A DNA stretch of 64,000 nucleotides, taken from contig NW_026570251.1 in assembly GCF_019649055.1 (NCBI RefSeq), forward strand, positions 1,054,001 to 1,118,000, read 5' to 3'. The DNA is from Paramacrobiotus metropolitanus (Eukaryota; Tardigrada; Eutardigrada; Parachela; Macrobiotidae). The position numbers and the translations under genes are program-made. The notes under the pieces were generated by a model. It had not been told where the DNA came from and searched no databases. It was given only the letters and a program-made list of their open reading frames with translations. Below, piece after piece: positions 1 to 64,000 of the stretch. The number at the start of each line of letters is the position of its first letter. Position 1 is the first letter of the stretch.

Positions 1-10
1 AACTCAACCC

Positions 11-121
11 ATGAAGGCCATCGGCGTTGACTTCGGCACCGCACCTGCACTGGTTTTTGGAAGACGGAGGTGCGCCAAGTCGAATAGCAACGGCGATGCG
101 GAAGGATTCGTCGTCCAATAG
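11..121 (+). pseudogene. possible HSP70-like N-terminal fragment
   Basis: A 36-codon frame opens with MKAIGVDFGT, which resembles the first phosphate-binding strand of the HSP70/actin ATPase fold. It later reads NSNGDAEGFVV, close to the N-S-D-G-D-x-x-P-S-V-V stretch of HSP70 proteins. The stop comes at once, and part of the intervening resemblance (LEDGG) lies in another frame, so if the relationship is real this is a decayed fragment. The match is short and no other HSP70 sequence follows. It could be chance. Confidence 0.3.
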
Positions 122-481
122 GTTTCCAATTGAGGACGAGGGAAGAGCGTGTGTCCAAACCCCGTGTAATGTGTGTGTAATGTGTAAACGCCCGTGTAAT
201 GTGTGTTGTGTGCGGCCCGTGTAATGTTATGTTTTACATTGTAGTACTGTATGCAAATGGTCAATGGTGGGCCTTTGTAACTGTACTCGTACTAAAAGTG
301 TGCTGTAATGCTTGTATTAAAAGGTTCAAGAGACAGTGTATTAGTGCATAGATTCGTTCAACCGAATGCGTGGAGGTGAAGTGTCGTGCATTTCCCGTTT
401 TCCAAGCAGCTCATTGGTCTATCCTGTCACGATTACGGGACTATCCTCTGGTCCTCTACAATAGTGAATGCTGCTCGTGAC

Positions 482-820
482 CGGCAAAAATGTCCCCCCT
501 GTCCCCCCGGACATTTTTGCCGTGTCCCCCCTGCCACCATCTCCAGAACGGTAACCCTTTGGCCAGAATGGTGACACGGGGGACTTACAACGAAAAGCTG
601 AATATCAGGTCAATCGGTGACCTTTGAAAAACCGCCACCAGCGTTACCACAGCGTTACCAGTTGAAAGCCGGTGAAGCACATCAATCACAGGATGAACCT
701 TACTGCCGGAACAAAATTACAGGTGTCCTGCACGGGGGACATTATTGCCGGAATTAATTACCAGGTGTCCTGCATGGGGGACATTATTGCCGGAACGAAA
801 ATGTTGGTGTTCTGCATGGG
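482..820. repeat. hairpin plus short tandem repeat sharing GGACATT-TGCCGG
   Basis: An exact 14-bp inverted repeat (482-495 against 509-522, arm CGGCAAAAATGTCC) is followed at 704-820 by about 2.7 tandem units of 42-43 bp. Each unit starts GCCGGAA and holds GGTGTCCTGCA and GGGGGACATTATT. The hairpin arm and the tandem unit share the GGACATT...TGCCGG core. It looks like the end of a degenerate mobile element. No gene is seen from 122 to about 1430. Confidence 0.55.
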
Positions 821-1429
821 TTAAAGTTAAAGTTACATCAGCCTACGGCTAAATTGTCGAAAAAGTGGCTGACTGTGAATAATCAATAGTAATCATTTGC
901 CAGCCATGCAGTTCGACCTTCGCACCACGAGTCCACGACGCCAGTGCACGGAAGTGTGGCAAACCAAGATAATGTTCTTAAAGCATCATTATTCTGAACA
1001 CGAACTGCTTATTCAGCACTTCTAGAGAGCCATCGACTATGCAGGATGGAGAAGGATGCGAGATGACGAAAGAGGCTTAAATATCGGAAGATTACGGCTA
1101 TAAGAATCGGGGACTATCTAATTACCGTGTGGCAGAATCGTTTGTCCAATTTTTAAAAAATCGTCCCGCACGTTTATGCAAGCCGGATTTCAAATGGGCT
1201 GCGTAAAGGAACAGCGCCAAATGCAGATTTATGGGCCACACTAAGTGCGATACCACGCCAAGCCACACTATTTTGGGGTTTCAAGCATTTGGCATGGCTA
1301 GCCCACGAAAATTAATATCGATATCAGCGGTAGTCATATTCGTTCAGTTATTATTGTGTATTATTTGTAAATTAATTTAACTTAACTCAACTTAACGGAA
1401 TTTGATGTCCTTCGCTACGGAACATTGCC

Positions 1430-2570
1430 CCCTCTAAGCTAAGACAGAGAAGATCGATAACGTACAGAAAAGTTTATTGTCAAACACGTGAGAAATCGCG
1501 TTCACAAAATGAATCCAACAGATGTCATAAACAAGGAGCTTCAGCAAAAATTTAACGAAGCTAAACAATAACACAAGCGAGTCAAGCGGCAAACTGAGGG
1601 TGATCCTTGATCCACATAAGTTTCTTCCAGTCCACGTTATCGAGTGCCTTCTGGAATGCGCCAAGAGACCGGTAGGCTTCGAATAGGGAGCTCATTCCAC
1701 AAAGTCGCCAATCGTTCCAGATGGGATCCATGGACAGCTGTTACGGTCGTGCCACATAATGATGTTGGTGCCGGCATTGTTGGATGCGAATGTTGAGCCA
1801 TACGAACGAAGTGACGGGTATTCCCTGCAACAGATTGGAGCGCAGCAGCCGTACCAACAAACTTCACAAAACAAATGTTACCTAGCGGCACCTTGCAAAA
1901 CCATGATTTGTATACGGAAACTAACGCTTTTTTTACTCGACGTAATTTCAGGCTATACCACTGAAGTTCTTTAAGGCGTTCGTCATAGTTAAACGGAGCA
2001 TTACCGAGACATAAAGTTTTCACAAATCTGATTTGACACTTCTCTACGATGTCACTTGAAATTTTTAATGCTGGGTGGACACAGGAGGCACAGTAATCGA
2101 TTACCGGTAAGACTAAAGCTTCGAACAGCCTAATTTTAGCGCCGGAATGAAAAAATCTACATAATCGATTTATGTACTTCATTCTACGGCTGCATTTAGA
2201 AAAAGTTTTTTTCGCAGTTTTCCTTCCAGCTCATTTTACGATCAACATGAACACCTAAATATTTGACAACATCACTTTTCTGAACATTACTGCCATTTAT
2301 GCAATAAGTGTTACAACTCTTAATTTCTCGCCTTAATGAAAAACAAACATGGACCGATTTATCAGCGTTCAAGGATAAACAGTTCTCTGTTAACCAGTCA
2401 TCTACGCAAGTAATGTCTTCTTGCAGTAGTTTGCAATCACTATTATTAGTAACTGGGCGCAGGATAACCATATCATCAGCAAACACAAAAATCTTGCTAC
2501 CGTTTTTAAGGACGGCAAGGAGTGCATTAAGTACACAAATAAAACTGCCTAACCTTCATTATAAAAAAAA
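1430..2570 (-). mobile_element. 5'-truncated non-LTR retrotransposon (LINE) reverse-transcriptase fragment
   Basis: Read on the minus strand from about 2565, a frame gives LLAVLKNGSKIFVFADDMVI. It contains the FADD form of the reverse-transcriptase catalytic box. YLGVHVDRKMSWKENCEK follows at about 2196-2300, a typical LINE block after the active site. A second frame (2182-1637) continues with VLPVIDYCASCVHPALK and LWNELPIRSLP, typical of the C-terminal end of Jockey/CR1-type polymerases. The two frames do not join, so the copy is frameshifted. Everything N-terminal to the catalytic box is missing, as in most 5'-truncated LINE insertions. A TTAAC-rich stretch at 1369-1397 may be its 3' tail. 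It cannot encode a working enzyme. Confidence 0.75.
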
Positions 2571-4330
2571 GTGTAGCGGCTTTCGCTTCACACGCCATCA
2601 CCGCGGTTACTGCCCACTACATGTACAGACACTTTTAGGCAATCAATATTGAAATCCGGCTTGTAAATAAGATCAAAACTATTACGAGACGCATAGCGGG
2701 TAACGCATGCGGTAATCAAGTCGAAATCAATAAAACAAATTGTTTTCGTGGATGTACGTAAACGAAACTGGCACCAATACTTTGTACGACTTGTACAAGT
2801 AAAATGTCTCCGGCTGTTTTTCTCGATGCATATGAAGTACTGCCAAAACAACCGGTTCTCTGTTCGAACTTGATGCGGGCGATTTATGCGCACTGGATGC
2901 GTTCCTGTTCCACTCTGTTTGAGAATTCTTTATTAATTTCGGAAATGCGAATCGTCTGGCTGGTTTCCGCTATTTGTAGTGCTACACTGAATAACCTGTA
3001 CAGCGCCATATTTTGCGCTGTAATTGCAGCTTGCTAAAGATAACAGCGCGCTGCAAGAAGGACCTGCAGGCTCGGACGATCCATACGTATATGTTGGCGG
3101 ATCGCCTTTATTATGGTCCTTCCGCGGTTGAATGATCTTTGTCCATGGTAGAATTGTGTCCGCAGGACATTAATGGGCTAGAGTTCCTGCGCTCCTCCGA
3201 CGCCGAACGACACTGTCGCCGACACTGACCCGCGATGTTGAGTTCAAAATACAGTGTGATTGTGAAGCTGAGCTTGTCCAACGCAATGTCACCAATCTTA
3301 AGAGTGGGGTCTGTCGGTATGTGCTACACCTCTTTTTTTTGCAGTGTAATACGACTTAAACGCAAACTTCTCGTAGATATTGGCATAATTTTATGTAGAC
3401 GCCTGCGCGACTACGTAGAGCTACTGGAAGGCACACTGAACGCGACACTGTCCATCGTATGCTGATCGGACGCGGGAGAGACTACGCGCGACGGGTACTG
3501 GGCGCGACATACCGCTTTTTGTTCCACGTGGAAATGGCCTTCGGGTCGTTTCAGTTTCGATGGATTTGTCATCATTTCTGCAGATTTGCCTGCCCACTGA
3601 TTTTGTGGTCTCGCTTAGGAGAAAATGTACCGTAAAAGACATTATGAGAATAAACTCCAAAACCCTAAAATCTTAACATCCATCTGGTACAACTCATATT
3701 ATTTTAGAATCTACAAGCGCAGTATCCTCAGCTGCGACATCAGTGTAAATGAGTGTAGTTTTACTGCATTTTGTGGTTAAGTTCCTACCCAATTTACAAG
3801 CTGCGCTCCCGGTCTACCAATGCACAGTCCGGTGCATTTTCCTACGAAAATAGCGAACCGAACCTAGGAAGTTGCACCGAAGTGTGCACTGGCAGAACGG
3901 AGCGCAGCTCTTGTTTGGGTTGAAAGCGAAGATACGAGTATCATTCTGTCATGGCTGATCTGGAAAAGTTTTAAAGTATAGAAAGACAAAGGGAATTTAG
4001 AGGGATTGCTCATTTGCATGTACGTTGTACGTATAATGTAAACGACCAAAACGTCCGGCGAACGTCTTAGTCGTTAGACTGATTGAAAAGCCGGGACCCT
4101 GAAGGGCGCCTTCTTCAAACCACAAATACGGGAAGTGAAAAATAATTTAATGGTTAAAACTTGAAAAAAAGGGGGGAAACAAAACGCGGGCGCAATAAAT
4201 AACAGTACTCTGTAAGTGCGGAAAAAAGCTTTTAACTTTAAATATTTAGCCCCTTTATTACGCGCAATTTGCGCGGGGTCTGTTGGTAACACAATAATTA
4301 TGTAAAATAAATAATTATTATGATTGTGTG
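2571..4330. other. intergenic, no gene seen
   Basis: Between the LINE fragment and the upstream region of FN3 paralog 1 I see only short unrelated frames without recognisable motifs or consistent codon use. The segment 3190-3510 has several GC-rich CGACACTG-like short repeats. Nothing here can be supported as a gene. Confidence 0.5.
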
Positions 4331-4541
4331 CACGGCTGCTTAGCAACGCCGGTCGCCTACACGAATTTCCAACCTCAGTCAAGACTTGGCTTTCCCCCGC
4401 AACATTACTGTGATCGCGTCGTTTCTCCTGCCGCGACATTTCTATAACCGTGCCGTGTTCGATTTCCTCTCACACCAACATGAATGCTCGCATACGATTT
4501 TTATTGAATTACCGAAGTGACCTTTACGCCCGTTTCCCACC
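4331..4541 (+). promoter_or_regulatory. upstream region of FN3 paralog 1, conserved in the other paralogs
   Basis: Blocks shared with the regions upstream of the other three paralogs are GCTGCTTAGCAACGCC (4335-4350, resembling an RFX/X-box half-site), a TTTCTCCTGCCGCGACATTT block near 4420, GATTTCCTCTCACA near 4462, and GTGACCTTTAC at 4517-4527, which is 14 nt before the ATG. The TATATATCC element of paralogs 2 and 3 is absent, which fits loss of function. Promoter role is inferred from conservation only. Confidence 0.45.
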
Positions 4542-6366
4542 ATGCTCACTATGCCCGTTTCCGTGTTGCTGGTCGTCGTTGTAAGCCTGTTCAACAGTAA
4601 GTAATACATTGTTTTCGCTTGATTGTAATAATTATGGTTGTTCCTGTAGCTTGAATTCTTTTCGAAAAGGGTGTTAACTGATTACGCATGTCGTTTCTGT
4701 AACGGATCTGTAGAAAGCGGTCTGACTGTGATTTTTATGTTTACATACTCTGTGCATACAAACTACATACAAACTGTATTTTGAATATAAAGTACATTGA
4801 AGATGTACTGTAATTAACGATAAATAAGACGTGCTCTATAAATTAAATTAAGTAGGACGTGAATCACGTGATCAATAAATTTCTTAAAAAGGTCAGGACG
4901 GCGCCAGTCCGGCCTCGGCCGAGCCTCAGGAGACAGCCAGCGGTCCCAACGGCGACGCCAGGGGCAGCCCCGCCGCCTCGCCTTCCCCAGATCCCGGCAA
5001 TGCCATCCACCAGCCGAATTTCACCCAGCCTAATCAGAAATTTGTGCCTCCCACGGGCGCTTACACCACTGGCAACGCCACCTACTGGTCTAAGTCCATC
5101 CTGCCGGCCCGAGAAATGTATCAGCCCGGCGACACCCCTCAAGGTCAAGAGCAGGGTCCATTCAATGCGGCGGCCGACAAGCCGAAAGACGCCCGCGTGC
5201 CTATCCACCAAGCCAACATCCCGACGTCCGTTCCGCTGGTGCATTCCCGCGACACCTTCCAGTGGCCGGACTTCGATAACTACAGCCCGGAGGAAGATTA
5301 CGTATTCCACTATAAACAGGTAAAGGTCACATGTCTCGCTGGGCGATGCAGACGCTTGCATTTTATTACTACTACTAGCAGACCCCGCGCAAATTGCGCG
5401 GAATAATTAATACGATCGGCAAATCATAACCAAGAGTAATGCAGAAATTAAAACTCATGACTGCCACCTGCAGGTAAATTGTAGGTTTTATTGAAGAAGC
5501 CCAAATTTCTACAATATACGGAAGTCCACAGATGACGATAATTTCTACTGAAAAATTTTGCCTGTCGCTTTAATTGACTGCAAAGATGACCTTAAACCTG
5601 AAATGCGAAATATTTTTTGCGAAATTAAAGCGAGAAATGTTTTTCATTGGTTTCCCATTTCGTAATTTCCAGAACGGTTATCAGTCATTTAAATTGCGTA
5701 CACCTCCTGCATAGAGACTCCGTAATTTATTAGAAGTTGCTCTCCTTTCCCCTTTTTTGGCTCTAGAGTCGTAGACTCTAGAGCCTGACTAAATTTAAAA
5801 CGGCTTTAAATGATGTTAACTGGAAGACAGTGAAGTCCCTTAAGAAGTGTTATCATACTGATCATGTGCAGCTGTTGGAAATATGAATGAGTGTTATTTT
5901 TTCTGCCTATCGTTGTTCGATATCTTGTGTTATATTTTAATTATGACGAGTCTGCTGCCTCGGATTGGGTCTTACCCAGATTGTGTGCGGACGTTAAACG
6001 ATTAAACTTAACTTGACTATGAGATAAACTTTACTTAAACTTGAAATCCTAATTTTAGTACTAACACCAATGGTGCCATAATGCCATTTATGTCCCAGTT
6101 TAACAATCAGTACACTAAAAAATGCTCTACTTGCTATCGCTATTCCTTTTTAACTATTGCTTTGACCACAGAACACATCCAAAAATTTTTAACTAAAAAT
6201 AAGAACAGAAGCATTTCGTTGTGTTTCCTTCCTTGCTTTTAACCCTTTTTCAAAATCGGGAACTGTTACGCAAAATTGGTGCATGCTTGCTGCTCCGCGA
6301 GCTCCGCTCCGCCTTCCACTATGCTATGTAGCGAACTGAAAAATCTATTTGTCCTTTTTTATTCAA

Positions 6367-6550
6367 GGGAACTGGTCCAGTACATGATACAAAATTCGTG
6401 TACACTGTACATGCACGAAAATCTTGAGTTTCGCGCACTCCCAAACACATTTTGTTTCGTTTTATGCCATTTTATAGCCAGATGATCTGATTTGTATACA
6501 CTGGCGAAAAAACCGTTTACGCGCGCAGAATCAGGTTCAGGGGTTATGGC
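6367..6550. repeat. half-copy of foldback element family A
   Basis: GGAACTGGTCCAGTACATGA, then TCGCGCACTCCCAAACACATTTT and a GTATACACTGGCG...GCGCGCAGAATC segment, match one arm of the full foldback at 42336-42798 and the half-copy at 39993-40165. It lies in intron 2 of FN3 paralog 1. Confidence 0.6.
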
Positions 6551-6939
6551 TGGCAGAAAATTCCAACAACTTTAAACGCATTCCGGTGTACCAAAAGTCT
6601 CATTATGGATCTCATCGCCATGAAGATCGTTTTTACACCGATCCACTGTTCCAGGATGCATTTTAAATTTTAAAATTTATTTTAAAATTTAAAGGAGATT
6701 TAGAGGAAAATTTAGAGAACTGTTCCAAGTTGCCCCGTTTGCCTTTCTTGAACATCACCTTACCTTATGTATTGAAAACGAAAGCGTAGCAATTGCCCGA
6801 AATCGCAGGCAGTTCTGTAAGAAAGGCAATCGCGCCCGCCCGGCAAGGCAATTTACAACGTAGTTAAGCGAAAACTAAGTACGTTAAACCACTGCGGGTG
6901 TCACGTACGTTTTTAAAATCAATCTTTAGAACCGTCCCA

Positions 6940-6994
6940 AAAGAAAGAAGACAAATGGCTGCGGAATCTTCGCAGCCATTTGTCTTCTTTCTTT
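6940..6994. repeat. perfect 24-bp-arm hairpin
   Basis: Arm 6940-6963 is exactly complementary to 6971-6994, with the 7-nt loop GAATCTT between them. It lies in intron 2 of FN3 paralog 1. No terminal repeats or target duplication were seen around it. Confidence 0.85.
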
Positions 6995-7542
6995 GTTGTA
7001 TTTTCTTTCTCCACACCAAATTTTGATGAGAAATTTACATTAGAACGATGGAATATTATGGAACGCGAAGTCCCATCCAGGAGCATAGAATCAAAATCAG
7101 CGGATTTTTCTGATCTAGAATTTACTTTTCAAAACCGGAAAAGGTCACGACGCAACTCTGAACTCTGACTGCCAGCTCCCTAGCGCCCCACAATTACCCT
7201 TTTTTTTTCTCCAAAAACCGATTTGGGATGGCAAATGCCGCAAATCTACACTTTAAGAGCTATCGAATGATGCGTAGTCATCGCAGTTTGGTGCAGTGCG
7301 TCGAGCTGGCGAACTCAACAAAGACTAAGGCTTGCGCGATTATTATACAGAGTATATCTGGTGATGATAATGATACTACAGTGTCTGTACCTACTTAAAT
7401 TCGCAATCAGTAAATTTGTGTTATTACTATCATTATCGTTATCCGATCAGCCAACAAAGGCGTGCAAAACAATTGTGAACTGAGTGAATAATAAAGGGAG
7501 GAAAGGCCCAAACCACATACAGCAAACCAACAGAAATACCAC

Positions 7543-7611
7543 ACAGTCTATGCGGCCAAGGTCAGCTGGTGCAATGGCACTGCACCAACTGGCTTTGGCC
7601 GCATAGACTGT
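7543..7611. repeat. 31-bp-arm hairpin
   Basis: The arms start ACAGTCTATGCGGCCAA and end TTGGCCGCATAGACTGT, with about three mismatches in the inner half and a 7-nt loop. It is in intron 2 of FN3 paralog 1, about 550 bp after the previous hairpin. Confidence 0.8.
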
Positions 7612-7733
7612 TTCGGATAGGATTAGGGTAAGGAAATCTTCCGATGCCCATCTCTACGGTGCACTGCGTTGACGCTAGCGAATGAATGAGCGCGGCAGCG
7701 GCTGAGTATCAGCTGTGCCGTATACTGTAGCAT

Positions 7734-9199
7734 GTGCGAATTAGAGATGGGCATCGGGTCGGAATATCCGATCCAATCCGATCCGATCCGAAATTCGGGT
7801 AGGATTTTCGGATAAATATCCGGTCGAGTTCGGATTCGGATACGGGCCGGATTTTAAAATTTCAGTTTCGGATCGGATCGGATTTTGAAAGAATATCCGA
7901 GAAAATCCGACCGGCTTGCGCAACGGCAAATAAAACATTTCTTATCTTTAAAAAATAGAAAAAATCCATTCGCCGTATACGGAAGAGGTACAAGAATATA
8001 TGCGGTGGGAAATTAAAATTCCTGTTTGTAAAGAGTGCATATGCGCAGGGTCGAAAATCAGCAGGTTTATACACCGCTTTGAGCAATTTGGTTATAATTT
8101 GTCTGTTTTGCAATGGTGTTCCACTAAGGATTTGACCGAAAGTTAGTGCACTCGCTTTTTTCTCAGTGTTCTAACTTCTAAGTCACAGATTCAGGTTTTT
8201 TTACCAACAGTTATCGCAAACGGTTATTCCAACTAGTATTATCTATTGCGAAAATTGCTATGACGGGTATAGTTCTTATTATCAAAAACTAGTTTTTTTT
8301 TGTACTAACCAGGGAACATTTTCAGCCTCCAAATTCAAAAAATTCTCATGTTTCTTAAAATGGTAGTGTACTATTGTAGTATGCTTAAAAAGTTTTTTTA
8401 GCTGCCATCGTCAAGGGGCGTGGCCAGACAACAATTAAAAGTTTGCATACTATCATATACTGTGCAATGCAGTGCAGTACAAGTTATTCGTAATTATTAT
8501 GTTAACTTTTTCCTGCAGCACCGTGGACTTTTGCAGCTGTCCGCTGTCGTGATATGTTTCAACAATAAGTAAAAAAGGCCCACGTGCATCGGTTCGGGCC
8601 ATTGCTGCCTGAATACACAAATTTCGGAAAATTTTCATCGATTTGTGTTGTAAACATTAAGTTGTGCAAAAAACCTTGTTCTGCTAATACACAGATCTGT
8701 GCTATACTTCATAACAAATTTCTGAAAATGTGCACACAGGCAGCAATGGCCCGAGCCGACGCACGTGGGCCTTTTTTACTTATTGTTAAGACATTTCACG
8801 ACAGCGGACAGCTGCAAAAGTCCACGGTGCTGCAGGAAAAAGTTAACATAATAATTGCGAATAACTTGTACTACACTGCATTACACAGTATATGATAGTT
8901 GTTGTCTGGCCACGCCCCCTTGACGATGGCAGCTAAAAATATTTTTTTAAGCGTACCACAATAGTACCCTACCATTTTACAAAACATGAGAATTTTTTGA
9001 ATTTGGAGGCTGAAAATGTTCCCTGGTAAGTCGGATTTGAATCCGATCGGACTCGGATATCCGATGATCGGATACGGATCGGATTCGGAAACTGTAATCA
9101 ATAAAAACTCGGATACGGATCGGATTCGGATTTTGTAAAAAATTCGCGGATCGGATTCGGTTTTAAAATTTGGATCCGATGCCCATCTCTAGTGCGAAT
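7734..9199. mobile_element. hAT-type non-autonomous element with 8-bp target duplication
   Basis: The element spans 7742-9191. Its ends are TAGAGATGGGCATC and the exact inverse GATGCCCATCTCTA, flanked by the 8-bp direct repeat GTGCGAAT (7734-7741 and 9192-9199), as expected for the hAT superfamily. Both ends carry many copies of a CGGATCGGATTCGG-like subterminal motif, the usual arrangement of hAT transposase sites. The centre (8305-9029) is a long inverted repeat with arms over 300 bp. Both arms contain CAGCAATGGC and CACGTGGGCC-like blocks. No transposase frame is present. It lies in intron 2 of FN3 paralog 1. Confidence 0.85.
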
Positions 9200-9920
9200 G
9201 CTCCACGCTGTCGACACACCCTTCATGGATGCAGCAGCGCTGATTGGTCAGCGTAGGCAACGAAAACGCTGAGTAAGCAGCGTAAAGTGAGCGGCACGTG
9301 TGTGGCGTCGCCACCTGCGCGCGGGCAAACAGAGCAAGCCTTACGAGCACCGAGTGGCGGTCTCTGACATTTTTTATTGTATTCTTATTTTCTGCTCTTT
9401 TTAGTTTATTTGGTTTCGTTTCTTATTTAAGTTTTTACTATTACTTCATTTATTTTTTCTTTTCTCATAGCTGGAGGATGCTATTTCGAAGGCGACTACG
9501 GCGGACTACGTGGCGGACTACGTGGATCTGCCGGATGTGGAGCCGAGTGAGATCTATGTGCCGATGGTGAATACTAAGATTAAGCACGGAAAAAAGCCAC
9601 CGGTGGCCTATGCTCTATCTGGTACGTACACCACTTAAACATTTTATACTTAAGTATCGATTGTGCAGACATGGCTTTTGCATTTGAATTTTCGCCAATT
9701 TTTTTATAATGTAGAGTAGTTTACAGTAAATTATTGTTTTGCGAAGCAGGATCTCGCCGTGAGAGCGGGCTTCGCACAGTATTTTATTATTTATTACGCA
9801 AAAATTGCGTACAGCAATTGTTAACCGATCCGCAGTCAACGCAATACGACACAGTTTCAAAGAGTGAGTAAGTGCGCAACGCCAACGCGGCAACACGTCA
9901 ATTCTTTGGCCTCCGTTTTG

Positions 9921-10547
9921 CTGCCCCGACAATTTACTGACTGGCATTATTGGTGATTCACATAGCCTGTTGACCTACAGATTACTGGCCTACAATTCGC
10001 TTTGCGACAGTGTTGTTGCCGGACGTTTTGCTGAAACTGCGTACTTTGTAGCCCTACAGCCTGCTTACCGGTCTGGTTCCTAGGTTTTTGTTTTTTAGCT
10101 TTTTGGCTGTTTTTTTTTGTTCTGTCCACTTTGGTTTCTTAGCTAGACGTTGGTTCCTATGCTTTCTTTAGTTCTCTCTTACGTCTCTTATATTGGTTGT
10201 TGTTATTTTATATTTTTTATACTTTCTTATGTTTTCTCGTGTTTTCTTATGTTTTCTTATTTGTTTGTATGTTCTGTGCTTTTCTTGTGTTTTCTTATGC
10301 TATGTTTATGTTTCTTATGTGTATCTTATGTTTTCGTATTTTTGGCTTATGTTTTTTCATTTTTATGTAAGTCAGCAGATTGTCGTCAGCAAATTGCCGG
10401 GGTTCGGCAAACTGTCGTTCATCAGTTTGTCGATCATCTAGTTGCCGTTTCAAAAAAATCGTCAGGCAAAAATTTTGTCGATCAGCAAAAAGTCGTCAGA
10501 AAATTGTCGGTCAGCAATATTTTGTTCAGCATATTGTCTGTGACTCT
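9921..10547. repeat. inverted arrays of a GTCAGCAAATTGTCG-like motif around a TTCTTATG-rich core
   Basis: At 10365-10547 a degenerate unit of roughly 15-20 nt (GTCGTCAGCAAATTGCCG, GTCGATCAGCAAAAAGTCG and so on) recurs many times. Near 9926-10045 the same motif appears in reverse complement (CCGACAATTTACTGAC, CCGGACGTTTTGCTGA). The middle (10200-10365) is a TTTTCTTATGT-like simple repeat. Opposed arrays around an AT-rich core suggest a foldback-type element in intron 3 of FN3 paralog 1. Confidence 0.6.
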
Positions 10548-11534
10548 GTGTGCGTGCAGCGCACTTAGCTCATAGAATCCCCTTTCTAGGCCACACTCTG
10601 TCTCTGCTTTTTTGGAAGCTTTCCTTTGCCAAAGATTGGTTCTCGAGTCTTTCAGGTTTTGAAATAATTTTTAGAGCGAGTAGCTACATTCTGTAGTCTT
10701 GTTATTCTCCGTCGTATGCCGTATGTAGCTAGTCAAGATTCTACTGTCGCCTGGAATCTTCCGCAAAACGAAAACAAATAAAAGTTCAAAGTGCAACAAT
10801 TCTCACCATGGTCAGAATGTAAACTCGTCAGATACTATCCACTTTTCATGAGTGGTCGCTCTTTGTGTCTAATCATTAATTCACATTGACTTTTTAATAA
10901 TGAAAAGTGTTCAGAATCAGTTCGGCAGGCTGGGTGACGTCAGCAAGTGACTCGATTCGATATTATTTTAAAAATTTAAATAATAATTATTGCCGTTTTA
11001 TTTGATTTTTATATACGGTGCAATTGTTTTCAGAGGTACATTGTGCCAGGTAAAAGGTTGGTTTCTAACGAAAAAAATAATTCGACTACCTACGCAGCGT
11101 ATTCTCATGAGGTGTTCTGATAAAGGAAAAACCGCCAATAAATAAATAATAAAAATAAGCCAGGCATAATAGGTAGCTGATTACTAGGAAAACGCACTCG
11201 GTTTTTGCGGGCACTGTATAACCGAAACGTAGCAGAACTTCATATCAAAGTGGGTACATTAAAACGTTGCTATTGCAACCGCGATCTTAATTATTTCATT
11301 TTCTACAGAGACGCACTACTCGGAAAATGGATACTATGAAGTAGAGTAAGAATAATGAAAGTTTGTTGCCCTGCAACGAGCGCGGGTGCCCCGTCTAGGA
11401 TTCGGACAGTGTAAATAAGCAGATGGTGTGTTAAAGTGCCTTTGAGAAATGATATTATGAAAACAGTAAGGTTTTTGGGACCCAGTGCGAAACGGTCGTT
11501 GAAAATAGGTTGGCATGGTGCTGATCTTTTCTGT

Positions 11535-11575
11535 AATTCCTATGTACCTTGGTAGTACCAAGGTACATAGGAATT
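11535..11575. repeat. perfect 20-bp-arm palindrome
   Basis: AATTCCTATGTACCTTGGTA is followed after one base by its exact reverse complement. It lies 48 bp before a second, larger hairpin, in intron 3 of FN3 paralog 1. Confidence 0.9.
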
Positions 11576-11623
11576 ATACCTTGGTACCACCATTATCTTA
11601 TCATCTCTTATACACCTTGGTAG

Positions 11624-11769
11624 TACTGTATTTACACGATATTAAGGGACAGAGAAATCCCCTGGACCGCCCGCACTAGGCGTCGGCTCCATTGATGTCA
11701 AAGGAACCGACAGCTAGTGCGGGCGGTCCTGGGGATTTCTCTGTCCCTTAATATCGTGTAAATACAGTA
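11624..11769. repeat. 56-bp-arm hairpin, one mismatch
   Basis: Left arm 11624-11679 and right arm 11714-11769 are complementary at all but one position. The 34-nt loop contains a second short stem (GTCGGCTCC/GGAACCGAC). This would form a long fold-back RNA if transcribed with intron 3 of FN3 paralog 1. A small MITE or an snap-back duplication are both possible. Confidence 0.85.
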
Positions 11770-12391
11770 CAGTATTCAAGTCTTGGTTGTTACGGGTGCA
11801 GAGTTTATTGATTGTGTTAGCACCATTCTGCAGGTCGGTTGGTTGTCGGGCAAATAAAAATTGTTGGTACAGACGAGAAAAATTGGCGGTTACTTACTCC
11901 TGATTTTCACTGAGCAAAACGATATTATTGGCTGTCTCAGACAATGCTTGCTTGAAAAAAGGGAGGTTGCTGGATGCTGAAACAGTGGCGCCACTTTCTG
12001 AGGAGGTGATCTGAAGGGGGTGGTTGCAATGGCTGAGCCTCCGACGGCAGCTTATGTGGCGTATTTAATACCGTTCTGGACAACAGGGTTAGCGAGGATT
12101 TCGGCGATGCCGGCAAAACGATTCTGCCGGAGTTTGGCAACAGGGACAGACAATACAGAATACTAGACAAAATGGCGTGCAAGACAACTGTTATAACATA
12201 GGATTGGAGCGTCATTGGAGTGGTAGATTAAGAGAGTCACAGAAGGTCACAGAGTCAAGGTAAATCCAGGAGGCGAGGATCACTGAAAACAGCTGATAGC
12301 TTTGGCGATAAAATACAAACTCTGTACACTGACTAAGATTTCCGTTGATTAAAAGCTTTGCCTAGTATACTGTCCCGTATACCGGCACCTC

Positions 12392-12558
12392 GACATTTCG
12401 CCGAGGGCAACTTGTCGCAGGACATTTGAGCTTCATTTCGCCGCAAGGTCCACGTTTTTTCGCGGGACATTTAGTCGGCGGGACATCGCGGCGCGAGGCA
12501 TCCCGTCGAATTGCCGAAAAATTGCGCATCGAATTTACATAAGTGCGGTGAAATGTCC
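12392..12558. repeat. array of GACATTTCGCCG motif
   Basis: GACATTTCGCCG or close variants (GGACATTTGAG, TTCATTTCGCCGC, GGGACATTTAGTCGGCGGGACATC) recur about six times. The inverse GCGGTGAAATGTCC closes the array. The same motif family is found at 25247-25338 and 26367-26520. Confidence 0.6.
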
Positions 12559-13197
12559 AACGTCCAGTTGTCAGGGTGCGCCACAAATAGGTATGTATGC
12601 TTTCGCTGAAGGCTTGGTATATCTTTTCTACCCTCTGGCGGTCAAAGACGCTCGGTAAGTTTGAAGTGGCTTCGGCTGAGTTCATTAATTTCGCTGACCG
12701 TAAGATCCGCAAAAAATTACTGGGGAACCTCGACATACGGGAACCTCGATCTTCTTAAGGCAGGGCTTTAGTTTTGCCGTAGTCAGAGTAAATGCCGCTG
12801 CGGTTTTTATCTGCAGAGTAAGATTCTGTATTTTTCTCTGTACTGTCCTAAGATCAGTAATGCGACTAACTATTTTGAATGTTTTATCCGAGTTTCCTGA
12901 TATTATTAATACAAGAAACAGGCTTCGCGTCCGCGTTTCTTGTGGTCAACGACCACTTTATTCAGCTTTCAATGAATATTTATTAGAATAACATATTTCG
13001 TTGAAACATAATGGGTATATCGTATTAACGCAAAGAAAACGGATTTCATATAAAAACACGAATTTTAATCTTACATGATTTTTTTAATCACTTCTTGATT
13101 CTCTCAAATCACCATAAATTCTCCCAATTGAATTCATGATTTAGTGGACCTCAACCTGATGAATCTAGGAAGTAAGAGCTCGGTCACTCAGTCATTT

Positions 13198-13530
13198 GAC
13201 GGGATCTGTGCATTGGACAGTAATGCCAGCTTGGTCCGCCGTTCACCTAACGGTCTCCGTACACTGGACATTACCGGTTGCTCGGTAGCTTGGTCATTCG
13301 TTCGCCTAACGGGCCTAACTGGCCCCGCACACTGGGCCTAACGGGCCTAGCGTGCCCCGTACACTTGACAGTACAGGTAGCTTGGTCACTCGTTCACCTA
13401 GCGGGCCCCGTACACTGGACAGTATCGGTTGCTCAACTAACGGTCCTGTACATTTGACAGTACCGACAATACGTTTGACGTACATTTGACGACTTTGCCG
13501 AAAATTACCGTACATTTGACGCTACATATG
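13198..13530. repeat. degenerate minisatellite
   Basis: Units of roughly 60-70 bp carry TTCACCTAACGG, CCGTACACTGGACAGTA and TTGCTCGGTAGCTTGGTCA in order, repeated about five times with drift. Toward the end only the CGTACATTTGAC piece repeats. It is in intron 3 of FN3 paralog 1. Confidence 0.65.
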
Positions 13531-13959
13531 TAGTCGTTCTTGTCGAGTTGTCGTGCTAATTAAATTTCTGATAATTCAAATAGAAGAAATAACTTCCATT
13601 TTTTAGCTGTACAGTCTGTATTTTAACTGGTTTACGTGGCAACATTGCCTGGTTAAAAATACCACGATGATAATAATTATCATTGCAATTATTTGTTACA
13701 TTTGGTGAAGGTAGTCAAAACTCTTCCGCTTTGGCGTTCGAAGCGGGAGCGGTTTTGAAAGAAATGAATACTGTCTGGCCGGGTTTTCGACTACGGGCTT
13801 TCAGAATATAATATTGGTTTTGGTCCGACTTTTCTGGTTTGCCGGCTTTGGTGTATCCCATTCGTGGCAGTATAGATCTGAAAAATTAGGATATTTCTGA
13901 CATTATGGAATGAACAATATTATTGTTCACTTGTACTTGTACAAATCAGCAAAACGGCC

Positions 13960-14420
13960 GTTAATAATCAATTAATAATTAATAAATCGGTAAAAAAATT
14001 AAATAAAAGATTAAAATCGGTAATAAATCGGTAAATAAATCGGTAATTTAAATTATTAATTTAATTTAAATTATAAATCGGTAAATTAATAAATCGGTAA
14101 ATCGGTAAATTAAACTGTAATAAATAATTTGGTTGATAATAAATAATTTTATTGATCGAAGTTCTTATTATAACTCCAATTCGGTTTTTTAACCATGCAC
14201 TCCGTAGTTGTAAAGAACAATTATGCGGAAATTCTAACCATGTTTATAATTTTTTACAGAATAATTAAAGATTCAAATAGAGCTTAGGCTTGTAAATAAA
14301 GCATGTATAATTAATGTATAATTAATTTAATGTATAATTAAATATAATTAATGTATAATTAAATTTACCGATAATTACCGATTTATTAATTATAATTAAT
14401 GTATAATTAAATAGTTTCCG
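13960..14420. repeat. AT-rich AAATCGGTAA and TGTATAATTAA simple repeats with an embedded intron duplication
   Basis: Irregular tandem AAATCGGTAAAT at 13960-14110 and TGTATAATTAA at 14300-14410 bracket a roughly 200-bp block (14112-14312). That block is nearly identical to 15221-15418 in the next intron. It lies directly before exon 4 of FN3 paralog 1. Confidence 0.6.
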
Positions 14421-15220
14421 ATTAATTAGGTTCCAAATTTATTTTCAGTAAATTGTGTTTGATATATGTACATCGGCTGAATGACCTTCAATACCTTACA
14501 GTGGCCAACATCACGGATGCGTGCATAACCGGAAATCGTCGACGGTAGCGCCACATCTCTGCTTTTTGACTTCATCCTGCAGGACGGCAACCAGCTGGAC
14601 CTCGAAGGCTTCGAGGTGAAGTACGCGTTTGATGGACAGCCCTTCGAGCACGCTGCCACTCGCTTCCTGGGCCGTTTCTCGCCCTACATTATCACCGGAC
14701 TGCAGCCCAGACAACGCTACCGGTTCCGTGTTAATACTCGTGTCAGCGGCGGCGGTGATTCCACGCAAGCCTGCGGCCCCGAATTTATCATTAACATGCC
14801 GGAAGTGGGCGCGCTGCTGGCACCAAAGGTTGCGCAGTCCAATTTGGTGTCATTCGAGCTGCAGTGGGAGCCGTCCGATAAGGATGAGGCCATCGGCCAC
14901 TACCGCCTTGATTACTGGATGGTAAGCGGCATTTGCCGAAGCAACGGAAGGGTAACAGCGGCTGCAGTATTTTATCCAATAACAAAACATATTTCTAAAA
15001 CGTTTTATATATCATTCTTTATACATTTTTATATTAATTCTATGCGTTTATCGTTAAAATAACAATAATATTATTAATTCTTGTCGATTTTAAAATCTTT
15101 CGATTATCAGTTATTGGCAATTGCGCGAATTCAAAAACCGTCTAGCAACAGCTAAATTTACTATTATTATCAAAGTAAATAGAAGCGAAACAATTTATAA
15201 TACAATTATAAAAAATAAAC

Positions 15221-15418
15221 TGTAATAAATAATTTGGTTGATAATAAATAATTTTATTGATCGAAGTTCTTATTATAACTCCAATTCGGTTTTTTAACCA
15301 TGCACTCCGTAGTTGTAAAGAACAATTATGCGGAAATTCTAACCCTGTTTATAATTTTTTACAGAATAATTAAAGATTTAAATAGAGTTTAGGCTTGTAA
15401 ATAAAGCATGTATAATGC
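15221..15418. repeat. second copy of a 200-bp intron segment
   Basis: Nearly identical to 14112-14312, with the same order and only a few differences (for example AACCCTG for AACCATG). A related sequence sits in intron 4 of paralog 4 (about 44690-44815), so the intron 4 copy is probably the original and the intron 3 copy the duplicate. Confidence 0.75.
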
Positions 15419-17230
15419 TTATTTTACTCACATAACAGGGTAAAAGACAACCTCGGTGAAATATGAATTGGAAAATGGAATAAATTGTATGCCAGTTTAA
15501 AACAAATTTTTAAAAATTGCTTGGTGCAGTTCTCGTGCCCAGAGTCCCCGTTTCGGTGAAGTGCCGGTGCGCCACCATGCGATAGTGGATGGCTCTAAGA
15601 ACTCCCGCAATCTGACGTCGCTACAACCCTGCCAAAAATATCAAGTGGAGATCTTGCCGCGCCGCAAACCCAAGGGACGCACTAACGGCCGCAACACCGA
15701 TGGCGGCGGTGTAAACGCCAAGAAGGCCGCCCCGGCGTCCCGCACCCCGACATCATGAAGCTGAACTTCACCACGGATTGCGGTAGGTAGCATTTGAGCA
15801 TTTCTGTGCGAAGGTCACTGTTTCAAAATAATAAAAAATAAGAAAAATAGTAGAAAATTGTTTAGGATTTCTGTATAATGTATATCTTAAAAAATTGGAA
15901 GCGTTGCTGTGTAAAGGTCAATTTTAATAGCAATTAATGGCGCAAAATGCGAAAAACTTTAAAAAACTGCCTGAAATGATATAAAAAAAGTATTTATAAA
16001 GTAATACATATTATTTTCGCGGTTTTGCAGGGATGGTCACTGGAAGTGTGGAGAGCCCTAGATTTACCTTGTGATTGCAAGCAAATACGCCGGCGCGGAG
16101 CTATTGCAAAATAGTCGTATATTGATGGACGTTTTCTGTGTGTGGTTTGTACTGTATTCGTATAAGACGCTCGTTTCCTCTTATAATGTCATCTTTTTTC
16201 CAAAACCCGCTTTTTGGCTCGCTTTTGGCGGTTCATTTCATGGTCGTGGTCTTGTATGTTTTGTCTTGACAGTCTTTATATAGTGCCTATTTAATAATTA
16301 AGCCAAACTGAATGATCAAAGATAAACAGCAAAACCCTAAAGTACTTGACGCTCGGCTGCGAGCTAGCTAGTAGCTGCATAAAAACGTTTGTCAACATAA
16401 AAACTGTTTGCGCTTTTATGAATACTCAGAAAGATGAGGTTGGAATATTTAATTTTTTCCAAGGATTTCGAAAAATTCAGTTACAGTATTCAGCAATTTA
16501 CACCGGCTTTTAGTCTTTCTTTGCTTAACGCGGAGCCGACGACGAAGCCGTTTCTTGTTCTTTAGCGCAGGGGTACTGAAATTTCTGTACGCACTGAAAA
16601 CATTTCTACACCGCACGGTTAGCGACTAAAGGATGCACAAATATCAACAACAAGACGAATGCCGGCAAAAAATAATAAATATTGGCAAAAGCGGCTTTAC
16701 CGCGCCTTAGACGTTGATCCCACAAAACATGAGTCGGATGTAGGAGGTAAGGTGTCAGGTGATGCCGACGATAGAGCGACATTGTAGCCATATCTGCTGT
16801 CTGGCCAAAGAAAATGACTCGAAACAGGTAAATGAATGACGTAGCTTGTACAGGACCGTACCAGCTACGCTTCCTGCCGGTAGCGCGTAATAAAATTCTA
16901 TGTTTATGTGCTACACAGAACATACAGACTGACAGCGACAACGGTGCAAAGGTTGTCGCACAACTAGACATCGTTTTCTCCGAGCGGAAAACCATAATTG
17001 ACGAAAAACCTCATACTGGGCATTGATTTGACGCTATACAAACGAGAGCAGAGCGGCATGCGCTGACAATGGACATCAGGTTGTCGGCCAAACAATTTAT
17101 TTTTTACTGTTACTTTTTACTGTCCTTTAAATCCTTTAGTTGGCATACTGTGACATAGGCCACTATATGGTGCATCATCTGCGGGAGAAATTATCGTTTG
17201 GTGGAGTGGGGCGAATGCCGACTGATTACG

Positions 17231-17288
17231 TATGGCACTCTTCCTCCACTCACACTCTTCCTCCACTGAGTGGAGGAAGAGTGCCATA
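17231..17288. repeat. 22-bp-arm hairpin
   Basis: TATGGCACTCTTCCTCCACTCA is exactly inverted at 17267-17288. The loop repeats CACTCTTCCTCCAC, so two alternative foldings are possible. Confidence 0.85.
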
Positions 17289-17641
17289 CATAGTCACTTC
17301 GGCAGTTAGTGAGTGCTTGCATGTTGCATCATCACTCGATCTGGAACCGCGTATTTCGTAGTGCGGACTACACTAACAGAGTCTTTACTGGCAGGCACTT
17401 GGAGCAGATCTGTTATCATGGAAGCTATGCGTAAGATCGACGATGCGACATTCGGTTGTGCATGTTTTGTAAAGAGAACCGAGAAAGAGCACTTCATATC
17501 CTTCCATCCGACAAGTTAGTAAAACAAGGTAAAATGTCACGCAGTATCGTTAATCGCTTGTTGAGTTTCTTATAATTTGTTGGTCTCTCGGCACATTGCT
17601 GGACGATGCCGGTCTGCGGATCGCTGTTGCTTTGCGGATGT

Positions 17642-17679
17642 GGGCACCGATTTGTAAGGATCCTTACAAATCGGTGCCC
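17642..17679. repeat. perfect 38-bp palindrome without spacer
   Basis: GGGCACCGATTTGTAAGGA is followed at once by its exact reverse complement. A smaller palindrome ATGCTCCGGAGCAT follows within a few bases. Confidence 0.9.
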
Positions 17680-20600
17680 CATGCTCCGGAGCATAAATGT
17701 CGGTGTGATGAAATGGTTGATGTCTGCGGCATGAATGGGAATGAAATGTCTTGCTCCAAAAGCTAGGGGATTTGGGCGACACGCGAGTTTGAGTAGACGG
17801 CCAGAATTAAACGGTTATCCGGCCTTTATTAGTACGTACGCGCTCGTTCTACAGAAAAAGTCCGTGCGTGCGTGAAAAAGTCCGTGCATTGCTGAATAAA
17901 GTAAATCAATTTTTTTTGGAAAAAGGGTAAATATTAAATGCTTCAACCTGACCTTACTGAATATTCATAAAAGTACAAATAATTTTTGTGCAGACGAAGG
18001 TTTTGTGCAGCCTGACTCGCAGCCGAACGTCCAACACTGGAATTTTAATATTTACCATTAATCGTCCAGTTTAGCTTAATAACAAAATAAGATTAGAAGA
18101 ACAATAAAAAGGCACAACGCACAAGACAACAATCATGACGTGAATCGCCGAAAACGAGTTAAAAAGCATGTTCTGGAAGAAACATAACATTGTGAGAGAA
18201 ACGAGCTCATTATACGGGTAAAGTACAAATTACACAGAGAAGCGTCCATCAATTATGCCGCCATTTGGCGATAGCTCCGCCCCGGCGTGTCTGTTTATGA
18301 TCACAGAGTGAATCCGGGGTTCTCCACACTTCCGGTGACAATCGCTGCAAAAGCAACACTGATAATTTTTAAGGGTGTTTCTATACATTATACTAACGCG
18401 CTATGCGTAGATTGCGCGTATTACGTACGTGTTATGACGTACGTCTGTGTGTTCTGTTACGTACGATTTGCTGTTTTTATCTAACGCATTTGATCGCTAA
18501 TTCCATCCATGATTCTGGTTTAACGAATCAGTCTGGTTTAAGTTTAACGAATCAGTCTGAAGTTTCTAACTTCAACTAAATCTGTGAGCCTGTTCCCAGC
18601 TGAAAGGTCTGAGTGACTCTAGGTTAGAAGAAAGTTCATATCTCGTTCTGTTCTTTTCTGTTTGCTTGTTCGTTTTTGTTTGGTGAATAAACATTGGGAA
18701 GTTCCTGAGTGTTTCGGTTTCGGTAACTTTCGTTAGGTACAGCTATCCGCTCGTACCTAACGGAAGTAGGTAGTTCGCGTACCACTTACGGAGTCCAGAG
18801 CGCATTCCCACTCTACCAATTGAGTAGGTTTGGTCATCTAGTGCGGTTGTCGCGGTGCGACTTCCGCATAGGCGGCATAGCATGCCAATACGGTAATTTT
18901 AAATAATTTTACAATATTTTTAGTGCATTTTACGTTATTTTTGAAACAAAGACGTTTACGCAGAAGCGCTCCCGCAGTCCGTGATGAAGTTCAGCTTCAC
19001 GATGTCGGCGGTACGGGGTGCTGGGGCGGACTTCTTGGTGCTGGGGCCGTCGTTGTGGCCTCACCCTTAATGGCCGCCTCCGACAGAAACTTGAAGGACA
19101 CCGTACTGGACAGCGCTGCCTTGGGTATCAGCGGCGCGCCCACTTTCGGCATGTCGATTAGGAATTCGGCGCAGGTCTGCCCGGAGCCGTCGCGGCCGCT
19201 GACGCGGGTATTAACGCGAAACCGGTAGCGCTGGCTGGGCTGCAGACCGGTGATGATGTAGGGCGAGTAGCAGTCCAGGAAACGGGTGGCGGCGTGCTCG
19301 AAGGGCTGATCAGCCAGCGCGTACTTCACCTCGAAGCCATCCAGGTCCAGCTGGCTGCCGTCCTGCAAAATGAAGTCGAAGAGGATTGTGGTGGCACTGC
19401 GGTGGACGATCTCCGTGATGCAGGCGTCTGTGCTGTTGGCCTCTGTAATATATTGCCGGTCATCCCGCTGATCTGCATTGCCAAGGCCCACTCTGTACAA
19501 GCCTGAGAACTGGGCTGTCACGTGAATATAGATCAGACGCTAACAGCACTGGGCTTACGGGCCGACCGTTGCAATAAGTGCCGTTGACTTGTATGTTAAA
19601 TTCCAACAACCTCAAAACATTCATTCTGCCTTTTTGCTTTAAAATTTATCACCAGAAAGCATGGCTTACTGTGCACACAACTCTGTAGTTTCAACGATTG
19701 TTCTTTGATGCTGCAGCGGCCAGTTTGCCGGCAGTAACCATCTGCATCCACTGTCGGAGTTTGGTTACCGAACATTGTGGTATGCGACTTTGCATAGCTA
19801 TGACGCTGAGCAAGTATGTACGTCAAGGTAATTACGCGCTTTATCGATACCATACGATTACCAAAATCAAACGATAAAGCATCATAAAGAAGTATACAAT
19901 ATTCGGTTCTTTTAATATTTTGCCTCATTCTACCTAATTGGACGTTTTCAGATGTTGCTCACCATGTATTACATTTTTTTCATTTAATAATAATGTTATG
20001 CGAAGTACTGACAATTGTTACCATGGGTGGGAAACTACCAGGTACTTACTACAGTGTGAGAAATACAAAACTACCAAGTACTTACTATAGTGTCTACCTA
20101 TAGTAAGTTCTTGCTACTACTTGTACTGGAGTATGTTACTGTTCGTACGTCTAAATAGAGCTATAAAGAGCGTAGCGGGGCTTTGGAAACGTAGCAGCTT
20201 TGGAGCGTAGTACGCTCAGCGTACCAGCTTTAGAAACATTTATAAATTTTTATTACCATGTAATATCGGAATTCTAAATTTCGGTGTTTAAATAAACGTT
20301 TTGAAAAAGCGTTGCAATATAACATTTCGAAGTGTTTAGAGTGTTCATGTGCACCGAAATTGTATGTTATTTTTTAAGTTGCGAAATATCTTAAATTCGT
20401 TGCGCAAAAAAAGTAGCATAACAAAAATCCGTGCCCGCAGCCAACACCCGTGCGAACACCAAAAGGTCACTCGTGCACCCAGCAACCGCCCAGCATTCAA
20501 TTAATGGCCGCCATCGTTTTTTTCGGCCAGCGCTTTGAGCGAAAACCATTCTGCTCCCACAGGGTTTTGCTGGTTTGGCCTAGCCGCTGAATTTCAGTTT

Positions 20601-21007
20601 TTGTTCCTGAATCAATCATGTAATTGTCATTAAAATGAGCTTAATTCTCAGCGCTTAAAGTCATTCCTGATTTCCTGGATGAATTAAATGTGTTCCCAAC
20701 ACTGTCACGACTCGTTCCATCGATGCCTTCCAGTCCGAAGATGTTTCTCGCAGCATCGCAACGACAAGTTTAACGAATTTGTGCTCATAAAATGTGCAAA
20801 AGAAAACTGCACAAGGAACTTTAAAAGTTTTGGGAAAAATTGCGCAACACCAGTCGGCAGAAAAATAAAACGCAATGCCGCCAACTTGGCGCCAGCTTGG
20901 CTTGGCGACCTGCGGCATTAATGCACAATTGGGCCAGTGTTGCATGGATACATGTTTATTTTTTGTTATGGGGGGGGAGGGCCTGGAATATCAGATCAAC
21001 ACAGGCT

Positions 21008-21042
21008 GAAAACTGCGGCAGCCTGCGAAACTGCGGCAGCCT
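21008..21042. repeat. short tandem repeat AACTGCGGCAGCCTGCG x2
   Basis: Two exact 17-nt copies in tandem in intron 3 of FN3 paralog 2. A CCTGGCAAAATATTTT repeat follows near 21163-21200. Confidence 0.8.
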
Positions 21043-22063
21043 GCGCATTCGTGATAAACTGAGAAAATCGAAACTAATTCTCCTTCAGTTATTCTTTCAG
21101 TAAAGTAATCTTTTAGTTGTTTTAATCTTGCTGCTGAAAATTTAGCAGGTCGTAACAGTAAAACCTGGCAAAATATTTTACAAACCTGGCAAAATATTTT
21201 TTCGTATATTTTGAGAACGGCAGTCTGGCAGTCTCGCAACGCCGCAGTCCCAGAACGTTTTCCTACCACGTTTACACAACCGGTGCAATATGTTTATACG
21301 GTGCGTACCAGATTCATTTCTGAGGATATAGGCCACTGGGGGACTTGTTCCGTGCTTATTCTTGGCATTCACCATCGGCATATAGATCTCACTCGGCTCC
21401 ACATCCGGCAGATCCACATAGTCCGCCACGGAGTTCATCTCATTCGAAGGGACATCCTTCCGCTATAAGAAAAATAAAAAAATAAGGTCGATGTTGCGTG
21501 CACGGGGCTCGAAAACGGGTTCTTGATGTGTGCACGGGTAAATTCTCTCTTTTAAACCGCTTGAAACGTTTAAAAAAATCCTTTTAAAGCCGATTTTTGT
21601 GTTGGAATATGTGTTGGATGGGAATCAGATGAGGGACAAAAGGGTGAATTTTGTCAGGGACAGTGTCAGAAATAGAGCAGCAAAACCAGCAAAAGATCGA
21701 TGGCGCCTGAAGGAAGCAGCCTGGCTGTTCAAGATCCGCAACCGGCAAATTTTGCAGTGCCGTCATACATGTGCGACTTGGTTCCTTTCAAGGACACTGG
21801 TTCGCAGTATGGACTCCGCCGGACAGAGCGGATCGATGCGACCGCCCGCGGCGGAGCATCGGGGAGACGACCCTAGCGATGAGGCTTAAAGGTCTGTTTA
21901 ATAAAATTATGAAGGATGGAGATAATCTGTTTGGTTGTGGTTCTGTTGAAGTCTTCCTGTCTTTACTGCGTCTGAGAAATATTGTTTAAATTTTTGCTGT
22001 TTTATTGTTTGAAATTTGACATTGACCAGACTATTGAGTGCCTCAGGGTTTGTCTGCTCGGAA

Positions 22064-22082
22064 ATAAACTAAACTAAACTAA
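22064..22082 (+). repeat. AAACT-repeat tail, possible LINE 3' end
   Basis: AAATAAACTAAACTAAACTAAA is a short microsatellite of the kind that ends CR1/Jockey-type LINEs. The preceding 480 bp hold a short open frame but no reverse-transcriptase motif that I can recognise. Weak call. Confidence 0.3.
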
Positions 22083-22393
22083 AGAGTGGCTTTAAATGCG
22101 GTTGCTCTATGATATCGCATTGGCCGCTGCAATTGTTTACGGGCTTGACCAGGGCACGGCTCCATTAGAACCGAAAATAAAGCGAGGTAATCGGAAGGCC
22201 ACATTCGAGGCCATGAACATCCCCCCATTCCCTTGTGCAACTGGCAGGGTTGACAAAAGCCTGACCCGGAAGCCAGAAGGCAAAAATTTCTGCAATTGTA
22301 CTTCGATTATGGCACACCATAAAATGTGTCACCAAAGTGCCCAACTCGCAGATATGTTTTATTTGCTATTATTTTATTGGAAATGGCTATTGT

Positions 22394-23247
22394 AACACCC
22401 CCCTTTGACTATTGTCACTCCCTTTTAACCCCCTTTTGCTATCGTCACCCGCTCTCTAAAAAGCAAAGTCAGCACCACCTTAGACTATATTCACCTTAGA
22501 CTATTGCCACTCCTGGAACAGTTTTTGTAAGACTTTGCAGCTGACCTTTCAGACAACTTAAGAAGTTACAATATCTTCGAAGAAAGATGCAGAGCTAACA
22601 AAACCTATTATATGGAGAACTGGCAAATGTGCTTGGGAGACTAACTTAAGCGGCAGATCTGTACTCCGTAATTGTCGATTTAGAGCCGCCAGGGTTACAA
22701 ATATTTCAAACGCCTCACGGGGTGGGCTCCAGTTACGGGCATGGGCAATTCGATAATTACGGTATCTTTCATAATCCATGCAGTCCTGATTTAATGGCTT
22801 AATCACCTTATCGATGCCGCCAGCGGCGCCATATCTGCAGATACTGTACTAAGACAACAGGCCCAGTGGCCTTTTTGCAGCCGTTTTCGCGGCAGAAATA
22901 ATTAGCAAAAAATCCTGCATGAAGATGCTAAAATTGCATGTTAAGGAGACGAGGCCGCATCATTTGTAATTAGCGGCGCTTTTAGTGTGCGTAAATAAGC
23001 TCCGCTTGGCGCCTTTCCCTCAGGGTGGTGGCCTGAACCGAATCGAAAACAAGCCGCTGGTGGTAAAATTATAAGCAAAAACTTGCAAGTGCTGGCAACA
23101 GCGACAAAAGGGGTGTGGTCGGGAGTGACAATAGTCCAAGGGGGTGTTCCTCTTGATTTTTAAAAAGGAGATGGTAATAGCCAAAGGGAGTGAAAAGGCG
23201 TGACGTTGGCCACAAGGGGGTGCAAGTGGGTGTCAATAGCCTCACCC
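22394..23247. mobile_element. TIR element family B with CTATTGTCACTCCC ends
   Basis: The left end AACACCCCCCTTTGACTATT... (22394-22422) is inverted at 23121-23148 with one or two differences. Further imperfect CTATTG-CACCC copies lie inside both ends, out to about 23247. There is no coding capacity. It sits in intron 2 of FN3 paralog 2. A truncated relative is at 30515-30760, and the element at 43645 has a similar CTATAGGCACCC end. Confidence 0.65.
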
Positions 23248-24848
23248 TATTTTGTTCATTTATTTGGTACTATGAAAAAAATGAAATACCGGTATATTTT
23301 ATTATATTATTTTTACAATTTTGTATAACTTTGTAGTAGATTACTAATTTCTGGTTTCATCTAACTAAGAACATTTTGTTTCAGACTACAGTACACTGGT
23401 ACGAAAGATCGCACGATTCGCACAATAATAATAAAATGTGAAAGTCTGCATCGACCAGCGGGACGTGTGACCTTTACCTTGTTAAAGTGGATTTGATATT
23501 CTTTGTCCGGGCTGTCGTTTTCAGTGTCCATTAACGGCCACCGGTAGGTGAGGCGGGAATGCTCCGGCGGGACGGACGTCGGGATCTTGGCCTGGTGGAG
23601 AGGCACGCGGGCGTCGTTCGGCTGGCCGCCCTCCACACCGAACGGACCCTGCCGTTGACCTGGAGGGGCGCTGCCGGGCGGATTCGGCAGGACGAACTTG
23701 GGCCAGTAGGTGGCGTAAACGGCGGTGTCGGTGCTCGCGGGAGGGACAAATTTCTGATTAGGCTGGGCGAAATTCAGCTGGTCGGTTGTATTGCCGGCGT
23801 CTGGGGAGGGCGAAAGGTCTGCGGCGGGGCTGCCGCTGGCGTGATCGCTGGGGTCGCTGATTGTCTGCTGAGGCTTGGCTGAGACCGGACTGGCGCCGAC
23901 CTGACCTGTTGGAGAAATTTATTGATCACATCCTACTTAATTTAATTTATTGACAACGTCTTATTTAATTACATATATTTAATGTATTTGATATTCAGTA
24001 TGTACGTACGAGCGCGCGTATGTCTCATTGCGTTTAGTAGATGCGTATTTCTCATTGCGTTTAGTAGATATTGCACAAGCATTTGAAGAAACATTTTTTT
24101 AAAATTGTGGCTAAAGCATTTTTCCATCGGATTTTATCGTACGTATAGCTCATAGAGTTCATAAGCTTAATAACTTCTGAGTAACAGAATTTTATTTAAT
24201 ACTCATTTTTTTAAAGGTTTTAGATGTCTTCCTCAAGGTTAAATGGGCGTAATCGTTTTATAAAATAGTGATTATTTTATTACGGAAACATAAAACAAAT
24301 ATTTATGGCGCAATAATTAATGACGAACATCAGTTCAACTAATTATACGGCTCCGACGCTTAAGTACATAGTCGTTTCGACTTTTAAGTGATGTCGACGG
24401 TGCCTCGTTAAAAGGGTCGAAGAAGCACGTGGTAATACTTGCTTAGCACAGGAGTATGATTACAATAATAAGCACAAGACTTTTCGGTTTTTTATTAATT
24501 ATTTTTACTAGTTATTTATTACTGCCGAAATTTTTATTATCAAAGGATGGTATAACTACCGATGCTGGACATTTCACATACAGTACGTAAATGTCAGTTG
24601 TTATTAATGTTATTGAAAAATGATGAAAATTGTACCGTTCACTTGATACAGTGCTTAGCTAATAATTCAGCAACTCCTTGATCTTTCTCAAAACAAATAT
24701 ACGTAAAAATCAAAGTCAGAGCTGTCTACACTATATTATGTTCAGTAGAGCAAGTTGTTCTGAGCAGCGACATGCGAAGAAGCTAACACATACTGTTGAC
24801 CAGGCCAACAACGACGACCAGCAATACGGTGACTGGCACGGGGAGCAT

Positions 24849-25085
24849 GTTGGGGGGGAGACGGCGTAAAGGTCACTTTGGGTACATCTTTGAAAATCGT
24901 GTGCGTGCGCAAGCGCGTTCATAACAGGTGTGAGAGGAAATCGAATACATCACGATTAGAGAAATGTCGCGGCAGAGGAAACGACACATGGGACAATAAT
25001 GTTGCGGGGGAAAGCCCGTTCTTGACGGATATATATAGGCAAGCGGGAATTTGTTTTGGCGATTGGCGTTGCTGAGCAGCCGTGC
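24849..25085 (-). promoter_or_regulatory. promoter region of FN3 paralog 2
   Basis: Read on the minus strand: GCACGGCTGCTCAGCAACGCC (25065-25085, X-box-like), TATATATATCC (25028-25038, TATA box, 180 nt before the ATG), CTGCCGCGACATTTCTCTAA, GATTTCCTCTCACA, and GTGACCTTTAC at 24876-24866, 17 nt before the ATG. All blocks recur in paralog 3 in the same order. Function is inferred from conservation and TATA position. Confidence 0.55.
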
Positions 25086-25246
25086 TTAAAAGTATCCTTT
25101 ATTTTACATGTTATTGTGTTACTAACAATCATAGATGGATGAATTCGGTGCTATTTGAACCTAATAATTGATACGTACACTCTTGATAAATTGACATCGT
25201 GTGGAATTAGCCCACGCGAATCCCCACCCGAAAAGATTGGGAGTGC

Positions 25247-26520
25247 GACATTTCGCCGTACTCAAGATCAACGGGCCACTTTTCGCCGCGAAGACATTCG
25301 AATTTCGCCGCGGGTATACGGACGCTGGGACATTTAGGTTTGAGACATAAAGCTTGAGCGTGCGTAACCAGTTCGGCATACGGTCATTTCAACAAAAAAT
25401 CTGAATTCTTAAATATCCAAGAATTTTAAAAAAAACTAGTTCTTGAAACCCAAAAGAAAATTAGAGGATAAAAAAGAAAATAAGAAAAAATATAAGAAAA
25501 CCAAAGAGATGTAGAACAAGGTATAAGAATTTCATAGATAATTCTTCTGTAAAAATTCTGTTTTATGTGCTCTCTGTGTTATGCAACTGGGGAATGTTTA
25601 GTGCAGTGTCGGTCGCATAATGGGTGCTCATCATTTGTAACTGAATTATCGAATTTGCACCCCTGGGGTGCAAAAGTTCAAACGTCCTGTAGGAGGTGGG
25701 CTTATTTTGGGGAGGTGGCGCTATTTCGCGGGGTGGGACTATTTTCTAACAACAGTTTTCCGAGTGGGCCGTTATTTTTTAAACAGATGCCCATCCTGTT
25801 CTATTGATACTGAACGCAATAGGTACCGGTAATTGCAATTTCACAACCTTGCGAGCAGCATTCCGAAGCATCGCACCACATTATTTTTGTGACCGTTGAC
25901 TGTTTATTCATTAAATCATAACAAATTGTACAGGGATGCTAATTCTAGCGCATACACATTTTAATGTAAGCAAGTTAAAAGATAGTGAAAGCTGTCGGAA
26001 GCACAGCGACAAATGACGACAGTGACAGCTTAATTAGTAACTTATTAGTTTAATTGTTAAATATTGCGCTGGCCAGTGCCCACCGCGACAAAGTACCGGC
26101 AAAAAGTGGGAGGGTATGTATCGACCGTTCGTACTCACGGCTTGTGATAACCATGGTTACGTCACTTACGTGGTGTCTTTTTCATTACCAAAGCATTGCT
26201 GTCACCATGCTAAATATTTTGGTCATTGTTATCAGGCGGTGGTGCACCTGCAGGAAATCGTGCACCTTCGCTCCTTCTTGTGTTGTTTTAGCCTTTTAGG
26301 TATATGCAACAACTGACAACAGTGGTAGTTTGGCTGTATCTATCACCATAAGTTTCTGCGCACCGTGACATTTCGCCGAGGGCTATTAGTAGCAGGAGAT
26401 CTGTTCGCAGACATGGCACCCTATCATTTTGGCCACCATTCATTTTGGCCACCATTCATTTTCGCCGCAAAGTCATCGCGCCGCGCGACATTTAATTATA
26501 GTCGGCAGGACATTTTATTG
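25247..26520. repeat. AT-rich block with GACATTTCGCCG arrays at both ends
   Basis: The array at 25247-25338 has GACATTTCGCCG, ACTTTTCGCCGCG, GAATTTCGCCGCG and GGGACATTTAGG. The array at 26367-26520 has GACATTTCGCCG, CATTTTCGCCGC, GCGCGACATTTAA and GGACATTTTA. It also repeats CATTCATTTTGGCCAC. The same motif forms 12392-12558. The region between lacks recognisable genes. Whether this is one mobile element or two separate arrays is not settled. Confidence 0.5.
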
Positions 26521-28080
26521 CCTAGGAACACGTTGCTTACAGTACTGTACCTTAAATTTGGCGGTCATTTCGATTTCCCTAACGGTTGTGGTTGCCATGA
26601 GATTTTAAATATGACTAATCCTAATTATTTTTAGAGGACCTGGTAATATCATTTAGAATAATTATATTGTTTACAGATAACAATGAAAACATAAGTACAT
26701 ATTCAGTATTCGTTACAACCAGCCAGAAATCTTCCCGCTTAGCAATTGCGTAAAACCAAAAATATATTGAATTGAATTCGCAATTACATTCCATACGAAT
26801 TATGATTAGCAGCAGTTCGATTCACAAAAAGGGGCGAGATTAATAATAACCGCATTATTTGACTATAATACAAACGCAAAATTATATATAATGTTTTGTT
26901 AAATAATTTTGATGAATGGTCTCACTGAATATATCTGATCATGTTAATAACTGACAACTGCGTTGCGTCGCTAACTGGATTATCAAGCACAGTTTTCGTG
27001 GTCGGACATTGTTTATGCAGTTTGGCATAAGGCCGGGTGTACTTGCAATTTTATACATACAGATACGTACGACTATACAAGCCCGTCCGGATAATGAGCA
27101 CGTAAAGGTACAGGCTGTACAGCTAATGCATATTGAGCGCGCTAATCGCGCTTAGCACGATGGCCACTACGCTACGTTTACCACAATGCGTAAATGGCTT
27201 CCGCAGTTAGATTGCCCCTTACTGCACCGATCGTTTTCTAGACACCGTTCGCCAGGCAGTTACGATTATACCCAATAAAATATATTGCGTGCACCCTGGC
27301 GGGGCGTAGCATATTGTTTGGCGTAACCCATGAATTTACATTTTGCGCTGTTCTGTATCGTGCTCATCATCCGGACGGGCTTGTATATTATGATATAGGT
27401 CATGCATGATTCATCACTAATTTTCTACAAACATCCGAAGCCGTATCCCGCAGTTCTATCTCGACGCCAATCAGCTTAAGCTACATACGCCATTTCCGCT
27501 AAGCTCTTAGCTGTTTATGGAATGTCGATCAGACTGTAACAGGCATTTTCTCAGAAATACTGGGCTTGTCTTGTACTGTATGTAGTTGCAGTAGTTTGTA
27601 TCGTACATTATAATCATCGATGTTGTTTAATCTAAAACTTGATGGAGTTAATATTTATTAAGTGCCAGACGGGAGAAACAACGATTTATTCTGTACGAGT
27701 ACACTGTTTGTAAGCACTTATTACCAATATTCCTCCCTTTCGGCTTCGCCCCATCAGCCCCGTTTCGAACCTCTCCACCGATGCTTGCTCATGGAACTTG
27801 TGTACGATCTAGAATCCATCATGCATTACGGACCCTTTTGGTTTCGCTAACGGCGACCAGCCTATTTTACTTCTCAGAAACACAAGTTATGTTCTCTGAT
27901 CGATTTTAACGTTACTTGTGGTTGCATGTATTACGCACAAGTCACAAGTAAAGGAACGTTCAACTGGTCCAGAGACGCAGGCTTGAGCGCTGCCGATGTG
28001 GCCAAGCTTTATGCTTTCCAGTCCCTTAACGAGAGGAAATAAAACAGCCGGTGGAGAGCCGTTTCCGGCAATCATTTCCA
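26521..28080. other. intergenic, no gene seen apart from one small TIR element
   Basis: AT-rich sequence between FN3 paralogs 2 and 3. Apart from the element at 27074-27387 I see only short frames with no family features. Confidence 0.5.
27074..27387. mobile_element. 314-bp MITE with TATACAAGCCCGTCCGG inverted ends
   Basis: The left end TATACAAGCCCGTCCGGATA and following GAGCACG are repeated in inverse orientation at the right end (27359-27387), with about one mismatch over 28 bp. The ends start with TA, compatible with TA target duplication of Tc1/mariner-type elements. No coding capacity. Confidence 0.75.
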
Positions 28081-28115
28081 ATTTCAGCGATGAACAGTGC
28101 GATAACCTGCGTGCC

Positions 28116-28174
28116 CCGCGAATACAATTGCAGTAGACATACAAATTGTATAGCTGCTGCAATTGTATTCGCGG
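28116..28174. repeat. 18-bp-arm hairpin
   Basis: CCGCGAATACAATTGCAG (28116-28133) is exactly inverted at 28157-28174. Confidence 0.85.
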
Positions 28175-28443
28175 TACTGTACAGTTCGCTTCTTGGATTA
28201 GAAAACAGATCCACCTCTCAGTAAATTAAATTCCGATTCTTAATAACGGAAGTCGATAAATCAATGCAGGCACTTGAGTTTGGTCTGTTGCGATGTGGAA
28301 AATTTCGATGCATAAATATCTGCAGCCATTCGCCGGGAAGGAATGTCTTCATACGACATACAACAATCTAGCAAACCTAACTGGATTTCGTTTTAACAGT
28401 TTAATGATGCGCCATTTCGCTTATTGTCATGATCGATCCCGAA

Positions 28444-28493
28444 AAGTCCCTCTTTTCAACAATTAGATACTGAATTGTTCAAAAAAGGGACTT
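28444..28493. repeat. 21-bp-arm hairpin with two mismatches
   Basis: AAGTCCCTCTTTTCAACAATT is inverted at 28473-28493 with two mismatches; the loop is 8 nt. Confidence 0.75.
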
Positions 28494-28957
28494 CTTGGGA
28501 TTAGATAGAGTGATAAACAATTCTGTTCCGGCAAAGCACAGTCCAGTCCCTGGAATAGGACGCCTTGGCTGGTTTGCCGAGGTTAAGAGCACAGTAAGCC
28601 TAAGGCCTTGGCTCAAATTCGAAGTGAATCTCGCTATGGTACGGCTGCTCAGCCGCACGAGGTGGCTGTATGCAGTGGCCACGCCTACAGATACGGTACG
28701 CGAAGCCATCTCGAGAGGTGGAGTTGCTGTATCGCAACGAGATTCGCTTCGAATTTAGGACGAGGCCTAAACTTGGAGTTCCGTCTGTACTCGGACTGTC
28801 CAAGTAAGTACAGACCCGCGCGTGCTCATTGCTTGGCACATCCAAGTTGTCCAACCTGTCCTCGTATGACGTACACGCATAGGTTGGGCGCGCCGGGTAC
28901 GCAGAGTGAAAGGGGTCTTCAGTATATCGAAGATGACGCACACCGAACGTCTGCCAC

Positions 28958-29028
28958 TCGGCTTTCTTTGCCATCATCGTATCTGTACTGTCCGAGTCAG
29001 ACAGTACGATGATGGCAAAGAAAGCCGA
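28958..29028. repeat. 24-bp-arm hairpin with nested inner stem
   Basis: TCGGCTTTCTTTGCCATCAT... (28958-28981) is exactly inverted at 29005-29028. An inner GTACTGTC/GACAGTAC pair offers an alternative fold. Confidence 0.85.
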
Positions 29029-29043
29029 AAGTCTGTAGTCCAG

Positions 29044-29305
29044 ACCTGGGCAGTTATGGAAAATGCACCCACCGTTAGAGTTACGAGTTACAGGTAGCGT
29101 GCGAGTTACGCTATTTATGCAAGTAAAACCGAGTTTCGAGTTATACCGCGAGTTACGCTACCATAGACAATCTATACAAATTTTAGACGAGTTACGTTAG
29201 AGTTAAGTTTTTTGGGTAGCGAGTTACGCTACAGGGTTACGTTAAAACTCGATAACTCGCAAATAACTCGCGTTAAGTTATAGAGTTAAGTTATAACTGC
29301 CCAGG
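29044..29305. mobile_element. small element with CCTGGGCAGTTAT ends and GAGTTACG repeats
   Basis: CCTGGGCAGTTAT near 29045 is inverted as ATAACTGCCCAGG near 29293-29305. The interior carries about ten GAGTTACG/CGAGTTA-type copies in both orientations. The CCTGGGCA ends resemble hAT-type ends, but no clear 8-bp target duplication was found. Confidence 0.55.
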
Positions 29306-31400
29306 TGTCGTCCGAATTCCATCGCTGGTACGTGATCATCGCAGAAGGGCAGTCAAATCACAATACTTTCTCGTTGCATATCATATTACTACTGTATAAT
29401 ACTAATATTTTATTACTAATGGAGAATAAGTACAAGGCGATAGTACTGTGCATTCGGCCTCACCCTGTTCACGGGATGACCTTGGCTCAGGCTGTAACAC
29501 TGGTACCCAGCGCGGATTGTGTACGTTTAAACAACCGCTTGCAGAGAATTACGGGTTCAGTTTGGCTACTCATTAACTTTCGGCCATGCTAAGAATTTAA
29601 TAGCATAGTTTGTACGGCGATAGTGGCGGGCTGATCATTACCACCCAGACGAAGGATAACGCCTGGAATGTCAGGCTATGCGGCAGCTGCTGTGGGAAGT
29701 AAGAATGAACATAAATTATGTGCCGAGATGTGTGTACCTGGCGGTAAGAACTGTTCTTTCCACCAATGACGGCAATGTTAAACCGTCGCGGTAAGCCCAT
29801 ATTAACCCATCCCTGCAAGGTACGGTAATCATTCTTCTTACAATAATCACAATAAATCTACGTATTACCAAATCTACTTCCTATTTAAATTTTCGTTCGC
29901 AGCATAGCGAAGGTGTGATGGCGTACGTAAGTCTCAGAAAACGTAGGTGCCTCGGTTTTACGACGAGGTAGTTGTGGTCAAAATCAGTTAGCTGAGTGAG
30001 AGTCTCAGTGTTACAGGTTTTTTACGTGGCTCTTCTTTTTGGATCATTCCCTAAATCAGACGACGCTGCCTGCGTATAATGAAGGCAGTTTGAATACTAA
30101 AAAATAGTTATTCAAATAAAAATGATTCAAAACTGATTCATCTCAAGAACGAAAACTAAAGAAAAAATATTTCAACTGGTAAAATAGTATAACATGCACG
30201 AACAATGCGTTACTTTTGTTATTGGCTAAGATTTCCATAAATTTCTTGATCCATTGGCTGGCTTGTGCATTTATACCAATTTTTTGCCGAAAAGCCAAAG
30301 AGCTCCAGAAGATTATTTGCATTTTTGGATGGCGGCCGATGAGCGGAAACACGAATTCCAATACGTTGCAGAAAAAATTATATGCTTTATGGTGGTGAGC
30401 ACGTGTAGCGCCGGATCCGTTTGGCTACATTGGCTGTTATTAAACGTCGGCCATCAGCGTTACCTTATCGAATGATAGGCCCTGGATCATAAATATTTCG
30501 GAAGCAAATGGGTGCGAATCGTCACCCTTTTTCCAAATAACATACCCTTTGACAACTGCCACTCCTTGGTCATTTCTTATAAAACATTGCTGCTACATTG
30601 ACCTTTCAGCCAACTTAGTAATAGTGTATCTTAGAGGAAAGAAGCGAAACCTGCATAAAACAGGGGGATGGTCGCTGTGGTCTTTTTGCGGTCGCATTCG
30701 TTGCGGACTCATTAGCAAAGAACTTCGGAAGATGTTAAAAGGCTTCTGTTTTTGCAAAGTATGCCGAGCAAGGCCACGGTAAGACTACGATACGACTCGC
30801 GGCAGCATACGACGACTCGTGGCCGCTGGAAATGTCCGCAGACATTAGATTTTGGTCACCTTTATGTCCTCGCAGCGAGAAATTGTCTTGGGACAACTCG
30901 ATGCGTAACTATCGAAGTATTCGTATTTCGTTACGGCGATGCTTTGGTACCGCGACTGATGGGCTTCGAAAAACTATGTAATGGTGTACGGTATATGGCA
31001 TGTAGCGAGGCCGTCTATTATGGCCATTCTCCACCAAAATCGAATTGTCTGTAGTCCTTAGGCATGAAATGCCCGCAAAACCGAATTTCTTGCTGCTTAC
31101 GTTGTCTCACGAAAAACTGTGTTCATGATCAATTAGCCATAGAGCTTATAAGGAATTGCCTCGCGATTAAACTGGGGTGCGGCTTGAGCGTGTAAATGAA
31201 ATTCAGTGCAAAGATAATGTGCTGCGACCGTGTTTCTCAACCAATAAAATAAACTTCACAGTCTACTGAACCGTAGTCTATATATTGAACATTCGAAAAA
31301 AATAATTTCGCGTAAGGTGATACGTTTATTACAGCTTTCCCGTAGCCAAACCCTGTTTGCACTTCCATTTTTTATTTTTAAAATTACGCGACAGGGCTTG
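29306..31400. other. intergenic, one truncated family B repeat
   Basis: 30515-30760 resembles the left part of the element at 22394 (CAACTGCCACTCCT, GACCTTTCAG-CAACTTA, then a diverged stretch). No supported gene. Short frames near 29305-29590 and 30752-31054 have no recognisable motifs. Confidence 0.45.
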
Positions 31401-31629
31401 CCATATTTTAATAAACAAGATTACAAGAACTATAAGAAGACACAAAATACAAAAACACCACAACGATATGAAAGGCCGAAAACGGGCCAAAATGCGGCTT
31501 TTGGAAAGAACACAACATTATGAGTGGAAACGAGCTCTTTACACGGACACAGTATAAGGTACACACACAAACGTCCATCAATAGTGCCGCCATTTGGAAA
31601 CAGCTCTGCGCCGGCGTGTCTTTTGCTGA

Positions 31630-34600
31630 TCACAAAGTAAATCCGGAATTCTCCACACTTCCGGTGACGATAGCTGCAAAACCGCACACACAATCATCAC
31701 ATCAGTTTTAAAGTATTAAATTTTACAGCATTTGCTTCATCTGTTTTATTAATGTTTTAATGTTTCAATATTATGAAAAATAACTATTAAATTAAATGCT
31801 GAATTAGTTAGTTAAATAGTTATTAATTTAAAAAAAGTAATTTATTATTAATATTTCATTTTCACCCCTAATATAAGAAAGTGACCTTTACACAGGAGCG
31901 TTAATAAATTTTTGAAATATCCAGTCTGTTTTTTAAGGAAATTTTAATTGCAGCTGTTGTTAATAAAAAGTGACCTTTACTCAAGCACGCGGAATTACAA
32001 CGTACCGCAACCCGTGTTGAAGTGCAGCTTCATCATGTCGGGGCTGCGGGACGCCGGGGTGGCCTTCTTGGCGTGGGCGCCTCCGGTTCCATTGTTGCGA
32101 CCGTTATGGCGTCCCTTGGGTTTGCCGCGCGGCGAGATCTCCACTTGGTACTTCTGGCAGGGCTGCAGTGACGTCAGGGTGTAGGAGTTCTTGTTGCCTT
32201 CCACCATCTGGTAGCTGTGCGACGACGCTTCACCGTAACGGGGATCCTGGGTACGAGAACTGCACCATGCATTTTTTAAATTTGTTTTTAAATTGGCGCA
32301 CAATATTTTACAGCAATTCCATTATTTCCATATGCTACTTCGTATTTTGTTAACATTATTCGATCTTTTAATAAAATTTATTCCCACAAAAGAAAAATAA
32401 TAATTTGATTTCATTTACACTTGAATTTGAATTTTTAAGAAAAATATGGTTCAAATTGTCCGTATATTCCTAATACCGGTAGACTGCATAATTTAAACAT
32501 CGCAATGAAATTTACTAACACTGTGGGCGAAATAGAAAATTAATAAATAATATATGCGAACCAGTTCTTGTGATTTATTATATTTTTAATCCTTTTATTT
32601 CGCAATTACCGTTTAATACGTTTTTATTTTACTGTAATAGTTACTAATAATTGTAAGATTTACGTATTCGCGAGTTTGGCAATAACTTTAATTTAAATAT
32701 TAGTAAAAGAAATAATTATTTTCATTACTTTTAATTAATAATTAATTACTTAATTTTCTCAAACTATTTTTTTATTTTTTTATCAATTTTTATTTTTTTG
32801 TATGTTTTTAATTACAAAAACCTTTTTATACGGTTTGTGTGTCTTCTAATGATGTCTGCTGACTACCTCCCTTTAATATCACAATACTTATAATTAAACT
32901 GGTTAAAGTAACTGCAGCCGCTGTTGACCTTTCGTTGCGTTCGGCACATGCCGCTTACCATCCAATAATCAAGGCGATAATGCTTGACATCTCCCGCTTC
33001 ATGGGGCGGCTCCCACTGCAGCTCGAAAAACACCGGATTGGACAGGGCGGGCTTGGGTGTCAGCGGCGGACCCACATCCGGCATTTCGGTCAGAAACTCC
33101 GGGCCGCAGGTCTGGCCGGAACCGCCGCGGCCGCTGATGCGGGTATTGACGCGGAAGCGGTAGCGTTGGCTGGGCTGCAGTCCCGTGATGGTGTAGGGCG
33201 ACCAGCGGTCCAGGAAGCGGCTGGCGGCGTGCTCGAAGGGCTGATCGGCCAGCGCGTACTTCACCTCGAAGCCCTCCAGGTCCAGCTGGCTGCCGTCCTG
33301 CAGGATGAAGTCGAAGAGGATGCTGGTGGCGCTGCGGTCGACAATCTCCGTGATGCAGGCGTCCGTGCTGTTGGTCACTATGCGGGTAAAAGGTCACGCA
33401 ATTTAAACCGGTTATATACTCGTTGTAACAACCAGTTCATCAATAATATTATTAAATTAATAATAATATAATAATAATACAATAATAATAATAATAAATT
33501 TAAACCAAATTTATTGATAATATTTAATTAATAGTTTAATATTTAATTATTATTTAATTTCTTTGTTGTAGTTTGTGTGTTTTTTCTAATAATTTGTCTA
33601 TTGCATTTTGACTTGACCAATAAAAATTGAACATTAATTGTTTTATTAATATTAGTTTTTAATGATTTAATATTTAATAGTAGATTTTTTATTTTTTATT
33701 TTAGTTTCAGCCTCTAATTAACCATTTACAGTAACAGTTATGTTATAAAACCTTTAACAGTAATGAACACGTTGGAGTATTTTTTCAATACTTACGATGG
33801 TGGCAAAATGGAGATTATTATTAAAGTTATTAAAAATTATTAAAAATATTAAAAATTACTAAAAGTTATTAAAGAATTTAAAATTACTGAAGAAAGTTAC
33901 GTATTTTAAAGTTTAATTTTATCAAAAATTAGGTTTATTTTTAAAAAGTTTAGAGAAAAGGACTAAAAATGAATGGGTAATTGACTACTAGTTTGTTATG
34001 TTAAATTTTCTTCGATAGTTGGTTTAAACTGCTGGAAACCCCGTAAAGCAGAAAGGCTAAATAGCCGGCACCATACCAGTTGGGGTTATGAATGTGATGG
34101 CTAGTGGAGGACTTTGTCCGTGCTCATTCTTGGCGTACACCATCGCGTTATACTTCGTACCCTTCTCCAGATTCTGCAGATCCGCAAAGTCCGCCACGGA
34201 GTTAACCACCTTGAATTCCACTTCATCAGTCTGCAATTGATAGACTTTTTCGTTAACATCTAACAAGAAATAATAAAGGTCACTCCTATGCGCCCCTGAA
34301 TTTTAGCGCCCATAGTAATTTTTGCAGTGCGATGCACTGATGAACACCTATTAACATCTAACAAGAAATAATAAAGGTCACTCCTAAGCGCCCCAAAACT
34401 TTAGGTCGCATATTTGGCGTTTCCGGATCAAATCTGGTTAGACGAAAACTGATCGACTGGACGCAAAAAACAGCTTTCGCAAAAAAATTAAAAAAGACTG
34501 GGGGAAAATTTAAAAATAGAATGCGGTGGTGAAATTGATTTCCCACTCGTAGGAATTGTACAGAGTACAAGAAAGGCAAATATTGAAATAAAAAATTATT

Positions 34601-36361
34601 TACCGGAATTCTTGGGCCGCATAGCACTTTCGTTATTATTTATTTATAATATAGAATCGTGCTTTTAATTTAAATACAGTTACTAATTATTAATTATTTT
34701 AATTTAATTATGGCTTTGGTATGATCCATATAATTATTTTTATAACTGGCTTGAATTTGCCAGGATTACATGATTAATGGAAAAAATCGCTGTATATAGC
34801 GCACGCATACATCGGCCAATACCTAGCTGGCGCCGAGACCTTTACCTTTTTATAATAGACATCGAACCCAGTTACTGGGGCGCCGTTATCCATGGGCTCC
34901 TTCCACTGCACCCGGTAGGTGACCAGGGAGTCCTTCAGCGGGACGGACGCCGGGATCTTGGCCTGTTGCGGCCCGCGGGTGTCGTTCTGCTGGCCGCCCT
35001 CCTGGGCGGGCCCCTGACCAGGACTTTGGCGGCCGTCGAAGCCGGGTGGGAAGAACTTCTGATTGGGCTGGGCGAAGCTCGGCTGGTCGGTGGCGTTGCC
35101 GGGGCCGGTGGCGTTGGAGGCGTCGGGGGCGGGGCTACCGCTGGCGTCACCGCCGGGACCGCTGGTTGTCTGCTGAGGATCCGGGGAGGCCGGGCCGGCG
35201 CCGTCTTGACCTGTTGGAAAATATATCAATTTATTGCAGTTCAGTATATGAACTTTTACGTAGTACAGTATTGCGATTTTTCCCGATTTTTAATGTGAGA
35301 AGTTTATCATTTTGTTAAGAGAGATTTTAATTCAGGCATTACTGCATCCATATAAAAATGCCAAATAAATGCTTGACGTCAGCAAACGGGAGCGATCATT
35401 AATCGAAATTAAAATCGGGAGCGATCATCGAAATTAAAATTAACAGTATTGTCAAAAATTTTTTGCTTCTTTTATATTTTCACACAGTCCACAGACACAA
35501 TTGCGGTATGCAGTGTGCACATTCATACAAAATAAGTACTACCTAGAATTAAATATTCGCTTCCTTTCATGAGCAACCTAATTTTTCGCTTGTTTCTAAA
35601 TTACTTATATAAATTTGTTTTTAAGTGATTAATCGCAATTTATCAATCAATCGAATATTTTTATAATTTATTATTTCCCTACATAATAACAACACCTATC
35701 ATGCAGTTCGTTGGAAAGGGTCAAAAAATAAAAAGCGTTATTCGAAAATTTGTGCATGGAATTTGATTGAAAGACTGGCATGGAAATTTGTGTCTGAAGC
35801 CGGCAGACGAAAGTAGAACAAAAGGAAACCGAATAAATTGCTGCTAACGGCACACGTTTGTCGTCGTGCATTCACAAATGAGAATCAGAATAAAAAATAA
35901 AATTAGCAATTCCATCATAAAACGAATCTGCAAATTATTAAATTATAAAATTTAAGAGAACTTTAAAATCACCATAAAATGAGAAGAAAAAATTAACACA
36001 AAAAAATGAAAAAATAAAAATTGTTATAAAATAAATAAAAAAATCATTATAAAATTAATAATACCGCGATAGCAGTTGCCAATGCATGGCGCTAAAGTAC
36101 ACGATTAAATACATATCAAAAAACAAATGGTAAAAAAGGTGTTAATTAGGCTACTATTGGCAAAGGGCTTCATCTTCATCAATAGGCCTTCAAAGTCAGA
36201 CAGCCCTAGACACCACAGCAACAAGACAACCGCGATTCTCATAGCCAACGCCCTTTTGAAATATTAACTTTAGAAATACGTCATAAATCAATAAAAATGT
36301 AGTACGTACTGTTGACCAGGCCAACGACGACCAGCAGCACGGCAACGGACACGGTGAGCAT
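31630..36361 (-). CDS. FN3 paralog 3: intact secreted protein with three fibronectin type III domains
   Basis: Exons in transcript order are 36361-36310, 35210-34846, 34230-34077, 33377-32959, 32246-32006 and 31673-31630. They sum to 1275 nt (424 aa plus stop) and every join is in phase with a GT donor and AG acceptor. Residues 1-18 form a signal peptide (MLTVSVAVLLVVVGLVNS). About 20-100 are a disordered Gly/Pro/Gln linker. FN3-1 spans about 105-190 (VQWKEP and YNAMVYAKNEHGQSP mark the B and F strands). FN3-2 is about 191-285 (ILFDFILQDG, YRFRVNTR) and FN3-3 about 286-410 (ELQWEPP, YQVEISPRGK). The tail reads VTGSVENSGFTL. No transmembrane segment is seen, so the protein is probably secreted. 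Its partner is unknown. It is the only unbroken member of four local paralogs. Exon 3 could instead start at 34259 after TTAG, but only the CAG acceptor at 34231 keeps phase. Confidence 0.8.
34253..34392. repeat. direct duplication of a 41-bp intron-end segment
   Basis: TTAACATCTAACAAGAAATAATAAAGGTCACTCCTA-GCGCCC occurs at about 34253-34293 and again at about 34350-34392. The copy near the exon spans the start of exon 3 sequence of FN3 paralog 3, so an acceptor-side junction has been copied back into the intron. Confidence 0.75.
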
Positions 36362-36577
36362 GGTTAGGGAGAAACGGTGTAAAGGTCACTTTGGTATAAT
36401 TCTATGCAAATCGTCTGCCTGTTCTATAGATGTGAGAGGAAATCGAAATGCTAGAGAAATGTCGCGACTGGAGAAACGACACGCTGGCAAATGTGTTCAC
36501 GGGAAAGCCCGGTCCTGCTGGATATATACGGCAACGGGAGGCGGGATCGCGACCGTCGTTGCTAAGCAGCCGTGCGT
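36362..36577 (-). promoter_or_regulatory. promoter region of FN3 paralog 3
   Basis: Minus-strand order: GCACGGCTGCTTAGCAACG (about 36557-36575, X-box-like), TATATATCC (36522-36530, about 165 nt before the ATG), a CAGTCGCGACATTTCTCTA block, GATTTCCTCTCACA, and GTGACCTTTAC (36389-36379), 17 nt before the ATG. The order and spacing match paralog 2. Confidence 0.6.
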
Positions 36578-37465
36578 AAAATTGCAACATTTTATTGTAC
36601 ATGGGCTATTAATCATACGTACATGGATGATGTCATGGTTCTGTGTGAATACAGATTTTGCAGTATAATTCTGATTATATTTTTCGGTATGGAATTTACC
36701 CACGTGAATCATGGCGTCTGCCCTGTTTCGTCAATGGATGACGCGGGGGGCGTTGCACTTGTCAGAGACACCTTTATTAGCAATTAAATACTTTACACTT
36801 ATAGAAAATGTTTCTGTACATTAGAATGGTAATCGATGTACTGATCTGCGTCCACAAACGCATCTTTCTCGGACAGACGGTTATAAATGCCACAAAGGTC
36901 ACCATTTCAAACAGCTCGCCGTCAAATTATATAGCAAGCAGAAAAGTCAGTTTTTATTATCCAAAGACAAAATAAAATGAAGCAGAGCTCGCTCAATTAA
37001 TCGCAAAATTAATTTTATGTTGCTCGAACATGTAAAGTTCATCTTTGTTCGCGTCTTCAGTAATGTTATTAGATAGTAAGTAATTTAATTACAAGTAGAT
37101 TTTTTTGCTCCTCGTATGACTAGAAACTTATTGTACATAAAAAGAACACACCGAAATTTATTTGTTTACAATTTTTATCACCGTGGTTTCCGGCTGTAGA
37201 ATTGCTAAGATGCAGCTATTCGCAGCCATATATCAAAGCAAATACAAAACAAAATCACACTACTTACTTTTCTTCCGCTGCTTAAATTGTTGTAGTACTT
37301 CGACGCACCACTAATTCACCTCAGATAGAACTGTCCGCATATGGCGGTTAAATAAAATTCATTAAGTTTGCAAAGAAAATTCACTGAAAATTTAATTTCT
37401 CTGCTTGATGTCATACTAACTACTATTTTGAGCATTCGACTGCGCGATTGAGTGAACACACTACT
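36578..37465. other. divergent spacer between FN3 paralog 3 and the PEBP gene
   Basis: The two genes are transcribed away from each other across about 1.1 kb. One AAAGGTCACC copy lies at 36895-36903. No TATA box is obvious for the PEBP gene. No gene seen. Confidence 0.4.
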
Positions 37466-39726
37466 ATGCAGACGGCATGGCACTGGCTGACCTTTACGGC
37501 ACACTTATTGTCTACGTGCACGGCACAGTCGTTCTCGCCGGTGGCGGATGCGTTTGCCCGGAGTCGCATCGCGCCGGATGTGCTGGACACTCCGCCCAAT
37601 ATGATCCTTGCTGTGAGGAAGCGTAGTGTATATTGTAAAGATTACCCTCATATTATGTGTGTCTTATTTTTTGTGATATAGTATTTTTATTTTGTATTTT
37701 TTCTGTTACTATTTGTTTGAATTCCTGTGTCACCGGTACTTTGCGCTGCTCTCCAGCATTTTGTTTTTAATTTTGTTTAGCTTTTTAGCATATTGTTTTC
37801 CTTTTTATTTTTAAAAACTATTCTCATATTAATCAGGTTTTATAATTGTAACGATTTTAATTTGTATTATTTGTACTGGTAGTATTATTTATTTCATTTC
37901 TGTATATTATGCCCACACGTGCTACTTTTAATGTATTGTTTTTTATCAGTCAGTATAAATTTCTTCAGTTTACTTTTGTGCCACTTATTCTTGCTCGATC
38001 AGTGTGCGTTTTCATGGAATGGATCGTATAATTTGGAATATTTTTAAAATTTGCGAAGCATTAATTGATCGCCAGCTGAAAAAGTACACGTCTGTTGTAA
38101 ATTCAGGAAAAGGTCACCGATTACTTATCCTGATTAGCATTACTTTGCATTAATAACAATTGCCTAATCAATAACAAGTATTAAATAAATACCGCCGTGA
38201 GAAATAAAAATAAGTGCCGTGAGAAATAAAAATAAATAAATACCGAATAAAACAAGATTAATACCATACAAGTGGCAATCATCGCCGCTTTCGTCGCAGA
38301 AGCCACAAGGTGTCATACTGTATATCCTAACAAAAACTTATTCCGATCAACGTTAGTAATTTTTGCTTAAATACACTGTTTAACATCGCGAACTGTCAAC
38401 GTTTGCAGGCGGCATTCGGCAGTCATCCCGTGCAGCTGGGCAACGAACTGACGCCGACGGATGTCATTAACCAACCGGTCCTGGTGTGGAGCTACCTGCT
38501 GCCGGCCACGCGCGACCCGCCCCTCTTCACACTGATCGAACTCGGTATACACTAATGAGAACAGCCGCAGCGTGATATCTCTCCATCATTTCGAACACTT
38601 TAATTTTCGAAACACCGGAAAATTTTAAAAATAAATTACAAACGGACTAGAAGAAAATGATTATGTAAAATTGATTAATTTTATTTCCTACACTGAAATG
38701 TTGCTGCCGTACAACGCCAGAATATTCTAGAATTAAATTACCAAAAGCTTAAATTTCTGACGTGCTACGCAAATTTAAAATAAACTGAAAATTGATTAGA
38801 AAAGAAATTAATAACAAAAAATAAGAGTGTTCCTGTGTTGCAAATTGTGACCAGTGTATTTTTTACAATTTTATTTTTGAACTGAAAACAGATTTGGACG
38901 CTCCCACCGCCACTAACACCAGCTTCCGGTCAGTGCTGCACTGGCTGGTGTACAACATCCCTAACATGGATCTGGCCCGTGGAACGATACAGATGCCGTA
39001 TACCGGCAGCAAACCCGATGCCAACACTGGTGAATTTTATAGTACCGTTATTTCACAACGTCCAAATTCGGCACTGTTTTCAATAAATTCAGTTTCTTTG
39101 CTGTAAATTCCATACATGGACGCAGAATATTTTACATGGTAATTAGGACATAATAATGTAAATCTGACATATATTTATTCATAGTTGATTTTTATTTTGA
39201 TTCTATTTTCATTGATTAAATATTGTTACGGCTGTGTTTTTGATAACTATGACAGTTAAAATAAGGAGTTATTCTAATGAATTTATTAGAATAAAAATAT
39301 TTGGTTTTAATTTTAATAAAATTTACCAAAATTAGTTAGCCTACCATTAAATATTTTTTATTTTCACATCGTCGCTGTTTAAACTGAGCATTCAGATCTT
39401 GGCCTAGATCGTTAATAATGGCTGACACGCTGCCCAGAAAAACTCGTGAAGCGAATAATAATTTTTTATACTGAGTATGCGTGACCTTTGCCTTTTCTTT
39501 TGCTGCAGGTCTGCATCGCTACGCGCTGTTGCTGTTCCGACAGCCGGCGCGACTAACGCTGCCCCCGGTGGGCAATCCCAATAATCCCGCCGCGCGGATC
39601 GGTTTTGATCTGCGCAGTTTTATTCAGCGGTACAATCTGGGTCAGCCGGTGGCCGGCAATTTCTACGTGGCACAGGCCGATGCCTACTCGACGCTATTCT
39701 GGATGCTGGCCGGCACACCGAAATGA
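37466..39726 (+). CDS. secreted phosphatidylethanolamine-binding protein (PEBP) family
   Basis: Four exons (37466-37612, 38409-38544, 38892-39029, 39509-39726) join in phase to 639 nt, 212 aa. Residues 1 to about 21 (MQTAWHWLTFTAHLLSTCTA) look like a signal peptide. The PEBP fold is recognisable from NELTPTDVINQP, LDLDAPT in place of the usual DPDAP ligand-site motif, VLHWLVYNIP, TGLHRYALLLFRQP (the GxHR motif) and a C-terminal FYVAQADAYSTLFW. PEBPs bind phospholipid head groups or act as regulators of kinases and proteases; a secreted member could do either outside the cell. The usual proline in DPDAP is leucine here. Length is near the family norm of about 190 plus signal. A broken copy of its last intron and exon lies at 45.8-47.8 kb, on the far side of FN3 paralog 4. 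Confidence 0.85.
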
Positions 39727-39992
39727 TAAGAAAAAAATCGTTGTTTTTTGCCAATAAGAATCACCGAATGTTTGATTGAGCTAGCGTTTTTACGCAATAA
39801 AAAATAATGATAGGAAACACTGCGATTTCCGGTGGCCGATGTATTATGATTAAAACCCAATTCTACGATTTTGTGAATCGAATCTGAAACGGGATGTTTT
39901 GATACTTACTCGTACCGTAGAACTTTGCATTCTTATTAAGTACTTACTTAATTATGCTGTACATTGGACAACCAGTAATAGCACTGCCGTAT

Positions 39993-40165
39993 TAAGGGAA
40001 GTGGGCCGGTACATGGTACCGAATTCGTGTACATGCACGAAAACTTTTACTTTCGCGCACTCCCAAATACATTTTTGTTTCGGTTTATGACATTCTGTAG
40101 CCAGGAGATTTATATACACTGGCGCGAAAACCGTTTGTGCGCGCAACATCCGGCTCGGGAATAAT
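39993..40165. repeat. half-copy of foldback element family A
   Basis: AAGGGAAGTGGGCCGGTACATGG, a CGCGCACTCCCAAATACATT block and GCGCGCAACATCCGG match one arm of the foldback at 42336-42798. It directly precedes the promoter of FN3 paralog 4. Confidence 0.65.
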
Positions 40166-40189
40166 GTGTGAGGAGGAGTGGCCTCTCCG

Positions 40190-40452
40190 TTCACCCGCGC
40201 ACAGGCGGCTGCTAAGTTGTTTTGCTGTTTTTGCCGTGTTTTTCTCCAGACGCCCTAGCAACGCGTCTTCTGTCTGCCTGGTCTCCCGTGGCTTATATTC
40301 CTTCACCACCAGACGTTTTCCCGTTTCTCCAGTTCGACATTTCTCTAACCGTGCGTGCCGTTGCGATTTCAGTTCACATCGCTAACACTGTCACTGTATC
40401 GTACGATTTCTAAAGAACGACCCCCGTGACCTTTACGCGCTTTTCGGTAACC
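40190..40452 (+). promoter_or_regulatory. promoter region of FN3 paralog 4
   Basis: Shared with paralogs 2 and 3: CCTAGCAACGCG (40253-40264), a TATATTCC box near 40293-40300 about 155 nt before the ATG, CGACATTTCTCTAACCGTG, GATTTCAGTTCACA, and GTGACCTTTAC (40426-40436), 16 nt before the ATG. Confidence 0.5.
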
Positions 40453-42335
40453 ATGCGCAGCGTATCCATTAATGCCGTGTTGTTAGCCGTCCTTGGTGGC
40501 CTTGTCAGCAGTACGTATTGCATTTCCTTCCGTTTGTATTTGTATCACGTTCTTTTACATCGTGAATGCGTTCAAAAAAGGGCGTTAACGTTGGTTTCGG
40601 GATGATTGTGTGACTTGTGTCGTTGCTGCGACTTCGATGTCCTCTGTACAGCTACCTACGGTGGGCTGATTACTAGCATTTAGAATAGGTTGGCTATGTG
40701 TTTAAACTCAAATTCTAAACCATTAATCGATTAGTTTTTCTTTGATTGCGTTTGAAATGAAAACTGTAATTATCCAGTGCATGTAAGTTGCTGCAACATA
40801 CGATTATTTCATTTTAATTTGGTTACTCTTGCATGTTGCCTACGTATACACTGTAGCCCTACAGACATGCATGTAAAATTTGTTTGCTGATATCAGCAAG
40901 ACACGGGTTGATTTTGTTTAAGTCTGTACCAAAACCTTTAAATACTGTATGTAAATCACCGTGCCCGTTTCATTGGAGCTGGCGTCTGACAATCGAAAGC
41001 ACAAAATGTAGTTAAAATTTTAACTATTATATACACAGACAATTTATGGTTAGATTTATAGATTTTTTCGTATACATGTAGTTATTTTTAGTATTATAGT
41101 ATTTTGTTTTATAGTCTTGTATTTATACATATCTGTCTTCCTAACAAAACAACATACACAGAAATGGTCATATAGTTTTCAGAAAAACGAACTCTGTCAT
41201 TAAACTTGAAGCTATTCAGCAGCTATTCATGTAGTGCGAAACATGTGCGGTCGCACCAGTGACCGGTGACCGGAATATGAATAGCGAAGAACTGAAACAG
41301 TAAAATATCGAAAAATTATACAGAAGGCAAATATTTGAGACCTGACTGATACATTATTGTATCAACAGGCAAGGACGGCATCAGTCCGGGCTCAGCCGAT
41401 CCTCAGCCAACAACCAGCGGTCCCGGTGGCGATAGGTCCGTCAACGACGCCGCGTCATCTAACGACACGCGCAGCGACGCCGGCTACGACACCACCCGGC
41501 GGAAGACCGCCCGGCTCCCCGACGACGACCAAGATTACGCCACCCGGCCACCGCTGCACCAGGCTAAGGTCACTGCGTCTGTTCCGCTGAAACAGTCCCT
41601 CGTCACGTACCGGCTGCAATGGAAGGACGCACCAGATAACGGCAGTCCGGTGGACATGTACTGGATCTTCTGTAAACAGGTAAAGGTCGATCGCAGAGCA
41701 GAGGGCAAAAAACGGTTAGCTTTATGAAAAACCAATAAATTTTCCTTCCATTATAAAATTTTTTTTTAACATAAGGTTTTTTTATGAAATTCGTTGCGCA
41801 GATAGGTTACTTTAATTATACAAACTTAAAATATAGAAAATTAATAAGCATATTTCCGGGGCCATGTCGTCACGGCAAGGCAAATGCAACCACGTGTACA
41901 GTAATGCTTTATGGCTCGTAGGCTCTGTATGCTGTAGTTTGCTGTATGGAGCGCTATCTTATGAGTTCAAAACAATCAGATTATAGCTTAAAAGAATGCC
42001 TAGAACTTGGATCTAGAACTTCCTGATCGAGGGCTTGGATTTGACATAACAGCAAACAGCATGAAAATAATTTCATATACATTTTCTTATTTTTCTCTTT
42101 TTTTATTGCGGTACTTTTTCAGTCATGATGCATTAATGAATTCTCGCTTTGACAGAGAGATGAACCGCCGATTGGCCAGCCGAACATGGTGAGCTCCGTG
42201 GCGGACTTTGTGGATCTAAAGGGTCTGCAGCCGGGGGAGATCTATGTGGCGCTAGTGCACGCCCAGAATAAGCACGGATTCAGTTCCCCACTGGCCATCA
42301 CTTTCAGAACCCAGTCTGATAAGCATACTGCTTAG

Positions 42336-42798
42336 GGGAAATGGCCCGGTACATAGCGTCAAAAATGGGATACATACACTAAAACTTTCGCTTGCGCGCA
42401 CTTCGAATCATTATTTTGTAATACTTTATGTCATTCTAAAGCTAAATGATTTGTATACATTGTTCTGAAAACCGTTTGCGCGCGTAACATCCGGTTGCTG
42501 AGATATGTTGTATTAAAATGGGCGAAAAGTTTAAATTTCAAAGTTTCAAGAAGATCGGATAATAACCAGACTTTTGGTACACAGCAATGCATTTAAACTT
42601 TTCGCCCACTTTAATACACCATATCTCAGCAACCGGATGTTACGCGCGCAAACAGTTTTCAGAACAATGTATACAAATAATTTAGCTTTAGAATGACATG
42701 AAGTAATACAAAATAATGATTCGGAGTGCGCGCAAGCGAAAGTTTTAGTGTATGTATCCCATTTTTGACACTATGTACCGGGCCATTTTCCTTAAGGC
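42336..42798. mobile_element. foldback element family A, about 190-bp arms
   Basis: Left arm 42336-42530 starts GGGGAAATGGCCCGGTACAT. The right arm (42600-42798) is its inverse, ending ATGTACCGGGCCATTTTCC. The arms contain CTAAAACTTTCGCTTGCGCG and ACATCCGGTTGCTGAGATAT. About 70 nt separate them. The flanks are CTTA and TTAA, so a TTA or TTAA target duplication is possible. It is inserted 18 nt after the broken exon 3 donor of FN3 paralog 4. Confidence 0.8.
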
Positions 42799-43128
42799 TG
42801 TCAAGGGTTTTGTTTCTTTTTGCTTTTCTTAGGTTGTCAAGAAGTTTGAGAAAATTAGAAATCCCTGAATTCCCAATATTCCATCCATTTTTAACTTTGT
42901 CTTTAGAAATTTCTTCAAGTGAACTAAAAAAATGATTATTATTGGCCTAGTACTAATTGTTATTAATATCTGCTTCATCCTGATTATTATTATTTACCTA
43001 TTCTAAAACTATTATTAAAACATATTCTTGGGAAATTATATATATGTATTAAAAATTTTTATTCAGTGATGATCCGAAATTTACTGTTCCATATTAGCGA
43101 TTAGAAACCACCTACAGGATGACCCTTG

Positions 43129-43495
43129 GTGTTGTACAGTGGTCAACAGCACGGACGTACGTAACCAAATTATATGGTTCAATTTTGTTAGTTAACGGTT
43201 TTATCGTTACTGTGAATTAATATTAATTTTGACAACTATTATTAAATATTAACATTAAATTTGATTTAAATTTAATAAATTCAAATTACTAGTTTTTATC
43301 AAATTCAAACTTCTTCCTCTTATTTTATTTTGTTTATTTTTTATTTAATTTATTCTTTATGTTTTTGTAACTCGCTTTTTGGTACAGATATTTATTATTT
43401 AATTGTTTGTAACAACGTGTATAAGCTGCAGCTGCATGACCTTTAACCTGCACAGTGACCAACAGCGCGGACGCCTGCATCACGGAGATCATTTA
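43129..43495 (+). repeat. two truncated copies of the intron 3/exon 4 acceptor junction
   Basis: The first (about 43118-43158) has GATGACCCTTGGTGTTGTACAG then TGGTCAACAGCACGGACG. The second (43436-43490) has ATGACCTTTAACCTGCACAG then 35 nt of exon 4 start (TGACCAACAGCGCGGACGCC and so on), before breaking off into AT-rich sequence. The full exon 4 at 44089 has the same lead-in. The AT-rich sequence between them is also alike, so this is a tandem duplication of a roughly 300-600 bp unit. Confidence 0.8.
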
Positions 43496-43644
43496 ACAAC
43501 CTACTATTAAATATTAAATTATTTAAAACTTTTAATGAAAATTATTAAAAACTTTCACTAAAAAACTATTAATACATTTATTATTATTAAATATTATCAT
43601 TAAATTTAATTTAAATTTATTAATTAAATTACCAGGTTTTTTTT

Positions 43645-43991
43645 AGGGTGACACTATAGGCACCCTAAAAACCCCCGTTTACTATAGGCACCCCTTTTCC
43701 GCATCCCGTTAATTAAAGGCACCCTTATCTTATTAATTGATTCTTTCGTACACCCTGTTGTTTATAGGCACCCCTATGAAACTTTAACATAATTGTAATG
43801 TTAGAATCTCGAAACGGTACCTGATCGCATAAGCATGGTGAAGCAGATAAGTACTGTGCTTAAGGATATTACAAAAACGTAAAAAAATCTTGTAAACAAT
43901 GTTAAGCATGTATTAGCAGAATAAAATACGGGGTGCGAATAGGGGTTCCTATAATAAACGAGGGTGTAAGGGGGTGCCTATAGTGATTTCC
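43645..43991. mobile_element. MITE with CACTATAGGCACCC inverted ends
   Basis: The left end GGGTGACACTATAGGCACCC is matched by GGGGTGCCTATAGTGATTTCC at the right end. Further CTATAGGCACCCC or AAAGGCACCC copies lie just inside the left end. No coding capacity. It interrupts the duplicated intron unit of FN3 paralog 4. Confidence 0.75.
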
Positions 43992-45779
43992 TTTTTTTTA
44001 TTTAAATAGTACAGATAATGCAATTAACGAACTGCTTGTAACACCGAGTATAAACCAGTTAAAATTGCATGACCTTTATCCCGCATAGTGACCAACAGCA
44101 CGGACGCCTGCATCACGGAGATCGTCGACCGCAGCGCCACCAGCATCCTCTTCGACTTCATCCTGCAGGACGGCAGCCAGCTGGACCTGGAGGGCTTCGA
44201 GGTGAAGTACGCGCTGGCCGATCAGCCCTTCGAGCACGCCGCCAGCCGCTTCCTGGACCGCTACTCGCCCTACACCATCGGCGATCTGCAGCCCAGCCAA
44301 CGCTACCGCTTCCGTGTTAGCACGCGCCTCAACGGCCGCGGCGGTTCCGGGCAGACCTGCGGCCCCGAATTCACCACTGAAATGCCGGGCGAGGATGTGC
44401 CGCTGCCGCCCAAACCCGCATTGTCCAATCCGGTGTCCTTCGAGATGCAGTGGGAGGCGCCCAGTGAAGCGGAGACTGTTCAGCACTACCGGCTGGATTA
44501 TTGGATGGTAAGCGACTAAGCGGCATGTGCCGGTGTAACGGAAGCTGTCAACAGCGGCTGCAGTTTTTACTCAAAAATAACAGCGTTTTTTGCGAATAAA
44601 ATAAACCAAATTAGAAGTAGCATTTGCAGTGAAATGTAATAAATATGCTATGAGAATTGCTTGCGTACTATTAATTTTTTTCAGGTTTTATTGTGATTCC
44701 AATTTGATATTTGCATAGTGCGGCATAATTACATAGCAATGATTACACGGAAAATTCAAATCAAGTTTACAGTTAAGATAATTAAAAATTTAAATGGTAT
44801 GTAAGCTTATAAAAACTTAAATTATTTACATTAAAATAAAGTAATAAATAATAATCCTAAAATTTTTTAGTTTTCTACAAATTAGTGTACACCAAGTTGT
44901 TTAGTTTTATACCAACTTTTATGGTTTTATACCAAATTTATACGAGTACGATAATTAAAAATTCAACCAAAATTTAAGCAGGGAACAAATCAATTTATTT
45001 ACATTAACACAAAACGATAAGAATAATTTTTTTAACAAAAATAAAAAATAATCATAATAAAAGTGAATTATTATTTTCAGGCCGCAGCATAAAAATTATT
45101 AATGTTAGTAAAATATGCTATGGCAAATGCGGTTAATTATTCCCCAACATGTAAAACAAGTTTAACCAGTGCATGGTGCAGTTCTCGTACCCAGAGTCCC
45201 CGTTTCGGTGAAGTGCCGGTACACTACTATGAGATGGTGGAAGGCTCCAAGACCTCCCACACTCTGACGTCACTGCAGCCCTGCCAGAAGTACCAAGTGG
45301 AGATCTCGCCGCGCGGCAAACTCAAGGACGCCATAACGGCCGCAACAACGGCGCTAACGCCACAAACACTGCTCAAGCGACCCGCACCGCCGACGTCATG
45401 AAGCTGCAGTTTACTACGAGCTGCGGTACGTGGTGACTGAGCGCTCCTGTATAAAGGTCACAAATTCCGTATACTAATATTGTGCACGGATAATTGCAGC
45501 TATTGTCACCGGAAGCGTAGAAAATCCCGGATTTACCTTGTGGTAACATGGCGGCACGCCTCATACAAATTCCCAAATTATGTATAACGACGTGCATGAT
45601 TGGTTGATGGGTGCGTTTCTAATTGTGCCTTGTAGCCAAATACAAATCACAATTATGTACTCGTATAACAACTCTCACAATGTTGGATTCTTTCCGAAAG
45701 CCGGATTTCGGCGCTTTTTCGACGCTCCTGTCGCGGCAAATTCAAATTTACAAAAAATTCATTATAATTATATATGATA

Positions 45780-47844
45780 TTGGTAACTAGAATATCTAGA
45801 AGTGTACGAAAATCTAACATATGATGAATTTTTATTAATGTAATTATGACTGTGTTTTTAATAATTATGACAGTTCAAATACGGAGGTAAATATGATGAA
45901 TTTTTAGTTATAAAAATTCTCTTATTAATTCTAATAAACTTACCAAAATTATTTAGTTTATCAATACCTATTTAATATTTTAATATTTTCCCATCGTCAC
46001 CGTTAGACTTCTGAGCGTCAAGTCCATGGCATACAGCATTAATACAGACTGCAGTAGCTCGCAGCGCTGCCGAGAAAACAATATTTATAAACCTAAAATA
46101 AATAATAGAAATGAAAGAATTTTATTTTCATTTACGATTTACGAAATATAAATAAACTAAATAAATAAATTTAAAAATTAAATTATTTCTAAAAATTAAA
46201 AATGATTTTATTACGAGGGTTGTTAGTTATGTTCTGTCGTGCGTATATTAGTTATGAAACTTAAAATATGAAATTATTATTAAAAAGTAGAGCATATCAT
46301 AACTGTAATAGTAGGCTAATGGTCGAGTCAATGGGTGCTCTCGGTGGCACTCAGCGGGAGTCAGAGAACGACTCACTCGCACCAAATTTAATTCGCAAAT
46401 TAAAAATGGCGCATTAACACCCGAACGTGGGCTTGCGCTATTTCACATTACAATTTTTTAAAAAAACTGGGATGCAACCCATTGACTATCTGAAGTGCTT
46501 GTTATGTTGGGGATTAAATGTTCTTCTGCGCGTGAACTACTGAGCGCTTGTCTTGTCGTTTTTATTCTGGAATTTTAACAAGGGATGGCGAGAGCAGATC
46601 GGAACGGTCTGTTTGTTGAGGAACCTAAAATAGCAAGCCATCCTGTTGCGCTTGGCAGACACCGATCCCCAAATGTGTTCGTCCGATGGATGGACAGGGA
46701 ATCATAGACCAGATCCCCAGTAACAGATTCTGTATTGCGCGTGGATCTGACTTTCAGCGAGGCGGAGTACCGTCGGGCACCACTTGCGCTGACTAGTGGT
46801 TACTGGTGCTTTTGCAATTAATGCTCCGTAGCAAAGCCAAACTTCTTTCCTTTAGCCATCAATCCTAAGACTACACTCACGACAGATCCTGATTTGCTTG
46901 GCGCCATACTTGGTGGAAGCAGTAGAGCAGAACAGGGTTTTGTCAATGGAGTACGAGACCAAGAGCCAAAAAGCATTCGAAGAAACGTTTATGTTGGTGC
47001 GCCTCGCAGCAATGAAATTATTTGCAGAAGCCTTTTCTGTCGGAAATAACTATCAACTGTTTACAGTAATCTGCAAATACCTTGACAACTTTCTTTGAGA
47101 AAACGCGAAAAAATGGAGGCGGGAGTTGGTCGACTGGTGTAATTGGCACCACAACGGACCCAAACCAAAAGCCTCTAAATATTAAAAAAATTGTTTTGCT
47201 TAATCGCTAGTTCGGATATTCATGTAACCTAAATATTCGATAAGCTTGATCCTGCACAGGTTCAAAATTTTTCCGAATCGGAAAGATTCGTTGCAGAGAA
47301 ATGAAATAACAAAAAATAAGAAAATTAAACGAAATTTCCAAGGTGCCTTCGTTCAAAAAATTTATAACTTTTTTGTATCATATTTACAAATCTGGCAACA
47401 GATGAAAACGATGCATTAGGAGTTTAGTAATAGTAATATGAAAATAATATAATAATTGCATGAATCCAAAAATAGATAAAACTATTACGACAGAACATAA
47501 CTAACAACCCTCGTATTTTAAAAAAAATTAAAATTATTTCTAAAAATTAAAAACAATTTTTTTTAAAATAATAAAATCATTGTTCTAAACGAATGACGCT
47601 TGACCTTTGCCTGTTCTTTTGCGGCAGGCCTGCATCGCTATGCGCTGCTTCTTTTCCGGCAGCAGCCGCGAGTCGCGCGACTAACGCTGCCGCACGGTGG
47701 GCAATCCCAATAATCCCACGGAGCGGATCGGTTTTGATCTGTGCAGTTTTATCCAGCGGTATAATCTGGGTCAGGCGGTGGCCGGCAATTTTTACGTGGC
47801 ACAACTCCACGCTTTTCTGGATGCTGGCCGGCGCGCCGAAATGA
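45780..47844 (+). pseudogene. broken duplicate of PEBP intron 3 and exon 4
   Basis: 45840-46080 aligns with PEBP intron 3 (about 39220-39470), and 47600-47844 aligns with its acceptor (TTGACCTTTGCC...GGCAG) and exon 4. Exon 4 has one extra base (CTGCCGCACGGTGGG against CTGCCCCCGGTGGG) and an internal deletion near 47805, so it is out of frame. PEBP exons 1-3 are absent. A mariner-like element (46212-47515) splits the intron part. The segment must have been copied to the far side of FN3 paralog 4, perhaps when that paralog was formed. Confidence 0.75.
46212..47515. mobile_element. mariner-like element, degenerate
   Basis: Ends TACGAGGGTTGTTAGTTATG and further bases are identical in inverse orientation for about 29 bp at 47487-47515. 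TA borders and a length of 1.3 kb are typical of mariner elements. One plus-strand stretch (FWNFNKGWRE near 46570) resembles a mariner N-terminal region, but stops interrupt it and no intact transposase frame is present. The 66-codon frame at 46898-47098 is not recognised. Confidence 0.6.
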
Positions 47845-48865
47845 TGACAAAAAACTGTTGTTTTTGCAAATAAATACTGAACAAGTGTTTCTGTGCGTTG
47901 AAAAAAAATAATAATTAGGAAACACGTACCGCAACTTCCGGTGCATAATTTCATAAACAGCGTCACAGCGATCAGTTAAAACCCTTTTACTATCTTGCAA
48001 ATCGCGTCTGTAAACGGATGGTTTTATTTTCGCAAAATTCTGATTAATTTTGAATACCTTGTGTTGTGTATAATTTAAGCTGAAAAATGTCAACACACAG
48101 ATTTTTCAAAGCAGTTAGCGCAACAACGGTAAAGCACTTGCCTGACAAAATGTAAGTACAAGAAAGCCCGCGATGTTTACAAGGTCTGACTTCCCTGTGT
48201 GTCGAAACCGCAGCCGCCTTTGGGGATTTACGTGATTTCTTTTAGTTTTGCAGTAAATTCGCGCTAAGTGTTCATACTCTGTTTTGTACAATCGAAATCA
48301 CAGCTTCACAGATCTGATTTCAGGATGATTATTGCAGAAGCAAAAATGATTCTTAAAAAGTTAAATAGCGAGTTGGGAAGCCAACTTTAGCCAACAGTTC
48401 CACTTACATCATAAAACGTTATCTGCGCACTCTGCGCCCGACAGCGTTATTACACTTATTAGCGACTTGGATGCTGCTGGTGTAAATGCTGACCGCCAAG
48501 ACGGCAGTTTGGTAAACGAAAATGTTCAGGTTCAAACAAGCTGCGTGAACGCTGTGAATCGCAGATTACACTCATAACACTGAACTATACTGTCTGCCTG
48601 GAAATGCCAGAACGCAAAAGTGGGTTTTGTGATTTTATCACTTGATCTTTGTTGATGGATTTGATTCTGATCCGTTTATCAGTTGACGTTTCCCGTTTTT
48701 CATTTTGTATTAGCTGACTTTTGGCTGTCTTTGTTTGGTGTGCAGTGTTTGGTAGCTCTTGTACAGCGATGAGACTGATTTCGCTATATTTAAAAACCCC
48801 GTTGCGATAATCGTCATAGTACGGGCGTTGAGCTGGTCGAGGGATTTCTGACTTTCACTCTGAAT
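47845..48865. other. spacer before the THAP gene, no gene seen
   Basis: Includes the likely 3' flank of the PEBP duplicate and the upstream region of the THAP gene. No TATA box or paralog comparison is available to define a promoter. Confidence 0.4.
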
Positions 48866-51800
48866 ATGGATGCAGATCCGCCCATGGAATCGCTGGTGTC
48901 AGACGACGAGTCCCTTCCGTCTCCTGTTGCCCATCCCGATCCCCAGGAGGACCGTCTCCGCGAGGATGAAGCGATTGTCCAGAAGGAGCTGGATTGCACC
49001 GACGGGACCGCCGTCAGCGACACGAGGGCGGGTGACGATGCGACAACGCCGCAGCGCGACAGTCCCGCGTCCGCGTTGGGCGACGCCGTGGAACATGGGG
49101 ATGACGGGGACCGGGATGACACGCGCAGTCCCGCACAGTCACTGCTGTCCGATCCCGCAGGTGGGTGCCCGTGTGACAGGCGATTTTTCCGAGGAATTTA
49201 TGTATTTACTCGGAGAATTTGTATAACAAAAAAAAGCACCATATTTTTTATAAAATTAATTGGTTAATATGTTAATATTTTGCTAGAATTTATTTAAATA
49301 AGTGATTTCATTATTTTTAGTAATAGTATTAATTTTTCGGAATTTTCTGGTATTTACTATTTAGCAATAATTAATAGATGTTTATTACTAGGTAATTTAC
49401 ATTAGTAATTATTATTATCGAGTAAAAATGCAATAAATTCAGAAATTCTTGGACTAATTTTTTATGATTTTTTCTTCACATCGGAATAATAAATAATTTG
49501 CTGTTTGTGTGGTAGATTGTGACATGCCCGTGGAGGACATGGAAGCGGAGCGTGTGATGGCACAAGAGCCGGATTGTAGCGACGGCGGCGTGGACCGTGA
49601 CGACATCACACCGATGGACAGTATTGCTCCGGAATCCCCCCGGGATGATGTGAGTTAGCCATTACATTACCGTAAACATTTCTTTACGCCAAAAATCAGA
49701 AAACTGTAAAGATATTTATAAATTTAAATTATTTAAATTTATAAATATCTTTACAGTTTTCTGATTTTTGGCGTAAAGAAATGTTTACGGTAATGTAATG
49801 GCTAACTCTCAATTATTGAAAAATCAAAAAACATTAAAACCACTTTTTAGCAGATTTTCATCCAGATTTTTTCGTTCCAAGATAATTTCCCGCTCACTGA
49901 TCGATTTGATTAAAAAATCCAAAAAAATTGCGTTGTTCAAAATTAGTTACTGAATAAATTTTACTAATATCCGGTGATTAATCAGGCCGATTAATAAAGA
50001 AAAATAACAGAAAAATTCAGAACAATTTGCATTTTTTAGTTCGCTCTTGAATAAATTTGTCTAATATCCGGTGATTAATCAGGCCAATCCCGACTCCGCC
50101 GCGCCTTCCCCCATGGCGGAGGCCTCCGTCCTCGCAGAAAGCGCTTCCCCCTCGGACGCCGCCGCTGTCGAGCCGGCGGATCTTCGCTGCATCATCTCCA
50201 GCTGTCGCCAGTACAACCGCCCCCATCCCGACGTCTACCCCTTCCCGCCGGCCGCCACACGGGCCCCGCAGCGCCTCACCTGGATCCGCGCCATCAACGC
50301 CAGTCCCATCCGCAACCGCACCGTCACCAGCGCCTACCTGGACCACGACCCGTTGGCGGGCGTATGCCCGCAGCACTTCCGCCCCGAGGAGCAGCTGTGG
50401 GATGGGACGCTGCAGGCGGATGCGCTGCCGACGGTATTCGAGGGCCGCCCTGGTTACTGGGGTAAATGTTTTCCGTTACTTATTTCCATAGTATTCTTAA
50501 CCATATATTGTCATATTGTTATGTTTTTATTGTTTTTACGGTGTTATTTTTCACAGGAAATTGTTATTATCCTTCTTCGGTGGTGTTTTTTTTCTGGGGT
50601 ATCACTTACGCTGAAAATTAATAGATTTTTATCAAGGTTTTTTGTTATTTTATTTTGCGTAGAAAAATAATTTTTGTATATCCTTGGTGCATGATAATTT
50701 ACTGTGGGCTGATTTTTCGATTTTCGAAAAAATGGTTTTCCTTATTACGTTATTCTTACTGGGGTATGACTTTATGTTTTTTATTAAATGATTTTCCTGG
50801 TATTTTTTTCCTGGTGTATTCCTGTCTGTTACGCTAGAAATTTTAAATTGGAAAATAATAATTAGCGCGATACAGTATATTTGCGGGGCTATTATTTCCA
50901 TTTTTTGAAAACCGTTTTTGTGTGTTTTTGTTGGGGCGCTGTTTTGCGTTAGAACTATATTTTTTTACTGGGGTATTATTTGCGTTTGCAAATTATTTGT
51001 TAAAATTTTTCCATTGTTATTTGACTGGTTTCCCTTGAATTAGGCCACATGGAATAAAAAGTGGCACAGTTGGCATAAACTGCCAGTTTAAGCAGTCATA
51101 AATTACTGATTTAATAAAAAACCGCTAAACTAATAAAATAAAATAAAATATTAATAAAATAAAATAATAGATTTATTAAAAAAAGCGCTAAATTAAAAAT
51201 TGTTGTTGAAGAAGCAGGCGTACAGAATAATCAGTGTGAATAAATTGGTCCCGTAGTGGATTGTGTGGGCACCCAGTGCGCCGTGGCCGGCTGCCCGCTG
51301 ACAGAGCTGCATTTGACCAACGGCCTGCTGCCCCTCCGCCGCCCGGCGGCCCCGGCCCGGCTGCACTCGCCACCGCGCCGCTTCCAAGTCCAGCCCCCGG
51401 CCGGTTTCCTGCGCGGTCCCACCAGTGCCACCCTCATCGACAAGACACACGACGAATTCCGGTCAGTTCTGTACCGAAAAAATTATTTTTTAAACGTCTT
51501 CTTGTACGGCGATCATTGTCAATACTGTATGTATTTTATTTTCGGAATATTTTTCTTAAATATTTTTTTCGCAGAGGCGTGGGTGGTGATGTGGGCAGCC
51601 CTTGCGAAAAAGCGTTCGTTCTCCCCTTTCTGTTATTTGGTAAAAAACTGAATTTCTGTTAAAATTTTGATATTAATGGGATTTTCTTCTTATATTTCGG
51701 CTTTATTTTAGTATCCACTGTACTACGATCACAATGTAACAAGCGGTGAGCCTGCATTGCAACGTTGTTCGAGCATTTTACATTCAGGTCCTCATTTTAT

Positions 51801-54557
51801 TTCTCAAAATGTATTTACCTAATTAATATTAGTTTTTTTTATTAATTCTGAATTACATTTGTTATCACTGTATTTCTTAACATTTGTTATCACTGTATTG
51901 CTGTCCTTAAAATTTATTTATTCGCGCAGCAGTTAACAGTATTAGATTTTATTGTTATTTCTCACATTTTCACGTTTTAGTTTTATGGCTGGTTTCATTA
52001 TGGATTTGTAATTATGTTTGCTGTTTACTATATTAATTTATTAGTGATTTATTAATAATTTTTTTAATACGGTTGCTGCTAACTATAGTTATGTCTGTTG
52101 TTTATAATGGATACCTATCTGTATTTATTCCCGCAGAAAATGATAATATCATTTTTTTTATTGAATTTTAATTACGTATATTGTTAACTATAAATTACTT
52201 AATAATCCTAAGATACGCTTGAAATTCTTAATGTTTATTTCAAGCAAAAATTATCCAAATATGTCATAAATTTGCAGTTCGGAAGAGGGCAGGGTCACCA
52301 AGAAGAAAAAGAAACCTCCCCTGAAACTCATCCTCCGCAAATCCCCGCCGTCGCCGCCCCCCGTGGTGGTCCGCCGACCCAAAGCGCCCCCGTTAACCGA
52401 CGAGGAGGAAGAGGAGTTCGCCGCGATGCTGCGGGAAGCCCAGGGGGAGCTCTTGATCCTCCACAAAGAACTGGACGACGCCGAGGACGCCCTGTTGACG
52501 GAGCAGGGCAAGGTGCAGCATCTGCAGGGCCGGGTGGCGGCCTGGATGCAGTTGCACTACAAACGCCAGGCCGAGGAGACGGAGCGGCTGCAGACGCTGG
52601 ATAGGCTGGCGGAGTTCTATTTGCGCCAACTGCGCTCGGCCGAGTACGAGAAATCCCAGTTGCTGGAGCAGCTGGACAAACTGCGCCCCGAGTGGGTCAA
52701 GGCCAAAACCGCCGTGGAGGCGCAGAAGACCCGGCTGGCTGTGCTGCAGGTCAGTCGATGCTTGTGTGAATTTTGTTCGGTATTTTCTTTTGTTGAATCT
52801 ATTTGGCGAATATTTTTTTGAATGTTTTTGAATGATTTTTTTTGGAAATATTAAGATTGTTTATTTTTTTTATTTTGGTCGGGTTTTTAGTTTAAGGTTT
52901 TTTTGTTGTTTTTGTGAATTTTTTGGTTGAATGTTTTTGTGCAATGTTTTTTGATTATTTTTGAATGATTTTTTTACAAATCTTAAGACTGTTTTTTTTA
53001 TTTGTTTAGGTCGGATTTTTTGTTCATTTTTTTGCGCATTTTTTTCGTTGTATGGTTTTATGCAATGTTACTTAGTATTTTTGAATGATTTTTAGTTACA
53101 GTATATCTGGAGGTTGTTTATTTTTACTTATTTAGGTCGGGTTTTTATTTGAAGGTTTTTTTTTGTTGTTTTTGGATGAATTTTCTGTGAATTGTTTCGG
53201 TATTTTTTTAGTTGAAAGTTTTTCGGGGATAATATGTTTTTGGAAAATATTAAGGTTATTTATTTAGGTCCAGTTTTTTTATTGTATTTTTTGCTGCCAA
53301 GTTTTTTGTGAATTTTTTTCGTCGAATGTTTGGGTAATCAATATCTTTTTAGTGTTTTTGAATGGTATTTTTTGGAAATATTTAAGGTTACTTTCTGGTT
53401 GTTTTTCGATAAATTTTTGTGAATTTTTTTAGATGATTTCTTTGCATTATTTATTGCCGCTTTCTTGGTTGTTTGTTGATAAGTTGTTGTGAATGGTTTT
53501 TCGGGTTATTTTTTTGTCTGAATGTTTTCTGATGAATTTGTTCTGGATATTTTTGGTAATTTTTTTGTTTATAGCATTTCGACTAAATTTTTCTGGGTAA
53601 TCTTGAATTTTTAAATTTTTTTACTTGGTTGCATTCTGTACAGTAAATTTACCTGATGATTTGAGAAAAAATAAACCTGTACTTGTAGTACTTTGTAAGT
53701 TAGTGCTTTTGCGTACTTGACTTTTTTGCTAACCATAAATTGAAATTTTATATTGTGTGACAAGCCACCATACTACGATTTCCTTGCGTGTAGACTCGTA
53801 TCGTAAAACGAGCAAGATACGTTTTACACGATTACTTTATAATGGTAATGACTCAACATGTTACAAAATACTCGTAATTTATGTATTTAATATATTTGCA
53901 AAAATACTTTACAAATATACATCACAAATTATTAATTTTATAAATATATTTTGCAAATGTATTTACTTATATCCGTTGCTTTACAAAATGAAAAATCGAA
54001 CAATAAAAAATAGAACAAAATATTATGTTAAATAAACATTATAAAATAAGTATAAAAAATCCTAAGAAATCAGTAAAACATAGATAAACATTTTTAATTA
54101 TACACTGCCACTGTCTGTGTTTCCATAGACGAAGCAAGCCGCCCGTCTGGAGCAGGCCCTCCAAAATAAAACCAAAAAAGAGCGGGCGAACATGACCACC
54201 CTCGCCGGTGTCCGCCGCGAGCTGGCGGCCAGTATCCGCGCCAACCAGCGGCAGCGCCGCGCCTACACGCAGTCCCTAACGTCGCTGGGCGTCCCGTTGC
54301 CGGCGGAGATCAACGCGCTGGCCGAGGCCGGCACCGTCAACCGCCTGGCCTGTGCGACACCGCACAAGCTGTCGGTACCGCCGACACCGCTCCCGGTGGC
54401 GGTCCCCCTGGCGACACCATATCCGCCAGCGACGGCGCTGCTCAATCCAGTGCACAGCGGCCGCAAACGCCCCGGGGAGGCGGGTGCCGTCGTCAATCCG
54501 CCGGTGGCCAAGCGGAGGAGTTATACACGTCGCGGTAAAAAATCATCCGGAAACTAA
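48866..54557 (+). CDS. THAP-type zinc finger protein with long coiled coil
   Basis: Six exons (48866-49160, 49516-49649, 50083-50461, 51257-51461, 52278-52749, 54129-54557) join in phase to 1914 nt, 637 aa. Residues 1-175 are acidic and disordered. A THAP C2CH finger starts at Cys179 and Cys184 (RCIISSCRQ), has VYPFPP and a tryptophan at W212 or so, and ends Cys238-x2-His241 (VCPQHF). The family's AVPTF box appears as ALPTVF near 257-262. The Cys-Cys spacing of 53 residues is slightly long. After a Pro-rich linker, a basic patch (TKKKKKPPLKLILRK) precedes about 160 residues of coiled coil (roughly 365-525). The C-terminus has basic nuclear-localisation-like clusters (GRKRPG, AKRRSYTRRGKK). 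THAP fingers bind DNA; the protein is probably a dimeric or oligomeric nuclear factor. No transposase domain is seen. Confidence 0.82.
49652..49808. repeat. perfect palindrome with 78-bp arms at a splice donor
   Basis: 49652-49729 is the exact reverse complement of 49731-49808, with a single base at the centre. The left arm starts at position +3 of the intron after THAP exon 2 (donor GTGAGT at 49650-49655), so the donor would be inside the stem in the transcript. Perfect arms imply a recent event or an assembly artefact. Confidence 0.92.
49950..50090. repeat. duplicated acceptor junction of THAP exon 3
   Basis: TAATATCCGGTGATTAATCAGGCC followed by an R-A-T triplet occurs at about 49967-49992 and again at about 50062-50089. 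The second copy is the real acceptor of exon 3 (AG at 50081-50082); the first includes the AG and the first few exon bases. The preceding GAATAAATTT is also shared. Confidence 0.75.
52750..54128. other. T-rich intron 5 of the THAP gene
   Basis: Strongly T-rich on the plus strand with recurring TGAATGTTTTTG, TATTTAGGTCGGGTTTTT and TTTTTGAATGATTTTT phrases, suggesting decayed tandem repetition with a unit of roughly 100-130 nt up to about 53600. No gene. Confidence 0.5.
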
Positions 54558-55769
54558 TTTTTAAAAAATTCTGCTGCGTGCAAAATTACGGGAAATGTGG
54601 AGAAAAACATTGTAAAAAATCCGGAATTTTATTGGGGAAGAAATCGCCCCGGAAATATTCCGGGAAACAGCGTGGGTCAATTGAGCACAGTTTGTGCGAT
54701 AAAGAGCGAATCTGAATTCTTCCTGAAATGTATTATTGGTTAAAAAAATGGTTTTATTCTTAATACAGTTGTTGTATATTATTTGAATAAATAATGGATA
54801 TTTTGTATTTGTTTCTTTGCGATCTCGTGTAGTTGGTCGTTTCATGCGGTCTGCTTGCTCCTGCAGTGGGAAAGTGTTTTTATTATGTGTTTTTATTAAT
54901 CAAATTATTAATGATGTGTTTTTTTTACGAGCGCGTTGCGGTGCGAATTTCTAGGAAAGCCGCATTATTAAAACAGAAAAATAAACACAAAGACTCGTGG
55001 GACTATGTTGTTTGTATGTTCTATATTTGAAGTTCAGTGGAAAATTTATTAAATTTACATATTTGTAATTTTTGGAAAAAAACAAATCCTATTGATATTA
55101 TTTTTTTACATATGTATATTATTTTCTTATATTATTATGTATGATTAAATTAAGTGAAGTACTTCGCACTGGGATTGGGCATGGGAACCTTGCGTGACCT
55201 GTGCACAATGCCACAATACTACGATTCTCAACATTTTCCTCAGCTGGGTCGTTGTTTTGCGTCGGTCCCGCTGATCGGCAGCATTTTTAAAATGCTCTAG
55301 GCGTGATTGAAAATGTTAAAAAAAATGAAATCATTTAATTATTTTTTTATTGCAAGATAATGATAATTTTTATTTAGGAGAGAATTCAGCATTTTGGCGA
55401 AAACTCTTTACTGAAAATTTCCAGTCTACCAAAAGCATTAGCGATAGCAGCAGTATGACTGGACACATTAACTGATAGTATTCCATATTTCTTATATTTA
55501 CAGAATTCGAAATTTGTGGATTTATTTGATTATTTCCTTGTCCTGTAAATTCCGAAATCGGGAAAAACTGGTCGAAAACAATTCTTTATTTTAATCTAAA
55601 CGTGAGTTGGAATTCATGAAAATCCCCAGTCAACCAGTATTACAAAAAAAAACCTACTCAACCTAAACATTAAGTAAGGCCTAAACATTAAGTAAGTACG
55701 AGTATTTAAACTGGACGTATTATTCCTTGGTGCGTCGAAATTAGTCACCAATAAACATTTGTTTTTGAG

Positions 55770-55910
55770 AATTAGTTGGTCGATTAATCCAAAACAATTA
55801 TTTATACCAATCCCTGCGCTGGATAATTCGGCTGGGCATTATTATTATCATAAGATACTGTCCATTAAAAATGGTATATTCCGGCGAACTGCCAAAAGGG
55901 ATTTTGTCCG
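55770..55910 (-). pseudogene. partial copy of the 3' end of the Asn/Pro-rich gene
   Basis: Aligns with 56127-56265: the GCCGGAATATACCATTTTTAATGGACAGTAT block is identical, and GCCCAGCCGAATTAT and CGCAGGGATT follow. The frame is broken by extra ATAAT repeats near 55845. Only about the last 45 codons plus some 3' flank were copied. Confidence 0.7.
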
Positions 55911-56154
55911 GAAAAGTTTATAAATTAAGAAATTAATAATCTACTGAGGAATTAATGATTTGTACTTGCACAAATATTATACAAGTTATTTTTAAAATAA
56001 CATATGCCTTGAATAACATAAACCTTGAATGGTTTTAATCGACCAACATTATCGGAACAAAACACACAATACAACTGGGCTTTCGCAGAATATGCAAATT
56101 AATCACCGATTTACACAATTTCTTGGAATTAATTTGTCAATTAATCCAAAAAAA

Positions 56155-56756
56155 TCATCTATAAAATCCCTGCGGTTGATAATTCGGCTGGGCGTAATTA
56201 TCCGCATACTGTCCATTAAAAATGGTATATTCCGGCGGACTACCCAGCGGGATATACGGCGACGGCGGCGCATACCCGGCATCGTACGCCGGCTGCTCCT
56301 CCTCATACACCGGCTCCTCCTTCACTTCCGGTTCGGGTTGGGGGCGGGGTTCGGGCGCCGGCGGTATATATACATAATTGACCGCCGGCTGCTGGTACTG
56401 TGGATAGGCCGGCGGCGGAAGCGGCTGCGGATATACGATGTTATCGTAGAACGTGCACAACGGTCCGTAGAAGTAGAAGGAGTAGTTGAAGTTGTTGTTG
56501 GTGTTGAGGTTGTTGGTGTTGGTGACGCTGGCCATGTTGTTCTCCACGTCGTTGACCACGGAGTTGTTGGTGGCGAAGGAGATGTTGTTGTTGCCGAAGT
56601 TGTTGCACCAGTTGTTGTATGTGCCGTACGAGATGCCCGGGCCGCCGTAACCGTACTGGGGGTCGAGGGGCGGATTAGTAGGATCGAGAGGAATATCACC
56701 GGGATGATGGAGTATTCCAGGATTTTTAGGGATTTTTCTCCCGTTGAGGAATACAT
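56155..56756 (-). CDS. Asn/Pro/Tyr-rich low-complexity protein, start uncertain
   Basis: A minus-strand frame ends at 56155 and reads through an Asn-rich part (NNNFNYSFYFYGPL), a Pro/Gln/Tyr part (YPQPLPPPAYPQYQQP) and an acidic repeat (PEPEVKEEPVYEEE), ending NYQPQGFYR. Its codons end mainly in C or G, like other genes here, which favours this strand and frame. The frame has no upstream ATG. One possibility is a start at 56756 (MYSSTGEKSLKILEYSIIP) joined through a 44-nt intron: GTGATATT..CTACTAAT..CCCCCAG gives an in-phase join to YGYGGPG. Otherwise the first exon is elsewhere. I do not recognise a family; it may be secreted or matrix-like. No transmembrane segment in the supported part. 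Confidence 0.5.
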
Positions 56757-57495
56757 TTTTATGACAAATAGGGAGAAATATTCCGTAGAATTTTCAGCGC
56801 GGAAACAGCGATGGCTAACTCGATTCGGCAAAGCCGGCAGTCGTAATGTAAGGTAAAATAAAATGATTGTATAATAAACCAAAATGGAAATTAAATAATA
56901 ACATGAACACACAAAATATGAAATGCAGTCAAATAAAATTAATAACAGATAATAATATGAAGGCAAAATGAAAATAAAATGAAATCGACATCAAATAATA
57001 ATATGGACACGAAATAAAAACGCAATCGCATAAAATAGAGATTCAATAATACTCGTATTTATGGCGACAAAATAGAAATGCTGTCAGATAAATCGGAAAT
57101 TAAATGAAATTTACGAATAAATGGCAAATAAAATCAAGGTAAATTATTCGTCATATAGCGGATGAATTTAAACGCCGGCTAAAATTAAAATGCGTTTCGA
57201 TCGGCTTTGCGTTGCCGACTAGAAAATAAATTGCCGAACAGTATGTGTGACTGTTATAGCGCGTATACTTATATACGGCTGTGTTATTGTGTGGGTAGCG
57301 GATTCAGAAAAACCAGCAAATATTAAACCGTCACCCGGTGATCGTCACGCAGCATTTATTACGCATATTTTTAATACTGATCGCCAGCGTGTTATAATTA
57401 TAGCAGCCGCAATGGTTTCCAAAGTGCGTTGGTAATTGGTATCCTCGTATAAAAATACACAGGAACGAGCTCGGTATTAAATTTTGCATTGCGGA

Positions 57496-60400
57496 TCAAT
57501 GGACTTCGGGAAACATGGAATGGTGTCGGGAGCGCAGACCGTGATCATGGCCCGACGGGATTTTATAGGCGCGCTTCCAGATATCGAAGAGACACACCGT
57601 GGAATGGAACCTACACGTACCGCTAATATTTATTAAAATACTAGTAAAATGAATTCAGATAAATATTAAAAATGATTTAGTTGTCGAATACTCGTGCAAA
57701 AAAAATACTCATATGTACAATAAAATGCCAGTTGACCTTTCGAACGCCTGTTACAGAATATTAAAGTGCACAAAATTTTTACAATAATAATTATTTTAAT
57801 TTTTTAACATTTTATATGATTTGCCAGCTTGTGTGGATTAAAGCATATACATAGTTGTTTTTATTGGATTAAATATTGTTATGGCCGGTTGCTCTAGCGT
57901 GGTGGTCATGTGACTGACCTGTAGAATATCGTCAGGGGAACTGTAGCGTGAAGCAGCACCGCCCACCTAGACAAGCACAAATGCCGCTTAGATAACGCAA
58001 ACGACGTTATATCGATATAAGGAAATTAACAGGTGAGCTTTATATTTTCCACATACTGGTGGGCACCGTAGAATTCGCGTGGCCCCGGCGCTGCATCGGC
58101 TCGCAACGTCAGCAGAACCTGCCAAGTGGCAACCATTATCTGTATATCCAGCTGAATTTATAACGGCTGATATAATAATAATATCACGTGAACTGCACGT
58201 TGCAGTATCGCATAGTCAACGCAGGCAATACTTGCACCAGTAAGTTACATAACAGAATTTCTATTAAGCTGTACGTTCACGTTATAAAGGCCACTGCATA
58301 GGTTATATATGTACTGCTATATAAGCCTATATTACGTTGACAGCAATTTGCTACCAGCTAAACCACGTCATTAGAAACATCGACTTTGTTGATAATTACC
58401 GTCGTATATAGGAACTGCTTCCTTGGCAAAGGAATAATAAAATAAATATTATTATTCAAAAAAAATAAAAAGGTTTCAGCTAGAAAGTGGTACGTGTTAG
58501 CAAATCAAATTTAAGCAAGTATAGCGGAGAAAAATGGAGTCATAATAGCCCTTACACTACGAAACCGCCCGTTTAAGTTACTTACATTCAGCGTCCATTG
58601 CGCGAAATTGGTGGCCAGCAGGAACATGACCATCTCGCGCGCCGGCTTCTCGGTGTTAACGGAGCCGGTGACCTTATTGTTGGGCGTGACGGCGCGCACG
58701 CACACCCGCTTACTGGCGTCGAAGAGGAACACCGTCTGCGCCGTCGACTGCAGGATCTCCAGGGCCGCGCCGCAGATATCTAGGATGGACTCGGGGTACG
58801 GCTCGGCGTACGTACCCAACAGCCACACCACCGAGTAACCGTACACGCCGATCTGCATGCGCAAGATAATAAATGGTCATATTACCGTATATATCGATGA
58901 CCAGTGGAAATTATTTCAGCAAAATATGTCTCAGTTTGTAATAATATTAATGGATATCGTGCAACACAGCTTATACTTCTTGCAAAAAAGTTATTGATAA
59001 TTTAACGATTAAGTTAAACGGTAAAGTAAAAAAGATGGGCATATTAACGAAATTAACCAGTACGACTACCGGTATATTGCACTCTGTACGAGTACCGTGC
59101 ACAATATCGTCAATAGTATGTCATCGGCAATAATATACGGTGTTGGCAACGGAGACCATGAATTTCAAGAATTTGTATGCCATTACACTACGATTACCAT
59201 GCATTTCGCCAAAACGTCTGCACTCTGTAACTGATGGTGAATCTGACAAATACAGAATAGTATAATCTGACGAAAACCGCAGCCAGCGTTGACATAATTC
59301 ACCTGGTTTGTGTAATCTATAAAAATTTAAAAAAAAGGGTAACACGATTATAATTCATTATTCAGGCTAGATTACAGAATTACTTAACTAGATGTGTATA
59401 TATATATACGTATGTGCGATACCTATCTATGGCATATGAAACTGCTAATAACAAAAACATAAGTGATGCATTTACGGTTTTTAAATTAGCTTTATTGTAT
59501 TGTTAACGTAAATTAATGTGAAAAAGAACGGAAAGTGAGGTTAATGTATTGTGCACATTACTGAATCAAAACAAATTATTTAAGCCGTTAGTTAAAATTA
59601 ACGTTTCAGACCAAGTCCAAAGGCCGTTGCACTACAATAACCTCGCAATTTGAGAAAACGCCTGCCGCGGGAAACTGACAATTGTGTAAGTAGTCGAAAC
59701 AGAACAAAAAAAGGCAAGCGTTTGATGGGATTAAGCGCAGCCAGCGTGAACACTCACAGTTCTTTTAAAATACAGAAAAATGTAAATAATCATGTAATTC
59801 TCTCCATGATTTCAAAGTTGGAAACACCAAGCTGATTATAAGGCTAAATCTTGAAACTTATAATAAAATAAAATCGTATCTATATAAAAATAAATACAAA
59901 TAAACAAAGTAAATACTCGTATCTATATAAAATAAATATATAAAACCAAGTTTGTTCGTGCCTGTATAAAATCTCGTATCTATCGTAAATTTCGTATTGA
60001 TCACGTACGAAATTTACATAGATTTCTCGTACGTATCTCGTATCGTATTATTTTTATTTATAAACAAAATTGATAAAATTAAATTTTTTATAATTAGTTC
60101 GGTCAATATTCTTTTGATATGATTATGATTATTAATTAATTATTATCGGTGTTTAGTGTTTACCATGGTGATGAGCAGCAGTCCATCGTCCAGCGCCATA
60201 TTGGCCGTGTGTATATGCACGGTCTGCAGTTTCGTGGCGAACTGGATGCCGCAGTAGATGGACGCGCCCAGTCCCAGCACGTTCAGCGTGACGTCCATGA
60301 TGTCGCCGATCCAGCTGGCCAGTCCCTCCGTGTCGCTGTTCTCTTCCTCCTTATGGACGTACATAAAGACGATCAGCCCGACAATGGTCAGCACCATCAC

Positions 60401-63400
60401 CAGGATGCCGGCAAATAGTCCGTTAGCCGCGTGCGAACAGTCCACCGTGAAGACCTTGGTGTTCTTCGTGATCAGCGGCCGGTTCTGGCCCGGGTTCTCG
60501 CGCTGCCCTATGACCTTTCGGGGAACGACAACCGCGTCATTCAACGATTAGGAGGTTTATTTTTCTTGCAGTTATGCGCTGTTTTGCTGTAGACCGCCGC
60601 GCCATAAAAAAAAACATTCACGTGGATTGTGCCAACAGCACACCTTGTCGGAAACTTGTAGTCTAATGGCATTAATGCAGAAATAAGATGAGCTCTTTAA
60701 TATTCTTGTTTAACAAACAGCACGAGTATTTAAAAATTAATTTTTTTATTATTTGCAATAATAAAAACTGCAACTCCACCCTATGGTGACGCCAGACTTA
60801 GCGGAAAAATTTGTAGTGTAACGGCAATGTGCCATTCTTAGCTGACGGAATTTCTATAGTCTTTGCTATTCGTATTTAATCAATTGCTAGTTTAAAAAGT
60901 ATCTTTCCGCCTTTTTTGATTATATACATAAGTATACAAAATAAATTACTGCAAAATATAAAAGGAGATTAAAATATCAAAACAATGAATAAATATAATA
61001 TATTTAAATATTATGTAATAAACAAATTTATCTATATTACATAGATTGGTGAAACACTTTATTTATGCATATATGGTCATAAGATTGCATTTCTAAATAT
61101 TATTTAATATTTATCATAAATAATAAAATCTAACAAAGTGTTATTAATAAATAAGCGTACATAAAATACTTATACAGAAATGGTGCGATCTTGCTTGTAT
61201 TATACCCATTCCGCTTATAGAAAAACAAATAAAAACACATCAAAGTTCACTCAATCAGCACAAAACAGCCTCGGGAGGTCTACGAACAGAGAACAACTGA
61301 TCTAAATTCGCTCCCGGTGGAGCCGTTAAAAATTAAAATGGTTGCATTAAACCGGTTTATATGACGCACCTTCCACATGACGAACATGATGCCGGCACAG
61401 ATGAGGGCGTACTCGATGATGCAGGGAAAGAGGAACATCACCGACTGGCTCATCATCTCCTGCACGGCCGACTTCTCGTTGACACACAGCGGATTGTAGC
61501 CCAGGGCGCCGGCGCGATACGTGTGCACCGGCGGCGACGTGACGATCTCCAGGCCTAGCTCGATGCTCTTGTTCTCCGCCTTCTCGATGTCGTCAAACTC
61601 CAGCATCGTCTCGTCAATCAGTGTCCGCATCCAGATGCACAGGTCCGTGGCGATCAGGTGCGCCAGCCCGAACCGGCTCACCGCGCGGAATTTCGTGATT
61701 TTAAACTGTTAAAAAATTAGTCTTTCGTTAAAGGTCACAACGCGTTGATTTTCCACCGACAGTCAGAGTTATGCTGCAAAAATTATTGGAAAATTATTTT
61801 TGATTCTTTAACTTGCATAGGTCAAACAACGAGCTTCCGTCGTAAAGGTCACAAAAACATCTTTTAACAACTGAACAAGAGTGATGTTGGAAAAACCGTT
61901 GCAGAACAATGATAAAGAAATTTAACGCTTCAACAATGGCGAACATTATAAAGGTCCCAAATTGGGAACAGTTTTTTAGTAGCAAACAAATGATGTCGAT
62001 AAAACTGCTTCAGAACATTTAGTTATAATTATGTACAAAATATGTGCCTTTTAGCATAATTAAAGAGGGTTTTAAAAGTTTTAAAAGTTTAAAAAATATG
62101 TGCCTTTTAGCATAATTAAAGAGGGTTTTAAAAGTTTAAAAAGTTTTGAATGTTTTGAAAGTTTTAAAAGTTTTAAAAGTTTTAAAAGTTTTAAAAGTTT
62201 TAAAAGTTTTAAAAGTTTTAAAAGTTTTAAAAGTTTTAAAAGTTTTAAAAGTTTTAAAAGTTTTAAAAGTTTTAAAAGTTTTAAAAGTTTTAAAAGTTTT
62301 AAAAGTTTTAAGACTTGGCCCACTTTGTACCTACAGTGAAATAATACATATGTACATTAAATTTACTGTAAAATAAAATATTAATATAGACTACTAATAT
62401 TAGATAAGGACTAAAAATAATTCGTAACTGGTGGTGTAACTGTGCACGGTGACCTTTACCTGGGAATTTTTAAAGATAAAATATAATTGTAGCAGGATGA
62501 AGATGATGGAGATACAGGGATTAAGTCCCATGACGATGCCGAAGCAGGAGCGATTCTCGATGAACACGCCCAGCTGCATGCACGAATAAATAACGGCGCC
62601 CACGGCGAACATGGTGGCGCCGAGTTTCAGGTAGAAACTGCCGGTGTACACGTCATTCGTGGCCATAATCCGGCTGACACTGCTGGGCGAGCGCCGGTCA
62701 CGACGCCGCGGTCGGCGTTGTCGGAACATCCACAGGAAGGCGAAGCTGATCCACAGGATACTGATGGCCATCAGGAAGAAGTCGTACCACTGCGAATGAC
62801 AACGTAAAGACACGCTACAACGGCCAATGCAGATTTAGATTAGATTTTTTTAACCTTTTCATTTAATAAGTTTATCGAACCATCTAGTAAAGATTGTTAT
62901 AAGTCGTTAAATTAAAAGGATTGGCTATACTAAATGAATAAATTAAATGGGTTCGGAGAGTTAACTAATTTGAATTAAACGAAAGAACTGTTTAGTTAGG
63001 TAATTAATTAGTTAATTTCAACCAATTAATTAACTAATTAAGTAATTAACTAATCACTGTTTTTTGCAAACTTTACCTAATTAATTTAAAGTTTAAATTA
63101 TTTATTTTATTTTGAATTATATTAACTGAATTAAGTAATAAAATATATAAATACCGTAAGTCATAACTAAGCAATCTAGGAAATAAATAAAATTAAATTT
63201 TAATTTATCGGATTATAGTTGTGACTTGTGAGCATCATCGAGTATGTTGGGCTGTCCTGTATAATTAAAAATTTATAATTATGGGCAATACTGACCCGCG
63301 CATAATTAGGATCCATTTTGGTGGTCAGCGTGGAGGACACCGCCAACAGGAAGCCGGTCATCGTGACCAGGATACCGTAGAGGGCGCTGATGTGCGTCGA

Positions 63401-63413
63401 CAGCTCCTCTTCT
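57496..63413 (-). CDS. otopetrin-family proton channel, N-terminus missing from the model
   Basis: Exons in transcript order are 63413-63296, 62789-62460, 61705-61370, 60502-60164, 58852-58586, 58118-58057, 57966-57919 and 57610-57496. All joins are in phase and give 537 codons including about 12 hydrophobic segments. Family landmarks: FYLKLGATMFAVGAVIYS and LQLYFIFKNSQ (exon 2), RFGLAHLIATDLCIWMRT and VMFLFPCIIEYALICAG (exon 3), TVDCSHAANGLFAGILVMVL (exon 4), LQSTAQTVFLFDASKR and PAREMVMFLLATNFAQW (exon 5). REFYGAHQ, WAVLLHATVPLTIFYR and FHSTVCLFDIWKRAYK are split over the three short last exons. Otopetrins are plasma-membrane proton channels used in acid sensing and pH regulation. The first exon here starts mid-protein just before the first membrane segment, so the start lies beyond 63413, probably off the window. 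The 62-nt and 48-nt exons are easy to miss. Confidence 0.88.
62038..62312. repeat. 9-bp tandem array AAAGTTTTA, about 18 units
   Basis: Pure units run from about 62150 to 62312. Degenerate units and two copies of a 45-bp lead (AATATGTGCCTTTTAGCATA and following) run from 62038. The array lies in the otopetrin intron between 61706 and 62459. Because the unit is 9 nt it stays open in several frames on both strands; those frames are not genes. Confidence 0.9.
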
Positions 63414-64000
63414 CTAACAGCGCAAAAGGTCACCTGTTATTCTTGCTGATTAGTTGCACGTCGCGCTCCAGCGACTTAGTTTTTTTGCAATTACATAACA
63501 TTATTTCCACAGAAAAGCGTACCTCAATAAATTCGTACATGATAGCTTTGTTGAATATATCGTTCGATAACTATGCTAACAATTGTATTACATATTTTAA
63601 TTACAGTAACTGCATGATGACTACAACAGTGATTCGAATATACGAGTATGCACAAATTTGCGGCATACACAAATTTCTTCTCAGAACGGTAAAACGCGCT
63701 CATGCATTGTGAGAATTTTGTAGTCTAAGGGCGCGTACAAATGGTTTGTGATCCGTAAATATCTGAATTTGTAACTCGCACCGCTTAGTATACGAGATCG
63801 CAGCGCAACGTTTCCAATCTTTTGATATTAATTTCTATTTCTAAATTTATTTTTCTTTGGGCAGCTGATAACTTATTGTTAGCTGGTAACACAATCTAGT
63901 ACAATTGTGCATATGCACATATCTGTACGTATCGTATATCATTGTGACATTATTATGTACTCGTATTTATTATTTCTAAATTCAGTTTTTACTTCATAAT
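63414..64000. other. right edge, otopetrin intron or upstream region
   Basis: Contains the acceptor of the first modelled otopetrin exon with AAAGGTCAC at 63425-63433. I could not find an exon for the missing N-terminus here. Otherwise nothing recognisable. Confidence 0.4.

Follow-up and report, generated by a model that had tools for sequence, protein, structure and literature searches.

A nuclear-receptor-type word in excess in a tardigrade genome, an FN3/otopetrin gene cluster and an LTR-type retroelement

Results

A short word recurs across a cluster of FN3, so-called PEBP and otopetrin genes

The window, i.e., the whole stretch of DNA that was analysed (64,000 nucleotides), contains four FN3 paralogs, a so-called PEBP exon 4 with its duplicate, and an otopetrin gene recognized by Pfam; the name PEBP received no Pfam confirmation with the one frame submitted. 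Copies of the octamer AAAGGTCA/TGACCTTT, in both orientations, are found across these genes. In the original prediction, it was proposed that exons of these three families are bracketed by inverted copies of the word. Copies placed relative to gene features include the following, with the basis of each placement in brackets.

4517..4527, plus strand: GTGACCTTTAC before the ATG of FN3 gene 1 (exact match; paralog 5′ comparison)
24866..24876, minus strand: GTGACCTTTAC before the ATG of FN3 gene 2 (sequence; paralog 5′ comparison)
36379..36389, minus strand: GTGACCTTTAC before the ATG of FN3 gene 3 (sequence; paralog 5′ comparison)
40426..40436, plus strand: GTGACCTTTAC before the ATG of FN3 gene 4 (sequence; paralog 5′ comparison)
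5320..5330, plus strand: GTAAAGGTCAC at the exon-2 donor of FN3 gene 1 (sequence)
23467..23477, minus strand: GTAAAGGTCAC at the exon-2 donor of FN3 gene 2 (sequence; paralog comparison)
34837..34845, minus strand: GTAAAGGTC, then TC, at the exon-2 donor of FN3 gene 3 (paralog comparison)
41680..41688, plus strand: GTAAAGGTC, then GA, at the exon-2 donor of FN3 gene 4 (sequence; paralog comparison)
33389..33396, minus strand: TGACCTTT, branch-site-like, before exon 4 of FN3 gene 3 (paralog comparison)
44070..44077, plus strand: TGACCTTT, branch-site-like, before exon 4 of FN3 gene 4 (octamer search; paralog comparison)
31970..31980, minus strand: GTAAAGGTCAC in intron 5 of FN3 gene 3 (sequence; paralog comparison)
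31881..31891, minus strand: second GTAAAGGTCAC in intron 5 of FN3 gene 3 (sequence)
45453..45461, plus strand: AAAGGTCAC in intron 5 of FN3 gene 4 (octamer search; paralog comparison)
39482..39489, plus strand: TGACCTTT before the acceptor of so-called PEBP exon 4 (sequence)
47601..47608, plus strand: TGACCTTT before the duplicate of so-called PEBP exon 4 (sequence)
62449..62459, minus strand: GTAAAGGTCAC at the otopetrin donor (sequence; otopetrin by Pfam)
61842..61852, minus strand: GTGACCTTTAC in otopetrin intron 61704-62459 (sequence)
61728..61738, minus strand: GTGACCTTTAA in the same intron, before the next otopetrin exon (sequence)
63423..63433, minus strand: GTGACCTTTTG, about 15 nt upstream of a putative exon on the otopetrin side (sequence; exon-edge count)

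The copies before the four FN3 start codons, at the FN3 exon-2 donors and at the otopetrin donor read as had been claimed, and the 11-mer positions named in the prediction were mostly as given, with small errors corrected on re-reading. The copy reported at 14481, before FN3 exon 4, actually reads TGACCTTCAA and not CTTT. In all, the window holds 33 octamers, 16 of them on the plus strand, as compared with a mean of 2.13 (sd 1.56, maximum 8) in 100 dinucleotide shuffles, which bears out the predicted figure of more than 30 copies where about two would arise by chance. Ranked by z-score, AAAGGTCAC comes first among the 9-mers of the window (22 versus 0.38 expected), and the 11-mer GTAAAGGTCAC/GTGACCTTTAC occurs 10 times.

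An Rfam search of the window gave no match. Positions 697-822 are a 42-nt tandem repeat, whose unit recurs at C1:590501-595500 (L085); the AAAGGTCA at 618 adjoins it and is part of that dispersed repeat. An inverted-repeat element with 206-nt arms that are 95% complementary occupies 42331-42796, with relatives in L083, L086 and L001.

Conservation of the word between paralogs

When the 5′ regions are compared among the four FN3 paralogs, the longest invariant run is GTGACCTTTAC (11 nt; the next longest is 10 nt). At the exon-2 donor, GTAAAGGTC is kept in all four paralogs; beyond it, gene 3 differs at base 10 and gene 4 at bases 10-11. Within intron 5, AAGGTCAC is kept in genes 1, 3 and 4 and in a copy on C53, in a setting where much of the remaining intron has diverged. 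Upstream of exon 4, all four paralogs retain TGACC and two of them CTTT, the pattern expected of a branch site. The copy at 4888, which straddles the FN3 exon-2 acceptor, is a local substitution rather than a conserved site, because three paralogs read ACAG/G... there. Another predicted copy, at 32924 after exon 4 of paralog 3, is indeed present, but it is absent from the two other paralogs compared.

Otopetrin intron 61704-62459 has GTAAAGGTCAC at its donor and two inverted copies, GTGACCTTTAC and GTGACCTTTAA, farther in; it is the sole intron noticed with inverted copies inside one intron. Near this donor, at 62125-62311, a 9-nt unit, GTTTTAAAA, is repeated in tandem about 21 times. Nine other otopetrin loci contain 11 copies of the word, five inside exon blocks, one within 30 nt outside and five farther away, and bracketing by AAAGGTCA was not seen in these nine loci.

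A sharp and clustered genome-wide excess

Across the genome (169.8 Mb, 533 contigs), there are 42,584 copies of AAAGGTCA and 15,540 of its reversed control. A second-order Markov model of a 98-kb sample yields 2.77 expected copies of AAAGGTCA and 8.18 of the reversed control, which scale to about 4,800 and 14,200, respectively, in the genome. That is, the reversed control fits the model and AAAGGTCA lies far above it, in about 8.9-fold excess as extrapolated from 98 kb. Sixteen 5-kb stretches, sampled at chosen round-number rather than random positions on six contigs, contain only 8 copies in total (80 kb), and the flanks of the window, two stretches of 9 kb, contain 0 and 2; the excess is thus clustered. 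Among the first 100 plus-strand places on contig C1, 64-kb bins contain 3 to 11, apart from one bin of 27 that includes a retroelement described below.

The excess is also sharp. Single-letter variants of AAAGGTCA are mostly not enriched; CAAGGTCA, in particular, is not enriched genome-wide (6,338 copies versus 7,872 for its reversed control). AAAGGTCA is most often followed by C. No extended motif was found in the flanks of 35 GTAAAGGTCAC loci (40 taken, 5 dropped as retroelement or repeat copies), where position -2 is the most strongly biased, with C or T at 27 of the 35 loci. In sampled loci L001-L018, the top over-represented 7-mer is TACAGTA/TACTGTA (57 versus 18.4 expected).

Many of the window copies represent one ancestral site repeated in several paralogs, and merging them by hand leaves about 22 independent sites. 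Set against the genome-wide average of 16.1 per 64 kb, a figure that takes in retroelement copies, the unmerged count is an outlier (p 1.4e-4) and the merged count is not (p 0.09); set against the 16 sampled stretches, which average 6.4 per 64 kb, the merged count is exceptional (p 1e-6). It could therefore be argued from the merged count that nothing acts at these sites, and that an ordinary genome motif excess was multiplied by tandem gene duplication and noticed post hoc. We regard this as improbable: composition predicts far fewer copies than the genome mean, one-letter variants mostly lack the enrichment, no block of the FN3 5′ regions is better conserved than the 11-mer, and the retroelement count given below is not reached by synonymous shuffles.

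Exon-edge clustering is local

Within the gene spans of the window, 14 of 23 non-coding copies, four of which are the sites before the ATG and so at no splice edge, are 30 nt or less from the edge of a coding exon, versus 6.3% of random non-coding positions. This null is somewhat low, since the exon list, which was assembled by hand, omits the PEBP exons and FN3 exon 3, the conserved block of which is evident in sequence comparisons. The count leaves aside 8 of the 33 window copies, located outside gene spans, and scores the copy at 62450 as coding, because one otopetrin block overran its donor. With the otopetrin donor and PEBP copies added, 10 of 16 merged classes fall close to an edge, nine of them in the reported orientation.

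The clustering near exon edges holds locally, but no clear excess of the word at donors, acceptors or starts was found genome-wide. Here, short words served as proxies for splice sites and starts, and the expectations are rough, because the 98-kb sample from which they derive contains 11, 41 and 109 occurrences. Of 1168 copies of GTAAAGGTCAC, 55 (three in the window) come directly after AG, versus about 73 expected; AG precedes none of 40 GTAAAGGTCAC places examined, out of 45 listed on contigs C2-C4 and 100 listed overall, and one of the remaining five, on C4. GGTAAGT is followed within 30 nt by AAAGGTCA 66 times and by TGACCTTT 86 times, with about 74 expected for each, both match lists containing repeated strings. 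For starts, TGACCTTT followed by ACCATG was found 294 times versus 267 expected, and for acceptors, TGACCTTT followed by TTTCAG was found 762 times versus about 710 expected, with 32 of 100 places listed for the latter lying within 15 kb of reverse transcriptase (RT) copies. The original prediction had proposed a check of intron ends across the genome and had counted a lack of enrichment there against itself, an outcome that the result with the proxy words comes close to.

Introner elements are introns inserted as elements with inverted ends, and the first of three explanations that accompanied the prediction was that the copies are relics of such insertions. The otopetrin intron, with its inverted copies, one of them at the donor, resembles this layout. 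Nevertheless, the explanation is strongly disfavoured, and we would be greatly surprised if it were correct. Among eight introns compared, only the FN3 paralog introns match one another and the otopetrin intron matches none, with no intron body common to the families; GTAAAGGTCAC follows AG less often than expected; and copies also lie inside coding frames.

Alternatively, the copies could work at the RNA level, either at donors or close to branch sites, or because inverted copies pair with each other and thereby fold introns or mask a splice site. The clustering near exon edges, the orientation of the near-edge classes, the otopetrin intron with a donor copy and two inverted copies, and the TGACC kept before FN3 exon 4 all speak for this reading. 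We nonetheless deem it quite unlikely, given that neither splice sites nor starts show a clear excess of the word genome-wide, and given the otopetrin paralogs, in which one copy in 11 lies within 30 nt outside an exon block and five lie inside; moreover, the 5′ site shows no compensation for the base changes at the FN3 donors of genes 3 and 4, a point against pairing in RNA. An extended donor or branch-point signal, the second explanation offered, likewise shows no clear excess genome-wide, but it may apply to the window copies that lie 8-27 nt before acceptors, where the four FN3 genes all retain TGACC and two have lost CTTT. Taken together, these data do not support AAAGGTCA as a general splice or intron-insertion signal. 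The exon-edge copies in the window are in part ancestral sites multiplied by gene duplication and in part branch-site-like TGACC; local clustering at exon edges is only partly explained.

An LTR-type retroelement is loaded with the word

The interval C1:202001-222000 (L019 and L020) contains 88 copies of AAAGGTCA in 20 kb. Pfam identifies RVT_1 (3.4e-25) and gag-asp_proteas (1.5e-10) in it, and the RT piece has at least 42 matches in the genome (40 of 413 candidates scored). With a reverse transcriptase, an aspartic protease and many dispersed copies, this is an LTR-type retroelement; a 68-nt direct repeat (96%) at the cut end is the sole candidate terminal repeat seen. The arrays of the word reach 126 copies in 22.3 kb, versus 2.74 expected. 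Ten open frames of the element (12,711 nt) contain 60 copies, 47 sense and 13 antisense, and the sense copies fall 6, 24 and 17 times in frames 0, 1 and 2, respectively. Synonymous-codon shuffles of these frames (n=300) give 7.3 copies (sd 2.5, maximum 16), and therefore amino-acid sequence and codon use alone are insufficient to explain the load. Local tandem repeats contribute to it in at least two of the frames.

In three related array copies (L025, L026 and L028), the motif columns are 92-100% alike, versus 81-85% elsewhere, in six ordered comparisons. Two of these arrays lie about 9 kb from RT copies that are 75% identical to the first RT; hence, the load seems to span diverged subfamilies, array and RT being presumably part of one element. 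A further sampled locus, L012, which matches the RT region at 70% over 352 nt, has 0 copies of the word. Array copies show no significant preference for helical spacing of 10.5 bp (Rayleigh p 0.08); among the six periods examined, 12 bp gave the smallest value (p 0.005, uncorrected).

It is conceivable that the word belongs to the retroelement, in that an anti-silencing DNA-binding protein encoded by the element reads it, as with VANC, and that the host copies are chance, remnants or later co-option. The dense same-orientation arrays in related copies, the greater conservation of the motif columns, the load across subfamilies with RT 75% alike, and the presence among the ten frames of some without any Pfam match are all consistent with this idea, which has a precedent in VANC, as described in PMC5735166. 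We consider it unlikely, however, since host islands without retroelement similarity carry the word, namely the window, whose similarity to the retroelement amounts to two short matches (35 and 53 nt), neither covering a copy, and the island described next; also, no DNA-binding domain was detected in ten element frames with Pfam or in two with PDB.

A second host island

The interval C1:299001-311500 (L083 and L084) contains 17 copies of AAAGGTCA in 12.5 kb. It has no match to the retroelement pieces, it has other repeats in common with the window, and ten of its frames have no Pfam match at E 0.01. Two paralogous copies lie inside putative signal-peptide exons, as read by eye, and thus the word would not be tied to one gene position.

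A candidate reader of the word

The best PDB match of an exon that encodes a DNA-binding domain (on C45) is NGFI-B, 1cit (E 4.1e-21), and the frame downstream carries RTDSLKGRRGRLPTK, a stretch that we take to be A-box-like. Judged from these similarities, the genome appears to encode an NR4A-like receptor. Genes that are presumably ERR-like and NR5-like are also present, among 36 receptor loci, and their products could bind. ERR and NR5 receptors prefer CAAGGTCA. Given that AAAGGTCA is enriched and CAAGGTCA is not, i.e., the first A is needed for the excess, an NR4A-type receptor fits better than ERR or NR5. AAAGGTCA is the NBRE, the monomer site of NR4A, as spelled in the Introduction of PMC4777543 (its Discussion prints another spelling). 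Nuclear-receptor sites, the third explanation offered, are thus the best supported of the three, by identity with the NBRE and by the NR4A-like gene, with binding itself being a prediction.

Discussion

We propose that AAAGGTCA is a double-stranded DNA site for a sequence-specific protein, likeliest of NR4A type, which would be used in host islands and accumulated by a retroelement; we give this proposal an even chance of being right. It draws on the observed enrichment and sharpness of the word, its presence in both orientations, its conservation between paralogs, the retroelement load, the genome tests and the NR4A-like gene; protein binding, the identity of the protein as NR4A and the effect of binding are what we infer. 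In the proposed mechanism, an NR4A-type nuclear receptor is the likeliest candidate reader of the word. Host islands such as the FN3/otopetrin cluster would offer several sites, some kept between paralogs, and an LTR-type retroelement family would have gathered dozens of sites per copy, even in coding frames, presumably retaining them because occupancy aids expression or shields from silencing. Against the binding-site proposal, it does not predict the exon-edge clustering in the window (14/23); in addition, an RT-bearing locus, L012, lacks copies, and the sampled stretches and flanks are only about 3.6-fold enriched (10 versus 2.77).

More tentatively, and with a rather small chance of being correct, the word may be a shared licensing code. 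One protein, likely a nuclear receptor, would coat chosen host islands and the whole retroelement, coding frames included, and the element would be under selection to write the word throughout, thereby staying expressed or escaping silencing.

Exon bracketing would have meant a new intron mechanism, and the genome tests argue against it. The binding-site proposal that would replace it is testable: a receptor-type word exceeds expectation about ninefold, and in a retroelement it is kept in all frames against coding constraint. If confirmed, this would be a clear animal case of a transposon and its host sharing a regulatory word, with one word and one candidate receptor. Among the papers listed in literature searches, we found none that we judged relevant to AAAGGTCA in tardigrades, which does not prove that the finding is unpublished.

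Three known systems can be compared with this one. The likeness to introner elements lies in the one otopetrin intron with inverted copies, one at the donor; unlike introners, the copies have no common intron body and no genome-wide tie to AG/GT. VANDAL21/VANC21, from Arabidopsis anti-silencing, is a mobile element with dense arrays of a short motif in one orientation, as described in PMC5735166, and such arrays are what it has in common with the present case. Here, by contrast, the element is an LTR-type retroelement in an animal host, its copies lie also in coding frames, the word is common to host islands, and an element-encoded binder was not found in the frames searched. With the NBRE, as given in PMC4777543, the 33 window copies have the same eight letters, and an NR4A-like gene is predicted in the same genome. 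The copies described here, which are candidate sites only, differ from the NBRE as known in their roughly ninefold genome-wide excess and in being packed into a retroelement.
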